From: an uncultured Ruthenibacterium sp.
Lineage (GTDB): Bacteria; Bacillota; Clostridia; Oscillospirales; Ruminococcaceae
DNA: 64,000 nucleotides
Assembly (NCBI GenBank): GCA_944386555.1
Contig: CALXBN010000045.1
Coordinates: 1 to 64,000, forward strand
Direction: 5' to 3'
Made by a program: the position numbers and the translations under genes. Shown one piece after another: positions 1 through 64,000 of this stretch. A model generated the notes under the pieces. The model did not search any database. It worked only from the letters and a program-made list of their open reading frames with translations, and was not told where the DNA came from. Positions within the stretch are counted from its first letter, which is position 1; each line of letters starts with the position of its first letter.

Positions 1-66
1 TACAACCACGAGCGCATCCAAAGCAAAACAGGAGTAGCGCCGCTGACGCTGCGCCACTCCTGCTAA
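1..66 (+). CDS. IS3-family transposase OrfB, C-terminal 21 residues
   Basis: An open frame enters at base 1 and stops at TAA 64-66. It reads YNHERIQSKTG followed by VAPLTLRHSC. The YNxxRIQxKxGxxP pattern is the characteristic end of the integrase core (rve/DDE) of IS3-family OrfB proteins, just after the catalytic glutamate. Only the tail is present, so the activity of this copy cannot be assessed. It would catalyse cut-and-circularise transposition of its own element. Confidence 0.7.
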   Translation, partial: YNHERIQSKTGVAPLTLRHSC

Positions 67-127
67 AACTGAATATTCCTACACCCGGGGCTCTTTTTGT
101 GCTGTCTGCACAATCTGGGGCGGTTCA
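1..127 (+). mobile_element. Right end of an IS3-family insertion sequence (partial)
   Basis: The window begins inside the last codons of an IS3-type transposase (1-66). About 40 bases after its stop comes a segment (103-127) ending GGGGCGGTTCA, which resembles the terminal inverted repeat of IS3/IS150-group elements; such ends normally finish in CA. The left part of the element and any target duplication lie outside the window, so intactness cannot be judged. The mutarotase-like gene next to it ends at 160, 33 bases from the inferred IS end, and is not visibly interrupted. Confidence 0.6.
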
Positions 128-159
128 AAAGGCGCCGCACCAAGGGCTTTTTTGCCTGT

Positions 160-1044
160 TTACCGCGCGGGCGGGCTCTGGCGCGGCTCTATGCAAACCA
201 TATATTCCGCCGCCTGCCCCGGGGGAACCGGCAAAATGCACGGCCGGTGTTTGAGCTGGTCATCCCCCTGCTGCTGCGACGGAAGGCCCTGCCAGGGTTC
301 AATGCAGACAAAGTTTCCGCCGTTGGCGGGATTCCACACCACCAGTGTGGGGAAACCGCCGCACGTTACGCGCACGGCCGCGCCGCTTCCCGGAACGTGC
401 AGCTCCACCCAATCAGAGGTGAACCCCTGCAGCACCAGACAGCCCCAGCGCTGAAACAGCTGTACAGACAGCGGCAGCTCCTCCACGCCTTCTCCGAACG
501 CCACGCGCTGTGCAAGCAGGCCCTGCTCCAGCCGCCAGTTCCACAGCAATTCTGGCTTTGCAAATCGAAGGCGGCACTGGTCCAGCCCGCCGCCCAAAGG
601 CTGCAGCGAAAGGCCCAGATGCTCTCCCATAGAGCAATACAGGGTTTCTTCGCCGCAGTTTTCGGCCCGCCGCACAATGGAGATCCCCCTGGGCGTCAGT
701 TTGAACGTGCAGTAAAACGCAAAGGCAAACGGATAACACTGCCTGGTTTGGGCACTGTCGCGCAGGACAAGCACCACTTCGCTTTCCGTGCAGCGCTCCA
801 CTGTAAACGTGCTCTCTTTGGCAAACCCGTGGGGCGGCAATTGATACGATTTACCCTTGTGCGTATATTGGCCTGCGCGCAGCTTCCCCGTGATGGGAAA
901 CAGCGTCGGCGCATGGCCCGGCCAATAGGCGGCGTCTGCCTGCCAGATCCATTCGCTTTTGTCCGCGCGCCGCAGCAGGGAGCACAGTTCTGCGCCCTTC
1001 GGATCGATCTGCGCGCTGAACCAATCGTTCTGCAATTGGATCAT
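160..1044 (-). CDS. Aldose 1-epimerase family protein (LacX-like mutarotase)
   Basis: The 294-residue protein has the galactose-mutarotase-like beta-sandwich pattern: an N-terminal DPKGAEL segment, LFPITGKLR, the PHGFAKE loop with a likely catalytic His, and the C-terminal VVWNPANGGNFVCIEPW segment. Length matches LacX-type members, which interconvert sugar anomers or act on phosphorylated sugars; the substrate cannot be predicted. The start ATG at 1044 follows a GGAGG-type site and lies downstream of a good minus-strand promoter. The gene is monocistronic and ends 33 bases from the IS end. Family assignment is firm, specific function open. Confidence 0.8.
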   Translation of the reverse strand: MIQLQNDWFSAQIDPKGAELCSLLRRADKSEWIWQADAAYWPGHAPTLFPITGKLRAGQYTHKGKSYQLPPHGFAKESTFTVERCTESEVVLVLRDSAQTRQCYPFAFAFYCTFKLTPRGISIVRRAENCGEETLYCSMGEHLGLSLQPLGGGLDQCRLRFAKPELLWNWRLEQGLLAQRVAFGEGVEELPLSVQLFQRWGCLVLQGFTSDWVELHVPGSGAAVRVTCGGFPTLVVWNPANGGNFVCIEPWQGLPSQQQGDDQLKHRPCILPVPPGQAAEYMVCIEPRQSPPAR

Positions 1045-1093
1045 TTCAGTTGATCCCTCCTTGTTTGAAAATCTGCGTTTATATCGTGCCGGT

Positions 1094-1123
1094 ATTGTAG
1101 CACGCCCGCTTTTTTTCTGTCAA
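1094..1123 (-). promoter_or_regulatory. Sigma-A promoter of the mutarotase-like gene
   Basis: On the minus strand TTGACA (1118-1123) is followed after 18 bases by TACAAT (1094-1099), about 50 bases before the start codon at 1044. The rest of the 330-base gap up to the next gene shows only a TATAAT (1297-1302) without a convincing -35, possibly the plus-strand promoter. Confidence 0.55.
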
Positions 1124-1374
1124 TTTGGCACCTTGCACAGAAACTCCTTCCGTTTTTTCCGCACAGATCACAAAAATCGGAAGATTTTGCTAATCCGCTG
1201 TAAGATTCCGCCAGCTTTGCCTGCAGGGCGGATACAAACCTTGCAATCGCGCTATTATTCCGGTAAATCCCGGCACATCTGCAGCCCCCCTCCCGGTATA
1301 ATAAAGCTGCAAAAGGCGGCCCGGGGCCGCCGGAAACGGTTTGACGATGCCATATCACAAAGGAGGAGTTGCTT

Positions 1375-2235
1375 ATGAAAATCGGGTTCATCGGTTTGGG
1401 CCGGATGGGCCGCGGCGTGTGTGACAATCTGATCAAACACGGCCATGACATGGCCGTGTTTGATATCAGCCCCCAGGCGATGGAGCATTTCCGCGGGCGC
1501 GCAGCGCTGTGCGCCGCCCCGACGGAAGTATTTACCCGCAGTGAAGTCACGCTGCTGTCGCTGCCTTCTTCCATCCAGGTCGAGCAGATGTGTGAAGGAT
1601 TCTTCGCCTGCGGGGCCGCGGGCAAATTGGTCATCGATCTGTCCACCAGCTACCCGCTTTCCACCAAAAAGCTGCACGCACGGTTCAAGCAGCTGGGCGG
1701 CGCGCTGCTGGACGCACCGCTGATGGGCAACCCTGAAACGGCGGCCGACGGCACATTGACCGTTACGGTCGGCGGCGACAAGGAAGTATTCGACCGGGCG
1801 GCCCCTGTCTTTGCGGCATTTACCAGCAGCGCTGACTATATTGGCGAGGCCGGCAGCGGCCACCTGGTCAAGCTGGCGTTGAACTTTACCGGGCTGATGT
1901 ATGCCGTCACCTACTCGCAAATGTTCCCCCTGATGGAAAAACTGGGCCTTGACACCCAGAAACTGTTCCAGATCATCTGCGGGCAAAAGACCAATTGCGG
2001 GGTATTCCAATTCTACGGCCAGAAAGTGCGCGACCGGGACTATCGCCTGGATTTCGCGCTGCAGTTCGGCCTCAAGGACCTGGGATATGTCAAGCGCCTG
2101 TACGAGGACCTGAACTGCCCTGCCTTCGCACTGGACGGTGCGCTGGACCTACTGCGCACCGGTATGAAGGACGGCCGCGGCGGGCATGATTTTTCCGAGG
2201 CCGCCGCCGTTATGCGGGACTATTTGGGGCTTTGA
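1375..2235 (+). CDS. NAD(P)-dependent beta-hydroxyacid dehydrogenase (HIBADH/GarR-like)
   Basis: The 286-residue protein opens with a Rossmann motif, MKIGFIGLGRMGRG, and contains the family segment GALLDAPLMGNPETAADGT and a GSGHLVKLALN motif near residue 160 that carries the conserved catalytic Lys. This is the layout of 3-hydroxyisobutyrate, tartronate-semialdehyde and 6-phosphogluconate-like dehydrogenases, which oxidise 2- or 3-hydroxyacids with NAD(P). ATG 1375 was chosen because AAAGGAGGAG lies 6-8 bases before it; an upstream in-frame TTG is not needed. Only 43 bases separate it from the sugar-binding lipoprotein, so the two are probably one operon and the enzyme may act on a catabolite of the imported sugar. 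Confidence 0.8.
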   Translation: MKIGFIGLGRMGRGVCDNLIKHGHDMAVFDISPQAMEHFRGRAALCAAPTEVFTRSEVTLLSLPSSIQVEQMCEGFFACGAAGKLVIDLSTSYPLSTKKLHARFKQLGGALLDAPLMGNPETAADGTLTVTVGGDKEVFDRAAPVFAAFTSSADYIGEAGSGHLVKLALNFTGLMYAVTYSQMFPLMEKLGLDTQKLFQIICGQKTNCGVFQFYGQKVRDRDYRLDFALQFGLKDLGYVKRLYEDLNCPAFALDGALDLLRTGMKDGRGGHDFSEAAAVMRDYLGL

Positions 2236-2278
2236 ACGCAACCTGGCCATTGCAGGCCATATAAAAGGAGGGGTTTCC

Positions 2279-3667
2279 GTGACTCGACTGAAACGTTTGA
2301 CCGCATTGCTTCTGGCTGCAGTGATGCTTCTCACCTGCACATCCTGCAGTGATGCAAGCCCCGGCAGCGGCACCGCCGCCGGGGAAACGGCCGCCGACCG
2401 GCTGGCCCAGCAGACAGAGCTGAACGTGATGCTGGTGGCCGGCAATTTCGGCGAATCCATGCAGAATATCTATTCCGATTACGAGGAGGAGTTCGGCGTT
2501 CAGATCAACTACACCGTACTGGGCGTAGATACCTACTTTCAGAAAATGCTGGTGGAAATGTCCTCCGGCTCAGACGCCTACGACGTCATCTATCTGATGA
2601 GCCCGCAGTTCATCCAGTACGCCTCCAACGGATGGCTGTACCCGCTGGATGATTTTATCGCCGACAAAACCATCACCGACGACGCGCTGCTGGATCTGAA
2701 CGGGCTGATGGAATCCTCGGTGGAAGCGCAGCGGTATGACGGCAAGCTGTATGGCATCCCCGTATGTTCGCTGACCACTCTGCTGTATTACCGCAAGGAC
2801 CTGTTCGAAGCCGCCGGCCTGGACCCTGAGCGCCCGCCCGAGACCTGGGAAGAGCTGCGCGAATACGCCCAGCTGCTGCACAAGGACGGCATTGCCGGGA
2901 TCGGCATGCGCGGCGCCCGCAGCGCCGGCGGTTCGGAGGGACTGATTTGGGAATGGCCCATGGTGATGTACGCAATGGGCGGAGATTTTGTGGCCGATTT
3001 CCCCACGGACATGACGCCCACGCTGAACACGCCGGAAGTCATTGAATCCGTGGATTATTACGCCGATCTGCTGCAGAATTATTCCATCAAAGGCGCTACG
3101 ACCTGCAATTATGAAGACATTACCGTCGCCGTCCAGCAGGGGGACCTGGCCATGTGGATCGACGGCGCCGCCATGGTGAAAAATTACATTGATCCTGAAA
3201 ATTCCGAAACGCGTGAAGAAGACGTGGGCTTTGCCGCAGTGCCGGCCGGCCCCGCCGGCCGCAAGGCGCCGCTGAACGTGCATTCGCTGCACATTCCCGC
3301 CAACGCCAAAAACAAAGAGCGCGCCTGGCATTTCATCCAGTGGGCCAACTCCGAGGAAACCCTGGTGCGCCTGGGCACCGAAGGGAACCTGGTCACCGTT
3401 GCACGCAGCTCCGTGTACGACGACCCGACCTTCATTTCCCAGAACAACATCGGGGACGGTGCATGGCTGCAGGCCATGAACGACAGCCTGGCCAACTACG
3501 CCATGCCGCAGTACCGCCCGCTGAACGCAGAGTGGCCGGAGGTCGCCGACATTGTCAGCGGATATATCTCCGATGTGTTCACCGGGGCCATCACTTCCCA
3601 GGAGGCCATGGAAATGGCCAACGAAGAGGTGGCCCAGGTATACCGGGACGCCGGCTATATCTCATAA
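2279..3667 (+). CDS. Sugar ABC transporter substrate-binding lipoprotein
   Basis: The 462-residue protein starts at GTG 2279 behind AAAAGGAGGGG. A basic n-region and hydrophobic stretch lead to the lipobox LTCTSC, so the mature protein is lipid-anchored on the outer face of the membrane. The body is an extracellular solute-binding protein of family 1 (maltose/multiple-sugar type): YDVIYLMSPQF, YGIPVCSLTTLLYYRKDLFEAAGL, ETWEELREYA, then the C-terminal HFIQWANSEE segment. It should deliver a sugar or oligosaccharide to an importer, yet no permease follows. The nearest sugar permeases are at 10249-12051 and may be its partners, but this is inference. A bidirectional terminator follows. Confidence 0.88.
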   Translation: MTRLKRLTALLLAAVMLLTCTSCSDASPGSGTAAGETAADRLAQQTELNVMLVAGNFGESMQNIYSDYEEEFGVQINYTVLGVDTYFQKMLVEMSSGSDAYDVIYLMSPQFIQYASNGWLYPLDDFIADKTITDDALLDLNGLMESSVEAQRYDGKLYGIPVCSLTTLLYYRKDLFEAAGLDPERPPETWEELREYAQLLHKDGIAGIGMRGARSAGGSEGLIWEWPMVMYAMGGDFVADFPTDMTPTLNTPEVIESVDYYADLLQNYSIKGATTCNYEDITVAVQQGDLAMWIDGAAMVKNYIDPENSETREEDVGFAAVPAGPAGRKAPLNVHSLHIPANAKNKERAWHFIQWANSEETLVRLGTEGNLVTVARSSVYDDPTFISQNNIGDGAWLQAMNDSLANYAMPQYRPLNAEWPEVADIVSGYISDVFTGAITSQEAMEMANEEVAQVYRDAGYIS

Positions 3668-3708
3668 GTGATCGGATATTTTCCGGCCGGCTCTCCCAAA
3701 AGCGCAGA

Positions 3709-3735
3709 AAAGCCCTCCGCAAGGAGGGCTTTTGC
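3709..3735. terminator. Bidirectional intrinsic terminator
   Basis: A ten-pair stem AAAGCCCTCC / GGAGGGCTTT with a GCAA loop is flanked by T and A runs on both sides. It sits between the convergent binding-protein gene (ends 3667) and the carboxymuconolactone-decarboxylase gene (ends 3750). Confidence 0.85.
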
Positions 3736-3749
3736 ATTGTGCCGGGCGT

Positions 3750-4445
3750 TCAGCCGGCGGCCTCGGCGATGCAGCGCAGGGCATTCAGGCTGCGGGGATA
3801 GCCGATATAAGGCAGGCACTGGCTGACCACTTTTGTGAGGAAAGCGGCGTCATTTCCCAGGTTCATATTGCCTTTGGCGTGGCTGGTCAGCTGGGGTTCG
3901 CAGCCGCCCTGGGCCATCAGGAAGCAGAAGGTGATCATCTCCCGCTGGGCCAGCGTCAGGCCGGTGCGGGTGTAATAGTCGCCGAAGCAGTTGGCCGCCA
4001 GCCAGCGGTTTACATGGCCGTTCTTCCAGGCATCCTGCATCCGGGGGCCAAAAATTTCAGCCTGGGCCGCGGCGCCTTTTTCCAGGCGGTTTTCCATGGT
4101 GGTGGTCTCCTGGCCGGGCAGGGGCAGGGCCACGCCCCGCTGCTGCAGAATCTCGTTCAGTGCGTCCAGGAAAGCCAGCGCCCGGCCCAGGCCCAGGTAG
4201 TCCACCGCCTGGTAGGCGCACTCCTTGGCCATCACCGGCGTCAGGCCCTCGTCCAAGGCCCGGGGCAGCACTTTGCGAAAGGTGTCCAGCCCCTGGCAGC
4301 CCATCAGCGCCGCCGCAACGGCCAGCCAGCGGGTGGGCCCGTCCAGCTGCTGGCCGGGCTCGTTCACTACTTCTTCAAAAGTAAAATGTTCCATGCGCCG
4401 GGCAAACTCCGGGTCCGTGCGGCGATAGTTGGTCATGTCATCCAT
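3750..4445 (-). CDS. Carboxymuconolactone decarboxylase family protein
   Basis: The 231-residue protein has two CMD/AhpD-like helical segments: one around residues 60-105 (LTPVMAKECAYQAVDYLG) and one near 165-200 (LTLAQREMITFCFLMAQGG, then QLTSHAKGNMNLGND). Members act as lactone decarboxylases or, when they have a CxxC pair, as alkylhydroperoxidases; this one lacks an obvious CxxC, so peroxidase activity is doubtful. It is the last gene of a cupin-AKR-CMD set read from the promoter at 6062-6090, a combination common in Firmicutes and thought to handle reactive carbonyl or quinone compounds. Exact role unknown. Confidence 0.8.
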   Translation of the reverse strand: MDDMTNYRRTDPEFARRMEHFTFEEVVNEPGQQLDGPTRWLAVAAALMGCQGLDTFRKVLPRALDEGLTPVMAKECAYQAVDYLGLGRALAFLDALNEILQQRGVALPLPGQETTTMENRLEKGAAAQAEIFGPRMQDAWKNGHVNRWLAANCFGDYYTRTGLTLAQREMITFCFLMAQGGCEPQLTSHAKGNMNLGNDAAFLTKVVSQCLPYIGYPRSLNALRCIAEAAG

Positions 4446-4535
4446 AAAGCAAAACCTCCCTGCCCGGCGGCTTCACCGGCAGGCCGGCGGGCCGATCCAA
4501 CGGCAGTTTCATATTTTTTACATGCGCGGCCGGCT

Positions 4536-5546
4536 TCACCGCCGGATGTCCGCAAGGGCCGGCGGGTTCTGGGCCATTACGCCCACCAGCTTGTGGGGCA
4601 CATAGGGCTCCTCCAGCCAGGCGCATTCCTCCTGCGTCAGGGCCAGGTCCACGGCCCTGGCGGCGCCCTCGATGTGGTGCATTTTGGTGGCGCCCACCAC
4701 CGGGGCGTCCACCTTCGTCAACAGCCATGCCAGGCTGATTTCCGTCATGGTCACGCCGCGCTTTTCGGCCAGCCGGGCCACCCTGTCGATGATCTCCCCG
4801 TCCTGGGCGGCGGTGGCGTCGTACTTGAACCTGGCATAGCTGTCCTCCTCCAGGCGTTTGGAGCTTTCGCCTGGATGCTTGGACAGCCGGCCGCCGGCCA
4901 GGGCGCTGTAGGGCGTCATGGCGATGTTGTCCTCCGCGCACAGGCGGGCCATCTCCCGCTCCTCCTCCCGGAAGATCAGATTGTAATGGCCCTGCACGGA
5001 GACAAACTGCGCCAACCCCTCCTGCCCGGCCAGCGCGTTGGCCTTGGCCAGCTGGTAAGCAAAGCAGTTTGAGATGCCGATGTACCGCACCTTGCCCGCC
5101 TGCACGGCGTCGTTCAGCCCCAGCAGGATATCCTCCAGGGGGGTTCGGTAGTCCCACATGTGGTAGATATATAAATCCACATAGTCCATACCCAGGTTAT
5201 GCAGGCTGGCGTCGATCATATTTTGCACATGCTGGCGGCCGGAGATGCCGGCGGCGATCTCCTCATCCGTGCGGGGCAGGAATTTGGTGGCGACGACCAC
5301 ATCTTCCCGGCGGGCAAAATCCCGCAGGGCCCGGCCCAGGAACCGCTCACTGGTGCCGCTTTGGTAGGCGATGGCGGTATCGAAGAAGTTGACGCCCAGC
5401 TCCAGCCCCCGGCGGATGATCTGCCGGCTGTGTTCCTCATCCAGCGTCCAGCTGTGCTGGCCGTGGGCCGCGTCGCCAAAACCCATGCAGCCCATACAGA
5501 TGCGGCTGACAGTCAGCCGGGAATTGCCCAGCTTGCTATACTGCAT
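4536..5546 (-). CDS. Aldo/keto reductase
   Basis: The 336-residue TIM-barrel protein shows the AKR signatures in order: SRICMGCMGFGD at the N terminus, NFFDTAIAYQSG with catalytic Asp and Tyr, the Lys in VVATKFLPR, YVDLYIYHMWD with the His, and VRYIGISNC. It would reduce aldehydes or ketones with NADPH in the cytosol. ATG 5546 is preceded by AAGGAGGGC. It lies 13 bases after the cupin gene and 90 bases before the CMD gene in one operon. Substrate not predictable. Confidence 0.9.
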   Translation of the reverse strand: MQYSKLGNSRLTVSRICMGCMGFGDAAHGQHSWTLDEEHSRQIIRRGLELGVNFFDTAIAYQSGTSERFLGRALRDFARREDVVVATKFLPRTDEEIAAGISGRQHVQNMIDASLHNLGMDYVDLYIYHMWDYRTPLEDILLGLNDAVQAGKVRYIGISNCFAYQLAKANALAGQEGLAQFVSVQGHYNLIFREEEREMARLCAEDNIAMTPYSALAGGRLSKHPGESSKRLEEDSYARFKYDATAAQDGEIIDRVARLAEKRGVTMTEISLAWLLTKVDAPVVGATKMHHIEGAARAVDLALTQEECAWLEEPYVPHKLVGVMAQNPPALADIRR

Positions 5547-5559
5547 CCCCGTGCCCTCC

Positions 5560-5997
5560 TTACTCCAGCGCTCCGTAGGCGGCGTCATCCACCGGCTCCA
5601 GCCACTCGTTGGCCGTTTCGGTGCCGGGCACCGCAAAGGCGATGTGGGCAAACCAGCTGTCCTTCTTGGCGCCGTGCCAGTGTTTGACATTGGCGGGAAT
5701 GGTGATGACCATGCCCGGTTCCAGGCTGACGGGGGCCTTGCCCTCCTCCTGATACCAGCCCTCGCCGGCGGTACAGATCAGGATCTGTCCGCCGCCGGTT
5801 TTCGCCCGATGGATGTGCCAGTTGTTGCGGCAGCCGGGCTCAAACGTGACGTTGGACAGGGCCAGCGGGCACTGCCCGGGCTGGGTGAGCGGGTTCAAGT
5901 AAGACGTGCCGATGAAATACCGGGCGAAAGCCGCGTTCTCCTGTCCCTGTCCAAAAACATTGACGCGGTTGAATTCTGTTTGATCGGTGATGCGCAT
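5560..5997 (-). CDS. Cupin domain protein
   Basis: This 145-residue single-domain cupin carries both metal-binding motifs: GCRNNWHIHRAKTGGGQILI followed by G(x)W (two His and a basic spacer), and PGMVITIPANVKHWHGA. It matches the small cupins that travel with carboxymuconolactone-decarboxylase and aldo-keto reductase genes. ATG 5997 is used with an AAAGGA site; the longer frame upstream runs into the promoter. It is the first gene of the three-gene minus-strand operon. Confidence 0.85.
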   Translation of the reverse strand: MRITDQTEFNRVNVFGQGQENAAFARYFIGTSYLNPLTQPGQCPLALSNVTFEPGCRNNWHIHRAKTGGGQILICTAGEGWYQEEGKAPVSLEPGMVITIPANVKHWHGAKKDSWFAHIAFAVPGTETANEWLEPVDDAAYGALE

Positions 5998-6061
5998 GGC
6001 AAGCCATCCTTTCTGCACAAATGTAAACGGCCGGCCCCGCAAGGGGGCTCCGTCCTTTATC

Positions 6062-6090
6062 AGTATACTGTTCCACATCATTTATTTCAA
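6062..6090 (-). promoter_or_regulatory. Promoter of the cupin-AKR-CMD operon
   Basis: The minus strand has TTGAAA (6085-6090), a 17-base spacer and TATACT (6062-6067), 65 bases before the cupin start. A short palindrome ATACGTAT lies just upstream at about 6091-6098 and could bind a regulator. Confidence 0.7.
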
Positions 6091-6138
6091 ATACGTATAT
6101 GTAATTCCATATCATAGTTTTTTCCTATGCAAAACCGG

Positions 6139-6167
6139 TGGACAAACCCGATCCGGCGGCGTACAAT
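6139..6167 (+). promoter_or_regulatory. Promoter of the flavodoxin gene
   Basis: TGGACA (6139-6144), 17 bases, TACAAT (6162-6167), ending 28 bases before the start codon. It is divergent from and only about 50 bases away from the cupin operon promoter, so the two units may share a regulator. Confidence 0.65.
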
Positions 6168-6195
6168 AGCACCAAAGGCACAAGGAGGTATGTGC

Positions 6196-6660
6196 ATGAA
6201 GGCAGTTGTCTTATATTTCAGCCATGGCGGCAATACACGCGCCGCCGCCCGGCGCATCGCCGATATCGTCGGCGCGCGCCAGTTCGAAGCCGTTCCGGCC
6301 CAGGCTTATCCCGCTGATTACAAACAGCTGGTGGCCCGGGTGCTGGCGCAGGTGAAGGCCGGCGAACATCCGCCCCTGATTCAGATGCCCGACCTGGCGG
6401 ACTGCGACGTTCTCTTTGCCGGCAGCCCCAACTGGTGCGGCGCCATTGCCCCGCCCCTGGCCACCGCCCTGTCCGGGGCCGACCTTTCCGGAAAAACCGT
6501 GGCGCCTTTCTTTACCCATGGGGGCGGCGGCACCGGCAACATGCTGCAGAGCCTGCAGGCCGTGTGCCCTGGCGCCCGGATCCTGCCGGCCCTTTCGCTG
6601 AAAGGCAGCGGCACCGACGGAGAAGTGACGGCCTGGCTGCAGGAGCTGGGCCTGCAGTAA
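6196..6660 (+). CDS. Flavodoxin-like FMN protein
   Basis: The 154-residue protein starts MKAVVLYFSHGGNTRAAARR, a flavodoxin phosphate-binding loop (S-x-G-N-T-R), and continues with LFAGSPNWCGAIAPPL and PFFTHGGGGTGNML, which form the two FMN-flanking loops. It would carry electrons or act as a small FMN-dependent quinone or nitro reductase. ATG 6196 is preferred over ATG 6190 because AAGGAGG ends at 6188, giving a 7-base gap. It diverges from the cupin/AKR operon, fitting a shared redox role. Confidence 0.85.
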   Translation: MKAVVLYFSHGGNTRAAARRIADIVGARQFEAVPAQAYPADYKQLVARVLAQVKAGEHPPLIQMPDLADCDVLFAGSPNWCGAIAPPLATALSGADLSGKTVAPFFTHGGGGTGNMLQSLQAVCPGARILPALSLKGSGTDGEVTAWLQELGLQ

Positions 6661-6720
6661 ACCTTCCGCTGCGAGCGCAGGCCTTTCCCCTGCACGGGGG
6701 CTGCCGCCGGTGCAGGCAGC

Positions 6721-6755
6721 AAAGCGGCCCGGGGCATTCCCCGGGCCGCTTTGCG
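6721..6755 (+). terminator. Hairpin terminator after the flavodoxin gene
   Basis: A perfect 14-pair stem beginning AAAGCGGCCCGGGG with a CATT loop and a short T tract (TTTG). The T run is short, so termination may be partial. Nothing else was seen between 6661 and 6907. Confidence 0.6.
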
Positions 6756-6907
6756 CATGACTTTCCGGAAAGCAGCGTCCGTGCACGGAACAGTGTACTT
6801 TCCGGCCGCGGCGGGGCCCCGGGGCAAGGGCAGGCCGGCACCTGCCGGGCCCGAAAGCACAGCCGGCGGCGCCGCGTGCAAAGCAGGCGGCATCGTGCCC
6901 CGCCCGC

Positions 6908-7132
6908 CTATGCACGGCTGTCCGGCCCGGCGTCCGGGAACACGAAAAGCACCTCGATGGGCGCCCCCACCACCCGGGAGATATCCACCGCCAGTTTCAA
7001 AGAGGGGTTGTACTGGGCCTTTTCCAGGCGCATGATCGTCTCTCGCCGCACTCCCACTTGCTGGGCCAGCTGTTCCTGGGTCAGTCCTTTCAGCAGCCGG
7101 AATGTGCGCAAATTGCATACAAATTCTCCCAC
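6908..7132 (-). CDS. XRE-family transcriptional regulator
   Basis: The 74-residue protein is a bare Cro/C1-type [21 protein letters not shown] is helix 2, [18 protein letters not shown] is the recognition region, and [14 protein letters not shown] closes the fold. The start is a GTG at 7132, four bases after the DUF3796 stop. Small stand-alone XRE proteins of this type are usually paired with a membrane protein and repress their own operon; the palindrome at 7839-7871 is the likely operator. Confidence 0.88.
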
Positions 7133-7135
7133 AGC

Positions 7136-7819
7136 TCACACCCCGCCGCCTTCATCATCCTCTGCGGGCAGGGCGTCATCGTGGTCGTACCGGTACAGCA
7201 GGTATTCCTGCAGGAAAATCACCAGGCCCAGCGTCAGGGACAGCACGCACAGCAGGGCGATCAGCGTATATTCCAGGTTGCCCCCCAGCGCGCCGCGCCC
7301 CAGCACGGCCACCGTCACCAGCAGGATGCCGAACCCCGTCCGGTAAGCCGCCAGCTGGGCACGGCGTGCGTTTTCCCGAAACCGTTCATCCATGAAGGTA
7401 CCGGACATTTTGCCCTCGAAGAAGAAGCCGAAAAAGCCAAAAAACAGGAAAAAGCAAAAAGGGAATACCTCGCCGGCCTGCGCATACGTCCAGAAGCCGC
7501 CCAGGCCCAGAAACCCCAGCAGGCCCAGAAACCCCAGCCTGGGCGAGAGCGTGCGCGTGCGCCCGGCAGCCGCAGCGCGCCGGTTGCGGCGCAGCAGCTG
7601 CCAGAAAGCCGAACCTGCCACCCACAGCACATATGCCGCCAGCAGCGGGATGGCGATGAGCATGGGCAGGTCCTGCCAGCGGAAAACATAGGCGGAAAAA
7701 TCCATGGGCGCCACCAGACGGCTGTCGTTGAACAATACGGAATAAATGGTGGCCCCGGCAGCCAGCACCGCACAGGCGGCGCCCAGCACCAGCTTGCAGC
7801 GCAGGGAATGAACTCGCAT
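7136..7819 (-). CDS. DUF3796-like membrane protein
   Basis: The 227-residue protein has five or so membrane spans: residues 10-30, about 50-75, two in the 95-145 area and two in the last third. It contains the tandem LGFLGLLGFLGLGG segment typical of DUF3796, followed by a very Phe-rich helix. Function is unknown; such proteins are co-transcribed with small XRE regulators, as here. ATG 7819 follows TTGGAGGC. It may be a membrane-stress sensor or immunity factor, but this is conjecture. Confidence 0.7.
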   Translation of the reverse strand: MRVHSLRCKLVLGAACAVLAAGATIYSVLFNDSRLVAPMDFSAYVFRWQDLPMLIAIPLLAAYVLWVAGSAFWQLLRRNRRAAAAGRTRTLSPRLGFLGLLGFLGLGGFWTYAQAGEVFPFCFFLFFGFFGFFFEGKMSGTFMDERFRENARRAQLAAYRTGFGILLVTVAVLGRGALGGNLEYTLIALLCVLSLTLGLVIFLQEYLLYRYDHDDALPAEDDEGGGV

Positions 7820-7838
7820 TTGAATGCCTCCAACAAAT

Positions 7839-7892
7839 GATATATTTGTCACATAACGAGATAAATATATCACTTCATCGGACAGCTGTCAA
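7839..7892 (-). promoter_or_regulatory. Promoter and palindromic operator of the DUF3796-XRE operon
   Basis: On the minus strand TTGACA (7887-7892) and TATATT (7864-7869) are 17 bases apart. A 33-base inverted repeat, GATATATTT (7839-7847), 15 bases, AAATATATC (7863-7871), covers the -10 box and start region, the position expected for a repressor. The XRE protein of the operon is the obvious candidate to bind it. Confidence 0.65.
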
Positions 7893-7930
7893 TCCCCTTC
7901 CCGGGGTGGCCCGACGGGAGGCAAAATTTC

Positions 7931-7960
7931 TTGCACAAGGGTATTTGCCTGTGCTATACT
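7931..7960 (+). promoter_or_regulatory. Promoter of the GltD-like gene
   Basis: TTGCAC (7931-7936), 18 bases, TATACT (7955-7960), followed by a leader of about 65 bases before the start codon at 8031. Confidence 0.6.
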
Positions 7961-8030
7961 TAAATTAAATCAGCGCCGGACACCGCTGCAGACAGGCCCC
8001 GATACCGGCCCACAGAAAGGAAGATGCCAG

Positions 8031-9263
8031 ATGGCCCAGCATGTACTTGATGAAGCGAAACGCTGCCTTAACTGCAAAGTTCCCCAATGCCAGAAGGGCT
8101 GCCCCATCCACACGCCCATCCCACAGGTAATCCAGCTGATGCTGAACGGCCATCTGGACGAGGCCGGGCGGATGCTGTTTATGAACAACCCGCTGACCAC
8201 TGTGTGCAGCCTGGTGTGCAACCACGAAAACCAGTGCGAGGGCCACTGCGTCCTGGGACGCAAGGGTGCGCCGGTGCACTTTTCCACCATTGAAAACTAT
8301 ATCTCCAGCACCTATTCCACCAAAATGGTCAAAGGGCCTGCGCCCTCCAACGGCATCCGGGTAGCCATCATCGGCTCGGGGCCCGCAGGCCTCACCATTG
8401 CCGTCATCCTGGCGCGCAAAGGCTACCAGGTGACCATCTTCGAGGGCAAGGACAAAATTGGCGGCGTGCTGCGCTACGGCATCCCCGAATTCCGCCTGCC
8501 CAAAAGCGTATTGGACGATTTCGAGTACCGCCATCTGCAGCTGAAGGATATCAAGGTGCGGCCCAACTGCACCATCGGCGGGGCCATCGGCATCGATGAC
8601 CTGTTCCGGGACGGCTACAAAGCCATTTTTATCGGAACCGGCGTGTGGCAGCCCAACACCCTGCACATCAAAGGCGAAACCCTGGGCCATGTGCATTTCG
8701 GCATCAACTACCTGAACAATCCCGACAGCTATCACCTGGGCGAGCGGGTGATCGTCATCGGCGCGGGCAACGCCGCCATGGACGTAGCCCGCACGGCCCT
8801 GCGCAAAGGCGTGCGCTGGCTGCAGTGCTTCAGCCGTGAGGGTACGGTAGCCGCCAGCCAGCACGAGTTCCAGTATGCCCAGCTGGAAGGGGTGGAGTTT
8901 TTCTACAACAAAGCCCCGGTGGAGATCAAGGACGAGGGGGTCATCTTCGCCGACACCCGCCAGAACGAGGAGGGCCACATTGAGACGATCCCCGGCACCG
9001 AACAGCTGTACCCTGCCGATAGCGTGATCATCTCCATCAGCCAGGGCCCGCGCAACCGCATCGTCAGCACCACCAAGGGCATCGAGACCACCAACCGCGG
9101 CCTGATCGAGACCGATGAGAGCGGCCACACCACCCGCCCGGGGATCTTCGCCTCCGGCGACGTGGTGAGCGGCGCGCGCACGGTGGTGGAGGCAGTGGCC
9201 CACGCCAAGGACGTGGCCGAAGCCATGGACCAGTACATGCAGAGCCTGCCCAAGGACGCCTGA
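8031..9263 (+). CDS. GltD-like FAD/NAD(P)-dependent oxidoreductase
   Basis: The 410-residue protein begins with a cysteine-rich 4Fe-4S segment, CLNCKVPQCQKGCP, plus CSLVCNHENQCEGHC, as in the small subunit of glutamate synthase. A dinucleotide fold follows at residues 105-135 (VAIIGSGPAGLTIA), then a second one, VIVIGAGNAAMDVARTA, and the closing GIFASGDVVSGARTVVEAV. It moves electrons from NAD(P)H via FAD and iron-sulfur clusters. No large GltB subunit is adjacent. Stand-alone members include NfnB-like and homotetrameric forms; at 410 residues it is slightly shorter than most. The C26 hydrolase gene follows after 30 bases. Confidence 0.85.
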   Translation: MAQHVLDEAKRCLNCKVPQCQKGCPIHTPIPQVIQLMLNGHLDEAGRMLFMNNPLTTVCSLVCNHENQCEGHCVLGRKGAPVHFSTIENYISSTYSTKMVKGPAPSNGIRVAIIGSGPAGLTIAVILARKGYQVTIFEGKDKIGGVLRYGIPEFRLPKSVLDDFEYRHLQLKDIKVRPNCTIGGAIGIDDLFRDGYKAIFIGTGVWQPNTLHIKGETLGHVHFGINYLNNPDSYHLGERVIVIGAGNAAMDVARTALRKGVRWLQCFSREGTVAASQHEFQYAQLEGVEFFYNKAPVEIKDEGVIFADTRQNEEGHIETIPGTEQLYPADSVIISISQGPRNRIVSTTKGIETTNRGLIETDESGHTTRPGIFASGDVVSGARTVVEAVAHAKDVAEAMDQYMQSLPKDA

Positions 9264-9293
9264 GGCGCCGGCAGCAGAAAAGAGGGATTTTTC

Positions 9294-9962
9294 ATGATTC
9301 TGGCGCTGATGCTGCGCCCGCAGGTGCAGGAGCAGATGGCTCCGTTCGACCACTGGTTTTATATGACCGACCACTACCAGCGCATTTTCGATGGCTTGGG
9401 CATTGCCCTGGCGCCCATTTACAGCGCCGTACAGCTGGAGGCCCTGGCCAGTGTATGCGACGGGCTGATCGTCCCGGGCAATGTCCATGACATCCCGCCC
9501 CGCTATTACGGCCAGCAGCCTCTGGCGGGCCTGCGCTACGATTTTGACGACTTTGCCCTTGACCGCCGGGCCATCCTGGCCTTCGCCGGCCAGGGCAAGC
9601 CCGTGCTGGGCATCTGCTCCGGGCTGCAGGCCATCAACGTGGCCTTCGGCGGCAGCCTGCACCAGCGCATTGCCGGGCACTTTTGCATGGACGGCGCCGC
9701 CCACAGCATCGATGTGGCCCCGGGCAGCTTCGCCGCCCGGGCCTGCGGCCTGGGGGAAGCAGGCGGCCGCCTGGCGGTGAACACTTTCCACAACCAGGCT
9801 GCCGACCGCGTTGCCGACGGTTTCACCGTGACGGCCCGGGCCGCCGACGGCACCGTGGAGGCCATCGAGCGCGGCAGCCTGATCGGCGTACAATGGCATC
9901 CCGAGGCCTGCATGGACACGGCTCTGTTCCGCCAGTTCGCCGCGCTGGCCGGCCGCCCCTGA
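9294..9962 (+). CDS. Peptidase C26-type gamma-glutamyl hydrolase / class I amidotransferase
   Basis: The 222-residue protein has the class I glutamine amidotransferase triad: the nucleophile Cys in PVLGICSGLQAINVAFGG, and His-x-Glu in GVQWHPE; NTFHNQ near residue 165 is typical of the PuuD/C26 branch. It should hydrolyse gamma-glutamyl amides in the cytosol. It is likely co-transcribed with the GltD-like gene (30-base gap), which hints at a glutamate/glutamine-linked role. A strong terminator follows. Confidence 0.85.
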   Translation: MILALMLRPQVQEQMAPFDHWFYMTDHYQRIFDGLGIALAPIYSAVQLEALASVCDGLIVPGNVHDIPPRYYGQQPLAGLRYDFDDFALDRRAILAFAGQGKPVLGICSGLQAINVAFGGSLHQRIAGHFCMDGAAHSIDVAPGSFAARACGLGEAGGRLAVNTFHNQAADRVADGFTVTARAADGTVEAIERGSLIGVQWHPEACMDTALFRQFAALAGRP

Positions 9963-10005
9963 ACGTCCGGCCTGTGTTTTCTTTCACTGCGCACTCCGTC
10001 CGCAA

Positions 10006-10045
10006 GGGCCGGTGCCCCGCATCACGCGGGCACCGGCCCCTTTTT
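10006..10045 (+). terminator. Intrinsic terminator
   Basis: Stem GGGCCGGTGCCC / GGGCACCGGCCC followed by five T, 44 bases after the C26 hydrolase stop. Confidence 0.9.
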
Positions 10046-10158
10046 GCTTTGCACACAGCCGCTGCCAGCCGTAAATTCTTCGGTTCTGCAGTAAGATATT
10101 GCTATTCTTCTGCGCCCGGGCCCGGATCCAGGAAAATTTTCATACGAAAGAAGAAGAC

Positions 10159-10188
10159 AGCGCCACACGATTCAAGGCGCTTTTTTTA
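10159..10188 (+). terminator. Leader terminator upstream of the ABC permease operon
   Basis: A small stem AGCGCC / GGCGCT is followed by TTTTTTT, 60 bases before the first permease start. It lies after a separate terminator (10006-10045), so it either ends a short leader transcript or acts as an attenuator. No known riboswitch fold was recognised in 10046-10158. Confidence 0.6.
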
Positions 10189-10248
10189 TACTGAAGATGA
10201 AAGAAGGTACACGCTGCCTGTGCCAAAAATATTGAAAGGAGAATGACT

Positions 10249-11199
10249 ATGGGAACCCCTGCCTTTTTCCATCGGCCCGGGGCGAATGGCCGCCGGGGCA
10301 CCCGGAGCGTTACCCTGCAGATGGAGCGCCAGCGGTTGCAGGTCGCCTTCCTGCTTCCGTTGTTCCTGGCGCTTCTTGTGCTGGTGCTGGTGCCCATGCT
10401 CAGCCTGTTCGGCCTGTCCTTCACCAACTACAAGCTCAACTCCAGCCAGATCCGTTTCACCGGGCTGCAGAACTACCTGGACCTGTTCCGGGATAAAGAT
10501 TTCCTGAACGCTGCCGGGAATACGGTGTTCATGGTGTTTTGGAGCGTCCTGCTGCAGATGGTGCTGGGCGTTGCCGCGGCGCTGGCCATCCAGCGGATGC
10601 GCCGGCTGCGCGGCATTGTCCAGGCGCTGATTGTCCTGCCGATGGTGATCCCGCCGGTGGTGGCGGGGCTCATCTGGCGCATTTTGCTGATCCCCCGTTA
10701 CGGCGGCATTCACGCTTTGCTGTCGGGGCTGGGCATCACCGACGCGCCGGCCTGGCTGACAGATCCCGTCTCTGCCCGCTGGGTTCTGGTACTGGTATCT
10801 GTGTGGGAATGGCTTCCCTTCGTGGTCCTGTTCATTTTGGCCGCTCTGGATTCCCTGCCCATCTCTCCCTTTGAGGCCGCGCGCATCGACGGCGCCAACT
10901 TCCTGCAGGAGCTGTTCCATCTGACGCTTCCTCTGATCCGGCCCGTGCTGTCCATGGTGCTGGTTTTCCGCATTGTGGAAGGGCTGAAAATTTTCCCGCT
11001 GGTATTTTCCCTGACGCAGGGCGGCCCGGGGCGCAATACTGAGGAGCTGACTTATTTCGCCTATTCGGAAGGCTTTACCAAATTCCGCGTGGGGTACGCC
11101 TCCGCCTCTTCCATGCTGATGTTCGCCGTCCTGCTGGTACTGATCGTTCTTTTCTACGGCCGCAAGCCCAAAGAGAAGCGGCGCGTAAAACATCAATAA
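10249..11199 (+). CDS. Sugar ABC transporter permease (MalF/UgpA type)
   Basis: The 316-residue protein has six predicted membrane spans and the EAA loop FEAARIDGANFLQELFHLTLP, where the ATPase docks. SFTNYKLNSSQIRFTGLQNY is typical of MalF/LacF-type permeases. ATG 10249 is preferred over ATG 10243 because AAAGGAG ends one base before the latter. It forms a heterodimer with the next gene. No ATPase or binding protein is encoded next to it, so it must use a shared MsmK-type ATPase and a binding protein elsewhere, perhaps the one at 2279. Confidence 0.9.
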   Translation: MGTPAFFHRPGANGRRGTRSVTLQMERQRLQVAFLLPLFLALLVLVLVPMLSLFGLSFTNYKLNSSQIRFTGLQNYLDLFRDKDFLNAAGNTVFMVFWSVLLQMVLGVAAALAIQRMRRLRGIVQALIVLPMVIPPVVAGLIWRILLIPRYGGIHALLSGLGITDAPAWLTDPVSARWVLVLVSVWEWLPFVVLFILAALDSLPISPFEAARIDGANFLQELFHLTLPLIRPVLSMVLVFRIVEGLKIFPLVFSLTQGGPGRNTEELTYFAYSEGFTKFRVGYASASSMLMFAVLLVLIVLFYGRKPKEKRRVKHQ

Positions 11200-11211
11200 G
11201 GAGGGAACAAC

Positions 11212-12051
11212 ATGGTCGTCAACAAAAAGGCCCAGCGCCTTTCGGCCCTGGCAAGGGGGGTCTTCGTGGCACTGCTTATGTTTGCCACGCTGTTCCCCTT
11301 TTACTGGACGCTTTTGATCTCGCTGAAAAACCAGAACGATGCCTTCCAGGTGCCGCCCGATCTGATTTTCGTCCCCACTATGGAAAACTACCAGGAGCTG
11401 TTCGTCAACGGTGATTTCGGCCGCTTTTTCCTCAACAGCTTCATTGTCTGCTTTTTTTCCATTGTATTGGCTCTTGCGGTGGGTATCCCGTCGGCTTACA
11501 TTTTTGCCCGCTGTGAATTCAAGTTCAAAAAAGCTTTTTTCTACATCCTCCTTGTCACCCGCATGAGCCCGGGCGCCGTATTCGTAATCCCCTATTTCAT
11601 CGCTTATATGAAGCTGGGCCTGCTGGACACCTATCTGGGGCTGACACTGATCTACTTTGCCACCAACCTGGGCATCATCGTATGGAGCCTGCGGGCTTTC
11701 ATGGAGGACATTCCCATCACGCTGGAAGAGGCTGCGCGCATCGACGGCTGCAGCCTGCTGCAGACCATGTTCCACATCACCATTCCGCTGGCTGCGCCGG
11801 GCATTGCCTCGACGGCGATCCTGTCGTTCATTTTTTCCTGGAACGAATTCCTTTTCGCGCTGCTGCTGACGCGCAACAAAGTGCAGACTGCCCCTATTGG
11901 CATCCTGAACTTTATCGTCTTTGAAAAGATGAACTGGGGCGTCATCGCCGCCGGCTCCATCGTCATTGCCCTGCCGGTCATCATTTTCGGCATCGCCATC
12001 CGCAAATACTATGTAAAGGGCCTGACCCAGGGCGGTCTGGCCGGAGACTGA
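11212..12051 (+). CDS. Sugar ABC transporter permease (MalG/UgpE type)
   Basis: This 279-residue protein, 12 bases after its partner, has six spans, the early LFPFYWTLLISLKN segment of MalG-like permeases, and the EAA loop LEEAARIDGCSLLQTMFHITIP. The C-terminal GLTQGGLAGD is the usual MalG-type tail. It completes the membrane channel for a sugar whose identity may be linked to the sulfatase that follows 12 bases downstream. Confidence 0.92.
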   Translation: MVVNKKAQRLSALARGVFVALLMFATLFPFYWTLLISLKNQNDAFQVPPDLIFVPTMENYQELFVNGDFGRFFLNSFIVCFFSIVLALAVGIPSAYIFARCEFKFKKAFFYILLVTRMSPGAVFVIPYFIAYMKLGLLDTYLGLTLIYFATNLGIIVWSLRAFMEDIPITLEEAARIDGCSLLQTMFHITIPLAAPGIASTAILSFIFSWNEFLFALLLTRNKVQTAPIGILNFIVFEKMNWGVIAAGSIVIALPVIIFGIAIRKYYVKGLTQGGLAGD

Positions 12052-12063
12052 GGAGGGTTCGCC

Positions 12064-13500
12064 ATGGCCAGCACCGACCGCCGCCGCCCCAACATCCTGT
12101 TTTTCCTGACGGACGACCAGGGGGAGTGGGCGCTGGGCTGCAGCGGCAATCAGGACATCCAAACGCCCCACATCGACCGACTGGCCCGCGAGGGCGTGCG
12201 GTTTGAAAACTTCTTCTGCGCGTCTCCCGTGTGCAGCCCGGCCCGGGCCAGCCTGCTCACCGGCCGCATCCCCAGCGCCCACGGCGTGCACGACTGGATC
12301 CGCGGCGGAAACACCGGCCCCGGGGCCACAGCCTATCTGCAGGATATCCGCGCCTACACCGAGGACCTGGCGCAGGCGGGGTACCAATGCGCCCTGAGCG
12401 GCAAATGGCATTTGGGCGACAGCGCCAACCCACAGAAAGGCTTCAGCCGCTGGTATGCGCACCAGCGGGGCGGCGGCAACTACTACGGCGCGCCCATGGT
12501 CAAAAACAGCGCGCTGATCTGCGAAAGGCGGTACGTCACCGACGCCATCACCGATGAGGCGCTGACATTCCTGGAGGAATTGCTGCAGGACGACGCCCCC
12601 TTTTATCTGGGCGTGCATTACACGGCCCCGCACAGCCCCTGGGACAGGGCCAACCATCCCCAGGATCTGCTGGACCTCTATGAAGGCTGCCTTTTCCGGG
12701 ACTGCCCGCCCCATGCGCCGCACCCCTGGGCAATCTTTTCCAGCGATCCGGATGCCCCCAGGGCGGAAGACCCCCGGCAAAGCCTGCAGGGCTATTATGC
12801 CGCTGTCACCGGCGCGGATCGGGGCGTGGGCCGCCTGATGGAACGCCTGCGCCAATCGAAGGCGGCAGACAATACCCTGGTGGTTTTTACCTCCGACAAC
12901 GGCTTTAACTGCGGCCATCACGGCATCTGGGGCAAAGGCAACGGCACCTTCCCGCTGAACATGTACGACACCTCCGTCAAGGTGCCCTTCATCGCCTGGC
13001 ATCCCGGGCGCATTCCCGGCGGGCGCGTCATCCGGCAGATGGCCAGCGCCTATGATTGGATGCCCACCCTGCTGGACTATTTGGGCCTGCCCCTGCCGCA
13101 GCAGGGCCGCCTGCCCGGGCACAGTTTCGCCGGCGTACTGACCGGCTCTGCCGCCGGCGGGCATGGCGCCGTATTGATTGCGGACGAATACGGCCCAACG
13201 CGCATGATCCGCACCGAAACCGACAAATATATCCGCCGCTACCCCTATGGCCCGGACGAATACTATGATCTGCTGGCCGATCCCGGCGAAGAGCACAACC
13301 TGGTTGATTGTGCCGAAAAAGCGCCGCGCATCGCCCGGCTGCGTGCGGACATGGAAGCCTGGTTTGCCCGATACGCCGACCCCGCCCTGGACGGGCTGGC
13401 CCAGCGTGTAAGCGGCAACGGCCAGCTGGCCCCGGTAGGCCGCCCGTCGGCGGGCGAGGCGTTCTCGCCGCTGGGGCGCACATTCACCTGGCCTGTCTGA
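12064..13500 (+). CDS. Cys-type sulfatase
   Basis: The 478-residue alkaline-phosphatase-superfamily enzyme has LFFLTDDQGEW (metal-binding Asp17/18), the activation motif CSPARASLLTGR with Cys57, a GKWHLGD motif and the VVFTSDNGFNCGHHG metal site. Cys57 must be turned into formylglycine by a radical SAM maturase (anSME) in anaerobes; none is in the window. There is no signal peptide, so it acts in the cytosol, after import. Being 12 bases behind two sugar permeases, it probably desulfates an imported sulfated sugar. The C-terminal YEYYDLL-like region (EYYDLLADPGEEHNL) is typical of the family. Confidence 0.9.
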   Translation: MASTDRRRPNILFFLTDDQGEWALGCSGNQDIQTPHIDRLAREGVRFENFFCASPVCSPARASLLTGRIPSAHGVHDWIRGGNTGPGATAYLQDIRAYTEDLAQAGYQCALSGKWHLGDSANPQKGFSRWYAHQRGGGNYYGAPMVKNSALICERRYVTDAITDEALTFLEELLQDDAPFYLGVHYTAPHSPWDRANHPQDLLDLYEGCLFRDCPPHAPHPWAIFSSDPDAPRAEDPRQSLQGYYAAVTGADRGVGRLMERLRQSKAADNTLVVFTSDNGFNCGHHGIWGKGNGTFPLNMYDTSVKVPFIAWHPGRIPGGRVIRQMASAYDWMPTLLDYLGLPLPQQGRLPGHSFAGVLTGSAAGGHGAVLIADEYGPTRMIRTETDKYIRRYPYGPDEYYDLLADPGEEHNLVDCAEKAPRIARLRADMEAWFARYADPALDGLAQRVSGNGQLAPVGRPSAGEAFSPLGRTFTWPV

Positions 13501-13531
13501 CAGCGGCTGCCGGCAGTGGGCACACATAAAA

Positions 13532-13572
13532 CCAGCCGGACAGGCGATGCAGCGCCTGCCCGGCTTTGTCAG
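13532..13572. terminator. Terminator hairpin between convergent genes
   Basis: A 13-pair stem with one mismatch (AGCCGGACAGGCG against CGCCTGCCCGGCT) lies between the sulfatase and the zinc-ribbon membrane gene; a T-rich flank occurs on each strand. A second small stem, CCCGGCG / CGCCGGG, is at about 13576-13600. Confidence 0.6.
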
Positions 13573-13602
13573 GTTCCCGGCGTTTTTTGCAGCGCCGGGC
13601 AT

Positions 13603-14277
13603 TTATGCGGGCGATAACTCGGGGATCGGAATGACAAACCCGCCATCTCCGCCATCCCATCCCGGCTCTTCACCGTAATCCGGAGCGGGCTGCGGCACCC
13701 GGTATTCGGGGCCCCGATACCCGTAGGCCGGCGGCGCCGCCTGCAGCGTCAGGCGGGCATACCCCAGGCACAGGGCCGCCGCCAGGGCCAGCGCCGCAGC
13801 CGAAAGGGCCAGAACCGGCAAAACATGGCCCTGCACATACGGCCGGCCCAGGCAGCGGTTGTACAGTGCGCGGTTAAAGGTATTGCCGTTGTAAATGGCC
13901 AGCCCCAGGCCCCACAGGCCGCTGAGCTGCAGCAGGATCCACGCCGCCGTCAGCAGGGCGCCGGGGGCTGCCGCCTGCCCGGTGACCAGCCACCGGCACC
14001 ACTGCGGCGCAGCCGACAGCGCACAGGCGCCCAGCAGCAAAGCCACCGTCAGCAAATAGGGAAAATACAGTGTAAAAAAGCGTTTGTAACAGCCGCGGTA
14101 CAGCATATGCACCGGGCCGCCCAGCATGGCCGCCACATTGAACGCCGGCACTTGCCCGGCGTCGATGCGGGCAAATTGCCGGGCGTAGTAGGCATTGGGC
14201 GGTACAACCTCCCCGCTGCCGCATACCGGGCACCTGCCCGGCCCTTCAAATTCCGTCTCGCAGCGTCTGCACAGCAT
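13603..14277 (-). CDS. Zinc-ribbon membrane protein of unknown function
   Basis: The 224-residue protein opens with a zinc ribbon (MLCRRCETEFEGPGRCPVCGSG, two CxxC pairs), followed by a short soluble part, then three membrane spans at about residues 68-90, 100-125 and 155-180. It ends in a Pro/Tyr/Gly-rich tail. This is the DUF2628-like arrangement: VHMLYRGCYKRFF resembles its pre-membrane segment, but I cannot confirm the family. ATG 14277 is chosen for the AAGGAGG site 9 bases ahead; a much longer open frame upstream is incidental. Confidence 0.7.
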   Translation of the reverse strand: MLCRRCETEFEGPGRCPVCGSGEVVPPNAYYARQFARIDAGQVPAFNVAAMLGGPVHMLYRGCYKRFFTLYFPYLLTVALLLGACALSAAPQWCRWLVTGQAAAPGALLTAAWILLQLSGLWGLGLAIYNGNTFNRALYNRCLGRPYVQGHVLPVLALSAAALALAAALCLGYARLTLQAAPPAYGYRGPEYRVPQPAPDYGEEPGWDGGDGGFVIPIPELSPA

Positions 14278-14552
14278 CCGCACAGCCCTCCTTCCGCACA
14301 GCCCTTTCCCGGCGGGCTGCGGCATATTCCCTTCCCTGTCTGAATAGGAAATGATTGCGGCGCATCGGCTGCTTTCCCACAGGGCTGCCCGCCGCATTTT
14401 AATTATATCTGCCCTGCCGCCGTTTGGCAAGTGCGCCGCAGGGCCCCATCCGCTGCACCATGTGCCGGGCCAGGCGGCTGCAAGCGAGCGTCCCCTTGTT
14501 TCCAAAACGCCTAAAACGGGTAAATTTTGTCCAAAAACGCGGAAATAGGGCT

Positions 14553-14581
14553 TTGCAGACATGCCGCGCATTTGGTACAAT
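14553..14581 (+). promoter_or_regulatory. Promoter of the nfeD-SPFH operon
   Basis: TTGCAG (14553-14558), 17 bases, TACAAT (14576-14581). It lies in the 384-base gap between the divergent zinc-ribbon gene and the NfeD gene; nothing else was identified in that gap. Confidence 0.6.
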
Positions 14582-14661
14582 AAAACCAACGCAAAACAAA
14601 TCCCAATCAACGCGCGGCGCTCTGTTTTGCGTGCGGCGCGCGGGAAAGGCAGGTGTAACTG

Positions 14662-15105
14662 ATGACCTTGACCCTTGCAACCGGCGTCTGGCTGGCGCTG
14701 CTGATCGCTTTCGTCGTCATCGAGGCCGTCACCTTCGGCCTGGTGAGCGTGTGGTTTGCCATCGGCGCAGCCGCCGCCATGGTGGTAAGCGCTTTCGGCG
14801 TGGGCACATTGTGGCAGGCAGCCGTGTTCCTGGTGGTCAGCGGGGTTTGCATGCTGGCGCTGCGCAAAGCCGCCCAGCGCCGTTTGACCCCCAAAGCCAC
14901 CCCCACCAATGCAGAGCTGAACGTAGGCCGCCTGGCCACCGTGATCGCCCCCGTCTGCCCCACGCAGGCTGGGCGCGTGCGTCTGGACGGTGTGGATTGG
15001 ATTGCCAAAAGCAGCGATACCCTGGCGCAAGGCGCCCTGTGCCGTGTGGTTGCCGTGGACGGCGCCACCCTGACGGTGGCCGCCGACGGCCCTGCCCCGG
15101 CCTGA
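14662..15105 (+). CDS. NfeD-like membrane protein
   Basis: The 147-residue protein has two or three N-terminal membrane spans (residues 8-30, 33-52, 57-75) and a C-terminal OB-fold domain (VGRLATVIAPV...GRVRLDGVDWIAKS...GALCRVVAVDGATLTV), the layout of short NfeD proteins. These partner stomatin-like SPFH proteins in membrane microdomains; the SPFH gene follows 75 bases later. The RBS is weak (GGCAGGTG). Confidence 0.88.
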   Translation: MTLTLATGVWLALLIAFVVIEAVTFGLVSVWFAIGAAAAMVVSAFGVGTLWQAAVFLVVSGVCMLALRKAAQRRLTPKATPTNAELNVGRLATVIAPVCPTQAGRVRLDGVDWIAKSSDTLAQGALCRVVAVDGATLTVAADGPAPA

Positions 15106-15180
15106 CCCCCTCTCCGTTTCCCCCGGCAGCAATAATATCCCATCCGTATATTTACACTACTATATTACAAGGAGGAAATC

Positions 15181-16080
15181 ATGCCTGTATTGTTTACTGT
15201 ATTACTGCTTCTGCTGGCCGTCGTGCTGATCATTGCCGTACTGAACATCCGCATCGTGCCCCAGGCATATGTATTTGTTGTTGAGCGCCTGGGCCGTTAC
15301 AGCGACACCTGGACGGCGGGCATCCACGTCAAAGTGCCTTTCATTGACCGCATTGTGAAGAAAGTCAGCCTGAAAGAGCAGGTGGTGGACTTTAAGCCCC
15401 AGCCCGTGATCACCCGGGACAATGTCACCATGCAGATCGACACCGTGGTATTTTTCCAGATCACCGACGCCAAGCTGTTTACCTACGGCATCGAGCGCCC
15501 CCTCTCCGCCATCGAGAACCTGAGCGCCACCACCCTGCGCAACATCATCGGCGAGATGGAACTGGACCACACCCTGACCAGCCGCGACATCATCAACACG
15601 AAGATCACCTCCATTCTGGACGAAGCCACCGACAAATGGGGCATCAAAGTCAACCGTGTGGAAGTGAAAAACATCATTCCGCCGGCGGAGATCCAGGACG
15701 CCATGGAAAAGCAGATGAAAGCCGAGCGCCAGCGCCGCGAGAGCATTCTGCGGGCCGAAGGCGAAAAGCGCAGCGCCATCCTGGTGGCCGAGGGCGAGAA
15801 GGAATCCGCTATTCTGCGGGCTGATGCCGTGCGCGAGCAGCGCATCCGTGAGGCCCAGGGCGAAGCCCAGGCTATTCTGGAAGTACAGAAGGCCCTGGCG
15901 GACAGCATCAAGATGCTGAACGAAGCCGCCCCCAACGACAAAGTGCTGGCACTGAAGAGCCTGGAAGCCCTGCAGAAAGTGGCCGACGGCAAAGCCACCA
16001 AACTGATCATCCCCAGCGAGATCCAGAACATCACCGGCCTGCTGGCCGCCGCCAAAGAAGTGGTGGCCGACGGCAAATAA
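15181..16080 (+). CDS. SPFH/Band 7 membrane protein (QmcA/stomatin-like)
   Basis: The 299-residue protein has one N-terminal membrane helix (residues 2-22) and the SPFH domain (RIVPQAYVFVVERLGRYSDT...VPFIDRIVKKVSLKEQ...DNVTMQIDTVVFFQI). A charged coiled coil follows (MEKQMKAERQRRESILRAEG and repeats of AEGEK). Such proteins oligomerise into membrane scaffolds. Start and RBS (AAGGAGGAAATC) are clear. It forms an operon with NfeD and ends in a terminator shared with AraC. Confidence 0.93.
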   Translation: MPVLFTVLLLLLAVVLIIAVLNIRIVPQAYVFVVERLGRYSDTWTAGIHVKVPFIDRIVKKVSLKEQVVDFKPQPVITRDNVTMQIDTVVFFQITDAKLFTYGIERPLSAIENLSATTLRNIIGEMELDHTLTSRDIINTKITSILDEATDKWGIKVNRVEVKNIIPPAEIQDAMEKQMKAERQRRESILRAEGEKRSAILVAEGEKESAILRADAVREQRIREAQGEAQAILEVQKALADSIKMLNEAAPNDKVLALKSLEALQKVADGKATKLIIPSEIQNITGLLAAAKEVVADGK

Positions 16081-16117
16081 GCGAACTCCTCCTCTGCTTT
16101 CTTTCCGGCAACATGTC

Positions 16118-16146
16118 AAAAGGGCCCTGCGGGGTCCTTTTTTATT
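16118..16146. terminator. Intrinsic terminator after the SPFH gene
   Basis: A nine-pair stem AAAGGGCCC / GGGTCCTTT followed by TTTTTT. It overlaps the end of the convergent AraC gene at 16142. Confidence 0.8.
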
Positions 16147-17107
16147 GTTCCTGTTCTTCCGCGGCCGGTCCCTCCGGGCTTTCCGCTTGCCGCCGGGCTG
16201 CAAACTGGCCGGGAGTACAGCCGGTGTGCTTTTTGAAGGCATCATAGAACCCGGAATAATGCTCAAACCCGCACTGAATGGCCGCCCGGGTGGCCGGCAC
16301 GCCCTGGGCCAGCAGCCGCCGCGCCTGCTGCAGGCGCTTGCTGAGGATATATTGGTGAGGCGTCAGGCCCGTGTAGGCCCGGAACAGGCGCACCAGGTGG
16401 AATTTGCTGACATAGCAGGATGCGGCCAGCCGGTCCAAAGTCAGAGGTTCCGCCAGGTGGCTGTTGATGATCTGCAGTGCCGCCGACACAATCGGGTCCC
16501 GGGCTACGCTGCCTGCGGGCAGCGCCGCGCCCCCCGGCTGCAGGGCGTTGCAGGCGTACAGCACAATCTGCGCCACCAGGGCACGGCAGGCCGCCTCACG
16601 CCCCCGAAATTCCGGCGGCAGGGCAGCCAGCTGGCCCATCATCGCCCCCACTGCCCGCCCGTAAAAGGTATCGCCGCCGATGAAAAAGTGCTGGCGGGCG
16701 GCCACTTCTTCAAACAGGCGGCCCCAGGGCACCTGTCGCCCGGGCAGCTCCGCCAGGAAGGCGTCCCGCACCCACAGGGCCGTGCGGCGGTAATCCCGCC
16801 GGGGCTGCAGCACCGTGGGCCGGTGCAGATGGCCCGCCGGCACAACGGCCACATCGCCGGGGGCGGCCCGGAAAATACGCCCCTCCACCATGTAGTCCGC
16901 CTGCCCTTCCTGGATCAGCAGGATCTCGTGGAAGCTGTGCAGATGCAGCGGATAGCGGCCGATCTCCCGCCCGCAGAACGGGCACAGTTTCCAGGTGCCG
17001 GGGCCGTCGAACACCTGTTCGTAACGCGGTTCGCTGCCGGCTTCCCGGGGCGCTTTGTCCGCCAGCGTGCGCACTTTCTCCCATTGCGGGCTGTATTTTG
17101 CTTCCAT
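16142..17107 (-). CDS. AraC-family transcriptional regulator with cupin sensor
   Basis: The 321-residue protein has an N-terminal cupin (YPLHLHSFHEILLIQEG, then APGDVAVVPAGHLHRPTV) preceded by a CPFC pair. A C-terminal double HTH spans about residues 205-305 (LTLDRLAASCYVSKFHLVRLF...GLTPHQYILSKRLQQARRLL...AIQCGFEHYSGFYDAFKKHTGCTPGQF). It is a sugar-responsive type of regulator. It diverges from the two isomerase-like genes at 17275-18944, which it most likely controls. ATG 17107 is preceded by AAAGGGAGGCC. Confidence 0.92.
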   Translation of the reverse strand: MEAKYSPQWEKVRTLADKAPREAGSEPRYEQVFDGPGTWKLCPFCGREIGRYPLHLHSFHEILLIQEGQADYMVEGRIFRAAPGDVAVVPAGHLHRPTVLQPRRDYRRTALWVRDAFLAELPGRQVPWGRLFEEVAARQHFFIGGDTFYGRAVGAMMGQLAALPPEFRGREAACRALVAQIVLYACNALQPGGAALPAGSVARDPIVSAALQIINSHLAEPLTLDRLAASCYVSKFHLVRLFRAYTGLTPHQYILSKRLQQARRLLAQGVPATRAAIQCGFEHYSGFYDAFKKHTGCTPGQFAARRQAESPEGPAAEEQEQ

Positions 17108-17147
17108 CGGCCGGGCCTCCCTTTGCGCGCTTTGCTTCTTTCACCGC

Positions 17148-17176
17148 ATTATACCGCAATTTTCCGAATGTGTACA
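17148..17176 (-). promoter_or_regulatory. Promoter of the AraC gene
   Basis: On the minus strand TGTACA (17171-17176), 17 bases, TATAAT (17148-17153). A TACAAT at 17213-17218 may serve the divergent isomerase genes but lacks a good -35, as expected for an activated promoter. Confidence 0.55.
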
Positions 17177-17274
17177 GCAACCCTGCCTATGGCTGCGCCC
17201 CGGTGCGCGCAGTACAATGGCGTCAGAAGGGTGTACCGGCCCCGCCCGGATGCCCGTCGAAAGGAGTTGGTTCC

Positions 17275-18099
17275 ATGCATTTTGTACCCGCTGCGCAGAT
17301 GTTTACCCTGCGCCAGTACACCCAAACGCCCGAGGGGCTGGAGATGTGCTTCCGCCGGCTGGCCGAGATGGGTTTTCCCGCGGTGCAGCTGTCCACCATC
17401 GGCCCGCAGATTCCGGCGGATTTCATCACCGCCCTGTGCCGGGAATACGGCCTGGAAGTCTGCGCCACGCATACGCCGCTGGAACGCATTCTGAACGACC
17501 TGCCCGCCGTGATTTCCGAGCACCGCGCCTGGGGCTGCACCATTGTGGGGCTGGGCAACCCGCCCCAGCGCTATACCGACTGCGGCTACCCTGGCTACGC
17601 CCGCCTGGTGGAGGACCTGCGCCCGGCGGTGGCACTGCTCAAGGAAAACGGCATGAAATTCGCCTATCATTCCCACTCCCATGAATTCCAGCGCGGCCCC
17701 GGCGGCCGGCTGGTATACGACATGCTGGTGGAGGACACCGACCCCGATGCCTTCACCTTTATCCAGGACACCTTCTGGATGCGCTACGCCGGGCTGAACC
17801 ATCTGCACTACATTCAAAAAGTTGCGGGCCGCATGGACGTGCTGCATGTGAAGGACTTCACCCTGGAGGTGGACCACTTGGGCAATGTGTTCGGCGACAC
17901 CGGCACCCTGGGCGAAGGGAATATCGACTACCGGCCCATCCTGCGGGCGTGCCGGCAGGCGGGGGTGCGGTATCTGGCCATCGAACAGGATTACTGCGCC
18001 CGGGACCCCTTTGCCTGCATGGCCGACGCCCTGGCCTGGCTGAAGCGGCTGATTGAAGAAAACCGGCGGGAGGCCGCAGAACAGGAGGTCCGGCCATGA
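17275..18099 (+). CDS. Sugar phosphate isomerase/epimerase (AP endonuclease 2 family TIM barrel)
   Basis: The 274-residue protein has the xylose-isomerase-like barrel pattern: PAAQMFTLRQY at the start, LEVCATHTPLERI, MKFAYHSHSHEF (metal His and Glu), DTFWMRYAG, VLHVKDF and a C-terminal VRYLAIEQD with the metal-binding Glu. Related enzymes isomerise or epimerise keto-sugars such as inosose or dehydro-glucosides. ATG 17275 follows AAAGGAG. It overlaps the next gene by 4 bases (ATGA), so the two are translated together. Confidence 0.85.
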   Translation: MHFVPAAQMFTLRQYTQTPEGLEMCFRRLAEMGFPAVQLSTIGPQIPADFITALCREYGLEVCATHTPLERILNDLPAVISEHRAWGCTIVGLGNPPQRYTDCGYPGYARLVEDLRPAVALLKENGMKFAYHSHSHEFQRGPGGRLVYDMLVEDTDPDAFTFIQDTFWMRYAGLNHLHYIQKVAGRMDVLHVKDFTLEVDHLGNVFGDTGTLGEGNIDYRPILRACRQAGVRYLAIEQDYCARDPFACMADALAWLKRLIEENRREAAEQEVRP

Positions 18100-18944
18100 A
18101 AGAGCTGAGAATTGCCGCGCAGCTGTACAGTGTGCGCGAATACTGTCAAACCGAGCAGGATGTGTACCGCACTTTTGGGCGCATCCGCGAGATGGGCTTC
18201 GACGGGGTGGAGATCGAAGGGCTGCGGGATGTACTGCCCGCAGAAAAGGCCGCCGCGTGCCTGCGCAGCCTGGGGCTGGCCGTGTGCGCCACCCGCGCCC
18301 GCCAGGGTGAAGCCGAAGCCTGCCCTCAGCTGCTGGTACAGGAAGCGCTGTGCTACGGCGCCGAGGAGTGCGGCATTGGCACCATCAAAAGCCTGTATCT
18401 GCGCAGCGACGCCACAGTGGCACAGTACGATGCGCTGATTGCCCCGGCGGCAGAGCAGATCCGCCGGGCAGGGCTGGTGCCCGCCTACGCGGTTCTGCAT
18501 CATGATTTCATGCCCTGCCGGGATATCCTTACCCTGGCGCAGGGCCGGCAGGACGCCCCTGGCCAGGCTTGGCAGAGTTATCACTTCACCCACATGCTGA
18601 ACCACTATGCCCCGGGCGAAATGAATTTGACTCTGGACACCCTGTGGCTGGTGCAGGCCGGCGTGCATGTGCCCGATGTCATCCGGCAGGCAGCGGGCCG
18701 CAGCCGGGTGATCCGTTTCCGGGACTGGAAGATCGAGATCGGCCCGCGCAGCCTGAACCACCCCAGCCGCACCCCCTGCGAGGTGGGCGGCGGCCTGCTG
18801 GATTTCGCCTCGTACCTGCCGGCCATCCGGGATGCAGGCATCCGGTGGATCACCGTGGGCCAGGAGCTGGCCGCCCGGGATCCCTTCGAGTGTTTGCAGC
18901 TGGGCCTGGCCCATGTGCGCAGCCTGCTGGAAACGTCGGGCTGA
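18096..18944 (+). CDS. Sugar phosphate isomerase/epimerase-like protein
   Basis: A 282-residue relative of the preceding gene, with matching landmarks: IAAQLYSVREYCQTEQD, FDGVEIEGL, LGLAVCATRA, VPAYAVLHHDF, LTLDTLWLVQAG, RVIRFRDW and WITVGQEL. The first barrel metal site seems less conserved than in its neighbour, so it may have a different or weaker activity. The ATG overlaps the upstream stop. Probably controlled by the divergent AraC regulator. Confidence 0.82.
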   Translation: MKELRIAAQLYSVREYCQTEQDVYRTFGRIREMGFDGVEIEGLRDVLPAEKAAACLRSLGLAVCATRARQGEAEACPQLLVQEALCYGAEECGIGTIKSLYLRSDATVAQYDALIAPAAEQIRRAGLVPAYAVLHHDFMPCRDILTLAQGRQDAPGQAWQSYHFTHMLNHYAPGEMNLTLDTLWLVQAGVHVPDVIRQAAGRSRVIRFRDWKIEIGPRSLNHPSRTPCEVGGGLLDFASYLPAIRDAGIRWITVGQELAARDPFECLQLGLAHVRSLLETSG

Positions 18945-18967
18945 AGCGCTGCCTTTGCAGCAAACCA

Positions 18968-18998
18968 AAAGAGGGCCCCCGGGGGGGCCCTCTTTATG
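18968..18998. terminator. Intrinsic terminator
   Basis: An 11-12 pair stem AAAGAGGGCCC / GGGCCCTCTTT with a G-rich loop, between the isomerase pair and the convergent DUF4214 gene. Confidence 0.8.
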
Positions 18999-19045
18999 AT
19001 TGCCCGGAAAACCTGACGGGGTTTTCCTGCCGCTTTTTTGCGGGT

Positions 19046-20458
19046 TTACCAGGGCATCATGCCGTAGCGGTTGCAGATATTGCGGAACTCCACACTGCGG
19101 GAGAAGCCCTCCATCACCTGTTCCCGGCTCCAGCCGGAGTTCAGCGCGTTCATCCAGGTGTTGTAGCCGCCGGTGTCGGCTTCCCGGTCCATGTACACAC
19201 GGTACAGCATTTTCACGTACTCGTCGTTGCTCACGCGGCGGTTGGTGTACTCCTTGCTGAACACGAAGCCCCAGGCCACCCGCTCGGCCGTCCAGCTGCC
19301 GTTGCTCAGCACCGTCACCCAGGTGTTCAGGCCGCCGGCGTCCGGCTGCCGGCCCAGGCATTTCTCATACAGCCGGGTGACAAAGGCCGTGATCTGGCTG
19401 GTGGCGTCGGTGAGGGTGAAACTGTAGTCGCGGCCGGCAGGCCCATTTTCGTGATCAAGATAATTATTAATTGTGCTATCATCGCCGGGCCATACACGAA
19501 GAAAATATGTTCCAGCATCCAATGTTGCCGATAGGGTTCCTCCTGTATTCCTTAGAGCAAAGTCTTTCTCAGAAGATACTTTTGAATAGACGCCATTGCT
19601 GTCTCTACCGATCGACACCGCCCAATATAAATCTGAATCTTCACGAGTAAAGTTAAAGTTTAAAGTTACTTTGCTACGGTGCGGAAGGGTAAACGAATAG
19701 AAATCTACATCATTTTCATAGAAAGTGCTACCATGATAAAGTTGGTTCGTTTTGATTTCATATGCAGAAAAGATAGAGTCGTTATATTCTGTTTCCCAAT
19801 ATTTATCAGGTTGATAATTTACTTTTAAACCATATGACTGCCCAAATGGGGCATTTTGATGATCGGAATAATCGTTGATTGTGCTGTCATCACCCGGCCA
19901 TACCCGCACGTAATAGGTTCCGGCAGGTAACCCAATACTTGCAGAGGTAATCTCACTATATTCGCGCAAAAGAACATCAAAACTAAAATAATAAACATAG
20001 GTAGCACCTGCAGCTCTGCCTATAGATACAGTCCAGTAAGCATCGCTGTCATATCTTTCATGTTGAAATGAGATGCTTACCCGACCAGCCTCTGAAGTGG
20101 TAAATTTATAGTAATCATTCTGCAAAGTGAAAGCATAATCAACTTGTGGAGTATACCCGCTGACCCACCGGTTTGTGCCGATACTGGTGGCAGTCCACAT
20201 GGTATTTCCCGCATTTTTGGCGTCTTCCACAAAGTTTTCTTTCGAACTTTGTGCATCCTGCACAGGTTCCTCGGCGGGGGTCAATTCCACCGGGGCGCCG
20301 TCCAGGGTTACGTCTCCGGCGGCGGCGGGGGCCTCTTTCGGCGGCGCTGCCTCCAGCGTCAGCGGCGCGCTCTCCAATGGTGCGGCGTCGGCCCAGGCCG
20401 GGGCCGTCAGGGTCAGGGCCAGGCACAGGGCCAGGCACACGGATACCATTCGTTTCAT
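19046..20458 (-). CDS. Secreted protein with two PPC-like repeats and a DUF4214 domain
   Basis: The 470-residue protein has a signal peptide (residues 1-23, cleaved after AWA), an Ala/Pro-rich linker to about 80, then two repeats of about 130 residues (82-215 and 220-350). Both repeats contain YWxVSIGR and RVWPGDDSTIN and resemble bacterial pre-peptidase beta-sandwich domains. The C terminus (355-470) is DUF4214 (FVTRLYEKCLGRQPDAGGLNTW, then LYRVYMDREADTGGYNTWM), a domain common in secreted or glycan-binding proteins. The DNA for residues about 107-335 is distinctly AT-rich, whereas both ends have the high GC of the neighbours. Function unknown; extracellular. Confidence 0.8.
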   Translation of the reverse strand: MKRMVSVCLALCLALTLTAPAWADAAPLESAPLTLEAAPPKEAPAAAGDVTLDGAPVELTPAEEPVQDAQSSKENFVEDAKNAGNTMWTATSIGTNRWVSGYTPQVDYAFTLQNDYYKFTTSEAGRVSISFQHERYDSDAYWTVSIGRAAGATYVYYFSFDVLLREYSEITSASIGLPAGTYYVRVWPGDDSTINDYSDHQNAPFGQSYGLKVNYQPDKYWETEYNDSIFSAYEIKTNQLYHGSTFYENDVDFYSFTLPHRSKVTLNFNFTREDSDLYWAVSIGRDSNGVYSKVSSEKDFALRNTGGTLSATLDAGTYFLRVWPGDDSTINNYLDHENGPAGRDYSFTLTDATSQITAFVTRLYEKCLGRQPDAGGLNTWVTVLSNGSWTAERVAWGFVFSKEYTNRRVSNDEYVKMLYRVYMDREADTGGYNTWMNALNSGWSREQVMEGFSRSVEFRNICNRYGMMPW

Positions 20459-20740
20459 GCTGCTTCCTCCTTTTTTCTGCTGCGGCGGCGGGTTCGCCGC
20501 CTATCGCCAGCCCGCAGGGCGCGGGCCGTATTCCTCCAAAACAGGGCACGCCATCGGCCGCATGTGCACGCGCAACCGTTTCCTCATCTGCACAAAAGGG
20601 GCGCGCCCTGTTCATGGAGGCAACAAAAAAGCGCCGTGCCGGAATTGCTTCCCAACACAGCGCCGGAGGTGCAAAAAACCACTCCCCCTTTTCCGCACGG
20701 CGCACCGCGCCTGTCCACACACAAAACGGGCCGCGCCCGC

Positions 20741-20769
20741 TTGTGCCGGCGGGGAAAATGGGGTATAAT
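20741..20769 (+). promoter_or_regulatory. Promoter of a putative non-coding transcript
   Basis: TTGTGC (20741-20746), 17 bases, TATAAT (20764-20769). No coding region with a ribosome site follows; the expected start is near 20776. Confidence 0.6.
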
Positions 20770-20775
20770 AGTCCT

Positions 20776-20956
20776 GCATTCGCAGCGTAAAGCTGTTGTT
20801 GGAAGGGCTCGTCTTCCGACAGGGCGGCGGGTGCTGCAACACCTTGCCGCCCGTTTGCACTATTTTGTATGCCTCATGTTTTATTATAGGTGATTGCGCC
20901 GAAAATTGCAACAGTTATTTTTGCAAAGCTGCCTTTGTGCGGCTTTTTTCTTTTTC
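20776..20956 (+). ncRNA. Candidate small RNA gene of unknown class
   Basis: This stretch has its own promoter, several hairpins and a terminator but no good reading frame. Stems seen: TTGGAAG / CTTCCGA (20799-20819), GGGCGGC / GCCGCCC with an extended inner helix (20822-20852), and a terminator AAAGCTGC / GCGGCTTT followed by TTT C TTTTT (20925-20955). Length is about 180 bases, in the range of 6S RNA, but I did not find the closing 5'-3' stem or central bubble needed to call it 6S. No SRP, RNase P or tmRNA core was recognised. Confidence 0.4.
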
Positions 20957-21105
20957 TGCGGCGCAAGGGCCTTCCGCACACGCTTCTTTTCTATCTTTTA
21001 TATATAAGGTGAAAGGCGGCCCTCCGGCGGCGCAGCCGCCCGGCAATGTGACGTTTTCACGGTTTCCAGTTCGGTTTTTGCCGAAGGTTTGGCGAAAAAG
21101 CCATC

Positions 21106-21134
21106 TTGTGTTTTTTATCCGTTTGCGGTACAAT
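21106..21134 (+). promoter_or_regulatory. Promoter of the riboswitch-controlled purine permease
   Basis: TTGTGT (21106-21111), 17 bases, TACAAT (21129-21134). Transcription would start at about 21141, 40 bases before the aptamer. The stretch 20957-21105 between the candidate RNA and this promoter shows no other recognisable element. Confidence 0.65.
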
Positions 21135-21179
21135 GAGCGTGTATTCACAAAAACTTCACATTTTTATATGCTTTCCATT

Positions 21180-21251
21180 CTTCGATATAGCGCCGGCATC
21201 ATCGGGGCCGGCCGTCTCTACCGGGCGCCGTACAAGGCCCGACTATCGGGG
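21180..21251 (+). promoter_or_regulatory. Guanine-type purine riboswitch aptamer
   Basis: The segment fits the purine riboswitch. P1 pairs 21180-21185 with 21246-21251 and is followed by ATA. P2 is GCCGGC / GCCGGC, with L2 ending in GG to pair with CC of L3. J2/3 is TCTCTACC, P3 is GGGC...GCCC around loop CCGTACA, and J3/1 is GACTAT. The ligand-pairing base is C (as in xpt), which predicts guanine or hypoxanthine rather than adenine. It lies upstream of a terminator and a purine permease gene, the expected arrangement. Confidence 0.88.
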
Positions 21252-21290
21252 CTGTTTCCGTGTTTGTTCAGCGCGTAAAACAGCCCGCAG

Positions 21291-21325
21291 GCGGGCCGCT
21301 ATCATGGGCCCGCTTTTTCTTTTTT
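21291..21325 (+). terminator. Riboswitch expression-platform terminator
   Basis: Stem GCGGGCC (21291-21297) / GGCCCGC (21307-21313) followed by TTTTTCTTTTTT, 40 bases after the aptamer and 53 before the permease start. GGGCTG at the 3' edge of P1 (21249-21254) can pair with CAGCCC (21281-21286) next to the terminator, a possible part of the switch. Guanine binding should stabilise termination. Confidence 0.8.
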
Positions 21326-21377
21326 GCCGTCATCGGGGGAAAGTCTCCCGTCGGGACATACAAGAGGAGGGATCTGT

Positions 21378-22793
21378 ATGGAACATTTTTTCAAACTGAA
21401 GGAGAGCGGCACCACGGTTTCCACCGAGATCATGGCGGGCCTGACCACCTTCTTCGCCATGAGCTACATCATTTTTGTCAACCCGTCCATGCTCAGCCAG
21501 ACGGGCATGCCCTTTGGTGCGGTGTTCCTGGCCACCATCATCAGCAGCATGGTGGGCACACTGGTGATGGGGCTGTTCGCCAACGTGCCCTACGCCCTGG
21601 CGCCGGGCATGGGCCTGAACGCCTTTTTCACCTTTACGGTGGTATTCGCCCTGGGGTTTACCTGGCAGGAAGCCCTGGCCATGGTGTTCCTGTGCGGTCT
21701 GGTGAACGTAGTAATCACCGTTACCAAACTGCGTAAATCCATCATCAAGTCCATTCCCGCCGGCCTGCAGAACGCCATCGGCGGCGGCATCGGCATCTTT
21801 GTGGCATATATCGGGCTGAAAAACGCGGGCATCCTGCAGTTCACCGCCGACCCGGGAACCTATGTGCTGGAGGAGTCCGGCACGGTGATTGCCTCTTCAG
21901 CGGCTACGCCTGCCATCGTAACACTGAACACGGCGCCTGTGCTGCTGTTCCTCATTGGCCTGGCGCTGATGGTGGTGCTGCTGATTTTGAACGTGAAAGG
22001 CGCCATCCTGATCGGCATTGTGGCCACCACCCTGCTGGGCATCCCCATGGGCGTAGTGGATGTGTCCGGCATCAGCTTCACCGAGGGCATCGCCTCCTCT
22101 TTTGCAGAGCTGGGCACCACCTTCGGCGTGGCTGTTACCCAGGGGCTGCCCAGCCTGTTCGGCAACATGGGCCGCCTGCCTCTGGTGCTGATGACCATTT
22201 TCGCTTTCAGCCTGTCGGACACCTTTGACACCATCGGCACTTTCATCGGTACCGGCCGGCGCAGCGGTATTTTCTCCGCCGAAGACGAAGCCACCATGGA
22301 AAACAGCAGCGGCTTTAAATCCAAAATGGACAAGGCCCTGTTTGCGGATTCCATCGGCACGTCGGTGGGGGCCATCTTCGGCACCTCCAACACCACCACC
22401 TATGTGGAAAGCGCAGCGGGCATCGGCGCCGGCGGCCGCACGGGCCTGACCAGCGTGGTGACGGCCCTGTGCTTCGCCGCAGCCATCCTGCTGGCGCCGG
22501 TGGCCGGGGCCATTCCCAGCGCCGCCACGGCCCCTGCCCTGGTGCTGGTGGGCTGCATGATGCTGAGCAGCTTCCGCGAGATCCGCTGGGACGACCTAGC
22601 CGAGGCCATCCCCGCCTTCTTCGCAGGCATCTTCATGGCGCTGTGCTACTCCATCAGCTACGGCATCGCGGCCGGATTTGTGTTCTACTGCATCGTCAAG
22701 GTGTGCAAGAAGCAGGCCGGGGAGATCCACCCCATCCTGTGGGTGGCCACCGGGCTGTTCGTACTGAACTTTGTGATCCTGGCAATTCTCTGA
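21378..22793 (+). CDS. NCS2-family guanine/hypoxanthine permease (AzgA/PbuG type)
   Basis: The 471-residue protein has about 12-14 membrane spans and the AzgA-branch signatures: FFKLKESGTTVSTEIMAGLT, TFFAMSYIIFVNPSML, ALAPGMGLNAFF, SLSDTFDTIGTFIGTG and GTSNTTTYVESAAGI. These transport purine bases with protons. The guanine-type riboswitch in its leader points to guanine/hypoxanthine uptake, repressed when guanine is plentiful. ATG 21378 follows AAGAGGAGGG. Monocistronic, closed by a terminator. Confidence 0.93.
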   Translation: MEHFFKLKESGTTVSTEIMAGLTTFFAMSYIIFVNPSMLSQTGMPFGAVFLATIISSMVGTLVMGLFANVPYALAPGMGLNAFFTFTVVFALGFTWQEALAMVFLCGLVNVVITVTKLRKSIIKSIPAGLQNAIGGGIGIFVAYIGLKNAGILQFTADPGTYVLEESGTVIASSAATPAIVTLNTAPVLLFLIGLALMVVLLILNVKGAILIGIVATTLLGIPMGVVDVSGISFTEGIASSFAELGTTFGVAVTQGLPSLFGNMGRLPLVLMTIFAFSLSDTFDTIGTFIGTGRRSGIFSAEDEATMENSSGFKSKMDKALFADSIGTSVGAIFGTSNTTTYVESAAGIGAGGRTGLTSVVTALCFAAAILLAPVAGAIPSAATAPALVLVGCMMLSSFREIRWDDLAEAIPAFFAGIFMALCYSISYGIAAGFVFYCIVKVCKKQAGEIHPILWVATGLFVLNFVILAIL

Positions 22794-22857
22794 CCGGGCA
22801 GGGCGCTGCCGGGCACATTCTGCCCGCCGTCCCGCGGCCGGAAAATCTCTGCAGCGT

Positions 22858-22901
22858 CCAGAGGGGGATTTCTTTGAAATCTCCCTCTGGCTTTGTTTTG
22901 C
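22858..22901 (+). terminator. Intrinsic terminator after the purine permease
   Basis: A 14-pair stem beginning CCAGAGGGGG and closing CCCTCTGG with loop CTTTG, followed by CTTTGTTTT. Confidence 0.85.
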
Positions 22902-22932
22902 GTTCCGGCCGCAGCTTTTCAAAGATCCTCGA

Positions 22933-22959
22933 TTAGCACTCAATATTGTATTTTGCTAA
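22933..22959. promoter_or_regulatory. Degenerate CIRCE element (HrcA operator)
   Basis: TTAGCACTC (perfect left half), nine bases, TTTTGCTAA (six of nine matches to GAGTGCTAA). It is about 100 bases upstream of a better second copy, giving a tandem arrangement in front of hsp20. Confidence 0.6.
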
Positions 22960-23031
22960 TTTTGGCGAAAAATCGCGCTTCCTCCCTAGAAGTATCCTGT
23001 TTCACCTTTGTTTGTGATGTTTCTGTGAAAA

Positions 23032-23074
23032 TTAGCGCTCTAGTATTGACAGTGCTAATTCTTCGGGCTATAAT
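23032..23074 (+). promoter_or_regulatory. CIRCE element overlapping the hsp20 promoter
   Basis: TTAGCGCTC (23032-23040), nine bases, CAGTGCTAA (23050-23058): each half matches CIRCE at eight of nine positions. The -35 TTGACA (23046-23051) lies inside it, with TATAAT (23069-23074) 17 bases on. HrcA bound here would block RNA polymerase until heat shock. Confidence 0.85.
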
Positions 23075-23161
23075 AAAATCGTACTCAGGAAGAAGGGTAC
23101 AAGGAAGGCCGATGGCCTTCCGGACAGCAATGACAAACAGCAAGAAACGGAGGAATGACTT

Positions 23162-23608
23162 ATGTCTATGTTGCCTGCGATTTTTGGTGAGAATTTGTTC
23201 GATGAGTTTTTCAACGATCCCTTTGACCGGATGTTCACCGGCCGCAACCCCCTGTACGGCAAACACGAGAAAGCCATCATGCGCACGGATGTGCGGGACA
23301 CCGGTTCGGCCTACGAGCTGGACATCGACCTGCCCGGCTTCAAGAAGGATGAGGTGCAGGCCAAACTGGAGGACGGCTACCTGACCGTTACCGCCCAGAA
23401 GGGCCTGGACAAGGACCAGAAGGACAAAGAGGGCAATTACATCCGCCGCGAGCGCTACGCCGGCAGCTGCAGCCGCACGTTCTATGTGGGCGACGGCGTA
23501 CAGCAGAGCGACGTGACCGCCAAGTTTGAGGACGGTATCCTGCGCCTGACGGTGCCCAAGAAGGAAGCGCCCCAGGTGCAGCAGAACAATTACATCGCCA
23601 TTGAATGA
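23162..23608 (+). CDS. Small heat-shock protein Hsp20
   Basis: The 148-residue protein has an alpha-crystallin domain at about residues 38-140: MRTDVRDTGSAYELDIDLPGFKKDEVQAKLEDGYLTVTAQK, then FYVGDGVQQSDVTAKFEDGILRLTVPKKE, where GILRLTVPK is the family signature. The C-terminal IAIE replaces a clear I-x-I/V tail. It holds unfolding proteins in the cytosol as oligomers. A 90-base leader with a GGAGG site precedes it; CIRCE control upstream fits its role. Confidence 0.95.
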   Translation: MSMLPAIFGENLFDEFFNDPFDRMFTGRNPLYGKHEKAIMRTDVRDTGSAYELDIDLPGFKKDEVQAKLEDGYLTVTAQKGLDKDQKDKEGNYIRRERYAGSCSRTFYVGDGVQQSDVTAKFEDGILRLTVPKKEAPQVQQNNYIAIE

Positions 23609-23624
23609 TCAGACACAGCCGGCA

Positions 23625-23661
23625 CAGGCCGGCGGGCCGCCGGCCCGCCGGCCTGTTTTTT
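23625..23661 (+). terminator. Strong intrinsic terminator
   Basis: A perfect 14-pair GC-rich stem beginning CAGGCCGGCGGGCC, three-base loop, six T, 17 bases after the hsp20 stop. Confidence 0.92.
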
Positions 23662-23691
23662 GTGGATTTCCGGCGATTTTTGCCCGGATAT

Positions 23692-23745
23692 TGACAATAA
23701 TTTGTCAGAGTATCCCTTGCGCGGCGGGACAAAACCGGCTATAAT
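23692..23745 (+). promoter_or_regulatory. pgk promoter with upstream palindrome
   Basis: A weak -35 TTGCGC (23717-23722) is 17 bases from a perfect TATAAT (23740-23745). Ten bases upstream is a perfect inverted repeat TGACAA-TAAT-TTGTCA (23692-23707), a plausible operator for a regulator of the glycolytic genes. It does not match the Rex site. Confidence 0.55.
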
Positions 23746-23821
23746 GTAAGTACTGGCGCGCGGGCGCACCCCGGCGCTTCAAACGGAAAGTTTTGCACAA
23801 CAGAAAGGGAGTTTTTCTAGT

Positions 23822-25042
23822 ATGAGTTCTCTTGGTAAAAAAACGGTGGACAACCTGAATGTACAGGGCCGCAACGTGCTGGTGCGCTGCGATTTCAACG
23901 TCCCCATGAAGGACGGCACCATCACCAATGATAACCGCATTGTGGCTGCGCTGCCCACACTGAAGAAGCTGATTGCCGGCGGCGGGCGCCTGGTGCTGTG
24001 CAGCCACCTGGGCAAGCCCAAAAACGGCCCCGAGGCCAAGTTCAGCCTGGCGCTTTTGGCTGTGCGCCTGAGCGAGCTGCTGGGCCAGCCTGTCACGTTC
24101 GCCGATGACGACACCGTCACCGGCCCGAACGCCCACGCCGCTGTGGCCGCCATGAAAGACGGCGATGTGGTGCTGCTGCAGAACACCCGCTTCCGCAAGG
24201 AGGAGACCAAGAACGACCCCGCCTTCAGCAAAGACCTGGCCGAGCTGGTGGGCGCTGACGCCGCCTATGTGAACGACGCCTTCGGCAGCGCTCACCGCGC
24301 TCACTGCTCCACCGCCGGTGTCACCGCGTACATCAAGGACACTGCCGTGGGCTACCTGATGGAGAAGGAGATCCGTTACCTGGGCAACGCGGTAAACGAC
24401 CCGGTGCGCCCCTTTGTAGCCATTCTGGGCGGCGCGAAAGTGGCCGACAAGCTGAACGTGATTGAGAACCTGCTGAACAAGGTGGATACATTGATCATCG
24501 GCGGCGGCATGGCCTATACCTTCCTGAAAGCCCAGGGCCTGGAAGTGGGCACCAGCCTGGTGGACAACGAGAAGCTGGACTACTGCAAGGAGATGCTGGC
24601 CAAGGCCAAGGAGAAGGGCGTGCAGCTGCTGCTGCCGGTGGACACCACCATTGCGGCCGCTTTCCCCGACCCCATCGACAGGCCCATCGCCGTGGAGTAC
24701 GTGGATTCTGACAAGATCCCCGCGGACAAGATGGGCCTGGACATCGGCCCCAAGACCTGCGCGCTGTTCGCCGACGCGGTAAAGGCCGCCAAGACCGTGG
24801 TGTGGAACGGCCCCATGGGCGTGTTTGAGAACCCCACCCTGGCCGAGGGCACCAAGGCCGTGGCCAAGGCCCTGGCCGAAACCGACGCCACCACCGTCAT
24901 CGGCGGCGGCGACAGTGCGGCGGCAGTGATGCAGCTGGGCTATGCCGACAAGATGACCCACATCTCCACCGGCGGCGGCGCCAGCCTGGAGTACCTGGAG
25001 GGCAAAGAGCTGCCCGGCATCGCCTGCATCGCAGACGCGTAA
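23822..25042 (+). CDS. pgk: Phosphoglycerate kinase
   Basis: The 406-residue enzyme converts 1,3-bisphosphoglycerate and ADP to 3-phosphoglycerate and ATP. Signatures: [15 protein letters not shown] near the start (substrate-binding Arg, Asp, Asn), [17 protein letters not shown], the hinge segment [26 protein letters not shown] and GGGDSAAAV near the C terminus. Length is normal. First gene of a pgk-tpiA-gpmI operon; GAPDH, often next to pgk, is not in the window. Confidence 0.98.
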
Positions 25043-25054
25043 TTTTGGAGACAA

Positions 25055-25109
25055 GAGAGAGGTTTGCGGCGCGGCGGCCCCTAGTCGCCGCGGGCCGCGG
25101 GCCTCTTTC
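25055..25109 (+). promoter_or_regulatory. Large intercistronic hairpin between pgk and tpiA
   Basis: GAGAGAGG (25055-25062) pairs with CCTCTTTC (25102-25109), and the inside continues as a long GC-rich helix with a small bulge. It is followed by TTCTTTCACC rather than a clean T run, so it may give partial termination, protect the pgk 3' end or mark a processing site. Confidence 0.5.
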
Positions 25110-25149
25110 TTCTTTCACCAAAGCATCAGTATACAAAGGAGAGATTCCC

Positions 25150-25917
25150 ATGGACAAAGCAAAGCGCCGGACAGTGATCGCCGGCAACTGGAAAATGAAC
25201 AAAACGGCCCGCCAGGCTGCCGAGCTGATCGATGCGCTGATTCCCGCGGTACAGGGCGCGGGCTGCGATGTGGTGATCTGCACGCCCTTCACCAGCCTGC
25301 CCGCCGCCGTGGAAAAATGCAAAGGCACCAACATCCATGTGGGTGCCCAGAACGTGCACTTCGAGGCAAACGGCGCCTACACCGGCGAAATCAGCGCCGA
25401 GATGCTGACGGATTTGGGCGTGGAATATGTGATCACCGGCCACTCCGAGCGCCGGCAGTACTTCGCCGAAACCGATGAGACCGTGAACAAGCGCACCCGC
25501 GCCGCTCTGGCCGCCGGGCTGCAGGTAATTGTGTGCGTGGGCGAGAGCCTGACCCAGCGCGAGCAGGGCGTCACCGAGGAACTGGTGCGCCTGCAGGTAA
25601 AAATTGCCCTGCAGGGCGTCAGTGCCCAGGAGATGCAGCGGGTGATCATCGCCTATGAACCCGTGTGGGCCATCGGCACCGGGCGCACCGCCACCGCCGA
25701 CCAGGCCCAGGAGGTGTGCGCGGCCATTCGCAGGGTGCTGGCCGAACTGTACGGCCAGGACGTGGCCGACGCCACCACCATTCAGTATGGCGGCAGCATG
25801 AACGCGGGCAATGCCGACGAGCTGCTGGCCAAGGCCGACGTAGACGGCGGGCTGATTGGCGGCGCGTCCCTGAAGGCCGACGCCTTCGCCGCCATTGTGG
25901 CCGCCGCCGGCAAGTGA
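25150..25917 (+). CDS. tpiA: Triosephosphate isomerase
   Basis: The 255-residue TIM barrel interconverts dihydroxyacetone phosphate and glyceraldehyde-3-phosphate. It has [10 protein letters not shown] (catalytic Lys), ITGHSERR (catalytic His), [13 protein letters not shown] (catalytic Glu and mobile loop) and [10 protein letters not shown] (phosphate site). ATG 25150 follows AAAGGAGAG; an earlier in-frame start inside the hairpin is unlikely. Second gene of the glycolytic operon. Confidence 0.98.
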
Positions 25918-25954
25918 ACGCCCTACCAAACCACTGAGAAAGGAACGAATTGAT

Positions 25955-27466
25955 ATGGCAAAGAAACCTCTGATGCTGTGCATCCTGGACGGCTTTGGCT
26001 GGGTGCCGCAAGAGACCTACGGCAACGCCATCGTGGCCGCCAACACCCCCAACATCGACAGGCTGATGGCCACCTGCCCCCACACCACCATCGGCGCCTC
26101 CGGCATGGACGTGGGGCTGCCCGACGGCCAGATGGGCAACAGCGAGGTGGGCCACACCAACATCGGTGCCGGGCGCATCGTGTACCAGGAGCTGACGCGC
26201 ATCACCAAATCCATCCAGGACGGCGATTTCTTCCAGAACTCCGCCCTGAAGGCCGCCATGGAGAACGCCAAGGGCCATGCGCTGCATCTGATCGGCCTGC
26301 TCTCCGACGGCGGCGTGCACAGCCACAACGAGCATTTGTACGGCCTGCTGGAGATGGCCAAGCGCATGGGCGTGGAACAGGTGTACATCCACGCCATCAC
26401 CGACGGGCGCGACGTCCCCCCCGACAGCGGCCTGGGCTTTGTGAAAGAACTGCAGGCCAAGTGCGCCGAGATCGGCGTGGGCACCATTGCCACCATCACC
26501 GGCCGCTACTATGCCATGGACCGGGACAACCGCTGGGACCGCGTGGAGAAGGCCTACAACGCCATGGTGAAAGGCGAGGGAGAGCACGGCACCCCCGTGG
26601 AGATCATGGAGGCCAGCTACGCCAAAGAGGTAACCGACGAGTTCGTGGTGCCCGCCGTCACCTGCGAAGGCGGCCGGGTGCGCGAGGGCGACAGCGTGAT
26701 CTTCTTCAACTTCCGCCCCGACCGCGCCCGGGAGATCACCCGCACCTTTGTGGACCCGGACTTCACCGGCTTTGCCCGGGCCTACTTCCCCGTGCACTAC
26801 GTGTGCATGACCCAGTACGACGCCACCATGCCGGGGGTAGATGTGGCCTTCAAGCCCGAAGCCCTGACCAACGTGCTGGGCGAGTATCTGGCCAAAAACG
26901 GCAAAACCCAGCTGCGCATCGCCGAGACCGAAAAGTATGCCCACGTGACCTTCTTCTTCAACGGCGGCGTGGAGGCCCCCTTCGAAGGAGAGGACCGGGC
27001 GCTGATCCCCAGCCCCAAGGTGGCCACCTATGACCTGAAGCCCGAGATGAGCGCTTATGAAGTGGCCGAAGAGTGCACAAAGCGCATCGAGAGCGGGAAG
27101 TACGATGTGATCATCCTGAACTTCGCCAACTGTGACATGGTGGGCCACACCGGCGTGTTCGAGGCCGCCGTGAAGGCCGTGGAGGCCGTGGACGCCTGCG
27201 CAGGCAAAGTGATCGACGCGGTGCTGGCCGCCGGCGGCGCCGTGCTGCTGACGGCGGACCACGGAAACGCCGACAGGATGTACGACCCCGACCCCGAGCA
27301 CCCCTTCACCGCCCACACCACCAACCCGGTGCCCTTCCTGGTGGCCGGCCTGGGGGATGTGGCGCTGCGCCAGGGCGGCGTGCTGGCGGACATTGCCCCC
27401 ACCATGCTGAAGATCCTGGGCCTGCCCCAGCCCGCCGAGATGACCGGCAAGAGCATCATCGAATAA
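25955..27466 (+). CDS. gpmI: 2,3-bisphosphoglycerate-independent phosphoglycerate mutase
   Basis: The 503-residue metal-dependent enzyme of the alkaline phosphatase superfamily converts 3- to 2-phosphoglycerate. It has CILDGFGW (metal Asp), [14 protein letters not shown] with the nucleophile Ser, [46 protein letters not shown] and [11 protein letters not shown] 25955 follows GAAAGGAAC. Ends the operon before a strong terminator. Confidence 0.98.
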
Positions 27467-27504
27467 CACGGCCCAGTGGTCATCCGCCTCGCACCCATAG
27501 ACAG

Positions 27505-27538
27505 AAAAGCGCCCCTTCCACAGGAAGGGGCGCTTTTT
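27505..27538. terminator. Bidirectional terminator
   Basis: Stem AAAAGCGCCCCTTCC / GGAAGGGGCGCTTTT with loop ACA, T and A runs on both sides. It serves gpmI and the convergent NERD gene. Confidence 0.92.
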
Positions 27539-27618
27539 GACGTCTGTACGGGGGACTCTTTCGCCGCATGGCCGCTGCCCGGCCAGCGGCACCGGCAGGC
27601 GGGGCTTTCACCCCGGGC

Positions 27619-28332
27619 TCAGCCCCGGCGGCCGTTTTCCTGCAGCACCTGCAGGGCCTTCTTCATCTCCCCCGCCGAGAGGCCCGGGCTCTGGGGGCGC
27701 TGCAGGGCGCGACACAGCGCGTCGGCGCCGGTGTACACCTCGCCCCCGCGCACGTGCACGCTGGCATGGGGGTTGGCAAAGTACACATACCCCGTCACCG
27801 CGCACTTGAGCCCTTCGCCGCCCAGAATGCGCCGCACCAGCTGTACCTGGCGGCGGTTTTGCCGCAGGGGGTTGGGCAGGGTTTTCTCCATGGGCTTGCC
27901 GCCCTTCACCGGGCGGGTCTGACGCCAGGTGGGGGCGTCAGCCTCCCCCAGCAGGCTGCCCGCGTGGTTTTTCACCTCCACCACAGCCACGCCGTTGGGG
28001 CCGATGACCACTGCGTCCGCCTCGCCCCGCTGGGCGCCGGCATACAGCTTGGCGTTGCACAACACGGTATAGTTCTGGGGCAGGCCCGCCAGGGCCCGGG
28101 CCGCGCTGTTTTCTCCGGCCAGGCCGCTGCGCAGCACCGCCGCCTGATGGTACAGCCGCCAGGCCAGCACACCCAGCGCCGCCGCCACGCACAGGCACAA
28201 GAAGATCTCCCTTCGCCACAGCACAGCCAGAGCCGCCGTACCCACTGCACCGGCAGCGCACGCCGCCATACCCAAGCGGCACAGATACATGCGGCCGCGG
28301 TTAGGGTTGCGGCTTTTATACACTTTGGCCAT
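27619..28332 (-). CDS. NERD-domain membrane protein
   Basis: The 237-residue protein has two N-terminal membrane spans (residues 17-37 and 40-60) and a NERD nuclease-related domain: GLAGENSAARALAGLP, YTVLCNAKL, GEADAVVIGPNGVAVVEVKNHAG with the Asp-Glu-x-Lys core, and NPLRQNRRQVQLVRRIL. NERD proteins are thought to process DNA; actual role unknown. It starts 6 bases after galM and is likely co-transcribed with it. Confidence 0.88.
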   Translation of the reverse strand: MAKVYKSRNPNRGRMYLCRLGMAACAAGAVGTAALAVLWRREIFLCLCVAAALGVLAWRLYHQAAVLRSGLAGENSAARALAGLPQNYTVLCNAKLYAGAQRGEADAVVIGPNGVAVVEVKNHAGSLLGEADAPTWRQTRPVKGGKPMEKTLPNPLRQNRRQVQLVRRILGGEGLKCAVTGYVYFANPHASVHVRGGEVYTGADALCRALQRPQSPGLSAGEMKKALQVLQENGRRG

Positions 28333-28338
28333 GAGGTG

Positions 28339-29394
28339 TCACTCCATGCGGAAAGAATAGGCGGTGGTTTCGTGATATTCCTCCCCGGGGCGCAGCTCTA
28401 CGCCGGGCCAATCGGGGAAGCTGGGCGTGCAGGGGTAGTGCTGGGTCTCCAGGCAAAACGCCTGATAATCCCGCAAAGGCCGTCCGCCGCGCCCCTTTAC
28501 CGGCTGGCCGCCCAGGAAGTTGGCGGTATACAGCTGCATACCCGGCTGCGTGGTGAACACCTCCATGGTGATCCCTGTCTCCTCGCACCGGGCGCGCCCG
28601 GCCAAGGCCAGCAGACCGGGGGCCGCTTTGTCCAGCACGAAGCAGTGGTCGTACCCGCGGGCCAGGCCCAGCTGGGCGTCGGACAGGTCCAGATCCCGCC
28701 CGATGGGCTTGGGCGTGCGGAAATCAAAAGGTGTGCCTGCCACATCCAGTACACGGCCGGTAGGGCATGTTTCCGCATCCCCTTCCAGTACATGCCGTGC
28801 GTCGATCATCAGCGTCTGGGCCATGGCGTCGGCCGCATCGCCTCCCAGGTTGAAATAGCTGTGATTGGTCAGGTTGATCAGCGTAGGCGCATCGGTGACA
28901 GCCGTGTAATCCATCACCAGCGCGCCGGCATCGGTGAGTGTATAGGTGACGGTGACATCCATATTGCCGGGGAAACCGTCGTCCCCATCCGGGCTGCGGG
29001 CTGTCAGCACCAGATGCTCGGTGCCGTCCTCATCGGTTTTCACCGTTCCCCGGAACACCGTGCGCCCGAAGGTCCCGTGCAGATGATTGGGGCCGTTGTT
29101 GGCCTCCAGGCGGTATACCCGGCCGTCCAGTGTGAAGGCCGCGCCCCGGATGCGGTTGGCATAGCGGCCCACCAGAGCCCCCACGCTGGCGGTGCCTGCC
29201 TCGTAGTCCTCCAGGCTGTCCATGCCCAGCACCACATCCACCGGCGCACCGTCCCTGCCGGGCACCCACAAGTCGGTGACAATGCACCCGTATTCAATGA
29301 TATGGGCACGCATGCCGGCGCGGTTTTCCAGGGTGTAGCCGTACACCTCCCGGCCGTCGCAGGTGCGGCCGTAATACTTGCTTGTGATGGACAT
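28339..29394 (-). CDS. galM: Aldose 1-epimerase (galactose mutarotase)
   Basis: The 351-residue enzyme interconverts alpha and beta anomers of galactose or glucose. Signatures: YGCIVTDLWVPGRDG, GRYANRIRGAAFTLDG, NNGPNHLHGTFGRTVF (catalytic His in NHLHG), LTNHSYFNLGG (second His), the Asp in YDHCFVLDK, and AFCLETQHYPCTPSFP. ATG 29394 follows AAAGGAGGAA. The upstream AT-rich TATATATAAT near 29462-29471 is the probable -10 region. It is a true GalM, unlike the LacX-like protein at 160-1044. Confidence 0.95.
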   Translation of the reverse strand: MSITSKYYGRTCDGREVYGYTLENRAGMRAHIIEYGCIVTDLWVPGRDGAPVDVVLGMDSLEDYEAGTASVGALVGRYANRIRGAAFTLDGRVYRLEANNGPNHLHGTFGRTVFRGTVKTDEDGTEHLVLTARSPDGDDGFPGNMDVTVTYTLTDAGALVMDYTAVTDAPTLINLTNHSYFNLGGDAADAMAQTLMIDARHVLEGDAETCPTGRVLDVAGTPFDFRTPKPIGRDLDLSDAQLGLARGYDHCFVLDKAAPGLLALAGRARCEETGITMEVFTTQPGMQLYTANFLGGQPVKGRGGRPLRDYQAFCLETQHYPCTPSFPDWPGVELRPGEEYHETTAYSFRME

Positions 29395-29619
29395 AGAGTT
29401 CCTCCTTTGCGGACGTTGTAGTTCGCCGGGCGCATATGCCATGATTCCACGCCCCGGCGCTTATTATATATAGGATACCGCATTCGACAGGAAATTACAA
29501 CCGCAGCGCCGTAACATTTCCCGGCGGGCTTCGTCTAATTCTGTGAAACCGTCCCGTGCGCAGGCAGGGGGCAAGATATGCTGCACCTGTGCCAGCCGTT
29601 CTGAAAGGAGGCAATTGCC

Positions 29620-29939
29620 ATGTCCGCCGCCATCGCGGGCCGTTCAGCCCCTTCCGACATTCCCGCTCCCATGCCCGGCGGCGCCCATGTCCGCAGGCGG
29701 GCACCCGCCTGGCCCCGGGCCGTGGCCACCGCACCGGCAGCTTCCAGTGGACGGTACCGGCCACCGGTGAGCCGGTAACGGCGCTGGCCAATGCCCACTG
29801 CGTAGTGTTGACCGCCCTGGGGCGTACGCGCTGCATGGTGATGGACCCGCTGCAGGGCAATTTGACGCTGCGCACCGAAGAATTCCTGTCCTGTTTTGAG
29901 GCCATGGGCAGCCGGGCGCTGGTGGTTCGCCCGGGCTGA
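29620..29939 (+). pseudogene. Remnant of a C39-like peptidase
   Basis: A good ribosome site (AAAGGAGG) and ATG at 29620 open a frame that stops at TAA 29776-29778. In the -1 frame the translation then continues to TGA 29937-29939 with NAHCVVLTALG, VMDPLQGNLT and FLSCFEAMGSRALVV. This matches the C-terminal half of C39-type cysteine peptidases (His and Asp of the triad, then the AMGxxA end). The N-terminal half with the catalytic Cys is missing and the two parts are out of frame, so I read it as a deleted and frameshifted gene. A sequencing error could explain the frame break but not the missing half. Confidence 0.5.
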
Positions 29940-29982
29940 CACGCGGCGCGGGAAAATTTTTTCATTTTTCCGGACTTTCTGC

Positions 29983-30011
29983 TTGACAATCCCTGTAAAA
30001 CACGTTATAAA
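29983..30011 (+). promoter_or_regulatory. Promoter of the acyl carrier protein gene
   Basis: TTGACA (29983-29988), 17 bases, TATAAA (30006-30011), about 75 bases ahead of the start codon. A consensus promoter, as expected for a highly expressed gene. Confidence 0.8.
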
Positions 30012-30088
30012 ATGTATAGGAAAAATATGCAGGTTCTGCCGCGCTGCATGCCGGAAGGGGCCTATCATGTTATGGAGGGAAATAGTCA

Positions 30089-30316
30089 ATGGTTTTTGAG
30101 CGTGTTCGGGAGCTCATCTGCTCGCAGCTGGACCTGGACGAGGACCGCGTCACCATGGATTCCAATATTCTGGAGGATTTTGACGCCGACAGCCTGGATC
30201 TGGTGGATTTGGTGATGAGCCTGGAGGACGAATTCGGCATCGAAGTACCGGACGACCAGGTGGAAAATTTCCACACGGTAGGCGATGTGGTGCGCTACAT
30301 TGAGGACAACACCTGA
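30089..30316 (+). CDS. acpP: Acyl carrier protein
   Basis: A small acidic 75-residue protein with the phosphopantetheine attachment motif ADSLDLVDLVMSLEDEFGI; the modified residue is Ser35. It carries acyl groups in fatty-acid synthesis. No fab genes are adjacent. Strong promoter and terminator make it monocistronic. Confidence 0.95.
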   Translation: MVFERVRELICSQLDLDEDRVTMDSNILEDFDADSLDLVDLVMSLEDEFGIEVPDDQVENFHTVGDVVRYIEDNT

Positions 30317-30329
30317 TTGAACAGCCATC

Positions 30330-30377
30330 AAGGGGCCCCGGCTCGGGCGCGGCTGCGCGCCGTCTGGGGCCTTTTTA
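30330..30377 (+). terminator. Intrinsic terminator after acpP
   Basis: A long GC-rich hairpin, AAGG..CCCC with GGGGCCTT at its foot, followed by TTTTTATTT. It ends 24 bases before proS, which therefore needs read-through or an overlapping promoter. No T-box was found. Confidence 0.75.
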
Positions 30378-30400
30378 TTTGTATTATGTGAGGAGACGTC

Positions 30401-31837
30401 ATGAAAGACAACAAAAAACTGGTGGAGGCCATCACCCCCATCGACCAAGATTTTGCCCAGTGGTACACCGACATCTGCCTGAAGGCCGAGCTGGTGGATT
30501 ATTCGTCCGTGAAGGGCTGCGTGGTGCTGCGTCCCTACGGCTATGCCATTTGGGAAAATATCCAGAAGCTGCTGGACGCCCGCTTCAAGGCCACCGGTCA
30601 CGAGAACGTGGCCATGCCGATCTTCATCCCCGAAAGCCTGCTGCAGAAGGAAAAAGACCACGTGGAGGGCTTTGCCCCCGAGGTGGCCTGGGTGACTATG
30701 GGCGGCAGCGAGGAACTGGAAGACCGGCTGTGCGTGCGCCCCACCAGTGAGACGCTGTTCTGCGATCATTTTGCCCACGTGCTGCATTCCTGGCGGGACT
30801 TGCCCATGAAGTACAACCAGTGGTGCAGCGTGGTGCGCTGGGAAAAGACAACCCGCCCCTTCCTGCGCAGCCGGGAGTTCTGGTGGCAGGAGGGCCATAC
30901 CATCCATGAGACCGCTCAGGAGGCCCAGGACGAGACCCTGCAGATGCTGAACATTTATGCAGACTTCTGCGAGCAGGAGCTGAATATCCCTGTGCTGAAA
31001 GGCCGCAAAACCGATAAGGAGAAGTTCGCCGGCGCCGAGGCCACCTATTCCATCGAAGCCATGATGTACGACGGCAAAGCCCTGCAGAGCGGCACCAGCC
31101 ACTATTTCGGCGACGGTTTCTCCCGGGCCTTCGGTGTGCAGTTCACCGGCCGGGACAACCAGCTGCAGTATCCGTTCCAGACCAGCTGGGGCGTCTCCAC
31201 CCGCCTGGTGGGCGCCATCATCATGACCCACGGCGACGACGAAGGGCTGATTCTGCCCCCGGCAGTGGCCCCCTACCAGGTAGTTATTGTGCCGGTGGCC
31301 GCCCACAAGCCCGGCGTCACTGAGGCTGCCCGGGAGCTGGCGGCGCGGCTGGGCAAATTCTGCCGCGTGAAGCTGGACGAAAGCGACAACACACCGGGCT
31401 GGAAGTTCGCCCAATGGGAGATGAAGGGCGTGCCTCTGCGCCTGGAGATCGGCCCTAAGGATATCGAAAAGGGCCAGTGTGTGCTGGTGCGTCGCACCGA
31501 CCGTGAAAAGCTGTTCACCCCGCTGGAGGATCTGGAGCAGGTGATCCCCGCACAGCTGGTGGAGGTAAGCCGCCAACTGTATGCCCGCGCGCAGAAAAAC
31601 CGCGCCGAGCGCACCTTCTCCGCCAAAACGATGGATGAAGTGATGGAGCTGGCCAACACCCGGAGCGGCTACATCAAAACCATGTGGTGCGGCGATTTGG
31701 CCTGTGAAGAGAAGATGAAGGAAGTGGCTGGCCTGTCCAGCCGCTGCATCCCCTTTGAGCAGGAGGTCATCGGCGATGTATGCCCCTGCTGCGGCAAACC
31801 GGCCAAAACCATGGTGGTGTGGGGCAAGGCGTATTGA
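30401..31837 (+). CDS. proS: Prolyl-tRNA synthetase, archaeal/eukaryotic-type (ProS type 3)
   Basis: The 478-residue class II synthetase charges tRNA-Pro. It has [19 protein letters not shown] at the N terminus, motif 2 around [33 protein letters not shown], motif 3 in [20 protein letters not shown], the anticodon domain from about 285 and the C-terminal Zn-binding-like fold ending [18 protein letters not shown]. It lacks the INS editing domain of the typical bacterial form, as type 3 enzymes do. RBS GAGGAGACGTC. Ends in its own terminator. Confidence 0.96.
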
Positions 31838-31865
31838 GCCCTGCCCGCCGCAGGCAAATTGAAGC

Positions 31866-31899
31866 AAAAAAGAGCAGGCACAGGCCTGCTCTTTTTTTA
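31866..31899 (+). terminator. Intrinsic terminator after proS
   Basis: Stem AAAAAGAGCAGG / CCTGCTCTTTTT with T run. A-rich on the other side, so it may also serve the convergent EamA gene. Confidence 0.9.
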
Positions 31900-31974
31900 T
31901 TGTGTATCATCATGAAATTTCAGAGCCGTTACCGTGATTTTCATCGCTTGCGGCAGGGCGCCCCCTCCGTCCTC

Positions 31975-32829
31975 TCAGGCCCGGCGGCGGGTGCGCAGCG
32001 CGGCAAAGGCGGCGTCCAGTACGCCGCCGGCCAGAATCAGCAGCAGCGATGCCAGAGCCGTACCTCCGGGCGCTTCACCCAGGAACAGCCACACCCAAAC
32101 CGGGTTCAGGACGGGTTCGGCCAGGCACAGCATCACGCCGGCCAGAGCGTCTACCCGGCGGGTGCCCCGGGCATACACCGTATAGCCGAATCCGTTTACC
32201 AGCACACCCGCCAGGGCAACCAGCCCTGCATCGGAGAGCCGCGGCAATGCCGCCCCCCATGTAAATGGCAGGCTGATGAGCACGCACAGCAGGTTGCCCA
32301 CGCACATCACCGCCCCGGCAGGCACGTCTCCCGCCCTGCGCAAAAAGGCCGAGTACAGCGGGAACAGCACGCCGCTGGCCAGCGGCAGCAGCGTCAGCGG
32401 CGTCAGGCCACCGCCCACCAGGGCCACCGCACAGCCCGCGGCAATCAGCGCCATGGGCAGCACACCTGAAAGGCGCACGCGCAATTTGCGCTGGACGGCC
32501 AGGGCCAAGTACACAAACAACGGTGCCGTGTATTGGCCGCCCACCGCCTGGGCCGCACCCACCACCCGGGTGGACACCGCAAACGCCACCATGAACAGCG
32601 CATACAGCAGCGCCGCCAAAAAGGCATTGAGGCCGAAGCGCCGCCCGCGCAGCGCCCCCAGGCCCGGTGCCAGCACCAGGCAGGCCGCGCCGCTGCGGAT
32701 CACCAGCAGCCAGAACATATCGCAGCTGACCCCTCGGATCACCAGGCCCGCACTGCTCCACAGCAAAGCTGCCAGCAGGATCTGCCCGGCACCCAGGATT
32801 TTTTCATTTCTTGTCGTCGCCGGCTCCAT
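31975..32829 (-). CDS. EamA/DMT-family transporter
   Basis: The 284-residue protein has ten predicted membrane spans in two EamA repeats: N-terminal ILLAALLWSSAGLVIRG and C-terminal VRVDALAGVMLCLAEPVLNPVW-like segment (the family LEPV motif appears as LAEPVLNP). It is probably an exporter of amino acids or other metabolites; substrate not predictable. It is downstream of lysS but separated by a hairpin and 200 bases. Confidence 0.88.
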   Translation of the reverse strand: MEPATTRNEKILGAGQILLAALLWSSAGLVIRGVSCDMFWLLVIRSGAACLVLAPGLGALRGRRFGLNAFLAALLYALFMVAFAVSTRVVGAAQAVGGQYTAPLFVYLALAVQRKLRVRLSGVLPMALIAAGCAVALVGGGLTPLTLLPLASGVLFPLYSAFLRRAGDVPAGAVMCVGNLLCVLISLPFTWGAALPRLSDAGLVALAGVLVNGFGYTVYARGTRRVDALAGVMLCLAEPVLNPVWVWLFLGEAPGGTALASLLLILAGGVLDAAFAALRTRRRA

Positions 32830-32957
32830 TTCTTTCCCCTCACATCCTGCCCGTCCCGTCGGCCCGGGGCGGGCGTTTTGTCACTCCCATTATAAACGGT
32901 TCACGGGCTTTTTCCACCGTCCTGCCTGTAGGCAGGGCCAAAACCACCGCACCATGC

Positions 32958-32985
32958 AAAGAGGGCAGTCCCGGAGGACTGCCCT
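32958..32985 (-). terminator. Terminator hairpin after lysS
   Basis: Perfect ten-pair stem AGGGCAGTCC / GGACTGCCCT with loop CGGA, between lysS and the EamA gene. The T run on the minus strand is short (CTTTG), so strength is uncertain. Confidence 0.6.
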
Positions 32986-33033
32986 TGGCAAACGCCGGTG
33001 TTTCCCCGGCCGGCCCCGCCGGGCACAGCTGCC

Positions 33034-35010
33034 TCAGTACAGCTTGGCACCGGCAGGGATATGGTCGTCCACCATCAGCAGGTGCAGCCGTTCTTCGCCA
33101 GCCTCATGGTGCACAGCGCTGATGAGCATGCCGCAGGAGTCCAGGCCCATCATGTTGCGCGGCGGCAGGTTCACAATGGCAATGCAGGTTTTGCCCACCA
33201 GCTGCTCAGGCTCGTAATAGTCGTGGATGCCGCTGAGGATGACGCGGTCGATCCCGGAGCCGTCATCCAGCACAAACTTCAGCAGTTTCTTCGACTTGGG
33301 CACTGCTTCGCAGGCTTTCACCTTCACGGCGCGGAAATCAGACTTGCTGAACGTGTCAAAGTCCACAAATTCCCGGAACAGCGGTTCGATCTCCACACGG
33401 GAAAAGTCCACGGCTGCCGGTGCGGCAGGCACTTCCTGCATGGGGGCCGCAGTCTCCCGCGCCGCCGCCTTTCCCTCGGCCTTCGGCGCATCCAGCGGCT
33501 TCATCGTGGGGAACAGCAGCACGTCCCGAATGGTAGAAGCACCTGTGAGAAGCATGACAAAGCGGTCCACGCCGATGCCGATGCCGCCGGTCGGAGGCAT
33601 GCCATAGCTCAAAGCATTGAGGAAATCCTCATCCACGCCGCTGGCTTCGTCATCGCCGTGCTGTTTGAGGTATTCCTGGTATTCAAAGCGCTGGCGCTGG
33701 TCGATGGGGTCGTTCAGCTCGCTGAAAGCATTGCAGTATTCCCGCCCCCCGATGAACAGCTCAAAGCGTTCGGTATAGCCGGGATGATTCGGGTCCTTTT
33801 TGGAAAGCGGGCTGATTTCCACCGGGTGGCCCGTCAGGAAGGTCGGCTGCACCAGCTTGTCCTCCACATAGGTCTCAAAAAACAGGTTCAGGATATCGCC
33901 CTTTTTATGGCGCTCCTCAAAGGGGATGCCGCGCGCTTTTGCCAGGGCTTTGGCGGCCTGGTCGTCGGGCAGGGCATCAAAATCCACACCGGCATATTGT
34001 TTCACGGCTTCCACCATGCTCAGCCGGGCAAAAGGCTTTTCCAGGTCATACGTCACACCGTCCAGCGTGCAGACAGCCGTCCCGTTCACCTTGCGCGCAA
34101 CGGTGCGCATCATATCTTCGCACAGATTCATCATGCCGCGGTAGTCGGTGTAAGCCTGATAAGCTTCCAGCATGGTGAATTCCGGATTGTGGCGGGTGTC
34201 CATCCCTTCGTTGCGGAACACGCGGCCGATCTCATACACACGGTCAAACCCGCCCACAATCAGGCGTTTCAGGTGCAGTTCCAGCGCAATGCGCAGATAC
34301 ATGTCGATGTCCAGTGTGTTGTGATGGGTAATAAAAGGGCGGGCCGCCGCACCGCCGGCCTGGATGTGCAGCACCGGCGTCTCCACCTCCATAAACGCAT
34401 GGCCATCCAGATAGCCGCGCAGTTCCGAGATGATACGGCTACGCTTGCGGAAGACCTCCTGCACTTCCGGGTTCACAATCAGGTCCACATAGCGCTGGCG
34501 ATCGGGCGTTCCGCGGTCGTTGAGGCCATGGAATTTTTCCGGCAGGGGCAGCAGGCTTTTGGCCAGCAGCACAATTTCGGTAACGTGCACACTGATCTCA
34601 CCCATTTTGGTGCGGAACACAAAGCCCCGCACCCCTACAATGTCGCCGATATCAAACTTTTTGAAATCCTGATACGCCTCGGTGCCCACATCGTCCCGGC
34701 GCACATACATCTGGATGTTGCCGGACCTGTCCCGCAGATCGGCAAAGCTGGCTTTTCCCATCACGCGCTTGCTCATCATGCGGCCGGCCATGCACACCTG
34801 ACGGCGCTGGGCGGGATCGGCGTCCTCGGGCAGGTCCACATAGCTGCCCTTCACTTCCTCGGCAAAATCGCTCTGAGGCCAGCTGGTGCGCTGGAAGGGG
34901 TCTTTGCCGGCCTGCTGCAGCTCGGCCAGTTTCTGGCGGCGGATCGCCACCAGCTGGCTGTAATCCTGCTCGGCTTCGGGCTGGGAGGTGTTTTGATTCA
35001 TTTCTGCCAT
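33034..35010 (-). CDS. lysS: Lysyl-tRNA synthetase fused to a C-terminal tRNA-binding domain
   Basis: The 658-residue protein is a class II LysRS. An OB-fold anticodon domain spans residues 70-150, motif 1 is at 190-214, motif 2 is RVFRNEGMDTRHNPEFTMLE (263-282), and motif 3 is GIGIGVDRFVMLL (476-488). After an Ala/Pro-rich linker (505-535) comes a Trbp111/MetRS-C-like EMAP domain (about 545-658: FRAVKVKACEAVPKSKKLLKF, RVILSGI, NLPPRNMMGLDSCGMLIS). Usual LysRS is about 500 residues. The extra domain binds tRNA non-specifically and would raise affinity. ATG 35010 follows GAAGGAGAG. It is downstream of greA but behind a terminator. Confidence 0.95.
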   Translation of the reverse strand: MAEMNQNTSQPEAEQDYSQLVAIRRQKLAELQQAGKDPFQRTSWPQSDFAEEVKGSYVDLPEDADPAQRRQVCMAGRMMSKRVMGKASFADLRDRSGNIQMYVRRDDVGTEAYQDFKKFDIGDIVGVRGFVFRTKMGEISVHVTEIVLLAKSLLPLPEKFHGLNDRGTPDRQRYVDLIVNPEVQEVFRKRSRIISELRGYLDGHAFMEVETPVLHIQAGGAAARPFITHHNTLDIDMYLRIALELHLKRLIVGGFDRVYEIGRVFRNEGMDTRHNPEFTMLEAYQAYTDYRGMMNLCEDMMRTVARKVNGTAVCTLDGVTYDLEKPFARLSMVEAVKQYAGVDFDALPDDQAAKALAKARGIPFEERHKKGDILNLFFETYVEDKLVQPTFLTGHPVEISPLSKKDPNHPGYTERFELFIGGREYCNAFSELNDPIDQRQRFEYQEYLKQHGDDEASGVDEDFLNALSYGMPPTGGIGIGVDRFVMLLTGASTIRDVLLFPTMKPLDAPKAEGKAAARETAAPMQEVPAAPAAVDFSRVEIEPLFREFVDFDTFSKSDFRAVKVKACEAVPKSKKLLKFVLDDGSGIDRVILSGIHDYYEPEQLVGKTCIAIVNLPPRNMMGLDSCGMLISAVHHEAGEERLHLLMVDDHIPAGAKLY

Positions 35011-35082
35011 ATTCTTCTCTCCTTCAAACGGCAAAACGGCGGCTGCGGCGCCGATCGGTTCAGTTACGCCTTATTATAACAC

Positions 35083-35110
35083 AAAAACAGGCGCTTTCGC
35101 ACCTGTTTTT
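35083..35110 (-). terminator. Terminator between greA and lysS
   Basis: Read on the minus strand: AAAAACAGG, a short inner stem, CCTGTTTTT. Placed 40 bases after the greA stop and 70 before the lysS start. Confidence 0.85.
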
Positions 35111-35148
35111 GCACGGTTTTTTGCAATTTTCAACGCTTTCCGGCGTTA

Positions 35149-35631
35149 TTATACGCCGCCGCGGCCAATAGCCATGATCTCATATACCACAGTGACGCCG
35201 TTGGGCAGCACGATCTCCACATGTTCGCCGGTCTGATGGCCGATCAGCGCTGCGCCCACAGGGGATTCATCGCTGATTTTGCCGTTCATGGGGTCAGCCT
35301 CGGTGGAACCCACAATATCGTACTCCTCCACTTCGCCGTCTTCGTCCTTGATCGTCACATGGCTTCCCACGCTGACCACATCGTCGGACAGTTCGCTCTC
35401 GTCAATGACGCGGGCATGCTTGAGCATTTTCTCCAGCTCCGCAATACGGCTCTCCACGAAACCCTGTTCGTTCTTGGCCTCGTCATATTCACTGTTTTCC
35501 GACAAATCACCGTAGCCGCGGGCCACTTTGATCTTCTCGGCCACCTCTTTGCGCTTGACGGTTTTAAGGTTCTCCAGTTCCTCTTCCACGGCGCGCAGGC
35601 CGGCGTAGGTCATCACAACTTCTTTGTTCAA
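35149..35631 (-). CDS. greA: Transcription elongation factor GreA
   Basis: The 160-residue factor releases stalled RNA polymerase by stimulating transcript cleavage. The N-terminal coiled coil has the tip [18 protein letters not shown], with the acidic residues at the polymerase active site. The C-terminal FKBP-like domain follows ([34 protein letters not shown]). The start is assigned to TTG 35631 (then [11 protein letters not shown]), because AAAGGAG lies 11 bases ahead and the length then equals the family norm; the in-frame ATG further on would remove conserved N-terminal residues. Confidence 0.95.
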
Positions 35632-35699
35632 TGTATCTGGTTCTCCTTTGGTACACTTTTGCCCCGCACATTGTGCACGGTGCCTGTACAATATGGCAT

Positions 35700-35728
35700 A
35701 TTATAGCGATTTTGCCGGCCTCTGTCAA
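35700..35728 (-). promoter_or_regulatory. Promoter of greA
   Basis: On the minus strand a consensus TTGACA (35723-35728), 17 bases, TATAAT (35700-35705), about 70 bases ahead of the TTG start. A short palindrome ACAGAATTCTGT lies upstream at about 35759-35770. Confidence 0.85.
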
Positions 35729-35843
35729 GTCCCGCCCAGGGGTTTCGCCCCATGGTGACAGAATTCTGTGCAAAGTGCCGGTTTTTGCGCCGGTTGTATG
35801 CACATAACGCACAAACCCGCAGCAAAACCGCAACAGCAGAACA

Positions 35844-35867
35844 GAGGCAGCCCAATCGGGCTGCCCC
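35844..35867 (-). terminator. Hairpin after the EF-G-like gene
   Basis: Stem GGCAGCCC / GGGCTGCC with loop AATC, 27 bases after the stop. On the minus strand it is followed by TCTGTTCTG, not a clean T run, so it is a weak terminator at best. Confidence 0.5.
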
Positions 35868-35893
35868 TGAACTCTATAGGATGTTAAGGCGGA

Positions 35894-37975
35894 TTACTCG
35901 TCGTCGGACACGCCGCTCATAAACTTCTTGGCTTCTTCAATCACCTTGGCTTCCAGGTTGCCGGGCAGCTGTTCATAACGGGCAAAATCAAAGGTAAAGC
36001 TGCCGCGCCCCTGGGAGACCTGGCGCAGATAAGTGGTGAAGTCCTGCATTTCGCTGACGGGCACATCGGCCTCGATCACCTGCTGGCCGTCCTCGCCGGG
36101 GTTCATGCCCAGCACGCGGCCGCGGCGCTTGGTCACCTCGCCCATGATATCGCCGGTGATGTCGCCGGGCACCGAAGCTTTCAGCGTGCCAATAGGCTCC
36201 AGCAGCACAGGGCCAGCTTCGGGCAGGGCTGCCTTGTAGGCCAGCTTGGCAGCCATTTTGAATGCCATTTCGGAGGAATCCACCGGGTGATAGCTGCCGT
36301 CCAGCAGAGTGGCCTTCAGGCCCACCACCGGGTAACCGGCCAGCACGCCGTGCTGCACGGCCTCCTGCAGGCCTTTTTCCACGGCGGGGAAGAAGTTCTT
36401 GGGCACGCTGCCGCCGAACACCTTCTCTTCAAAGACAAAATCGCCTTCATCGGTGGGCTCGAACTCGATCCACACGTCGCCGAACTGGCCATGGCCGCCG
36501 GTCTGTTTCTTGTGGCGGCCTTGGGCCTTGCACTTTTTGCGGATGGACTCCCGGTATGGGATGCGGGGCTTCTCCAGTGTGATCTCCACGCCGAACTTGT
36601 TTTTCAGCTTGGCGCAGGCCACATCCAGATGCTGCTCGCCCAAACCGCTGAGGATCTGCTGCACCGTCTCGGTATCCACACGGTAGCCCAGGGTGGGGTC
36701 CTCTTCCATCAGGCGCTGCAGTGCGCCGGACACCTTGCTTTCGTCACCCTTGTTCTTCACCTTGACGGCCATGGACAGGGTGGGCACGGGGAACACGGGC
36801 GCCGGCAGGCGCACCACGCGGCCCGGCGCGCACAGGGTATCGCCGGTTTTGGCGGCGGGCAGCTTGGTCACCGCGCCGATGTCGCCGGCAGTAATGGCGT
36901 CAGTATCCGTCTGCTTTTTCCCTTTTATGAACACCAGCTTGCCCAAACGTTCGGGCTCACCGGTACGGGCGTTCACCGCCGGGGTGTCGGCGGACAGTTT
37001 GCCGCTGATCACCTTCACATAGCTCAGTTTGCCTACGAAGGGATCGGCCACGGTTTTGAACACATAGGCGCACAGGGGTTCATCCGGGCTGCAGGCCACT
37101 TCCACCTCGTTGCCGTCGGCATCGGCAGCAGCGGCACTGGCCGCGCGGTGGGCGCTGGGCAACAGTTTCTTGATGCCCCACAGAACACTGTCCATACCGG
37201 CCAGGCTGGGCGCAGCGCCGCAGAACACCGGCGTAATGGCGCCCTCTTTGGTGCCCACGCGCACACCTTCGGTCAGCTCTTCTTCCGTGAAAGGCTCACC
37301 CTCGAAGAATTTTTCCATCAGCTCGTCGCTGGTTTCGGCCACGGCCTCGCGCATGGCCTCCAGCAGGCCCTCGGTGCGGTGGCCATAGCTGGGCACGGGC
37401 ACCTCGCGGGCTGCGCCGTCGGCGGCATAGGCATAAGCCTTTTTGGTGATCAGGTTCAGGTACACGCGGCCGCCGGCCTGTTCGATGGGCACCACCACGG
37501 GGCACACCGAGGGGCCGAAAGCCGCCTTCAGTTCTTCAAACACTTTATAAAAGTCGGCGTGTTCGGCGTCCACCTTGCTGATGTAGATCATCCGGCTTTT
37601 GCCGTTTTTCAGTGCCAGGTTATAAGCCTTCTGGGCGCCCACCGACAAGCCGCTGCGGGCCGATACGGTGATCAGCACGCTTTCGGCGGCGCGCACGCCC
37701 TCATACATGCCCACTTCAAAGTCAAACAGGCCCGGGGCGTCCAGCAGGTTGATCTTCACCCCGTCGTATTCCACGGGCGCCACGGCCAATGCCAGGGAGG
37801 CATGGCGCTTGGCCTCTTCGGGGTCAAAATCGCACACGGTATTGCCGTCCTCCACGCGGCCCAGGCGGTCCGTCCCCTTGGTCAAGTACAGCAGCGCCTC
37901 GGCCAGCGTGGTTTTGCCGCTGCCGGCATGGCCTGCAATCAGGACGTTGCGGATGTGATCGCTTGCATATTTCAT
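35894..37975 (-). CDS. EF-G-like translational GTPase (FusA2 type)
   Basis: The 693-residue protein has the full EF-G domain order: a GTPase with P-loop GHAGSGKTT (15-23), then domains II-V, including the domain IV motif KQTGGHGQFGDVWIE and the C-terminal GRVLGMNPGEDGQQVIEADVPVSEM. Three G-motif departures are visible. DTPGH is DAPGL (79-83), so the GTP-hydrolysis His is replaced; NKxD is SKVD (133-136); switch I is shortened. This is the pattern of the Clostridial EF-G paralogue class, not of the main translocase. Probable ribosome-associated GTPase with altered hydrolysis. Monocistronic. Confidence 0.9.
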   Translation of the reverse strand: MKYASDHIRNVLIAGHAGSGKTTLAEALLYLTKGTDRLGRVEDGNTVCDFDPEEAKRHASLALAVAPVEYDGVKINLLDAPGLFDFEVGMYEGVRAAESVLITVSARSGLSVGAQKAYNLALKNGKSRMIYISKVDAEHADFYKVFEELKAAFGPSVCPVVVPIEQAGGRVYLNLITKKAYAYAADGAAREVPVPSYGHRTEGLLEAMREAVAETSDELMEKFFEGEPFTEEELTEGVRVGTKEGAITPVFCGAAPSLAGMDSVLWGIKKLLPSAHRAASAAAADADGNEVEVACSPDEPLCAYVFKTVADPFVGKLSYVKVISGKLSADTPAVNARTGEPERLGKLVFIKGKKQTDTDAITAGDIGAVTKLPAAKTGDTLCAPGRVVRLPAPVFPVPTLSMAVKVKNKGDESKVSGALQRLMEEDPTLGYRVDTETVQQILSGLGEQHLDVACAKLKNKFGVEITLEKPRIPYRESIRKKCKAQGRHKKQTGGHGQFGDVWIEFEPTDEGDFVFEEKVFGGSVPKNFFPAVEKGLQEAVQHGVLAGYPVVGLKATLLDGSYHPVDSSEMAFKMAAKLAYKAALPEAGPVLLEPIGTLKASVPGDITGDIMGEVTKRRGRVLGMNPGEDGQQVIEADVPVSEMQDFTTYLRQVSQGRGSFTFDFARYEQLPGNLEAKVIEEAKKFMSGVSDDE

Positions 37976-38152
37976 AGTGTTAACCCTTCTTCCCTGCCGG
38001 CAATGGGTGAATGAGCCGGCAAACTATACAAAAATTTTAACACATTTCACGGATAATTAAAAGAACCTGCCAGACGTTTTTTGTCGTTGCCGGTGTACAA
38101 CTTTCGCGCCTGCCATTGTGCAAAATGACGAAAACAGCCCGTGGTTTTTGCG

Positions 38153-38191
38153 CAAAAAACCGGAGAAGCGCACCGCAGCGCGCCCCTCCGG
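38153..38191 (-). terminator. Terminator of the large glycan gene run
   Basis: On the minus strand a long stem starts CCGGAG at 38191, closes CTCCGG at about 38160, and is followed by six T. It lies 22 bases beyond the last ThrE gene and closes the minus-strand series. Confidence 0.88.
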
Positions 38192-38213
38192 AAGAAGTGT
38201 TCCATTTTCAATT

Positions 38214-38663
38214 TCAGCCAGGCCGGTGTTCCAGGCGGCGGAACAGGCCGCGCGGCAGCGACAGCACCGCCAGGATCCCCAGCGCGATGACTACGGCGAT
38301 TTTCAGCGTCTCCACGCCTTTGGCCAGGCAGGCGTCATTGTCACCCATGATAAAATAATACACCGTATAATAGATGCCCGCCCCGGGTACCAGGGGGAAA
38401 ATGCCCGCCGTAATGTAGACCACGGAAGGGCACCGGCACACCACCGACAGGATGCGGGTGAGCAGGGCCAGCGCCAGGGCCCCGAAAAATGAGCCCAGCA
38501 CCACCGACGCCCCCAGCTGCACCGACAGCCAGTACACGCCCCAACCGGCCATACCCGTGGCGCCGCAGGCCACATACTGGCGCTTGGGCGCATGGAACAG
38601 GATGGAGAAGGCAAGCGTGGCCACAAAGGACACAGTGCATTGGATCAGGAACTGCACGATCAC
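38214..38663 (-). CDS. ThrE_2 subunit of a split threonine/serine exporter-like protein
   Basis: The 149-residue membrane protein has about four spans (LIQCTVSFVATLAFSILFHAP, GWGVYWLSVQLGASVV, SVVYITAGIFPLVPGAGIYYTVYYFI, LKIAVVIALGILAVL). The PLVPGAGIYYT motif is diagnostic of the ThrE_2 family. It starts at a GTG overlapping the stop of the preceding ThrE half (GTGA). The two halves together equal one full-length ThrE exporter. Substrate probably amino acids, unproven. Confidence 0.85.
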   Translation of the reverse strand: MIVQFLIQCTVSFVATLAFSILFHAPKRQYVACGATGMAGWGVYWLSVQLGASVVLGSFFGALALALLTRILSVVCRCPSVVYITAGIFPLVPGAGIYYTVYYFIMGDNDACLAKGVETLKIAVVIALGILAVLSLPRGLFRRLEHRPG

Positions 38664-39478
38664 ACCATCACCCCCGGAATCCAGCTGCTGACAGTGAGCA
38701 CGAAGCCCACGCCGCAGGCGATGGCCGCCCCCACCAGCACGGCGTCCACCGCGCGGATCATGCCCGAAAGATAATCGCCTCCGGCGGCATCCCGGATACC
38801 AGTGGTGAGGGCAATGCCGGGCACCAGGGGGATGATGCCGCCGATGATGATGGCGTCCAGGCTGCAGGCCACGCCCAGCGCGGTGAGGGCCTGGGCGCAC
38901 AACAGGCTGACCAAAGCTACCAGCCCCGCACACAGCAGGTTGGCCACGAATTTACCCACCTCGCTGCGCTCCAGGGCAATGCGCGCGGGCTCCAGCGCCA
39001 GGCCTGCGCAGAACGCAGCCCCTGCGTCCACCGGCGTTCCGCCGAACAGATAGGCAAAGGCCGCCGTGCCCACGGCACAGGCCAGCAGGCGCACCAGGGC
39101 AGGCTTCTGCGGCATGGCGCGGATTGCGTCCAGCCGGCGGAAAGCTTCCTCCAGCGGCACGGCGCCCGCGGCGATCTCACGGCTGAGCTCATTGACCGCC
39201 ATGATGCGCCCCATGTGCGTGGATGCCTGGGGCAAAAAGCGCAGGGTCGTGCCCAGCTGGCCGCCGCCGTCCACCGAAACGAACAGCCCGTTGGTCAGCA
39301 CATAGGCATGAAAATGTTCTTCCCCGTAGGCCCGGGCAATGCGTTCCATCGTGTCCTGCACGCGGAATATCTCGCCGCCGTTCTCCAGCAAAGTCTGCCC
39401 CGCGCACAGCGCCAGGCGCAGAACGGCCGCCGGGCGCGCATCCCCGGCCGGGGATGCGCCCATGCCGCCCGCGGTCAC
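38660..39478 (-). CDS. ThrE subunit of a split threonine/serine exporter-like protein
   Basis: The 272-residue protein has the cytosolic ThrE domain (LLENGGEIFRVQDTMERIARAYG, VSVDGGG) and about five spans ending in IIGGIIPLVPGIALTTGIRD, the family signature. The start is taken as GTG 39478, overlapping the GNAT stop as GTGA with GGGAGGA close upstream; ATG 39463 is an alternative. Translationally coupled to both neighbours. Confidence 0.87.
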   Translation of the reverse strand: MTAGGMGASPAGDARPAAVLRLALCAGQTLLENGGEIFRVQDTMERIARAYGEEHFHAYVLTNGLFVSVDGGGQLGTTLRFLPQASTHMGRIMAVNELSREIAAGAVPLEEAFRRLDAIRAMPQKPALVRLLACAVGTAAFAYLFGGTPVDAGAAFCAGLALEPARIALERSEVGKFVANLLCAGLVALVSLLCAQALTALGVACSLDAIIIGGIIPLVPGIALTTGIRDAAGGDYLSGMIRAVDAVLVGAAIACGVGFVLTVSSWIPGVMV

Positions 39479-40269
39479 AGTTCCTCCCGCAGGCACTGGC
39501 GCCAGCCCGGAGGCACCAGGCTTTTGAACGCACAGTACACCGGCGCCTCCTGCCCCGCAAAGCCTGCCCTGCCGAACAGGCGCAGGGCATCGGCATCATC
39601 GGGGTCGCAGTCCAGGAAGATATCCGCGTAGTTCTGCTGTTCGGCCCGGGCCCATGCCAGGGCGGCCAGCAGCGCCGCTGCACCGCAGCCGATGCGGCGG
39701 CTGCCCTCGGCCGTATACAGCAGCTGGATGCAGAATGCGTCCGCATAGCCCAGCCCCACGCACAGGGACACCGGTTGCCCGTCCTGCAGGGCCACAAAGG
39801 CCCGGGCGCCCCGGGCCAGCTGGCGGTTCAGCACTTTCAACACATAGTCCTGCCCGCCGGCGTAGGCCGTCGGCAGCGCCGCGGCAGCACCTGCCAGGGG
39901 CGCCGACAGCATTTGGACAGGACACCGGCGGGCCAGCAGCAGAGGCGAGACCTTGCCCTGCCAGTGCATGCGCACCGCCGGCCGGGTGCTGAGCACGTAG
40001 CCCGCTTTGATCAGCGCGCCCCGGGCCTGGGCCGGCGGTACGCTGTCGGCGGGAAACATGAACTTGGGCACACAGCGGGTGCCCGCATAGTAGGCTTCCA
40101 CCGCCTCGATGCTGGCCGGCGCTTCTTCCAGCTTTTTCAGCACCGCATAGTTGGATGCGCCTGAAGCCTGGTTTTCCTTATCCCGAAAAGCCCGCCAGGC
40201 AGGCGTCTCGGCATACTCCAGGTACTTTTTCGGCGCATGAATATCAAATTTCTCACTGGCTGTCAGCAT
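39475..40269 (-). CDS. GNAT-fold acetyltransferase family protein
   Basis: The 264-residue protein has a C-terminal GNAT domain (AFVALQDGQPVSLCVGLGY, CIQLLYTAEGSRRIGCGAAALLAALAWARA, DIFLDCDPDDADALRLFGRAGF) and an N-terminal part that may be a degenerate second GNAT. It is not recognisable as the LegH acetyltransferase. ATG 40269 follows AAGGAAGG. It is separated by 105 bases from the LegF gene, so it and the ThrE pair may be read on or have their own promoter. Substrate unknown. Confidence 0.7.
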   Translation of the reverse strand: MLTASEKFDIHAPKKYLEYAETPAWRAFRDKENQASGASNYAVLKKLEEAPASIEAVEAYYAGTRCVPKFMFPADSVPPAQARGALIKAGYVLSTRPAVRMHWQGKVSPLLLARRCPVQMLSAPLAGAAAALPTAYAGGQDYVLKVLNRQLARGARAFVALQDGQPVSLCVGLGYADAFCIQLLYTAEGSRRIGCGAAALLAALAWARAEQQNYADIFLDCDPDDADALRLFGRAGFAGQEAPVYCAFKSLVPPGWRQCLREEL

Positions 40270-40374
40270 TGCGTCTGTATTCCTTCCTTCTCTCACAAAC
40301 CTTTCCGCGGGCTGCGGCCGTGCGGGTTTTCCGCAAACGCCGCTTCGCAGGCGTACTGCGCGGGGCGCGGGCAC

Positions 40375-41136
40375 TCAGCGGCGCACGGCTGCGCGCACCT
40401 GGCCGAAAGCCGGGTCGGCAGCGTACAGATGGCGGGCGCTGGCCTCCATCAGCAGATAGACCTCCCCGGAGTCGATGTCGATGATGCCCGTGTCGAACAT
40501 CTGATACATGCCGCAGGTGCCGTCCCACAGGAACCCCGTCTGATTTTCCAGCAAAAAGCTGCGCTTGAACACATAGATCGAGGCGTTCAGGTCAAACACC
40601 GGCGGGGTCTGCTGGCGGGCGGTGAAGTGGTGGTCGATCACCCGCCGGGCATAGCCGTCCACCAGCTGTGCCTGGTTCATATAGGGCGTGCGCCGGGCCG
40701 GGCACACGCTGAACACCACATCGCACTCCGGCTGGGCCAGCGCCTGGGCCCAGGCGCCGCTGACATCCTGCACCCGCCGCAAAGGGCTGGTGATGTCCAG
40801 GTCGATCAAATGGCCGTACATGCGGCCGGTGCGGGCCTCCATCTCCCGCAGGCTGTGCTGGAACACCCGCATTTTGGGCACGATATCGCCGCACAGCTCT
40901 TCGGGGCGGCGCACCACCGTTACCTCCGGATACTTGGCTGTCACCGCGTCAATCAGCAGCTGGGAATCGGTGTTCAGGCAGAGATCCACGTGCAGCTCCG
41001 GGTGCTGGCCGATAAACAGCTCGGCTGCGGCCAGGCTGTAGTGAGACAGCGGCAGGCCGTCGAAGATTTTCAGGTTTTTGTTCTTGAACCCCTTGCTGCC
41101 GGCCCGGCCGCAAATGGTAATCAACACGTTTTCCAT
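40375..41136 (-). CDS. legF: CMP-nonulosonate cytidylyltransferase (LegF/NeuA-like)
   Basis: The 253-residue enzyme activates the nonulosonic acid with CTP. The N terminus has the mononucleotide-binding motif ICGRAGSKGFKNKNL (usually ARGGSKG; here GRAGSKG), followed by PLSHYSLAAAELF, PEVTVVRRPEELCGD, LIDLDITSPLRRVQDV (metal site) and NASIYVFKRSFLL. Length fits CMP-sialate/legionaminate synthetases. The start abuts the stop of the acyltransferase gene. Being in a LegBCGIX cluster, its substrate is probably legionaminic acid or a derivative. Confidence 0.88.
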   Translation of the reverse strand: MENVLITICGRAGSKGFKNKNLKIFDGLPLSHYSLAAAELFIGQHPELHVDLCLNTDSQLLIDAVTAKYPEVTVVRRPEELCGDIVPKMRVFQHSLREMEARTGRMYGHLIDLDITSPLRRVQDVSGAWAQALAQPECDVVFSVCPARRTPYMNQAQLVDGYARRVIDHHFTARQQTPPVFDLNASIYVFKRSFLLENQTGFLWDGTCGMYQMFDTGIIDIDSGEVYLLMEASARHLYAADPAFGQVRAAVRR

Positions 41137-42180
41137 TCAAAGTTGCTCCTCTCTTTGCCGGTGCACCCGGCCGCGCACCGTAGCTATCAGATGATCGCTG
41201 CACACCTTCAGCGCCACACCGAACCCCAGGCTGGCCGCCAGCGTGACCGCCAGGAACAGGCTGCCGCGCCAAATGTAGAACGGGCCGGGGATATGAGCGG
41301 CCAGCTCGTTCAGCAGTATATGGTGCACAAGAATCACTGCGAAAGAATAACGCGCCAGCCATGTGACAGCTCGGCACAGCGGCCCATAGCGCCGGATAAT
41401 CGGGCCCAAAGCCCGCAGCACAACCAGCAGGCACACACCGGTGAGCGTGTACGGCAGGGGCCCAGGCAAATGCAACGGCACCAAAAACATCACCGCAAAC
41501 CCCATGCCGGCAGCCACCACAGCAGGCCAGCGCCGGAAAACCGGCCAGCGCTCCAGGCAAAAGCCCAGCAGGAAGGTGGTAATGCAGACGACCAGATTGC
41601 GGTTGCGCGAAATTTGAAGCGGATACCAAAACAGCAGCGCTATATATGCCGCAACGGCGAGTGCCATCGTAAGCAGCGGATGTTTGCGAAAGCACCAGCA
41701 TAATACAGGGAACAGCAGATACAGCAGCACGATGGCCCCAAAGAACCACTCGCCCACCAGCCCATAGCCGGTAACCCGGTAAGCCAAGTAGCTATCCATA
41801 CCTATCAGCGTCAGCAACATCTTGGCCGGATGGCCGCCCCACAGCAAATTGCCCGATTTACATACCCGCATAAAGTAGGCAGCAAGCCATGCGATATAAA
41901 AAATCGGAAATAAGCTGAGCCACCGCTTTTTGAAAAAAGCCCACCAGTTTTTGCAACGGCTGTCGTTGCGCCACAGCACAGCGCCGGACAGGACCAGGAA
42001 CATGGCTACAGCCGCCAGAGACATCTCGCCATTGGCGTAATAAAGCCCATAGTTGATGTAGCCATCTTCGCCGCGAGCCTGCAGGGCCAGGCTGTAATGG
42101 CCCAGCACCACCAGCAGCGTAGCCACTACGCGCACCAAGTCCAGGCCCACGTCCCTCTCTTTTTTTACAGATGCTCCCAT
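41137..42180 (-). CDS. Acyltransferase 3 family membrane O-acyltransferase
   Basis: The 347-residue protein has ten predicted spans. It opens with DLVRVVATLLVVLGHYSL (the acyltransferase-3 His), has FFKKRWLSLFPIFYIAW (basic RxxR-like stretch) and GLVGEWFFGAIVLLYLLFPVLCW, and closes with YSFAVILVHHILL. It would O-acetylate a sugar at the membrane, most simply the nonulosonic acid or the glycan of this cluster. It lies one base after the dehydrogenase stop and directly before legF. Confidence 0.87.
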   Translation of the reverse strand: MGASVKKERDVGLDLVRVVATLLVVLGHYSLALQARGEDGYINYGLYYANGEMSLAAVAMFLVLSGAVLWRNDSRCKNWWAFFKKRWLSLFPIFYIAWLAAYFMRVCKSGNLLWGGHPAKMLLTLIGMDSYLAYRVTGYGLVGEWFFGAIVLLYLLFPVLCWCFRKHPLLTMALAVAAYIALLFWYPLQISRNRNLVVCITTFLLGFCLERWPVFRRWPAVVAAGMGFAVMFLVPLHLPGPLPYTLTGVCLLVVLRALGPIIRRYGPLCRAVTWLARYSFAVILVHHILLNELAAHIPGPFYIWRGSLFLAVTLAASLGFGVALKVCSDHLIATVRGRVHRQREEQL

Positions 42181-42181
42181 T

Positions 42182-43117
42182 TCACATCTCCCCCAGTGTC
42201 AGCTTCAGTACGGTCAGGGCCTGTTCCGGGGGGTTCAGGCTCTCCGCAGCGGCGTCGTCCAGGGCGTAATGCAGGAAGTAGTCCATCTCCCGCTCGTAAC
42301 GGCGATTGACGGGTTCTTCGTAATGCTCCTGCGTTCCGTCGGGCAGGGTGAGGATGCCCGCGCCGAAATCGGCGGTGAGGGTGCCGTCGGCGCAGAACAG
42401 CTCGATGGTGCGCCGGTAGGTGCGTCCGAAGTAGTCCAGATGCACTTCACCCAGCATTCTGGGCCAGCGGGCAATGTACACTGACAAATCGTCGGAATCA
42501 AGCTCCAAATCGCTGTAAGTGCCCTTGAAATTGCAGATCTGCGCAGGCGCGCCGAACAGCTCCACCAGATAGTCCCACTCGTGGATCAGGTCAATGGTGA
42601 CGCCGCCGCCCATGTCCCGATGGGCCGAGTAGACCGTGCGGTAGTCCACACCGGGGCGCCATTCCGGCAGATAAGACGAACAGATCACACGGGCGCAATA
42701 GGGCCGCAGTCCGTCCCGGCCCAGGCGCTGTTTCAGGGCCAGCATGGTCCCGCACCAGCGCATGGGCGCGGCCACATAGGCTTTCTGGCCGGGGGCCAGG
42801 CAGTCGGCCAGGGCGTAGGCCGTGTGCTCAAAAAGGGGTTTTTCAATGAACAAGGCCCCCACCCTGCCCCGCAAAGCGCACAAGGTCTCAAAATGCAGGC
42901 TGGTGGGGTTGGTGATAAACGCCGCATCCCAAACCTCCCCGTCGGGCAGGGTGCGGAACTGGCCATCCAGCAGGGCTGCCGTCTGGGCCGGCAGGGGCCT
43001 GCCGGAGGAACGCAGCGCCCACACCTTCAGCGGCAGGCCCATGGCCCCGGCGGCGGCCCGCAGGTTTTTCAAATGGCGGGTACCTATGGAACCCAGACCG
43101 GTGAACAGCACTTTCAC
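42182..43117 (-). CDS. Gfo/Idh/MocA-family oxidoreductase
   Basis: The 311-residue protein has an N-terminal Rossmann fold (VLFTGLGSIGTRHLKNL) and the family catalytic-site motif GALFIEKPLFEH (EKP). GGGVTIDLIHEWDYLVELFG supplies the substrate-site Asp/His. It uses NAD(P) to oxidise or reduce a sugar or sugar-nucleotide. It overlaps the SUFU gene by 4 bases. In this context it could modify a nonulosonate precursor; not proven. Confidence 0.85.
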   Translation of the reverse strand: MKVLFTGLGSIGTRHLKNLRAAAGAMGLPLKVWALRSSGRPLPAQTAALLDGQFRTLPDGEVWDAAFITNPTSLHFETLCALRGRVGALFIEKPLFEHTAYALADCLAPGQKAYVAAPMRWCGTMLALKQRLGRDGLRPYCARVICSSYLPEWRPGVDYRTVYSAHRDMGGGVTIDLIHEWDYLVELFGAPAQICNFKGTYSDLELDSDDLSVYIARWPRMLGEVHLDYFGRTYRRTIELFCADGTLTADFGAGILTLPDGTQEHYEEPVNRRYEREMDYFLHYALDDAAAESLNPPEQALTVLKLTLGEM

Positions 43118-43887
43118 GGCCGCGCCTCCTTTCGGGGTGAGGTGTTCGGGCGGGCGGGATCGGCCAGGAAGCCCCGGCCGCCCTCCTGCAGGCGCAGGTC
43201 TGCCTCCAGGGTCTCGGCGCCCCGGCGCAGTTTCACATCCATCTCTTCGGGATATACAGGCACGGCCAGGTACAGCATCACCTGGCCGCCGTCCCGGGTG
43301 GGCACGGGCATCACGCAGCGCGGGCCATTGCCCTCATCGGGCAGGAACAGCACCACGCCGGTAAATCCCGTGCCGGCAATGGGCCGGGCCGGGTTCCCGT
43401 TGGGAACCGAGTGGCCCGCCCCCAGCCAGGTACGGTAGAGATGGGGCATCCGCGCCAGGGCCTTCAGAATGCGGATAGGCCAATACACTTCCTCCGGCCC
43501 GTCGGAAGAAAGGCCCTGCAGGGGAAAACTGCCGGGCAGGTACATCATCACCTCGGCCCTGCGCAGATAATCGTACTGCCGGGCATGCTCCAGGTTTTCC
43601 AGCGTCATCGGCAGGCTGGACATGCCGGTGGTATACAGCACCCAGTAGGGTTCGGCCGGAATGGGCGCCATAGCGTACACATCCACATGGATATCCGGGC
43701 TGGCCAGTTCGTGCCAAACGGTGGTTTCGCGGCCGGGGAAAGCCTGTTCCATCCAGGCGGTGATCTCCGGGCCGTAGTCCCGGGCGCCGGCGGTGTCAAC
43801 GGGCACCGGGTCCGCATGGTGCAGCACCGGGCCATCGGCGGGATATGCGGCCTCGGCATCCCGCCGCTTTTTCAGAAAGTCAAACAT
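43114..43887 (-). CDS. Suppressor-of-fused (SUFU) domain protein
   Basis: The 257-residue protein matches bacterial SUFU domains: TTVWHELASPDIHVDVYAM, then PIPAEPYWVLYTTGMSSLPMTL, AEVMMYLPGSF, WPIRILKALARMPHLYRTWLGAGHSVPNG and a closing TGVVLF and YLAVPVYPEEM. SUFU domains in bacteria occur mostly as immunity proteins against polymorphic toxins or next to secretion genes. ATG 43887 follows CAGGAGGACG and overlaps the upstream stop by 8 bases; it overlaps the next gene by 4 bases. So it is firmly embedded in the glycan operon, which is unusual. Its partner is not evident. Confidence 0.85.
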   Translation of the reverse strand: MFDFLKKRRDAEAAYPADGPVLHHADPVPVDTAGARDYGPEITAWMEQAFPGRETTVWHELASPDIHVDVYAMAPIPAEPYWVLYTTGMSSLPMTLENLEHARQYDYLRRAEVMMYLPGSFPLQGLSSDGPEEVYWPIRILKALARMPHLYRTWLGAGHSVPNGNPARPIAGTGFTGVVLFLPDEGNGPRCVMPVPTRDGGQVMLYLAVPVYPEEMDVKLRRGAETLEADLRLQEGGRGFLADPARPNTSPRKEARP

Positions 43888-44881
43888 GGGCGTCCTCCTG
43901 CCGGGCAGCCGCCTCGATGCGGTCGATGAGTGCCAGGGCCTGGCGGTCTTTTTCAAAGTTCCAGCGGGGCTGCTCTTTGCCCTCCAGCACGGCGAAGAAA
44001 TTGGCCAGCTCGTCCACATAGGCGTTTTCCACAATATTATCCGAATAGCGGCTGTCGTGCTCGAAGGTGTCGTAGGTATTCACCGCCACCTTGTCCCCGG
44101 CGGCCTTGTCGAAGCGGTAGAGGGCCCTGGGGTTGCCCTCCCAGAACAGGTGCAGCCCCTCGCCGAAGCACTCGAAATTGCGCACGGCCTTGGGGCACAC
44201 CACATCCACCGCCAGCAGGCCCTTGGTGCCGTTTTCATGGCGCAGGGTGACAAAGTAGCTGTCCGGGTAGCCGATCTCCAAACCGCTGAGCTTATCGGCC
44301 CGGGCAAACACGTCCGACACCGGGCCGAAGGCATCCAGCAGCCAGGGCAGGTCGATGCCGAAGATCTCCCGCACGCCGCCGGTACGCGCATCTCCCACAA
44401 AGAAGTTCTTATAATTTTCCCAGGGGTGCCAGTCGGGCAGATACTGGCCGATGTGATAAATGTAATTGACGGGCTTTGGGAAAGCCGCCACCTGCGCCTT
44501 GATGTACTGGGTCTCGGCCCTGTACAGCATGGTGGAGGAGAGGAACAGCGGCAACCCATTTTCCGCAGCTTTGGCCGTAAGGGCGTCATAGCCGTCCGGC
44601 ACCAGGTTCAGCTCGGTGAATACCGGCACGCCGGCGTCCAGCAGCCGGCCGATGATCGCCGCGTGCGTCAGCGGCGCGGTACACACCAGCGCGGCGTCGT
44701 ACCGGCCCGCAGCCAGGGCTTCGTCCAGGCCTGCCCAGCCCTGCACACCCAGGGCGGCCGCCTCGGCCCGGCGGCTTTCGGCCAGGTCTACGCCGCAGAG
44801 GGCCGCATCCGGCCGCAGCTGCCGGACCAGCCGGGCCCGGCGCTTGCCCATGCTGCCCAAACCAACAATCAACAGTTTCAT
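43880..44881 (-). CDS. Gfo/Idh/MocA-family oxidoreductase (second copy)
   Basis: The 333-residue protein begins LLIVGLGSMGKRRARLVRQL (Rossmann). At the usual EKP position it has FTELNLVPDG, so the Lys-Pro pair that holds the catalytic Lys is missing. The C-terminal half keeps the sandwich fold: VREIFGIDLPWLLDAFGP and SYFVTLRHENGTKGLL. It may bind cofactor but act by a different route, or be a non-catalytic partner. It diverges strongly from the other copy at 42182. ATG 44881 follows AAGGGGAG. Confidence 0.82.
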   Translation of the reverse strand: MKLLIVGLGSMGKRRARLVRQLRPDAALCGVDLAESRRAEAAALGVQGWAGLDEALAAGRYDAALVCTAPLTHAAIIGRLLDAGVPVFTELNLVPDGYDALTAKAAENGLPLFLSSTMLYRAETQYIKAQVAAFPKPVNYIYHIGQYLPDWHPWENYKNFFVGDARTGGVREIFGIDLPWLLDAFGPVSDVFARADKLSGLEIGYPDSYFVTLRHENGTKGLLAVDVVCPKAVRNFECFGEGLHLFWEGNPRALYRFDKAAGDKVAVNTYDTFEHDSRYSDNIVENAYVDELANFFAVLEGKEQPRWNFEKDRQALALIDRIEAAARQEDAHV

Positions 44882-44907
44882 CGTTGCACTCCCCTTTTTC
44901 TTTCCCC

Positions 44908-46026
44908 TCAGCCTTGCGCCGGGGGAATGAATTCCAGCTGGTCGGTGTCCGTCCAGCCCAGGATACTGTCTTTCTTGACAAGGGTCTGCCCGCCGCAAGT
45001 GCATACCACACTCACCCGGTCTCCGCCCTTCAAAGCCAGGCGCAGGCTGGTGTAATCTCCCGCCAGGCGTGCGCCCGACGGCCCCTGCCGCACCCACTTT
45101 GCAGGGACCCAGGCCGTCTGGCCGGCGGCCTGATGGCGGCACAGCAGGGCGTCCCGCTCCTCGTCCCGCTCCAGCACGTCCACATCCAGGTCCGGCCAGA
45201 TCCAGGCGATGCTTTCCTCCTGCGCGGCCTTCCGGCCCTTCCGCACCACCGCGCGCCCCAGGCCGTCCACGCAGGAATAACGGCGATAGGCCCCTTCCCA
45301 CAGCTCGGTGCCGTTCAGCTGGCCGCCCTCTTTCACACACAGCCCACCGTCGATGGACAGGATATTTTTTTCGGCATCGCAGAAAGGCGCAAAGCCCAGC
45401 ACGCCCCGGCGCCGGGCCGTGTAATTACTGACGGGGAAATGGCCTACCACCAGCAGCTTTTCGCTTTTTTCGGCCCTGTCCAGGTAGCCGCGCACCGTCA
45501 GGGCTTCTTCCCAGGGCTGGCTCTCCAGAGGCCCGGGGCACAGCCCTGCGTGGACGAAGCGGTAATCTTCGGTCTCCAGGATGTCCGGCAGAGCCCGCAG
45601 AAAGGCCGTCTCCGCCGGATAAGCCGCCTGCAGGCGGCGCACTGCGGCGGGAACGTCAGCCAGAACCTGCTGCCGGGCCAGCCCCTGGGCCGCGGCCAGC
45701 TGCCACAAAAAGCCGTCGGCCTCCGTCTGCCGGGCCAGCAGAGCCGGCAGGTCCGGGTCCGCCGGGTCCAGCAGGGCGGTGTCACAGTTTCCCCGCAGCA
45801 CGTACACCCGGTCCTCCCGCATCAGATCCATGGCCATGCGCAGCGCGCCCAGGCTGTCGGGGCCTTTTTCCAGCAGGTCCCCCACCAGCACCAGGCCGTC
45901 CTTGCCGGGGCGATAGTCCAGCTTTTCCAGCAGCCTGCGCAATAAATCCGGCCGGCCGTGCACATCGCTGACGGCCAGCACCCGCCGGCGGCGGCTGAAT
46001 TCCCCCCGGGCCACATTGCACTTCAT
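44908..46026 (-). CDS. PPP-like metallophosphoesterase
   Basis: The 372-residue protein has the metal-centre motifs of Ser/Thr-type phosphatases: VSDVHGRPD, GLVLVGDLLEKGPDS and VLRGNCDTAL, and later VHAGLCPG, VVGHFPVSN and SIDGGL. The motif GNCD replaces the usual GNHE/D. The C-terminal 100 residues form a separate beta-rich part. Substrate unknown. Gap of 26 bases to the dehydrogenase and 49 to the previous gene, so co-transcribed. Confidence 0.8.
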   Translation of the reverse strand: MKCNVARGEFSRRRRVLAVSDVHGRPDLLRRLLEKLDYRPGKDGLVLVGDLLEKGPDSLGALRMAMDLMREDRVYVLRGNCDTALLDPADPDLPALLARQTEADGFLWQLAAAQGLARQQVLADVPAAVRRLQAAYPAETAFLRALPDILETEDYRFVHAGLCPGPLESQPWEEALTVRGYLDRAEKSEKLLVVGHFPVSNYTARRRGVLGFAPFCDAEKNILSIDGGLCVKEGGQLNGTELWEGAYRRYSCVDGLGRAVVRKGRKAAQEESIAWIWPDLDVDVLERDEERDALLCRHQAAGQTAWVPAKWVRQGPSGARLAGDYTSLRLALKGGDRVSVVCTCGGQTLVKKDSILGWTDTDQLEFIPPAQG

Positions 46027-46074
46027 TCTGCCTCACCCTTTCCGCCCGGCCCGCGCCGGGCATCCCCCGCACTT

Positions 46075-46692
46075 TCAGCCCGCCAGTTCAGGCGCGATCT
46101 GCGCGCCCAGGGCCGTCAGCGCACTGTAAAACGTTTCATAACCGGTGATGTCGTACACGATCTCCCCCTCCAGGTCCGTATAGCGGCAGCCGCGCTCGGG
46201 CGTAGCGTACACGCACAGGGTACTGCCGTCCCGCAGGGTGAGGAAGATGCGGAAAGTCTGCCCGTAGCCGGCGTAAGGCAGGCTGTCCAGCAGGCCCGCC
46301 CTGCAGGAGGCGCCCGACAGCAGGGCCACCACCTGGCCGGCCTGGGTGTCGGTGAGGGTCAGGATCTTTTCCGCCTTGCCCGGCACCCGGGTGCGCACTT
46401 CCACAGCAGTTACCGCCCCGGCATCGGCCACGGGCACGGGCCGGTAGGCCCACAGGCACAGCCCGGCCGCCACGGCCAGCGCCGCGCCCACGGCCGCAGC
46501 CTGGCGCCAGCGCCGCTGTACCAGGCGCACTGCCAAAAAGGCTGCCAGCAGCGCCGCGAACAGCGCCAGCGCCAGCAGCGCCACCCGGGCCGCCTGGGTG
46601 AAATAAGGCGTATAAAAACCGGGGGCCTCCAGCTTCTGACGCTCCAGCACAGTGGCCACCGTACGGAACATGGCTTTCAAGTTTTCAACCAT
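46075..46692 (-). CDS. Membrane protein of unknown function
   Basis: The 205-residue protein has two membrane spans (residues about 35-58 and 66-85) and an extracytoplasmic C-terminal domain (VEVRTRVPGKAEKILTLTD...FRIFLTLRDGSTLCVYATPE) that is alpha/beta in character. No family recognised. ATG 46692 overlaps the legG stop by 8 bases, so it is translationally coupled. An earlier in-frame start lies inside legG and lacks a ribosome site. Confidence 0.65.
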   Translation of the reverse strand: MVENLKAMFRTVATVLERQKLEAPGFYTPYFTQAARVALLALALFAALLAAFLAVRLVQRRWRQAAAVGAALAVAAGLCLWAYRPVPVADAGAVTAVEVRTRVPGKAEKILTLTDTQAGQVVALLSGASCRAGLLDSLPYAGYGQTFRIFLTLRDGSTLCVYATPERGCRYTDLEGEIVYDITGYETFYSALTALGAQIAPELAG

Positions 46693-47914
46693 GGTCTGCC
46701 TCCTGTTCACACCAGCCAGGGCCGGCGTCGTAAAACCCCTTAGGCCTGCCGAAGGCGGGGCTTTGCACCCAGGCCTCCAGCCGGGCCACAATGCGTGCGG
46801 CGGTGTCACCGCCGTTGTAGGGGCTGACCGCCCGCGCCGCCCGGGCGCGGAATTCCGGCGTAAGGGCCTGTTCCACCGCCGCCCGGATGTCCTCTTCCCC
46901 GCCGGTACAGCACAGCACGTTATCGCACAGGATACGCCCGGCCTGGCGGCTGCCGATGTTCACCGCAGGCACGCCCAGGGTGGGCGTTTCCACCACGCCG
47001 GAAGAGGAATTGCCGATGACGGCTGCGCAGTACTTCATAGCCGATAGGTACCGCAGAGCCCCCATACTGGCGAAAGCGGCGCACCGTTCGGCCCCGCCGG
47101 GCGCTGCGCACAAGGCGTCGATCTGTTCGTTGACCGCCGCGCCGCCGGCGTCGGCGTTGGCCTTGGTGTAGATAACAAAGAGCCGCGGGAAGGCCGCCAG
47201 GGCCGCCGTCAGCGCGCCGAAGGCCGCCGCGGGCGGCGGTGCGCCGGGAGCCGTCTCGGGGTGATAGGTCACCAGGGCGTAAGGCATCGTCAAAATTTGA
47301 GGCAGGCCCAGGCTGGCAGCCAGCTGTTCTTTCGTCAGCAGGGACAGCTTGCGCAGGTTTTCGTCCCCCAGGCCGCCCACGTTTTCCACGGTGTCCGGCG
47401 CTTCGCCCATGCGCACCAGGCGGCGGGCGTAAGTTTCGCAGGACGGGAAGTGCAGGCTGGCCATTTTGGTCAGGCAGTGGCGGAACCACTCGTCCGCCGC
47501 CCCCAGGGTGACGTCCCCGCCGGAGATATGGGCCAGGGGGATCCCAGCCAGGCAGGCCGCGGCGCCGGCGGCGAAGATCTCGTACCGGTCCCCCAGCACC
47601 AGCACGGCGTCGGGGCGGTGGGCGGCGAAATAGTCGGTAAATACATCAATGGTCCGGGCCACGGTATGGGCGGTATCCTGCCGGGCACCGGCCACGCCGG
47701 CTGCGGGCAAAATGGGCAGGCGGGCGGCAATGGGCAGGCCGCTGGCCTCTACCTCCGCCACGGTGTAGCCGAAAGCCGGCGACAGGTGGGCGCCCGTCAC
47801 CGCCAGCTGCAGCGCCAGGGCTGCGCTTTCGTAGATACCCCGGGCCACCCGGGCCAGCAGGCCCCACTCGGCCCTGGTGGACGTAATCAGGCAGATTTTC
47901 GCTTTTTCACCCAT
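46685..47914 (-). CDS. legG: Hydrolysing sugar-nucleotide 2-epimerase (LegG/NeuC-like)
   Basis: The 409-residue enzyme releases the nucleotide and epimerises C2, giving the free 6-deoxy-mannose-type intermediate for the synthase. It has ICLITSTRAEWGLL, VLVLGDRYEIFAAG, AHISGGDVTLGAADEWFRHC, TKMASLHFPSC, YHPETAPG and GNSSSGVVETPTLG. Being between LegI and LegX/LegC genes, it probably acts on the GDP-linked 2,4-diacetamido sugar of the legionaminate route, not on UDP-GlcNAc. Follows legI by 33 bases. Confidence 0.9.
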   Translation of the reverse strand: MGEKAKICLITSTRAEWGLLARVARGIYESAALALQLAVTGAHLSPAFGYTVAEVEASGLPIAARLPILPAAGVAGARQDTAHTVARTIDVFTDYFAAHRPDAVLVLGDRYEIFAAGAAACLAGIPLAHISGGDVTLGAADEWFRHCLTKMASLHFPSCETYARRLVRMGEAPDTVENVGGLGDENLRKLSLLTKEQLAASLGLPQILTMPYALVTYHPETAPGAPPPAAAFGALTAALAAFPRLFVIYTKANADAGGAAVNEQIDALCAAPGGAERCAAFASMGALRYLSAMKYCAAVIGNSSSGVVETPTLGVPAVNIGSRQAGRILCDNVLCCTGGEEDIRAAVEQALTPEFRARAARAVSPYNGGDTAARIVARLEAWVQSPAFGRPKGFYDAGPGWCEQEADHG

Positions 47915-47947
47915 ATTACACGCCTCCTTTGCCTTGGCCCGGGCCGC

Positions 47948-48943
47948 TCACAGCTCGATCTTCTCGTCCTCGCCGAAGGCCCGCTTTGCCTTCCGGCCCA
48001 GCACCTCATGCCAGCGCATGGGGGAGATGCCGTCCCCCGGGCGCTTAGTGGTGAGGTTCTCGGCGGTGAAAGTTTCGCCGGCGGCGATGGGCCGGCGGGC
48101 CACGATGCTCTTGCGGGCGATGGGCTTGTTCTTGGCCTCGCTGTCGGTGACGTGCTTGTGGCCGTCGCCCAGGGCCTTTTCCACGTTGCGCACAGCCCGC
48201 ACCATGGCCGCCAGCTCGTCGGGTTCCAGGCTGGCCTTGTGGTCGGGGCCGTCCATGGTTTTGTCCAGGGTGAAGTGCTTTTCAATGACGCAGGCCCCCA
48301 GGGCCGCGGCGGCGATATCCGCCTCGATGCCCAGGGTGTGGTCCGAAAATCCCACGGGCAGAGCGAACTGCTGGTACAGATCCTGCATGGCCAGCAGGTT
48401 GGCGTCCTCCATGGGGGTGGGATACTCGGTGTTGCAGTGCAGCAGCGTCACGTCTTCGCAGCCGCCGTCCTCCAGTACCGTCAGCGCGTCCTCGATCTCG
48501 GCCAGGTTGCTCATGCCCGTGGACAGCAGTACCGGCTTTTTCACCGCGGCCACCTGCTCCAGATAGGGCAGATTGGTGATCTCCCCCGAGGGGATCTTCC
48601 ACAGGGGCATATCCAGGGTTTTGAGGAAGGCGATGCTGTCCAAATCAAAGGGAGTGGACAGGTACTGGATGCCGATGGAATCGCAGTATTCTTTCAGCTC
48701 CCGGTGGGCCTCGAAGCCGAAGTGGATGCGGCGCACCATCTCCAGCTGGCTCTCCCCGGCGCCGGTGGCCTGCTTCTGGTAGGCGGCCTTTTCGGCAAAT
48801 TTGCTCACCACCTGCTCGGGTACGGCGGTCTGGTATTTCACGATGTCCGCCCCGGCGTTTTTGGCGGCCAGGGCCATTTTTTTCGCCAGTTCCAGGCTGC
48901 CGTTGTGGTTCACGCCGGCCTCGGCGATGATCAAAATGCTCAT
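47948..48943 (-). CDS. legI: Nonulosonic acid synthase (LegI/NeuB-like)
   Basis: The 331-residue enzyme condenses the 2-deoxy-amino sugar with phosphoenolpyruvate. TIM barrel: IIAEAGVNHNGSLELAKKM, VKYQTAVPEQ, YLSTPFDLDS, WKIPSGEITNLPYLE, STGMSNLAEIEDAL, LHCNTEYPTPMEDANLL, GFSDHTLGIEADIAAAALGA, IEKHFTLDK. The C-terminal SAF domain (SIVARRPIAAGETFTAENL) is the antifreeze-like cap. Neighbours place it in the legionaminate pathway. Confidence 0.93.
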   Translation of the reverse strand: MSILIIAEAGVNHNGSLELAKKMALAAKNAGADIVKYQTAVPEQVVSKFAEKAAYQKQATGAGESQLEMVRRIHFGFEAHRELKEYCDSIGIQYLSTPFDLDSIAFLKTLDMPLWKIPSGEITNLPYLEQVAAVKKPVLLSTGMSNLAEIEDALTVLEDGGCEDVTLLHCNTEYPTPMEDANLLAMQDLYQQFALPVGFSDHTLGIEADIAAAALGACVIEKHFTLDKTMDGPDHKASLEPDELAAMVRAVRNVEKALGDGHKHVTDSEAKNKPIARKSIVARRPIAAGETFTAENLTTKRPGDGISPMRWHEVLGRKAKRAFGEDEKIEL

Positions 48944-48977
48944 ACTCTGTTCCCCTTTCCGATGTGCTGCAAGCGCC

Positions 48978-50024
48978 TCACTGCCCCTGTTCCTCCAGGC
49001 GGCGGCGCATGTTGTCCAGCTCTTCCAGCTGGCCCATATCCATCCAGCTGTGCTCGCTGACAGGATACACGCCCACCCGGCCGCCGCCGGCGCGCACGCG
49101 CTCGATCACGTCGGTAAAGGGCGTAAAGGTGTCCGGAGCGATCAGGTCGATCACTTCCGGCTCCACCACATACAGGCCGGTGTTGGTGTAGAAGCTCATG
49201 CGAGGTTTTTCCCGCAGGCCCGTCAGCAGGCCGTTCTCCTGCTCCACCACGCCGTAGGGGATGGTAAAGTTCTTCAGCGCGCACACCATGGTGACGGCGT
49301 TGCCGTTGCGCTTGTGGAAGTTGTAGATCTTGCCTACATCGGCCTCCACCAGGATGTCGCAGTTGGTGAGGAAAAACGTCTCCCGCACCCGCCCTTTCAG
49401 CAGCGACAGCCCGCCGCCGGTGCCCAGGGGCGTGTCCTCGTCGGCAAATTCCACGGCGTAGTCTTTATCCAGCTCGTTGAAATAGGCCTTGATCATGCCC
49501 TTTTTGTAGTTGACGATCAGCACGAAGCGGCCGCAGCCGGCGTCGGTGAAGCGGCGGATGATATGTTCGGCGATGGGCAGCTCCCCCACGGGGATGAGGG
49601 GCTTGGGCAGGATTTTGGTGTAGGGGTACAGCCGGGTGCCCAGGCCCCCGGCCATCATCACCACCGGGGCCTGCACCCGGGTGACGGGTTCGGCGCCCAG
49701 GGCGCTGGCGAATACCACGTCCACCATGCGCCCGTCCCCGTCCACCACCGGCAGGGCGCTGACGTCCCAGCGCTTGAACCAGCGGCGGGCGTCTTCCTTC
49801 TGGCGCACCGTCAGCTTCTTGGGGCTGCGGTTCACCACGTCCAGGGCCGGGGCGTCCAGCGCGCCGCCCCGCAGGATGTACCGGCGGATGTCCCCGTCGG
49901 TGAGCACGCCCTGCAGCTTGCCCTCCGGCGCCCAGAACAGCACCTTGCGGCCCGTTTCGTCCAGCTGCTGCATGGCCTGCAGCACGGTTTTGTCCTCGCT
50001 CAGCAGCAAATTGTCTGCGCACAT
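48978..50024 (-). CDS. legX: GDP-sugar guanylyltransferase with CBS pair (LegX/PtmE-like)
   Basis: The 348-residue protein has two CBS motifs at residues 1-115 (VLFWAPEGKLQGVLTDGDIRRYI and VSALPVVDGDGRMVDVV) and a nucleotidyltransferase domain from 120 with VVMMAGGLGTRLYPYTKILP, the loop PKPLIPVGELPIAEHII, and DEDTPLGTGGGLSLLKG. PtmE of Campylobacter with this architecture makes GDP-GlcN(Ac), the entry substrate of legionaminate synthesis; the CBS pair may bind a regulatory nucleotide. ATG 50024 follows GGGAGGG. Confidence 0.88.
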   Translation of the reverse strand: MCADNLLLSEDKTVLQAMQQLDETGRKVLFWAPEGKLQGVLTDGDIRRYILRGGALDAPALDVVNRSPKKLTVRQKEDARRWFKRWDVSALPVVDGDGRMVDVVFASALGAEPVTRVQAPVVMMAGGLGTRLYPYTKILPKPLIPVGELPIAEHIIRRFTDAGCGRFVLIVNYKKGMIKAYFNELDKDYAVEFADEDTPLGTGGGLSLLKGRVRETFFLTNCDILVEADVGKIYNFHKRNGNAVTMVCALKNFTIPYGVVEQENGLLTGLREKPRMSFYTNTGLYVVEPEVIDLIAPDTFTPFTDVIERVRAGGGRVGVYPVSEHSWMDMGQLEELDNMRRRLEEQGQ

Positions 50025-50052
50025 GGTTTTGCCCTCCCTCGGCGAATTGGGT

Positions 50053-51216
50053 TTACAGGCTCAGCAGCACGTCCACCACCCGCTGGGCGTCCGCCCGGGT
50101 GAGGTTGGTGGAACAGGGGATGTTCACAATGCGCTCCCAGTAGTGGCGGGCAAGGTCCGTGCCGTAGGCTTCGTTTTTGGGATAATCGGCCTGATCCTGA
50201 ATCAGGCCCCAGATGGGCCGGGTCTGGATGCCCTGGGCCTTCAGGGCGGCGATGATCTCGTCCCGCTTCATGGGGTGGGTATCGTACACATACAGGCTGT
50301 AGAACCAATGGTTGGAGCGGGTGCCCGGCCGGAAGGGCTGGATACCGTAGTTATGCTTGCCGTGCAGCTGTTCGTAATAGAAGTTGTAGGTGTCGATCTT
50401 GTGCCGGATGAAGTCCTCGATCTGCTCCAGCTGGGCCAGGCCCAAGGCAGCCTGGAGGTTGGTCATACGGTAATTATAGCCCACCTCGTCGTGCTTGTAG
50501 TTCAGCTCGTCGCTTTTGGCCTGCGTGGACAGGTGCTTTGCGTGGGCCAGCCAGTCGGGGTGGTTGGAGACGACCATTCCGCCGGAGCCGGTGGTGATGA
50601 GCTTGTTGCCGTTGAAGCTGTACACACCGATATCGCCGATGGTGCCCGCGAACTTGCCGGCGTAGCGTCCCTCGGTGTAGCAGGTGCCCAGGGCCTCGGT
50701 AGCGTCCTCCACCACAACCAGGTTCCACTTTTGGGCGATGTCCATGATGCCTTCCATGGAGGCCATGTTGCCGAACACATGCACCACCACCAGGGCTTTG
50801 ATGTGGGCGCCGGTGGCCTTGTTACGGCACTGGCCGTCCCGCAGCTCGGCGTGGGCCTGCAGGTATTCCTCCACCAGGGTGGGGCACATGCACAGGCTGT
50901 CGCCGCAGCCGATGAAAACAGGCTGGGCGCCCACGTAGCGGATGGGGTTTACTGCCGCGATAAATGTGAGCGTAGGCGCCAGCACCTCGTCGCCCGGGCC
51001 CACCCCGGCGGCCAGCAGGGCCAGGTGCAGCCCGGCGGTGCCGCTGGTGCAGGCCACGGCGGCGGGCATGTGCACATAGTCGGCGATGGCCTGCTCGAAC
51101 TTGGGCACCAGGCTGCCGCCGGTGGAGACCCACTCACTGACCACTGCGTCGTTCACATATTTGCGCTCGTTGCCCGCGAAATTGGGCACCGACAGGGGAA
51201 TGAAATGCTGTTCCAT
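50053..51216 (-). CDS. legC: PLP-dependent aminotransferase (LegC-like)
   Basis: The 387-residue DegT/DnrJ/EryC1-family enzyme transfers an amino group to the 4-keto sugar nucleotide made by LegB. It has CTSGTAGLHLALLAAGVGPGDEV, VVEDATEALGT, and the PLP Lys205 in FNGNKLITTGSGGM, then EVGYNYRMTNLQAALGLAQLE. ATG 51216 is used (GAGGT spacing good); a TTG two codons upstream is possible. It follows a small membrane gene by 49 bases. Confidence 0.93.
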   Translation of the reverse strand: MEQHFIPLSVPNFAGNERKYVNDAVVSEWVSTGGSLVPKFEQAIADYVHMPAAVACTSGTAGLHLALLAAGVGPGDEVLAPTLTFIAAVNPIRYVGAQPVFIGCGDSLCMCPTLVEEYLQAHAELRDGQCRNKATGAHIKALVVVHVFGNMASMEGIMDIAQKWNLVVVEDATEALGTCYTEGRYAGKFAGTIGDIGVYSFNGNKLITTGSGGMVVSNHPDWLAHAKHLSTQAKSDELNYKHDEVGYNYRMTNLQAALGLAQLEQIEDFIRHKIDTYNFYYEQLHGKHNYGIQPFRPGTRSNHWFYSLYVYDTHPMKRDEIIAALKAQGIQTRPIWGLIQDQADYPKNEAYGTDLARHYWERIVNIPCSTNLTRADAQRVVDVLLSL

Positions 51217-51265
51217 GTTCAATTACCTCTTTTTGATGGATTGACGCCCCGGCGGGGCGGTGGTG

Positions 51266-51931
51266 TCAGGATCGTTTTCTGTGCGCCTCCAGCAGCCAGG
51301 CCGCGGCGCCGGCCAGCACTTTCACGGCCGCCGCGGCCAGGGCGGGCACCGCCGCAAAGGCCAGCAGCCAGGGCCGCGTGGGCGTGCACCAGGACGCCAG
51401 GGACCGGGGCGCGTTCAGCACGATGTCACCCATGGAAAAGGTGAGGCCGGTATAGATGCCCGGGTCCAGCCGGAGGGCGTACACCCTGCCCCGGGGCAGC
51501 GTGAAGGTGTAGGTACCGTCGTCGTTGCGGTGGGCCCAGATGCGGTAGCTCACGTCAAAGTCTTCCATGTCCGGCCGGGGCTGGTAGAACAGGCAGAACT
51601 CACCGGGGTCCATGTTGAGGAACTGGGCCGTCACCGTGACGCTGCGCACATAGGCGGGCGGGTCGGCCAGCGTCATGCGGGGGTCCGGGCTTTGGGAGGT
51701 GTAAGTGCCGTCTTCGTTGGCCGCAAGGTCGGTCAGGGCAAAGTCCGCAGGGCTCAGGGTGCTCACCTGCACGTTGCCCAGGGCCCGCTGGACGCGGTCC
51801 TCTGCAAAACCGTACAGGCAGGCCAGCACACTGACGGCAAAAAAAGCCGCATAGCAGAAGGCGATCAGCCGGCGGTCGCTGCGCAGCAGCCATCCCGGCG
51901 CAGCGCGCAGGCGTTGCAGCAGCTGTTTCAT
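51266..51931 (-). CDS. Membrane-anchored protein of unknown function
   Basis: The 221-residue protein has an N-terminal span (22-42), an extracytoplasmic beta-rich domain (TLSPADFALTDLAANEDGTYTS...FCLFYQPRPDMEDFDVSYRIWAHR...RVYALRLDPGIYTGL) and a C-terminal span (190-213). The architecture resembles small partners of GT-C glycan proteins. Its ATG overlaps the upstream stop (ATGA), so it is coupled to the GT-C-like protein. No family recognised. Confidence 0.65.
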   Translation of the reverse strand: MKQLLQRLRAAPGWLLRSDRRLIAFCYAAFFAVSVLACLYGFAEDRVQRALGNVQVSTLSPADFALTDLAANEDGTYTSQSPDPRMTLADPPAYVRSVTVTAQFLNMDPGEFCLFYQPRPDMEDFDVSYRIWAHRNDDGTYTFTLPRGRVYALRLDPGIYTGLTFSMGDIVLNAPRSLASWCTPTRPWLLAFAAVPALAAAAVKVLAGAAAWLLEAHRKRS

Positions 51932-54132
51932 TCCCGCAGCCCCCCTTCTTCAATGGGCGAAAAGTGCATATCCGCGCCCGTGCCTTCCACCCGGTACAGC
52001 GCTGCGCCGCTGGCCAAGCCATCGTCAAACAGATGGCCGTAGGCCTGCAGGAAGGCATCGCTGACACTCTCGATCAGGATGGCCGTGCAGCCGGTGGCCT
52101 CCAGGTACCGGCACAGCACATCGGCGGTAAAGGGCCGGCCCAGGAAATAAGCCGCCTGTTCCCCGCTCAGGTCCTTGGGAATGCCATAGGTGCCCGGACG
52201 GTTGTAATAAAGGCCTGTTTCCGCGTCATAGGCATAACCGCCGGTTTGCTCGTCGTAATAGGAAAGGTCCGTACCGTCGTCGGCCCGCACAATATCGCCG
52301 CCTCCGAAGCTGTAGTCCAGATGGATCTCGGGGAACAGATCATAATAGGCCTTGAACCAGGCGCCGCCGTCGTCGCCCGTCGCCACAAAAAACACCCGTT
52401 CCCCTTCTTCCAGGGCGGCCTTCACCCGGTCGTGGGCGGCAATGTCCCGCCGGCGGCCGGCGTAGTAGCTGTCGGGGAAATCCACCACCGACAGCTGCGG
52501 CTGTACAAACGTAGCCGTGCGCCAGCAGCTGAAGGCCGTCAGCGCCGCCAGCGCCAGGGCACCGGCCTGCTTCCAGGCGGTAAGGGGGCCGGGCTGCCCG
52601 GGGCCGGCACCGAGCGGCGCCCTGGAGACGGACTCTTGGGCCCGGCGCGCACAAACGCCGCGGCAGGACGCCGCCAGGATGGCCGCCGCCGTCAGCAGCC
52701 AGCCCAGGTAATAAGGATAAATATACCGGTTGTAGTCGGTCATCTCCGAACTCTCGGGGAACACATAGACATAGGTAAAGCCGATGAAGATATAGTAGGC
52801 GGCGAAGCCCAGGGTACTCAGCAATGCAAACCAGCCGATGCCCGCCCGCCGGCCCCGGCCTGCTGCCAGAAAAGCCAGGCCCAGCAGCGCCAGCACCAGC
52901 AGCGTGATGATGAGGCCCGACCCGTTGAGATACCTGCCGATGCCCTCTTCGGCAAACAGCCCCCCCACCCGGAAAGAGGACAGGCTGGTGGAGTAATAAT
53001 ACTGCCACATCTTGCCCATCACCCTGCCAAAGCGCTCGGTGCGGCCGATGCCCACCAGCTCGCACAAACCGGTGAACAGCATCTGGAACATGCTCATCTG
53101 CTGGTCTCCGCCCAGGTCTGTGGCGCTGGCGCCGGTACCCAGCAGCGGCGTGCGGTACAGCACCCAGGCCACATACGGCACAACGGCCGACGCGGCCAGC
53201 GCCGCGCACCAGCCCAGGCGCGCGGGGATGTGCCCGATACGCCCGGCCAGCGGCACGGAATCCTTTTTCTGAACAAACAGCAGGTCAAAGCACACCAGCG
53301 CCGCGGCGATGAGGGCCAGCGCAAAACTGGTCTCTTTGGTGATGCAGCAGGCCGCCACCGCCAGGCATACCGCCGCCAGCAGCGCCGGGCTTTTGTGCCG
53401 GTTGGTAAAATACAGCGCCAGGGGAGCGCCAAACAGCAGCCCCATGGGCACATCGGCATAAGCGCTGATATAAATGGTCTCCACATAAATATTGCGCATG
53501 TAAACGGTGCACAGGTAGGGCAGCAGCACCGCAAAACCCGCCCCCAGCACCGCCAGATGCCAATGGCGGCGCTCCAGCACAGCCAGGGCCGCCGCGTAAA
53601 TGGCAAACATCAGGATATCGTACGCGGCATATACTTTCCAGGGCACAAAGGCCGCCCCCAGGAACTGGAACAGCTGGGCCAGCATCACAAGGCCCGGGGC
53701 GAAGGTGATGCTGCGCAGCTCGCCGGGTTCCAGCAGGTACAGCCGCCCGGTTTCCTTTACCACTTTGGGCGCGATGCCCCAGAAGGAGAATTCGTCCCAC
53801 TCCATAAAAATGGGCTGGCGAACAGCGAACAGGACGATGATCACCAGGCTTGCCCCCAGGAAAACCATCACCGAAGGGGTCAAGACTTTCCGCTTTGTAA
53901 AGGTTTTGCGTTTTACAGCGCACCATACCGCAGCTGCAGCCGCGCCGGCAAACCATAAAAGCCCGCCCAGGAACAGCCGGTCCAGGCAGGCGAACACGCT
54001 GAGCCACAGCATGGAACCGCACAGCACCGCCAAAGGCGCGGCGCCGGCGGGCAGCCGGGTCCGTCCGGCCAGGAAGCCGGCCATCGCCAGCAGCCCGGCA
54101 AAGGTGAGCATTGTTTCCAAAAAAGCCGTCAA
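51928..54132 (-). CDS. GT-C-like multi-span glycan membrane protein
   Basis: The 734-residue protein has about 13 membrane spans in the first 500 residues and a soluble C-terminal domain (about 530-734). The first outer loop has RQPIFMEWDEFSFWGI, an Asp-Glu pair placed like the catalytic site of lipid-linked-sugar glycosyltransferases (GT-C/ArnT-like). It likely transfers or polymerises a lipid-linked sugar on the outer face. The start is a TTG at 54132, which is poorly supported; ATG 54111 is an alternative. Precise family uncertain. Confidence 0.65.
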   Translation of the reverse strand: MTAFLETMLTFAGLLAMAGFLAGRTRLPAGAAPLAVLCGSMLWLSVFACLDRLFLGGLLWFAGAAAAAVWCAVKRKTFTKRKVLTPSVMVFLGASLVIIVLFAVRQPIFMEWDEFSFWGIAPKVVKETGRLYLLEPGELRSITFAPGLVMLAQLFQFLGAAFVPWKVYAAYDILMFAIYAAALAVLERRHWHLAVLGAGFAVLLPYLCTVYMRNIYVETIYISAYADVPMGLLFGAPLALYFTNRHKSPALLAAVCLAVAACCITKETSFALALIAAALVCFDLLFVQKKDSVPLAGRIGHIPARLGWCAALAASAVVPYVAWVLYRTPLLGTGASATDLGGDQQMSMFQMLFTGLCELVGIGRTERFGRVMGKMWQYYYSTSLSSFRVGGLFAEEGIGRYLNGSGLIITLLVLALLGLAFLAAGRGRRAGIGWFALLSTLGFAAYYIFIGFTYVYVFPESSEMTDYNRYIYPYYLGWLLTAAAILAASCRGVCARRAQESVSRAPLGAGPGQPGPLTAWKQAGALALAALTAFSCWRTATFVQPQLSVVDFPDSYYAGRRRDIAAHDRVKAALEEGERVFFVATGDDGGAWFKAYYDLFPEIHLDYSFGGGDIVRADDGTDLSYYDEQTGGYAYDAETGLYYNRPGTYGIPKDLSGEQAAYFLGRPFTADVLCRYLEATGCTAILIESVSDAFLQAYGHLFDDGLASGAALYRVEGTGADMHFSPIEEGGLRE

Positions 54133-54198
54133 ATGTGAAAACCTGCCTTTGCGTAAGGTTTTGCCGCAGAAGAGCCCCCGCTCCTCCTCACAGAGCCG

Positions 54199-55818
54199 TT
54201 ACCCCTCGATGCCGATATAGTAGTTCTGGAACAAAAACACCGCGCAGATCACCCCGTAGACAAATGCCAGGTGAGCCATACGCCAGGCGGGAGGCGTTTT
54301 TTGCGGCGGGCCCGGGCGCAGGTTCTGCAGTGCCATGGTGCGGCCCAGCGCCATGGCCGCCAGCACCAGCACCGCGAAGAACGCCGCCAGCAGGTAACGC
54401 GTCTGCACGCCGTTGATCTCCGGCAGCTGGTAGGGCGTGCTGGTAAGATACATGCCCGTGTAGGTGCCCCCGTACAGCAGCAGCGCCGTCAATGCCATAA
54501 CAACGCCGGTGCGCAGGGTTTCCCGCGCACCCTCCAAGGCCGACAGCCCCGCACTGAACAGCAGCACCAGGGGTGAAAAGTAGCTGACAAAAGACACGGT
54601 CATGTCCATCCAGCCGAAGCCGCCCATGGAGAACAGGTTCCACTTGTCCCGGTACATGGAGTAGCACAGCACCGCCGCATAACGGGGGATGTTCTGCAGA
54701 ATGAACACCAGCTGCGCCAGGGGCTGGATGGCCGGGTCCGGGTAGAGGGCGGTGATCGTGCTGAACCGGGCACTGTAAAGGCTTAAAACTTCATACAGCA
54801 CCAGCGCCGCCGCCAGACAGCCCGCAGCCGTCAGCGCGGTATGCTGCCAGGGGCGCAGGGCGCGCCGGCCCAGGCGCAAGGGCTTTGGGGGCGCCGGGCG
54901 CAGCCACAGCAGCGGCAGCAGGCCCACGGCCGTCACCTTGATGGCGAAGGCAGCGGCAAACCCGGCGGCCAGGGCGGCCGTGCGTTTGGGGGTGGCAACC
55001 GGGGAAAGGCATGCGCCCACAACCAGCCAGATGGCCCCCAGGAACAGCCCGTCGGAAGAACAGCTGGCCGCCATGAACAGGGACACCGGGCACAGCATCA
55101 GCGCCGCCAAAATGGGCAGAAAACGCCCCGCCATGTAAAGCGCCATGCCGCAAAGCGCCGCATAACACAGCAAGTTGGCCAGCCGGGCCAGATACATACA
55201 TGCCAGCGCATCGGCCCCCGCCAGCCGCCCGGCCGCCACCCCCAGCGCCTGGGGAATATAGCCCAGGAACTGCTGCACCAGCGTGCTGGCCGGGGCGGCG
55301 GCACCGCTGGCCTTCAGCTGCTCGTACCGGGTAAAGCCGTCGGCCATGGTGGCCAGCCCCGGCTCAATCAGCTCCCGGTTGTAAAAGCCGGGAAACGCCT
55401 CGCACAGGGCGTCCACATCAGCGGGAAAATCCTCGCCGGCCTCGAAGGTGAAATGGCCGCTGCCCAGGCTGTAGGCCCGCAGGAAGTGGCCGGTTTCGTC
55501 CGGGGCCTGCAGGGGCGGGTTGGCCGCGGCGAAGCACACCCCGGCAATGACCACCAGGCACATCACCTTCAGCCACAGCTTCTGGGGCAGGAATTTGGCG
55601 CACAGGAATACCGCACCGTACACACCGCTAAAAGCCAGGCACACCGCCGCCGTGGCCGCAGCGGGGCTGAGCATGGAGAAGCCATAGGCCACCCGCCAGT
55701 AATACACCAGCCCCACACCGCAGGCCAGCACCAGCATATAGCCCAGCGCCCAGCGCACGCCGCTGCAGCCCCACAGGGCCAAAAGCGGATTCACTTGTCC
55801 CTTCTGCGGGCTTTCCAT
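54199..55818 (-). CDS. DUF2142-like membrane protein
   Basis: The 539-residue protein has about 12 spans and the DUF2142 hallmark ANPPLQAPDETGHFLRAYSL in the first outer loop, where the acidic pair sits as in GT-C enzymes. It ends in a short span. DUF2142 proteins occur in polysaccharide clusters and are thought to be glycosyltransferases. A 63-base gap follows legB; the RBS is weak (AAGGGGACAGG). Confidence 0.82.
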   Translation of the reverse strand: MESPQKGQVNPLLALWGCSGVRWALGYMLVLACGVGLVYYWRVAYGFSMLSPAAATAAVCLAFSGVYGAVFLCAKFLPQKLWLKVMCLVVIAGVCFAAANPPLQAPDETGHFLRAYSLGSGHFTFEAGEDFPADVDALCEAFPGFYNRELIEPGLATMADGFTRYEQLKASGAAAPASTLVQQFLGYIPQALGVAAGRLAGADALACMYLARLANLLCYAALCGMALYMAGRFLPILAALMLCPVSLFMAASCSSDGLFLGAIWLVVGACLSPVATPKRTAALAAGFAAAFAIKVTAVGLLPLLWLRPAPPKPLRLGRRALRPWQHTALTAAGCLAAALVLYEVLSLYSARFSTITALYPDPAIQPLAQLVFILQNIPRYAAVLCYSMYRDKWNLFSMGGFGWMDMTVSFVSYFSPLVLLFSAGLSALEGARETLRTGVVMALTALLLYGGTYTGMYLTSTPYQLPEINGVQTRYLLAAFFAVLVLAAMALGRTMALQNLRPGPPQKTPPAWRMAHLAFVYGVICAVFLFQNYYIGIEG

Positions 55819-55881
55819 GGCCTGTCCCCTTTTCCCTCCGCCCGGAGAGCGAAGTCCATTTTGTAGAATTTATTGCAAATA

Positions 55882-56865
55882 TTACAAACTGTAAACTCCC
55901 ACACGGAATGCTTCCATATGGGTCCTGATCCAGGCGATGGTCTCGGCCAAGCCCTGTTCAAACGTATAAGCCGGAGCCCAGCCGGTCAGCCGGCGCAGGC
56001 GGGTGGAATCGCCCAGCAGACGGTTCACCTCACTCTTCTCCGGCCGCAGGCGCTGTTCCTCACACACCACGCGGGCGGCGGGATTGATCTGGCGGATCAG
56101 CTCGGCAGCCAAGTCCCCGATGGAGATCTCCTGTCCGGTGGCGATGTTCAGCTCCTGGCCGACAGCATCTTCGCACCCGGCAATGGCCATGAAGCCGGCC
56201 GCCGTATCCTTTACATAGTTGAAATCCCGGGTGGGTGTCAGGCTGCCCAGCTTGATCTCTTCGGCCCCGCTCAGCAGCTGGGTGATGATGGTGGGAATAA
56301 CGGCGCGCCCGCTCTGGCGGGGGCCATAAGTGTTGAACGGCCGCACAATGGTGACCGGCAGGCCGAAGCTGCGGTAAAAGCTTTCAGCCAGGCGGTCGGC
56401 GCCGATCTTGGTGGCGGAATAAGGGCTTTGGCCCTGGAAGGGATGCTTTTCATCAATGGGCACGTACTGGGCCGTGCCGTACACCTCGCTGGTGGAGGTG
56501 ACCAGCAGACGCCGGGTGCCCACATCCCGGGCGGCGTTCAGGACATTCAGGGTTCCTTTGATATTGGTGTCCACATAGCTGTCCGGGCTGTGGTAGCTGA
56601 AGGGGATGGCGATCAGCGCCGCCAAATGGTACACGATATCCTGGCCCTTCATCGCCGTGCGCACGCCGTTGGGGTCTCGGATATCGCCCATGAACACCTC
56701 GATCTCGCCTTTGATCTCCGGGGGCAGGGTGTCCAGCCAGCCCCATTTGCCGAAGGAATTATAGTAGCAGAAGGCTTTTACCTTCTCTCCTTTTTTCACC
56801 AGTTCCTCCGTCAGGTGGCTGCCGATGAAGCCGTCGGCGCCGGTAACCATCACTGCATTGGCCAT
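55882..56865 (-). CDS. legB: NAD-dependent 4,6-dehydratase (LegB)
   Basis: The 327-residue short-chain dehydratase opens with MVTGADGFIGSHLTEELVK (NAD site), has LAALIAIPFSYHSPDSYVDTN, LLVTSTSEVYG, and the catalytic YSATK (Tyr149, Lys153), followed by FNTYGPRQSGRAVIPTII. It makes the 4-keto-6-deoxy sugar that LegC aminates. The AIPFSYHSPxSYVDTN segment and length are typical of LegB rather than of RmlB or PseB. First gene of the minus-strand run. Confidence 0.93.
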   Translation of the reverse strand: MANAVMVTGADGFIGSHLTEELVKKGEKVKAFCYYNSFGKWGWLDTLPPEIKGEIEVFMGDIRDPNGVRTAMKGQDIVYHLAALIAIPFSYHSPDSYVDTNIKGTLNVLNAARDVGTRRLLVTSTSEVYGTAQYVPIDEKHPFQGQSPYSATKIGADRLAESFYRSFGLPVTIVRPFNTYGPRQSGRAVIPTIITQLLSGAEEIKLGSLTPTRDFNYVKDTAAGFMAIAGCEDAVGQELNIATGQEISIGDLAAELIRQINPAARVVCEEQRLRPEKSEVNRLLGDSTRLRRLTGWAPAYTFEQGLAETIAWIRTHMEAFRVGVYSL

Positions 56866-56946
56866 GTCCCATCTCTCCTTTTTGCATCCGGTTCGCCCCC
56901 GGCTGCAGGGCCGGCAGGCACAAAATTCCGCACATAATCAGTATAT

Positions 56947-56975
56947 AGTATAATACAATTCGCCCTCCTTCGCAA
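56947..56975 (-). promoter_or_regulatory. Promoter of the legionaminate gene run
   Basis: On the minus strand TTGCGA (56970-56975), 17 bases, TATACT (56947-56952), 82 bases ahead of legB. Confidence 0.6.
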
Positions 56976-57032
56976 CCGCCCGGGGAAATTTCAGCCGCAG
57001 ATGTAAAAATTTCGGCGGCGGAACCGGCAATA

Positions 57033-57061
57033 TTGTACATCTGTTGAATATGTGCTATACT
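57033..57061 (+). promoter_or_regulatory. Promoter of the WG-repeat-like lipoprotein gene
   Basis: TTGTAC (57033-57038), 17 bases, TATACT (57056-57061), 54 bases before the start codon. It diverges from the legB promoter 60 bases away. Confidence 0.65.
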
Positions 57062-57114
57062 GGGTTTGAAACAAACCGAAACCCACCGGCAAACGCCCGG
57101 AAGGAGGCATCGCC

Positions 57115-58185
57115 ATGAACAAGCATTCCCTGTACCGCAGTGCAGTCGCCCTGGCTTTGGCCGCCCTGCTGGCCGGATGCGCCGATGTGCCGGCTTCTTC
57201 TGCGCCGGGGCCGGCGCAGAGCGCGCCTGCGTCCCAGACGGCCCCAAGCGCCGCCGCACCATCCTCCTCATCCGCCGAACCCGCCCCCCTGCCGGCCGCC
57301 GCACCCGCAGGCTTTGTGTGGACGGTGGCCCCGGAGATCCGGGCGGCGGACATCCTGCCCCTCACCTACACCCGCCCGGTGAAGGCGGCCGGCGGCTACG
57401 GCGCCCTGGGCCTGGTGAGTGACTGGCCCCTGGCGGCCATCCGCCTGGAGGAAGACCCCAACGGCACCAGCTGGGGGCTGATCGGCTTCGACGGCGCCCT
57501 GCGGACCGACTGCGCCTACTACCAGCCCTGCGTGGGCTTTGACGGGCGGCTGAGCCTGTCCAACGCCAGCGGCGAAAACGGCTACTACGAGTGGGAGTAC
57601 CTGACCGACGGCACCCTTGCGCCCATCAACACCCCGGAGATCACCGGCACCAGCGTGAGCGGGGATTACCTGTGGCGGGCCGACGAGCAGCTGCTGTACA
57701 TCGGCAGCGGGCAGGATGGCTTTTACGTCGCCGGCACCCAGTCTTACAACGACATGGCCGACCCGGCCTACACGGGCCTGGCCTGGTATGCCGATGCGCC
57801 CATCCCCTCTGCGGGGCCCTATGGATACGGCGACCGGGTAATCGTGCTGCAGGACGGCCGGCCCGTGGGCGAGGCCATCCCCTGCGACGAATTTGCCACC
57901 GTCAACTTCAGCTGCGGCGTGGCGGGTGTGTGCCAGGACGGGCTGTGGGGCCTTTTGAACACCGACGGCACCTGGCGGCTGCCCTGTGCCTACGACCGGA
58001 TGTTCCCCGCCACCGAGGATACGGTGGTGCTGTACGAAAACGGCCGGCCCGGGCTGTACAGCCTGGCCGCCGACGCCTGGCTGATCGAACCCGGTTCGTC
58101 CGCGCTGGAAGAGCTGCGGCCCATGGCAGGCGGCCGGCTGTTTGCCCGGGCCGGCGGGCTGTGGGGCGTGCTGGCGGCGGAATGA
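57115..58185 (+). CDS. WG-repeat-like lipoprotein
   Basis: The 356-residue protein has a lipoprotein signal (LALAALLAGC, Cys20 lipidated), an Ala/Ser/Pro linker to about 62, and a beta-rich body with WG-type repeat pieces: TSWGLIGFDGALR, DGLWGLLNTDGTWRLPCAYDR, GLWGVLAAE. WG repeats often bind proteins or glycans at the surface. Role unknown. RBS GGAAGGAGG. Its location divergent from legB suggests a link to surface glycan handling, by position only. Confidence 0.75.
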   Translation: MNKHSLYRSAVALALAALLAGCADVPASSAPGPAQSAPASQTAPSAAAPSSSSAEPAPLPAAAPAGFVWTVAPEIRAADILPLTYTRPVKAAGGYGALGLVSDWPLAAIRLEEDPNGTSWGLIGFDGALRTDCAYYQPCVGFDGRLSLSNASGENGYYEWEYLTDGTLAPINTPEITGTSVSGDYLWRADEQLLYIGSGQDGFYVAGTQSYNDMADPAYTGLAWYADAPIPSAGPYGYGDRVIVLQDGRPVGEAIPCDEFATVNFSCGVAGVCQDGLWGLLNTDGTWRLPCAYDRMFPATEDTVVLYENGRPGLYSLAADAWLIEPGSSALEELRPMAGGRLFARAGGLWGVLAAE

Positions 58186-58222
58186 ACACAGCCATCGCCC
58201 CTTTTCAAACCCTTTGCAACCG

Positions 58223-58252
58223 GCGCCCCGGACACATCCCGGGGCGCTTTTG
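58223..58252 (+). terminator. Intrinsic terminator
   Basis: Stem GCGCCCCGG / CCGGGGCGC then TTTTG. It directly precedes the MBOAT promoter. Confidence 0.85.
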
Positions 58253-58253
58253 C

Positions 58254-58282
58254 TTTACAAACGGGCAGCGCTTCTTTATAAT
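58254..58282 (+). promoter_or_regulatory. Promoter of the MBOAT-SGNH-GT operon
   Basis: TTTACA (58254-58259), 17 bases, TATAAT (58277-58282). It is followed by a 130-base leader before the start codon. Confidence 0.75.
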
Positions 58283-58414
58283 ATGGTAGAGCTTGTGCGC
58301 AAAAGGCTGCGCCGCCGCCGAAGGCGGCAGGGCCCTCTGCACAGGAAAAACCCGGATCAAAATTCCGCGCGGCGGCCCGGCCGGCGCGTTGTCGGGAAGG
58401 AGGCCCCGTGCGCG

Positions 58415-59854
58415 ATGACCTTCATGGATCTTTCCTTTTTCATATTCTTCCCTGCGGCGGCACTGGTATATTACATGGTGCCTGCCCGCTGGCAGAACGG
58501 CGCATTGCTGGGGGCCAGCTGGCTGTTCTACGCCTTTTCCACCCCCCAATGGCTGCCGCTGCTGATTGCGGGCAGCGCGGCGGTGTGGGCCATTGGCCGG
58601 GCCCTGGGCAGGGCCCGGGGCGGCGCCCGCAAGGGCTGGCTGGCGGCGGGGGCCGCCGTCACCCTGGGGCTGCTGGCGGGGCTGCGGGCCACGGCGGCCC
58701 TGGCCGCGGGCCGGGCGTTCACCCTGGCGCTGCCTTTGGGCCTGAGCTTTTTTACCCTGCAGGCCCTGGGCTACCTGATCGACGTGTACCGGGGCAAATA
58801 CGCCGCCGAGCAAAGCTTTGTGAAACTGGCGCTGTTCGTGGGATATTTCGGGTGCGTCAGCTCCGGCCCCATCGAGCGGGGCGGCCACATCCTGCCCCAG
58901 CTGCGGGCAAAGCGCACCTTCAGCGCCGACACCGCCGCCCACGGCCTGCTGTACGCGGCCTTCGGCTATCTGTACAAAGTGGCCGCGGCAGACCTGCTGG
59001 CCGTATACGCCGACGCGGTGTTCGCCGACGTGCAGGCCTACACGGGCCTGGCCCTGACGGCGGCGGCTTTGTGTTACGGCTTCCAGCTGTATTTTGATTT
59101 TGCCGGCTACTCCCTGATGGCCCAGGGCTATTCCGAACTGCTGGGCATCCATGTGAACAAGAACTTCGACACCCCCTACTTTTCCCGCTCCGTCAAGGAG
59201 TTCTGGGGCCGCTGGCACATGAGCCTGTCGTCCTGGCTGCGGGACTATGTGTACATCCCCCTGGGGGGCAACCGCAAAGGCCCGGCGCGCAAGGCGGTGA
59301 ACCTGCTGGCCACCTTCGCAGTCAGCGGCCTGTGGCACGGCACCGGGCTGACGTACCTTGCGTGGGGGCTGCTGCACGGGGCGTATCAGATCATTGAAAA
59401 CCTGGTGCCCCGGCGCAGGGCGCCAGGCGAAAGCCGCGCGGCCGACATCGCCCACTGGCTGGTGACCTTCCTGCTGGTGCAGATCGCCTGGGTGTTCTTC
59501 CGGGCGGCCAGCCTGCAGGACGCCCTGTACCTGCTGACGGCCCAGTTCCGGGACATCAGTCTGGCGGGGCTGTGGAGCGCGGTGTTCGCCGCCTACAACG
59601 CCCGGTTCCAGACGGCGCTGCTGGTGTACGCAGCCCTGGCCTTCACGGCCCTGGCCTGCTGCCTTTGCATCGGGTGCGACTGCTGGCGCCGCTTCAGGGC
59701 CCCCGGGGGAGACCTGGCCGCCGCGGCCCTGGGCCTTCCGCCTGTGCGCCGGTGGGCGCTGTACTATGTGTTGGCGGGAATGGTGTTCGCGGGGTATCTG
59801 CTGAACAACGGCTACTTTGCCACGGCGGCCAACACGCTGTACCAGAATTTTTGA
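58415..59854 (+). CDS. MBOAT-family O-acyltransferase (AlgI/DltB-like)
   Basis: The 479-residue protein has about 11 spans and the MBOAT signatures: FFPAAALVYYMVPARWQN at the N terminus, LGLSFFTLQALGYLIDVYRG, the middle segment EFWGRWHMSLSSWLRDYVYI with PLGGNRKG, and the catalytic His in SGLWHGTGLTYLAWGLLHG. It transfers acyl groups across the membrane to a surface glycan. ATG 58415 follows AAGGAGG (11 bases). It is followed 12 bases later by its usual SGNH partner. Confidence 0.93.
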   Translation: MTFMDLSFFIFFPAAALVYYMVPARWQNGALLGASWLFYAFSTPQWLPLLIAGSAAVWAIGRALGRARGGARKGWLAAGAAVTLGLLAGLRATAALAAGRAFTLALPLGLSFFTLQALGYLIDVYRGKYAAEQSFVKLALFVGYFGCVSSGPIERGGHILPQLRAKRTFSADTAAHGLLYAAFGYLYKVAAADLLAVYADAVFADVQAYTGLALTAAALCYGFQLYFDFAGYSLMAQGYSELLGIHVNKNFDTPYFSRSVKEFWGRWHMSLSSWLRDYVYIPLGGNRKGPARKAVNLLATFAVSGLWHGTGLTYLAWGLLHGAYQIIENLVPRRRAPGESRAADIAHWLVTFLLVQIAWVFFRAASLQDALYLLTAQFRDISLAGLWSAVFAAYNARFQTALLVYAALAFTALACCLCIGCDCWRRFRAPGGDLAAAALGLPPVRRWALYYVLAGMVFAGYLLNNGYFATAANTLYQNF

Positions 59855-59866
59855 GGAGGGGCGGCT

Positions 59867-60817
59867 GTGAAAAAATTCCTTCTGCGCCTTGCGGCGCTGG
59901 CCCTGCCCTTCGTTTTGTACTTCGGGCTGTTTGTGGCCTTTGACCCGGCGGATTACTTCGGCGTAAATGGTGCATCCACTGCCGGCAACAGTGTGGTCAC
60001 CCGTGTCAAGCGCTTTGTGGAAAACCCCCAGGACGCCATTATCCTGGGCGACTCCCGCATGGCCCATTTCGATATGGATCTGGTGGCACAGGTGACCGGG
60101 CGGGCCTGGTCCAACCTGGCTTTCGGCGGCGCCTCCATGAACGAGAGCGTGGACCTGTTCTGGCTGGCGGTGCAGCAGAACCCGGGCATCGACACCGTGG
60201 TGTTCGAGGCCAGCTTCTACACCCTGCGCCAGGGCGATACCCGCAACCGCGCCGACGCCATCCTGACGGCGGTGAACAACCCCGTGGCCTATCTGTTCAA
60301 TTTCAATTACAACGTGGATATGCTGCAGAACGTCCTGGAAAACGTGCGGCACTGGCTGGACCCGAGCTATGTGATCGGCGAGGCCACGGACACCGGCCAC
60401 TGGACTGAAGCGGACTATGTGGACGAAACCGGCGCGCGCCTGCCCTTCCGGCGCAACCTGATCGACTATGCCCACACCATCCTGGACGTGTGCCAGGGGT
60501 ACGCGGTGAACGAGGAGAACCTGGCGGCGGTGCTGGAAATTGCCGCCTACTGCCGCGAACACGGCATCCGTCTGGTTTTTGTGATGCCCCCGGTGGACGG
60601 GGCCATCCGGGAATATGTGTTCGAGGGCCTGGATTTGTGGGACGAGCTGGCGGCCATCAAAGAGGCGCTGGAAGCCACCGGCGCAGCGGTGCTGGACTAT
60701 GAATACCAGCCCCGGCACACCTTCGGCGAAGAACAGTTCTACGACGGGTTCCATCTGGACATCGTGACGGGCCTGCCGGAGTACACCGAGATTCTGTTTG
60801 AGGAAGTGATGGGATGA
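59867..60817 (+). CDS. SGNH/DltD-AlgJ-like acyltransferase partner
   Basis: The 316-residue protein has an N-terminal anchor (residues 4-24) and an extracytoplasmic SGNH-hydrolase-like domain: DAIILGDSRMAHFDM (block with nucleophile Ser), LAFGGASMNES, GIRLVFVMPPVDG and a C-terminal FYDGFHLD with the Asp-x-x-His pair. Such proteins complete the transfer of acyl groups after MBOAT. The start is GTG 59867 behind GAGGAGGGG. It overlaps the next gene by 4 bases. Confidence 0.85.
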   Translation: MKKFLLRLAALALPFVLYFGLFVAFDPADYFGVNGASTAGNSVVTRVKRFVENPQDAIILGDSRMAHFDMDLVAQVTGRAWSNLAFGGASMNESVDLFWLAVQQNPGIDTVVFEASFYTLRQGDTRNRADAILTAVNNPVAYLFNFNYNVDMLQNVLENVRHWLDPSYVIGEATDTGHWTEADYVDETGARLPFRRNLIDYAHTILDVCQGYAVNEENLAAVLEIAAYCREHGIRLVFVMPPVDGAIREYVFEGLDLWDELAAIKEALEATGAAVLDYEYQPRHTFGEEQFYDGFHLDIVTGLPEYTEILFEEVMG

Positions 60818-62106
60818 AGCGCCCGGATTTTCTGATTCTGTACGAGCACGTAGTGCGGGAGTACGAGAGCATCCTGCTGCTGAAGCTGGAGCTGGAGCGC
60901 CGGGGCTATGCGGTAGAGATCCAGCAGCTGCTGGACCGCAAGCAGCTGCGCCGGCGCCTGTGGGCCAAGCCCGAGGTACTGGTGGCCAGCTGCATGTACG
61001 ACGACGAGGCCATCAACAGCCACGTGTACAACAACGTGGGCGTGTGCAGCAAGGTGGTGAACCTGCACTGCGAGCAGATGCTCAGCGACACCCAGGAAGA
61101 GGGGGCCTGGTTCAACTTCTCCGGCAACGCCAAGCGCTGCGTGCAGACCTGCTGGGGCCGGCTGACCCAGCGCCGGCTGATGGCCCACGGCATGGAGGAA
61201 AAGAACTGCCCGGTGACCGGCGCGGTGATGATGGATTTCCTGCGCCCGGAATTTGCGGGTTATTTCAAGGACAAGGCCGCTTTGTGCCGGCAGTTCGGCC
61301 TGGACGCGGGCAAAAAGCTGATGCTGTACATCTCCTCCTTCGGCTACGCCAGCATGTCCGAGCAGGAGGTGGCGGAACTCTCGGCCATGGCCGGGGAAGA
61401 TTTTTCCGGTTTTGCCCGTACCAACCGTGTGAGCATGGAGCAGACCCTGGCCTGGTTCGACCGGTACCTGGGTGAGCACCCGGAGGTGGAACTGGTATAT
61501 CGGCGCCACCCCTCGGAGTGGAACAGCCCCGCGCTGGAGGCCCTGGCAAAAAAACGGCCCAATTTCCATGTGATTTTCGCCGACAGCGTCAAGCAGTGGA
61601 TCGTGGCGGCGGACCAGATCTTTATCTGGATGAGCACCGCCATCGCCGAGGTATACTTTGCCGGCAAGAGCTGCCACGTCCTGCGGCCGGTTCCCATCGA
61701 GCATGAGTACGACCCGGTGATCTACAAACACGCCCGGTGCGCGGCTACCTACGAGGATTTCTGCACTGCGGCTGCCGATGAAACCGCCCCCTTCCCCATT
61801 GAAAAGGATGTCATCGAGGGCTATTTCGACAAAAGCGGCACCCCCAGCTATATCCGCATGGCAGACCTTCTGGAAGAAGTATATAAAAACCCGCCCCGGG
61901 ACAACCCCTTTGCCCCGCCCTTCAGGCCTCATTTTAACTGGCTGAAGTACTTTGCCCTCATCGGTGTGCACCTGCTGTTTGCCATCAAATGGGACCCCAA
62001 GTTCCTGCCCTTCGCCAGCCGCATTTACGGCTATGTGGCCAAGGCCCATATCTCCCGGGCCGACGCCGCGGCCATGGAGGCGCGCATCCGCCCCTTTGTA
62101 AAATAG
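60814..62106 (+). CDS. Surface carbohydrate biosynthesis protein (GT-B-like)
   Basis: The 430-residue protein resembles the family labelled surface carbohydrate biosynthesis protein, found in nonulosonate clusters. C-terminal features suggest a GT-B fold with an HP motif and Ser/Thr signature as in polysialyl- and Kdo-transferases: VELVYRRHPSEWNSP, FADSVKQWIVAADQIFIWMSTAIAEVYFAGK. An N-terminal LILYEHVVREYESILLLKLELERRGY resembles the first half. It could use CMP-legionaminate as donor; this is inference. Coupled to the SGNH gene by an ATGA overlap. Confidence 0.7.
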   Translation: MKRPDFLILYEHVVREYESILLLKLELERRGYAVEIQQLLDRKQLRRRLWAKPEVLVASCMYDDEAINSHVYNNVGVCSKVVNLHCEQMLSDTQEEGAWFNFSGNAKRCVQTCWGRLTQRRLMAHGMEEKNCPVTGAVMMDFLRPEFAGYFKDKAALCRQFGLDAGKKLMLYISSFGYASMSEQEVAELSAMAGEDFSGFARTNRVSMEQTLAWFDRYLGEHPEVELVYRRHPSEWNSPALEALAKKRPNFHVIFADSVKQWIVAADQIFIWMSTAIAEVYFAGKSCHVLRPVPIEHEYDPVIYKHARCAATYEDFCTAAADETAPFPIEKDVIEGYFDKSGTPSYIRMADLLEEVYKNPPRDNPFAPPFRPHFNWLKYFALIGVHLLFAIKWDPKFLPFASRIYGYVAKAHISRADAAAMEARIRPFVK

Positions 62107-62108
62107 CC

Positions 62109-62137
62109 TTGTGCCCGGCGCGCCGCCGGGTTATAAT
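62109..62137 (+). promoter_or_regulatory. Promoter of the amidotransferase gene
   Basis: TTGTGC (62109-62114), 17 bases, TATAAT (62132-62137), 63 bases before the start codon. Confidence 0.65.
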
Positions 62138-62200
62138 AGAGCGAGAGGAAACACCGGAAGGCCGCCTTTGGGCGGCGGACCTGCCGAAAGGAGAACATCC

Positions 62201-63322
62201 ATGCGATACTGCAAAAAATGCACCATGCCCGACACACGCCCGGGCATTACTTTCGACGCGGAGGGCGTGTGCAGCGCCTGCCGCCACTACGAACACCGCG
62301 CCCAGGTGGACTGGAACGCCCGATGGAAGGAATTCGAGGCCCTGTGCAACAAATACCGGGGCATGAACGGCCCCGGCGGGTACGACTGCGCTGTGGCCGT
62401 CTCCGGCGGCAAAGACAGCCACTTTCAGGTATATATCCTGAAAGAAGTGATGCACATGAACCCCATCCTGTTCAGCGTGGAGGACAACTTCCCCATGACG
62501 GCGGCGGGCGTGCACAATTTGAAAAACCTCAGCGAGACCTTCGGATGCACCATCATCAGCTGCAAGCCCAATATCAAGGCCCAAAAAACGCTGATGCGCG
62601 CTTTCTTTGAAAAATACGGCAAACCCACCTGGTATGTGGACAGGCTGATCTACACCTTCCCGCTGCACATGGCGGCCAAATTCAACACGCCTTTTCTGTG
62701 CTATGGCGAAAATGTCAGTTTCGAGTACGGCGGCAGCGCCGACGGAGAGACCTACTCCGCCATGGGGCAGATTGAAAACGGCGTGGCCGTGGGCTTCCCC
62801 AAGGAGGAGCTGCTGAGCTATGGCGTTACCGAGAACGACCTGCAGCTTACAGAGGCGCCCACCAAGGAGGAGCTGGAAAAGCTGGACCCGTTCTATCTGA
62901 GCTACTTCCTGCCCTGGAACAGCTACCGCAACTACCAGCTGGCCAAAAGCCGGGGCTTCCATGACCTGACCCACGAGTGGGACCGCACCCACCACGCCGA
63001 AAACTTCGACCAGATCGACTCCCGGGCGTATCTGGTGCACTCCTGGCTGAAATACCCCAAGTTCGGCCATGCCGCCGCCACCGACTATACCGCCCGGTAC
63101 ATCCGCTACGGCATGATGACCCGCGAGGAGGCCATTCCCATCATCAAGGAGAGGGACGGCGCGCTGGACCCGCTGTGCGTGCGGGATTTCTGCGAATTCT
63201 GCGGATACACCGAGACAGAGTTCTGGGCCATTTTGGACAAATTCTACAACCGTGACCTGTTTGAAAAGGATGCCTATGGCCGCTGGGTGCTGAAGCACCC
63301 TATCTGGGAGGAGCAGGCCTGA
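62201..63322 (+). CDS. N-acetyl sugar amidotransferase (PseA/PtmG/WbpG-like)
   Basis: The 373-residue protein has the family opening YCKKCTMPDTRPGITFDAEG, a second CxxC (CSACRHYE), the ATP-pyrophosphatase loop VAVSGGKDSHFQVYI, LCYGENVSFEYGG, and EWDRTHHAENFDQIDSRAYL. PseA and PtmG convert an N-acetyl group of pseudaminic or legionaminic acid to acetamidino, needing an ammonia source. Here it suggests an acetamidino-legionaminate, though its partner glutaminase HisH-like gene is not present in the window. RBS AAAGGAG. Confidence 0.9.
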   Translation: MRYCKKCTMPDTRPGITFDAEGVCSACRHYEHRAQVDWNARWKEFEALCNKYRGMNGPGGYDCAVAVSGGKDSHFQVYILKEVMHMNPILFSVEDNFPMTAAGVHNLKNLSETFGCTIISCKPNIKAQKTLMRAFFEKYGKPTWYVDRLIYTFPLHMAAKFNTPFLCYGENVSFEYGGSADGETYSAMGQIENGVAVGFPKEELLSYGVTENDLQLTEAPTKEELEKLDPFYLSYFLPWNSYRNYQLAKSRGFHDLTHEWDRTHHAENFDQIDSRAYLVHSWLKYPKFGHAAATDYTARYIRYGMMTREEAIPIIKERDGALDPLCVRDFCEFCGYTETEFWAILDKFYNRDLFEKDAYGRWVLKHPIWEEQA

Positions 63323-63346
63323 TCCACAGGAAGAGCCAATACAGAA

Positions 63347-63380
63347 GAAAGGCCCCGGCTGCGCCGGGGCCTTTCTTTTT
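63347..63380. terminator. Bidirectional intrinsic terminator
   Basis: Stem GAAAGGCCCCGGC / GCCGGGGCCTTTC, loop TGC, followed by TTTTT, between convergent genes. Confidence 0.9.
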
Positions 63381-63398
63381 ACGGCGGTGCGGGCGGGC

Positions 63399-63977
63399 TT
63401 ACGGCGCATTCACCGGCGCCAGCCACAAGCGCACATGGAAACGTTTGCGCCAGCTTCCCAGCAGGGCTGTGTACATCCCGTCCAGATAGGCTGCCAGAGC
63501 CTCGTCGCTGAGGCCGGCAGCCGCCGCATTGGCAACGATGCGGTAGTGCACACCGTACACCCGGCTGCATATGCCCCGCAGGGCAAAGCCGTTGCGGGCA
63601 TAAAAATCCATGCGCCGCCGGCGCAGGGCGTTTTCCGCCTCGCTTTGGCTGTTCAGGTCTTCCACTTCCCCCACCACAGGTGCATCCAGCCGGGCATTCA
63701 GCGCCTGCAGGAAAGCGCCGCCGGCACCGGTGCCCCGCACCTGGGGTGCGCTGGCCAGATAGTCCAGCAGCAGCGCGCCCTGCCAGGCAAACAGGAACGC
63801 ATAGCTGCACACATGGCCCTGTTCGTCGAACCACCCCCAGCAAACATAGCGTCCGGCGGCAATATGCCGCTGGATGCTGCTCCAGGGGCGGATCTCCGCA
63901 GGCGGGAACGCCTGCTGGAACAAACTGCTCTTGTAGATCGTATGGATCTCGGACAACGTCAATTTGCGAAGCTGCAT
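63399..63977 (-). CDS. GNAT-family acetyltransferase
   Basis: The 192-residue protein has a GNAT fold: IRPWSSIQRHIAAGRYVCWGW, AFLFAWQGALLLDYLASAPQVRGTGAGGAFLQALNARL (acetyl-CoA loop VRGTGAGG) and FYARNGFALRGICSRVYGV. Its length equals LegH but the sequence does not look like LegH, and it is convergent with and outside the leg run. Substrate unknown. ATG 63977 follows GAGAGGGA. Confidence 0.8.
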   Translation of the reverse strand: MQLRKLTLSEIHTIYKSSLFQQAFPPAEIRPWSSIQRHIAAGRYVCWGWFDEQGHVCSYAFLFAWQGALLLDYLASAPQVRGTGAGGAFLQALNARLDAPVVGEVEDLNSQSEAENALRRRRMDFYARNGFALRGICSRVYGVHYRIVANAAAAGLSDEALAAYLDGMYTALLGSWRKRFHVRLWLAPVNAP

Positions 63978-64000
63978 GGAAACTCGTCCCTCTCTGTCAG

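Follow-up and report, generated by a model that had tools for sequence, protein, structure and literature searches.

The CMP-legionaminic acid pathway of Campylobacter, which comprises LegB, LegC, LegH, LegG, LegI and LegF together with PtmE/LegX, is the natural point of comparison for the locus considered here. In Plesiomonas, a NeuD homologue has been named LegH (PMC4481668), and in Legionella NeuD is assigned the LegH step while the dehydratase is encoded outside the locus (PMC3766260), according to the available parts of these two reports. A NeuD-family protein for the acetyl step is also what we propose below, and the one Legionella enzyme encoded elsewhere can be compared with the split pathway described here (PMC3766260, available text). 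However, in both organisms the available text places NeuD in the cluster, whereas here the candidate PglD-type genes are unlinked to it, belong to a separate clade of shorter proteins and in one case are fused to a kinase.

The window, meaning the whole 64,000-nucleotide stretch of DNA from an uncultured Ruthenibacterium sp. that was analysed, carries homologues of LegB, LegC, LegX, LegI, LegG and LegF in one run on the minus strand, from the LegB start at 56865 to the stop codon of the second ThrE gene at 38214. NCBIfam and Pfam matches bear out the first-pass annotation, which had read these six genes in one direction with no recognisable LegH. Compared with Campylobacter, the run is without LegH and adds a DUF2142 protein, a GT-C-like protein, two Gfo/Idh/MocA-type proteins and a ThrE pair; its other non-Leg genes encode SUFU, metallophosphoesterase, Acyl_transf_3 and GNAT proteins. 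In order of reading, the features are:

55882..56865, minus strand: LegB, NAD-dependent 4,6-dehydratase (TIGR04180, 508 bits; cut-off 475)
54199..55818, minus strand: DUF2142 membrane protein (PF09913, 120.7 bits), adjoining LegB and conserved in window-type operons
51928..54132, minus strand: membrane protein with a GT-C fold by the fold test, predicted glycosyltransferase
51266..51931, minus strand: small partner of the GT-C protein, no family over cut-off, after the GT-C gene in relatives too; read by us as a membrane anchor
50053..51222, minus strand: LegC, PLP aminotransferase (TIGR04181, 459 bits; cut-off 420)
48978..50024, minus strand: LegX/PtmE-type sugar-1-phosphate nucleotidyltransferase with a CBS domain (PF00483 and PF00571)
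47948..48943, minus strand: LegI, NeuB-type synthase (TIGR03569, NeuB family, 490 bits; cut-off 400)
46685..47914, minus strand: LegG, NeuC-type hydrolysing 2-epimerase (TIGR03568, NeuC family, 367 bits; cut-off 236)
46075..46692, minus strand: small protein matching no family, retained by some members of the genus
44908..46026, minus strand: metallophosphoesterase (PF00149), with a relative (40%) in the G035 operon
43880..44881, minus strand: first Gfo/Idh/MocA oxidoreductase (PF01408), conserved with the operon
43114..43887, minus strand: SUFU-domain protein (PF05076, 122.8 bits), present in part of the relatives
42182..43117, minus strand: second Gfo/Idh/MocA-type oxidoreductase (PF01408, 22.9 bits, just below the cut-off of 24), conserved with the operon
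41137..42180, minus strand: Acyl_transf_3 membrane acyltransferase (PF01757, 83.3 bits)
40375..41136, minus strand: LegF, CMP-sugar synthetase (PF02348, 26.3 bits; cut-off 22.6), conserved in position
39475..40269, minus strand: two-domain GNAT, in our judgement not the conserved LegH
38660..39478, minus strand: ThrE-type exporter subunit 1 (PF06738, 203.6 bits)
38214..38663, minus strand: ThrE-type exporter subunit 2 (PF12821, 124.5 bits)
38160..38191, minus strand: intrinsic terminator, a 14-pair stem with 10 G-C pairs and a T tail

The run contains what marks a CMP-legionaminic acid cluster, namely the LegB and LegC equivalogs, NeuB-type and NeuC-type enzymes and a CMP-sugar synthetase (PF02348 just over its cut-off). 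The closest solved proteins to LegX by sequence are mannose-1-phosphate guanylyltransferases. LegF is named tentatively, from weak family scores (with the PseF model it reaches 51 bits, below the cut-off of 206) and its conserved place in the operon. The two oxidoreductases in the run are the reason that 8-epilegionaminic acid was considered as the product: the elaABC genes of Acinetobacter, for 8-epilegionaminic acid, likewise place an oxidoreductase-type gene beside Leg genes, a likeness drawn from the description in the available part of that report (PMC9676051). A PtmF-like identity would suit the pair of Gfo/Idh/MocA-type proteins just as well.

From LegB to LegF the intergenic spacing is −8 to +66 nt, and 105 nt separate LegF from the GNAT gene, in agreement with the overlaps and short gaps first described. 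The strong terminator described at the end of the run is likewise there; 14 such stems were detected, a number to be read against the 15.9 that shuffled sequences yield, but none of the others comes near this one in length. The claim of a single promoter fares less well. The candidate at 56975-56947 (minus strand) matches the consensus at 9/12 positions, eight sites this good occur in the region against 3.7 in shuffled sequence, and three further promoter-type sites on the minus strand lie inside the run.

The Leg island continues with a divergent gene set on the plus strand, up to 63322, an extension that the first-pass annotation passed over, as it did the lineage-wide extent of the LegH gap:

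58415..59854, plus strand: MBOAT acyltransferase, DltB-like (PF03062, 116 bits), upstream of LegB in many relatives
59867..60817, plus strand: conserved partner of the MBOAT protein, presumably SGNH-like (DUF1574, PF07611, 26.7 bits, below the cut-off of 29.1)
60814..62106, plus strand: surface carbohydrate biosynthesis protein, predicted glycosyltransferase (TIGR04396, 240.9 bits; cut-off 125)
62201..63322, plus strand: WbuX-family N-acetyl sugar amidotransferase (TIGR03573, 341.7 bits; cut-off 203)

An amidotransferase of the WbuX family is also found within or beside the Leg clusters of three other genomes (G432, G275 and G088).

The LegH gap belongs to the lineage and not to the strain. 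Neither Pfam searches of all 18 proteins nor tblastn revealed a NeuD/PglD-type protein in the window's run, and no acetyltransferase of this type occurs in any of the 23 window-type operons (the window plus 22 relatives). Its conservation across many genera speaks for a split pathway that functions. Such a protein does lie inside two differently arranged Leg clusters of the same family (G215 and G413), and it is in the cluster at 4/8 LegB loci from seven mostly Lachnospiraceae genomes. The seven derive from a contig scan with the fusion protein described below as query, in which, for 40 of the 80 loci listed, the genome was searched for LegB; nine of the 40 matched, and the seven matches over the cut-off supplied the LegB regions examined, two weak matches being left out. 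Among the differently arranged clusters, G292 holds a FemAB-type protein and L239 a formyltransferase.

A LegH hidden between the operon genes was sought by listing the unassigned operon-strand frames of the 22 relatives and reading the longer ones or searching them against Pfam. This gave a single acyltransferase-type gene, a NAT_N/GNAT_C protein between LegI and LegX in G018, the sole window-type operon of the 23 with another gene of this kind. The other frames include one for a hydrolase-like protein and one for a DUF1361 protein in G007, one for an ArsC-family protein in G189, and frames for large membrane proteins in G005, G067 and G189; the remainder are small and lay outside the family search. 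In G209, LegF is followed by a CarD-family protein. The NAT_N/GNAT_C family shows no tie to LegB, being present in 33/347 genomes (9/68 with LegB and 24/279 without it), and nothing in the window's genome matches it. Because of this absence, and because the G018 genome also holds a PglD-NahK fusion, the G018 gene left our odds unmoved.

Contig 9 of the window's genome carries two tandem genes for PglD-type N-acetyltransferases, the product of one being fused to a hexosamine-1-kinase of the NahK type. Both proteins, 171 and 540 aa long, match PF17836 (PglD_N) over its cut-off and Hexapep below its cut-off; with TIGR03570 they score 109 and 100 bits, under the cut-off of 160.8, and by profile they match solved left-handed beta-helix enzymes. 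The nearest of these are the Neisseria pilin-glycosylation protein 4m98 (E 3.6e-42, profile), the UDP-N-acetylbacillosamine N-acetyltransferase of C. jejuni and a perosamine N-acetyltransferase, which we take to be enzymes of 4-amino-sugar nucleotides. As in PglD of bacillosamine synthesis, PglD_N and the beta-helix are present and the catalytic histidine and the sugar-nucleotide pair of aspartates are kept. The available text of one report names Asp35, Asp36 and His125 in PglD (PMC8040287); the aligned positions are invariant in 22/22 sequences. The position of Ser13 is glycine in both contig-9 proteins, as in 4m98, and that of His15 is tyrosine or leucine in the clade alignment. In contrast to PglD/PglB, the contig-9 beta-helix is shorter, one of the two proteins is fused to NahK, and the neighbours read include no bacillosamine genes. 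The kinase part (residues 169-536) is NahK-type over its full length (4ocu, E 1.1e-102) and differs from this N-acetylhexosamine 1-kinase in the added N-terminal PglD-type domain. In a tree, the PglD-type clade stands apart from the in-cluster LegH proteins. A PglD-type gene is linked to the operon once, as a broken copy in G034, and the neighbours of the fusion in relatives point to no common pathway. A search of the open-access literature found nothing on the window-type operon or on the fusion.

These genes co-occur with LegB. Among 347 family genomes, PglD-type genes occur in 40/68 with LegB and 9/279 without it, and the fusion in 26/68 and 0/279; counted by genus, the figures are 16/29 against 6/97 for PglD-type genes and 10/29 against 0/97 for the fusion. 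It should be noted that the Fisher tests on co-occurrence ignore shared ancestry, that the limit of the PglD-type clade (E <= 1e-47) was set after a gap between 3.7e-48 and 3.3e-42 had been seen, and that the 347-genome search scored part of the first-look candidates. LegB genomes with no clade member number 28; all but G215 and G413 were searched again (21 + 5, all candidates being scored for the 21), and no clade gene turned up, while for the 279 LegB-less genomes the figures are those of the first search. There are 41 LegB genomes of at least 90% completeness, 12 of them without a PglD-type clade gene. Three of the 12 have another in-cluster acyltransferase (G215, G413 and G292) and nine are without a recognised LegH; among the nine, G209 is 100% complete with the whole operon visible, and the operons of G348, G398 and G430 are cut short by the end of the contig. 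The contig scan, diluted by plain NahK kinases, gave six fusion genomes among the matches listed, all six without a LegB match (their completeness being unstated) and five also without NeuB; one is Candidatus Onthovicinus, assigned to Oscillospiraceae by NCBI. The fusion therefore cannot be Leg-specific everywhere.

The reading that we favour, although we hold it only at even balance, is that the operon makes a CMP-activated sugar of the legionaminic acid type and that one or both contig-9 PglD-type enzymes supply the missing N-acetylation. It draws on features established from sequence: gene content and order, the absence of LegH from the operon, the two PglD-type genes and the co-occurrence. 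LegX would convert GlcNAc-1-phosphate and GTP to GDP-GlcNAc, LegB would carry out the 4,6-dehydration and LegC the 4-amination; an unlinked PglD-type enzyme would then replace LegH in 4-N-acetylation, LegG would hydrolyse and 2-epimerise the product, LegI would condense it with PEP and LegF would activate the sugar with CMP. The amidotransferase may convert an N-acetyl to an acetamidino group, and the GT-C and surface-carbohydrate proteins may place the sugar, or a glycan carrying it, at the surface. A bolder version, in which the PglD-NahK protein both makes GlcNAc-1-phosphate for LegX and performs the LegH acetylation, so that scavenged GlcNAc becomes a sialic-acid-like surface sugar, seems to us rather unlikely. 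The first-pass annotation had offered three explanations of the gap, and of these a LegH encoded elsewhere appears the best supported: the genome-wide search that it proposed did yield two tandem candidates, but neither is a clear LegH, their function is predicted from sequence, and the fusion also occurs in LegB-less genomes.

Those LegB-less fusion genomes, five of the six lacking NeuB as well, are also what one would expect if the contig-9 proteins belonged to a different pathway, for hexosamine salvage or for some other amino sugar, and LegH were a further acyltransferase of the genome that has escaped recognition. This is possible, if doubtful. The nine near-complete LegB genomes with neither the clade nor another recognised LegH fit it, and the unrelated acyltransferase-type genes inside the G292 (FemAB-type) and G018 (NAT_N/GNAT_C) clusters suggest that different enzymes may fill the step; against it, the fusion is found in no LegB-less genome of the 279 sampled in the family, the closest solved relatives of the contig-9 proteins presumably act on 4-amino-sugar nucleotides, and the NAT_N/GNAT_C family is neither present in the window's genome nor tied to LegB. 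It is improbable that the step goes without acylation, with LegG taking the free 4-amine and position 7 staying an amine or being acylated later, in this strain perhaps by the Acyl_transf_3 protein. Five operons (G002, G003, G008, G272 and G367) do have no unassigned frame of at least 60 aa between the first and last core genes, but LegG and LegI score over the cut-offs of the ordinary NeuC and NeuB families, and the N-acetyl-sugar amidotransferase that travels with the island would need N-acetyl groups. The Acyl_transf_3 protein has no relative over 60 bits in the 82 fetched loci (some of which are not operons), which counts against this reading too and led to its rejection as the lineage's LegH.

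More improbable still is a LegH role in this genus for the GNAT at 39475-40269. It directly follows LegF in the seven other members of the genus where the stretch is visible (G001-G004 and G007-G009), relatives with 27-29% identity follow LegF in G028 and G242, and PseH and WecD are examples of 4-amino-sugar acetyltransferases with a GNAT fold (PMC4363471, available text). In five relatives, however, LegF runs directly into the ThrE pair with no GNAT between, which makes this protein a poor candidate. In the proposed structure check the best fold matches are other GNATs, with the nucleotide-sugar enzyme WecD at rank 42; PseH is not among the fold matches listed, an absence that we do not count as evidence. 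The candidate was rejected on gene order and fold, which upholds the earlier statement that the GNAT does not match LegH and makes the suggestion that one of the GNATs substitutes for it unlikely.

Annotation of Leg clusters usually proceeds one gene at a time, and a cluster lacking LegH is readily taken for a defective or wrongly assigned one. The contig-9 PglD-type genes are two concrete candidates for the missing step, and the PglD-NahK domain fusion is common to the window's family and some Lachnospiraceae. If the proposal is confirmed, a group of Firmicutes would join the bacteria on whose surface a sialic-acid-like sugar may be displayed.

The legionaminic-acid-type (Leg) run that the first-pass annotation placed at 38214..56975 is present, but the island to which it belongs extends further, into a divergent set of genes:

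58415-63322, plus strand: MBOAT, SGNH-like, TIGR04396 surface carbohydrate and WbuX-family N-acetyl sugar amidotransferase genes

In the fetched LegB regions of many relatives, the first three of these are found upstream of LegB. The WbuX-family gene lies within or adjoining the Leg clusters of G432, G275 and G088, which makes an acetamidino form of the sugar plausible; formyltransferase genes (PF00551, PF02911) inside two other fetched Leg clusters (L239 11811-12725 and L243 14478-15389) hint at N-formyl forms. The window's sugar may be Leg, an acetamidino form or an 8-epimer. A SUFU-domain protein encoded between the two Gfo/Idh/MocA-type oxidoreductases (43114-43887, minus strand) is retained in some relatives (G002, G003, G008, G030, G067), and the ThrE-type exporter pair (38214-39478, minus strand) follows LegF in several genera, whether the GNAT is present or not. 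Outside the island, a purine riboswitch (RF00167, 46.7 bits; 21163-21265, plus strand) lies upstream of the gene at 21378.

The absence of LegH is common to the whole lineage. Window-type operons, defined by LegB adjoining DUF2142 and recovery of all eight core genes, were found in 23 genomes including that of the window; the core genes occupy one locus in 19, two loci in G030, G035 and G067, and a locus plus a second one in G189. A search of the fetched LegB regions gave no NeuD/PglD-type match inside the operon in any of the 23. In G002, G003, G008, G272 and G367, every operon-strand frame of at least 60 aa between the outermost core genes seen is assigned. In G018, one genome of the 23, LegI and LegX flank an NAT_N/GNAT_C acyltransferase-type gene (L062 4439-5284); this family is equally common with and without LegB, and a search for it in the window's genome gave no match.

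In published accounts, the Plesiomonas LegH is a NeuD homologue (PMC4481668), the Legionella role is assigned to NeuD, with the dehydratase outside the locus (PMC3766260), and the Clostridium butyricum LegH, the sole Leg component without a clear orthologue, was chosen by domain (PMC13317340). Among differently arranged Leg clusters of the window's family, a NeuD-type gene lies inside those of G215 and G413, and G292 has a FemAB/Acetyltransf_6-type gene where LegH would be expected (L304 7423-8502). No NeuD-type gene is present in the clusters of G432, G088 and G275, or in the stretches read of the split clusters of G024, G027, G048, G203 and G231; G052 has one weak match (36 bits), distant from its Leg genes. 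In seven mostly Lachnospiraceae genomes, four of eight LegB loci contain a NeuD-type gene (identified by search in L240, L243 and L244 and through Pfam in L241), and L243 has both oxidoreductases in common with the window type.

A search of the window's genome with the TIGR03570 profile gave six matches, the top two being adjoining genes on contig 9 that both miss its cut-off, although PglD_N is above cut-off in each. One encodes a 171-aa protein; the other, of 540 aa, has the same kind of N-terminal domain followed by a NahK-type kinase:

L007 10468-12090 (contig 9 of the window's genome): PglD-type acetyltransferase fused to NahK-type kinase

Their closest solved relatives are the Neisseria pilin-glycosylation protein 4m98, C. 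jejuni PglD and a perosamine N-acetyltransferase, which are enzymes of 4-amino-sugar nucleotides. NahK activity would yield GlcNAc-1-phosphate, the presumed substrate of LegX. Equivalents of PglD Asp35, Asp36 and His125, named in PMC8040287, are invariant in 22 of 22 aligned sequences, and that of Ser13 is Gly. Either of the two contig-9 proteins might act as LegH: some relatives, among them G018 and G030, carry the fusion alone, and G001, of the window's genus, carries a single PglD-type gene of the 171-aa protein's group and lacks the fusion.

There is evidence that these proteins accompany LegB. All 18 full-length fusions among 149 relatives are in LegB-bearing genomes. Across 347 family genomes, members of the PglD-type clade, whether fused or standing alone (defined by E at most 1e-47), occur in 40 of 68 with LegB against 9 of 279 without, a count that may be low, as LegB-free genomes had one search round and only part of their candidates scored; the fusion occurs in 26 of 68 against none of 279. 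By genus, with shared ancestry kept in, the figures are 16/29 against 6/97 for the clade (Fisher p 3e-8) and 10/29 against 0/97 for the fusion (p 1e-7). Against a role as LegH, the clade is missing from 12 of the 41 LegB genomes that are at least 90% complete. Three of these (G215, G413, G292) have their own enzyme inside the cluster; the others (G024, G027, G050, G084, G189, G209, G348, G398, G430) have no LegH that we recognise, and in G348, G398 and G430 contigs end inside the operon.

Also against it, all six fusion-bearing genomes identified among the matches listed in a scan of genome contigs (two Blautia, Lachnoclostridium sp. An169, two other Lachnospiraceae and Candidatus Onthovicinus; completeness unstated) have no LegB match, and five of them no NeuB match. 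The five fusions from Lachnospiraceae group together in the tree, nested within the family's fusions at an unsure position, which suggests that the fusion may have been transferred between families; the PglD-type clade as a whole branches apart from the LegH proteins encoded inside Leg clusters. The main alternative, in which the contig-9 proteins have another function and the true LegH has escaped recognition, is a real but lesser prospect. The simplest reading, to which we give roughly even chances, is that the organism would have a working Leg-type pathway in which an unlinked PglD-type enzyme serves as LegH.
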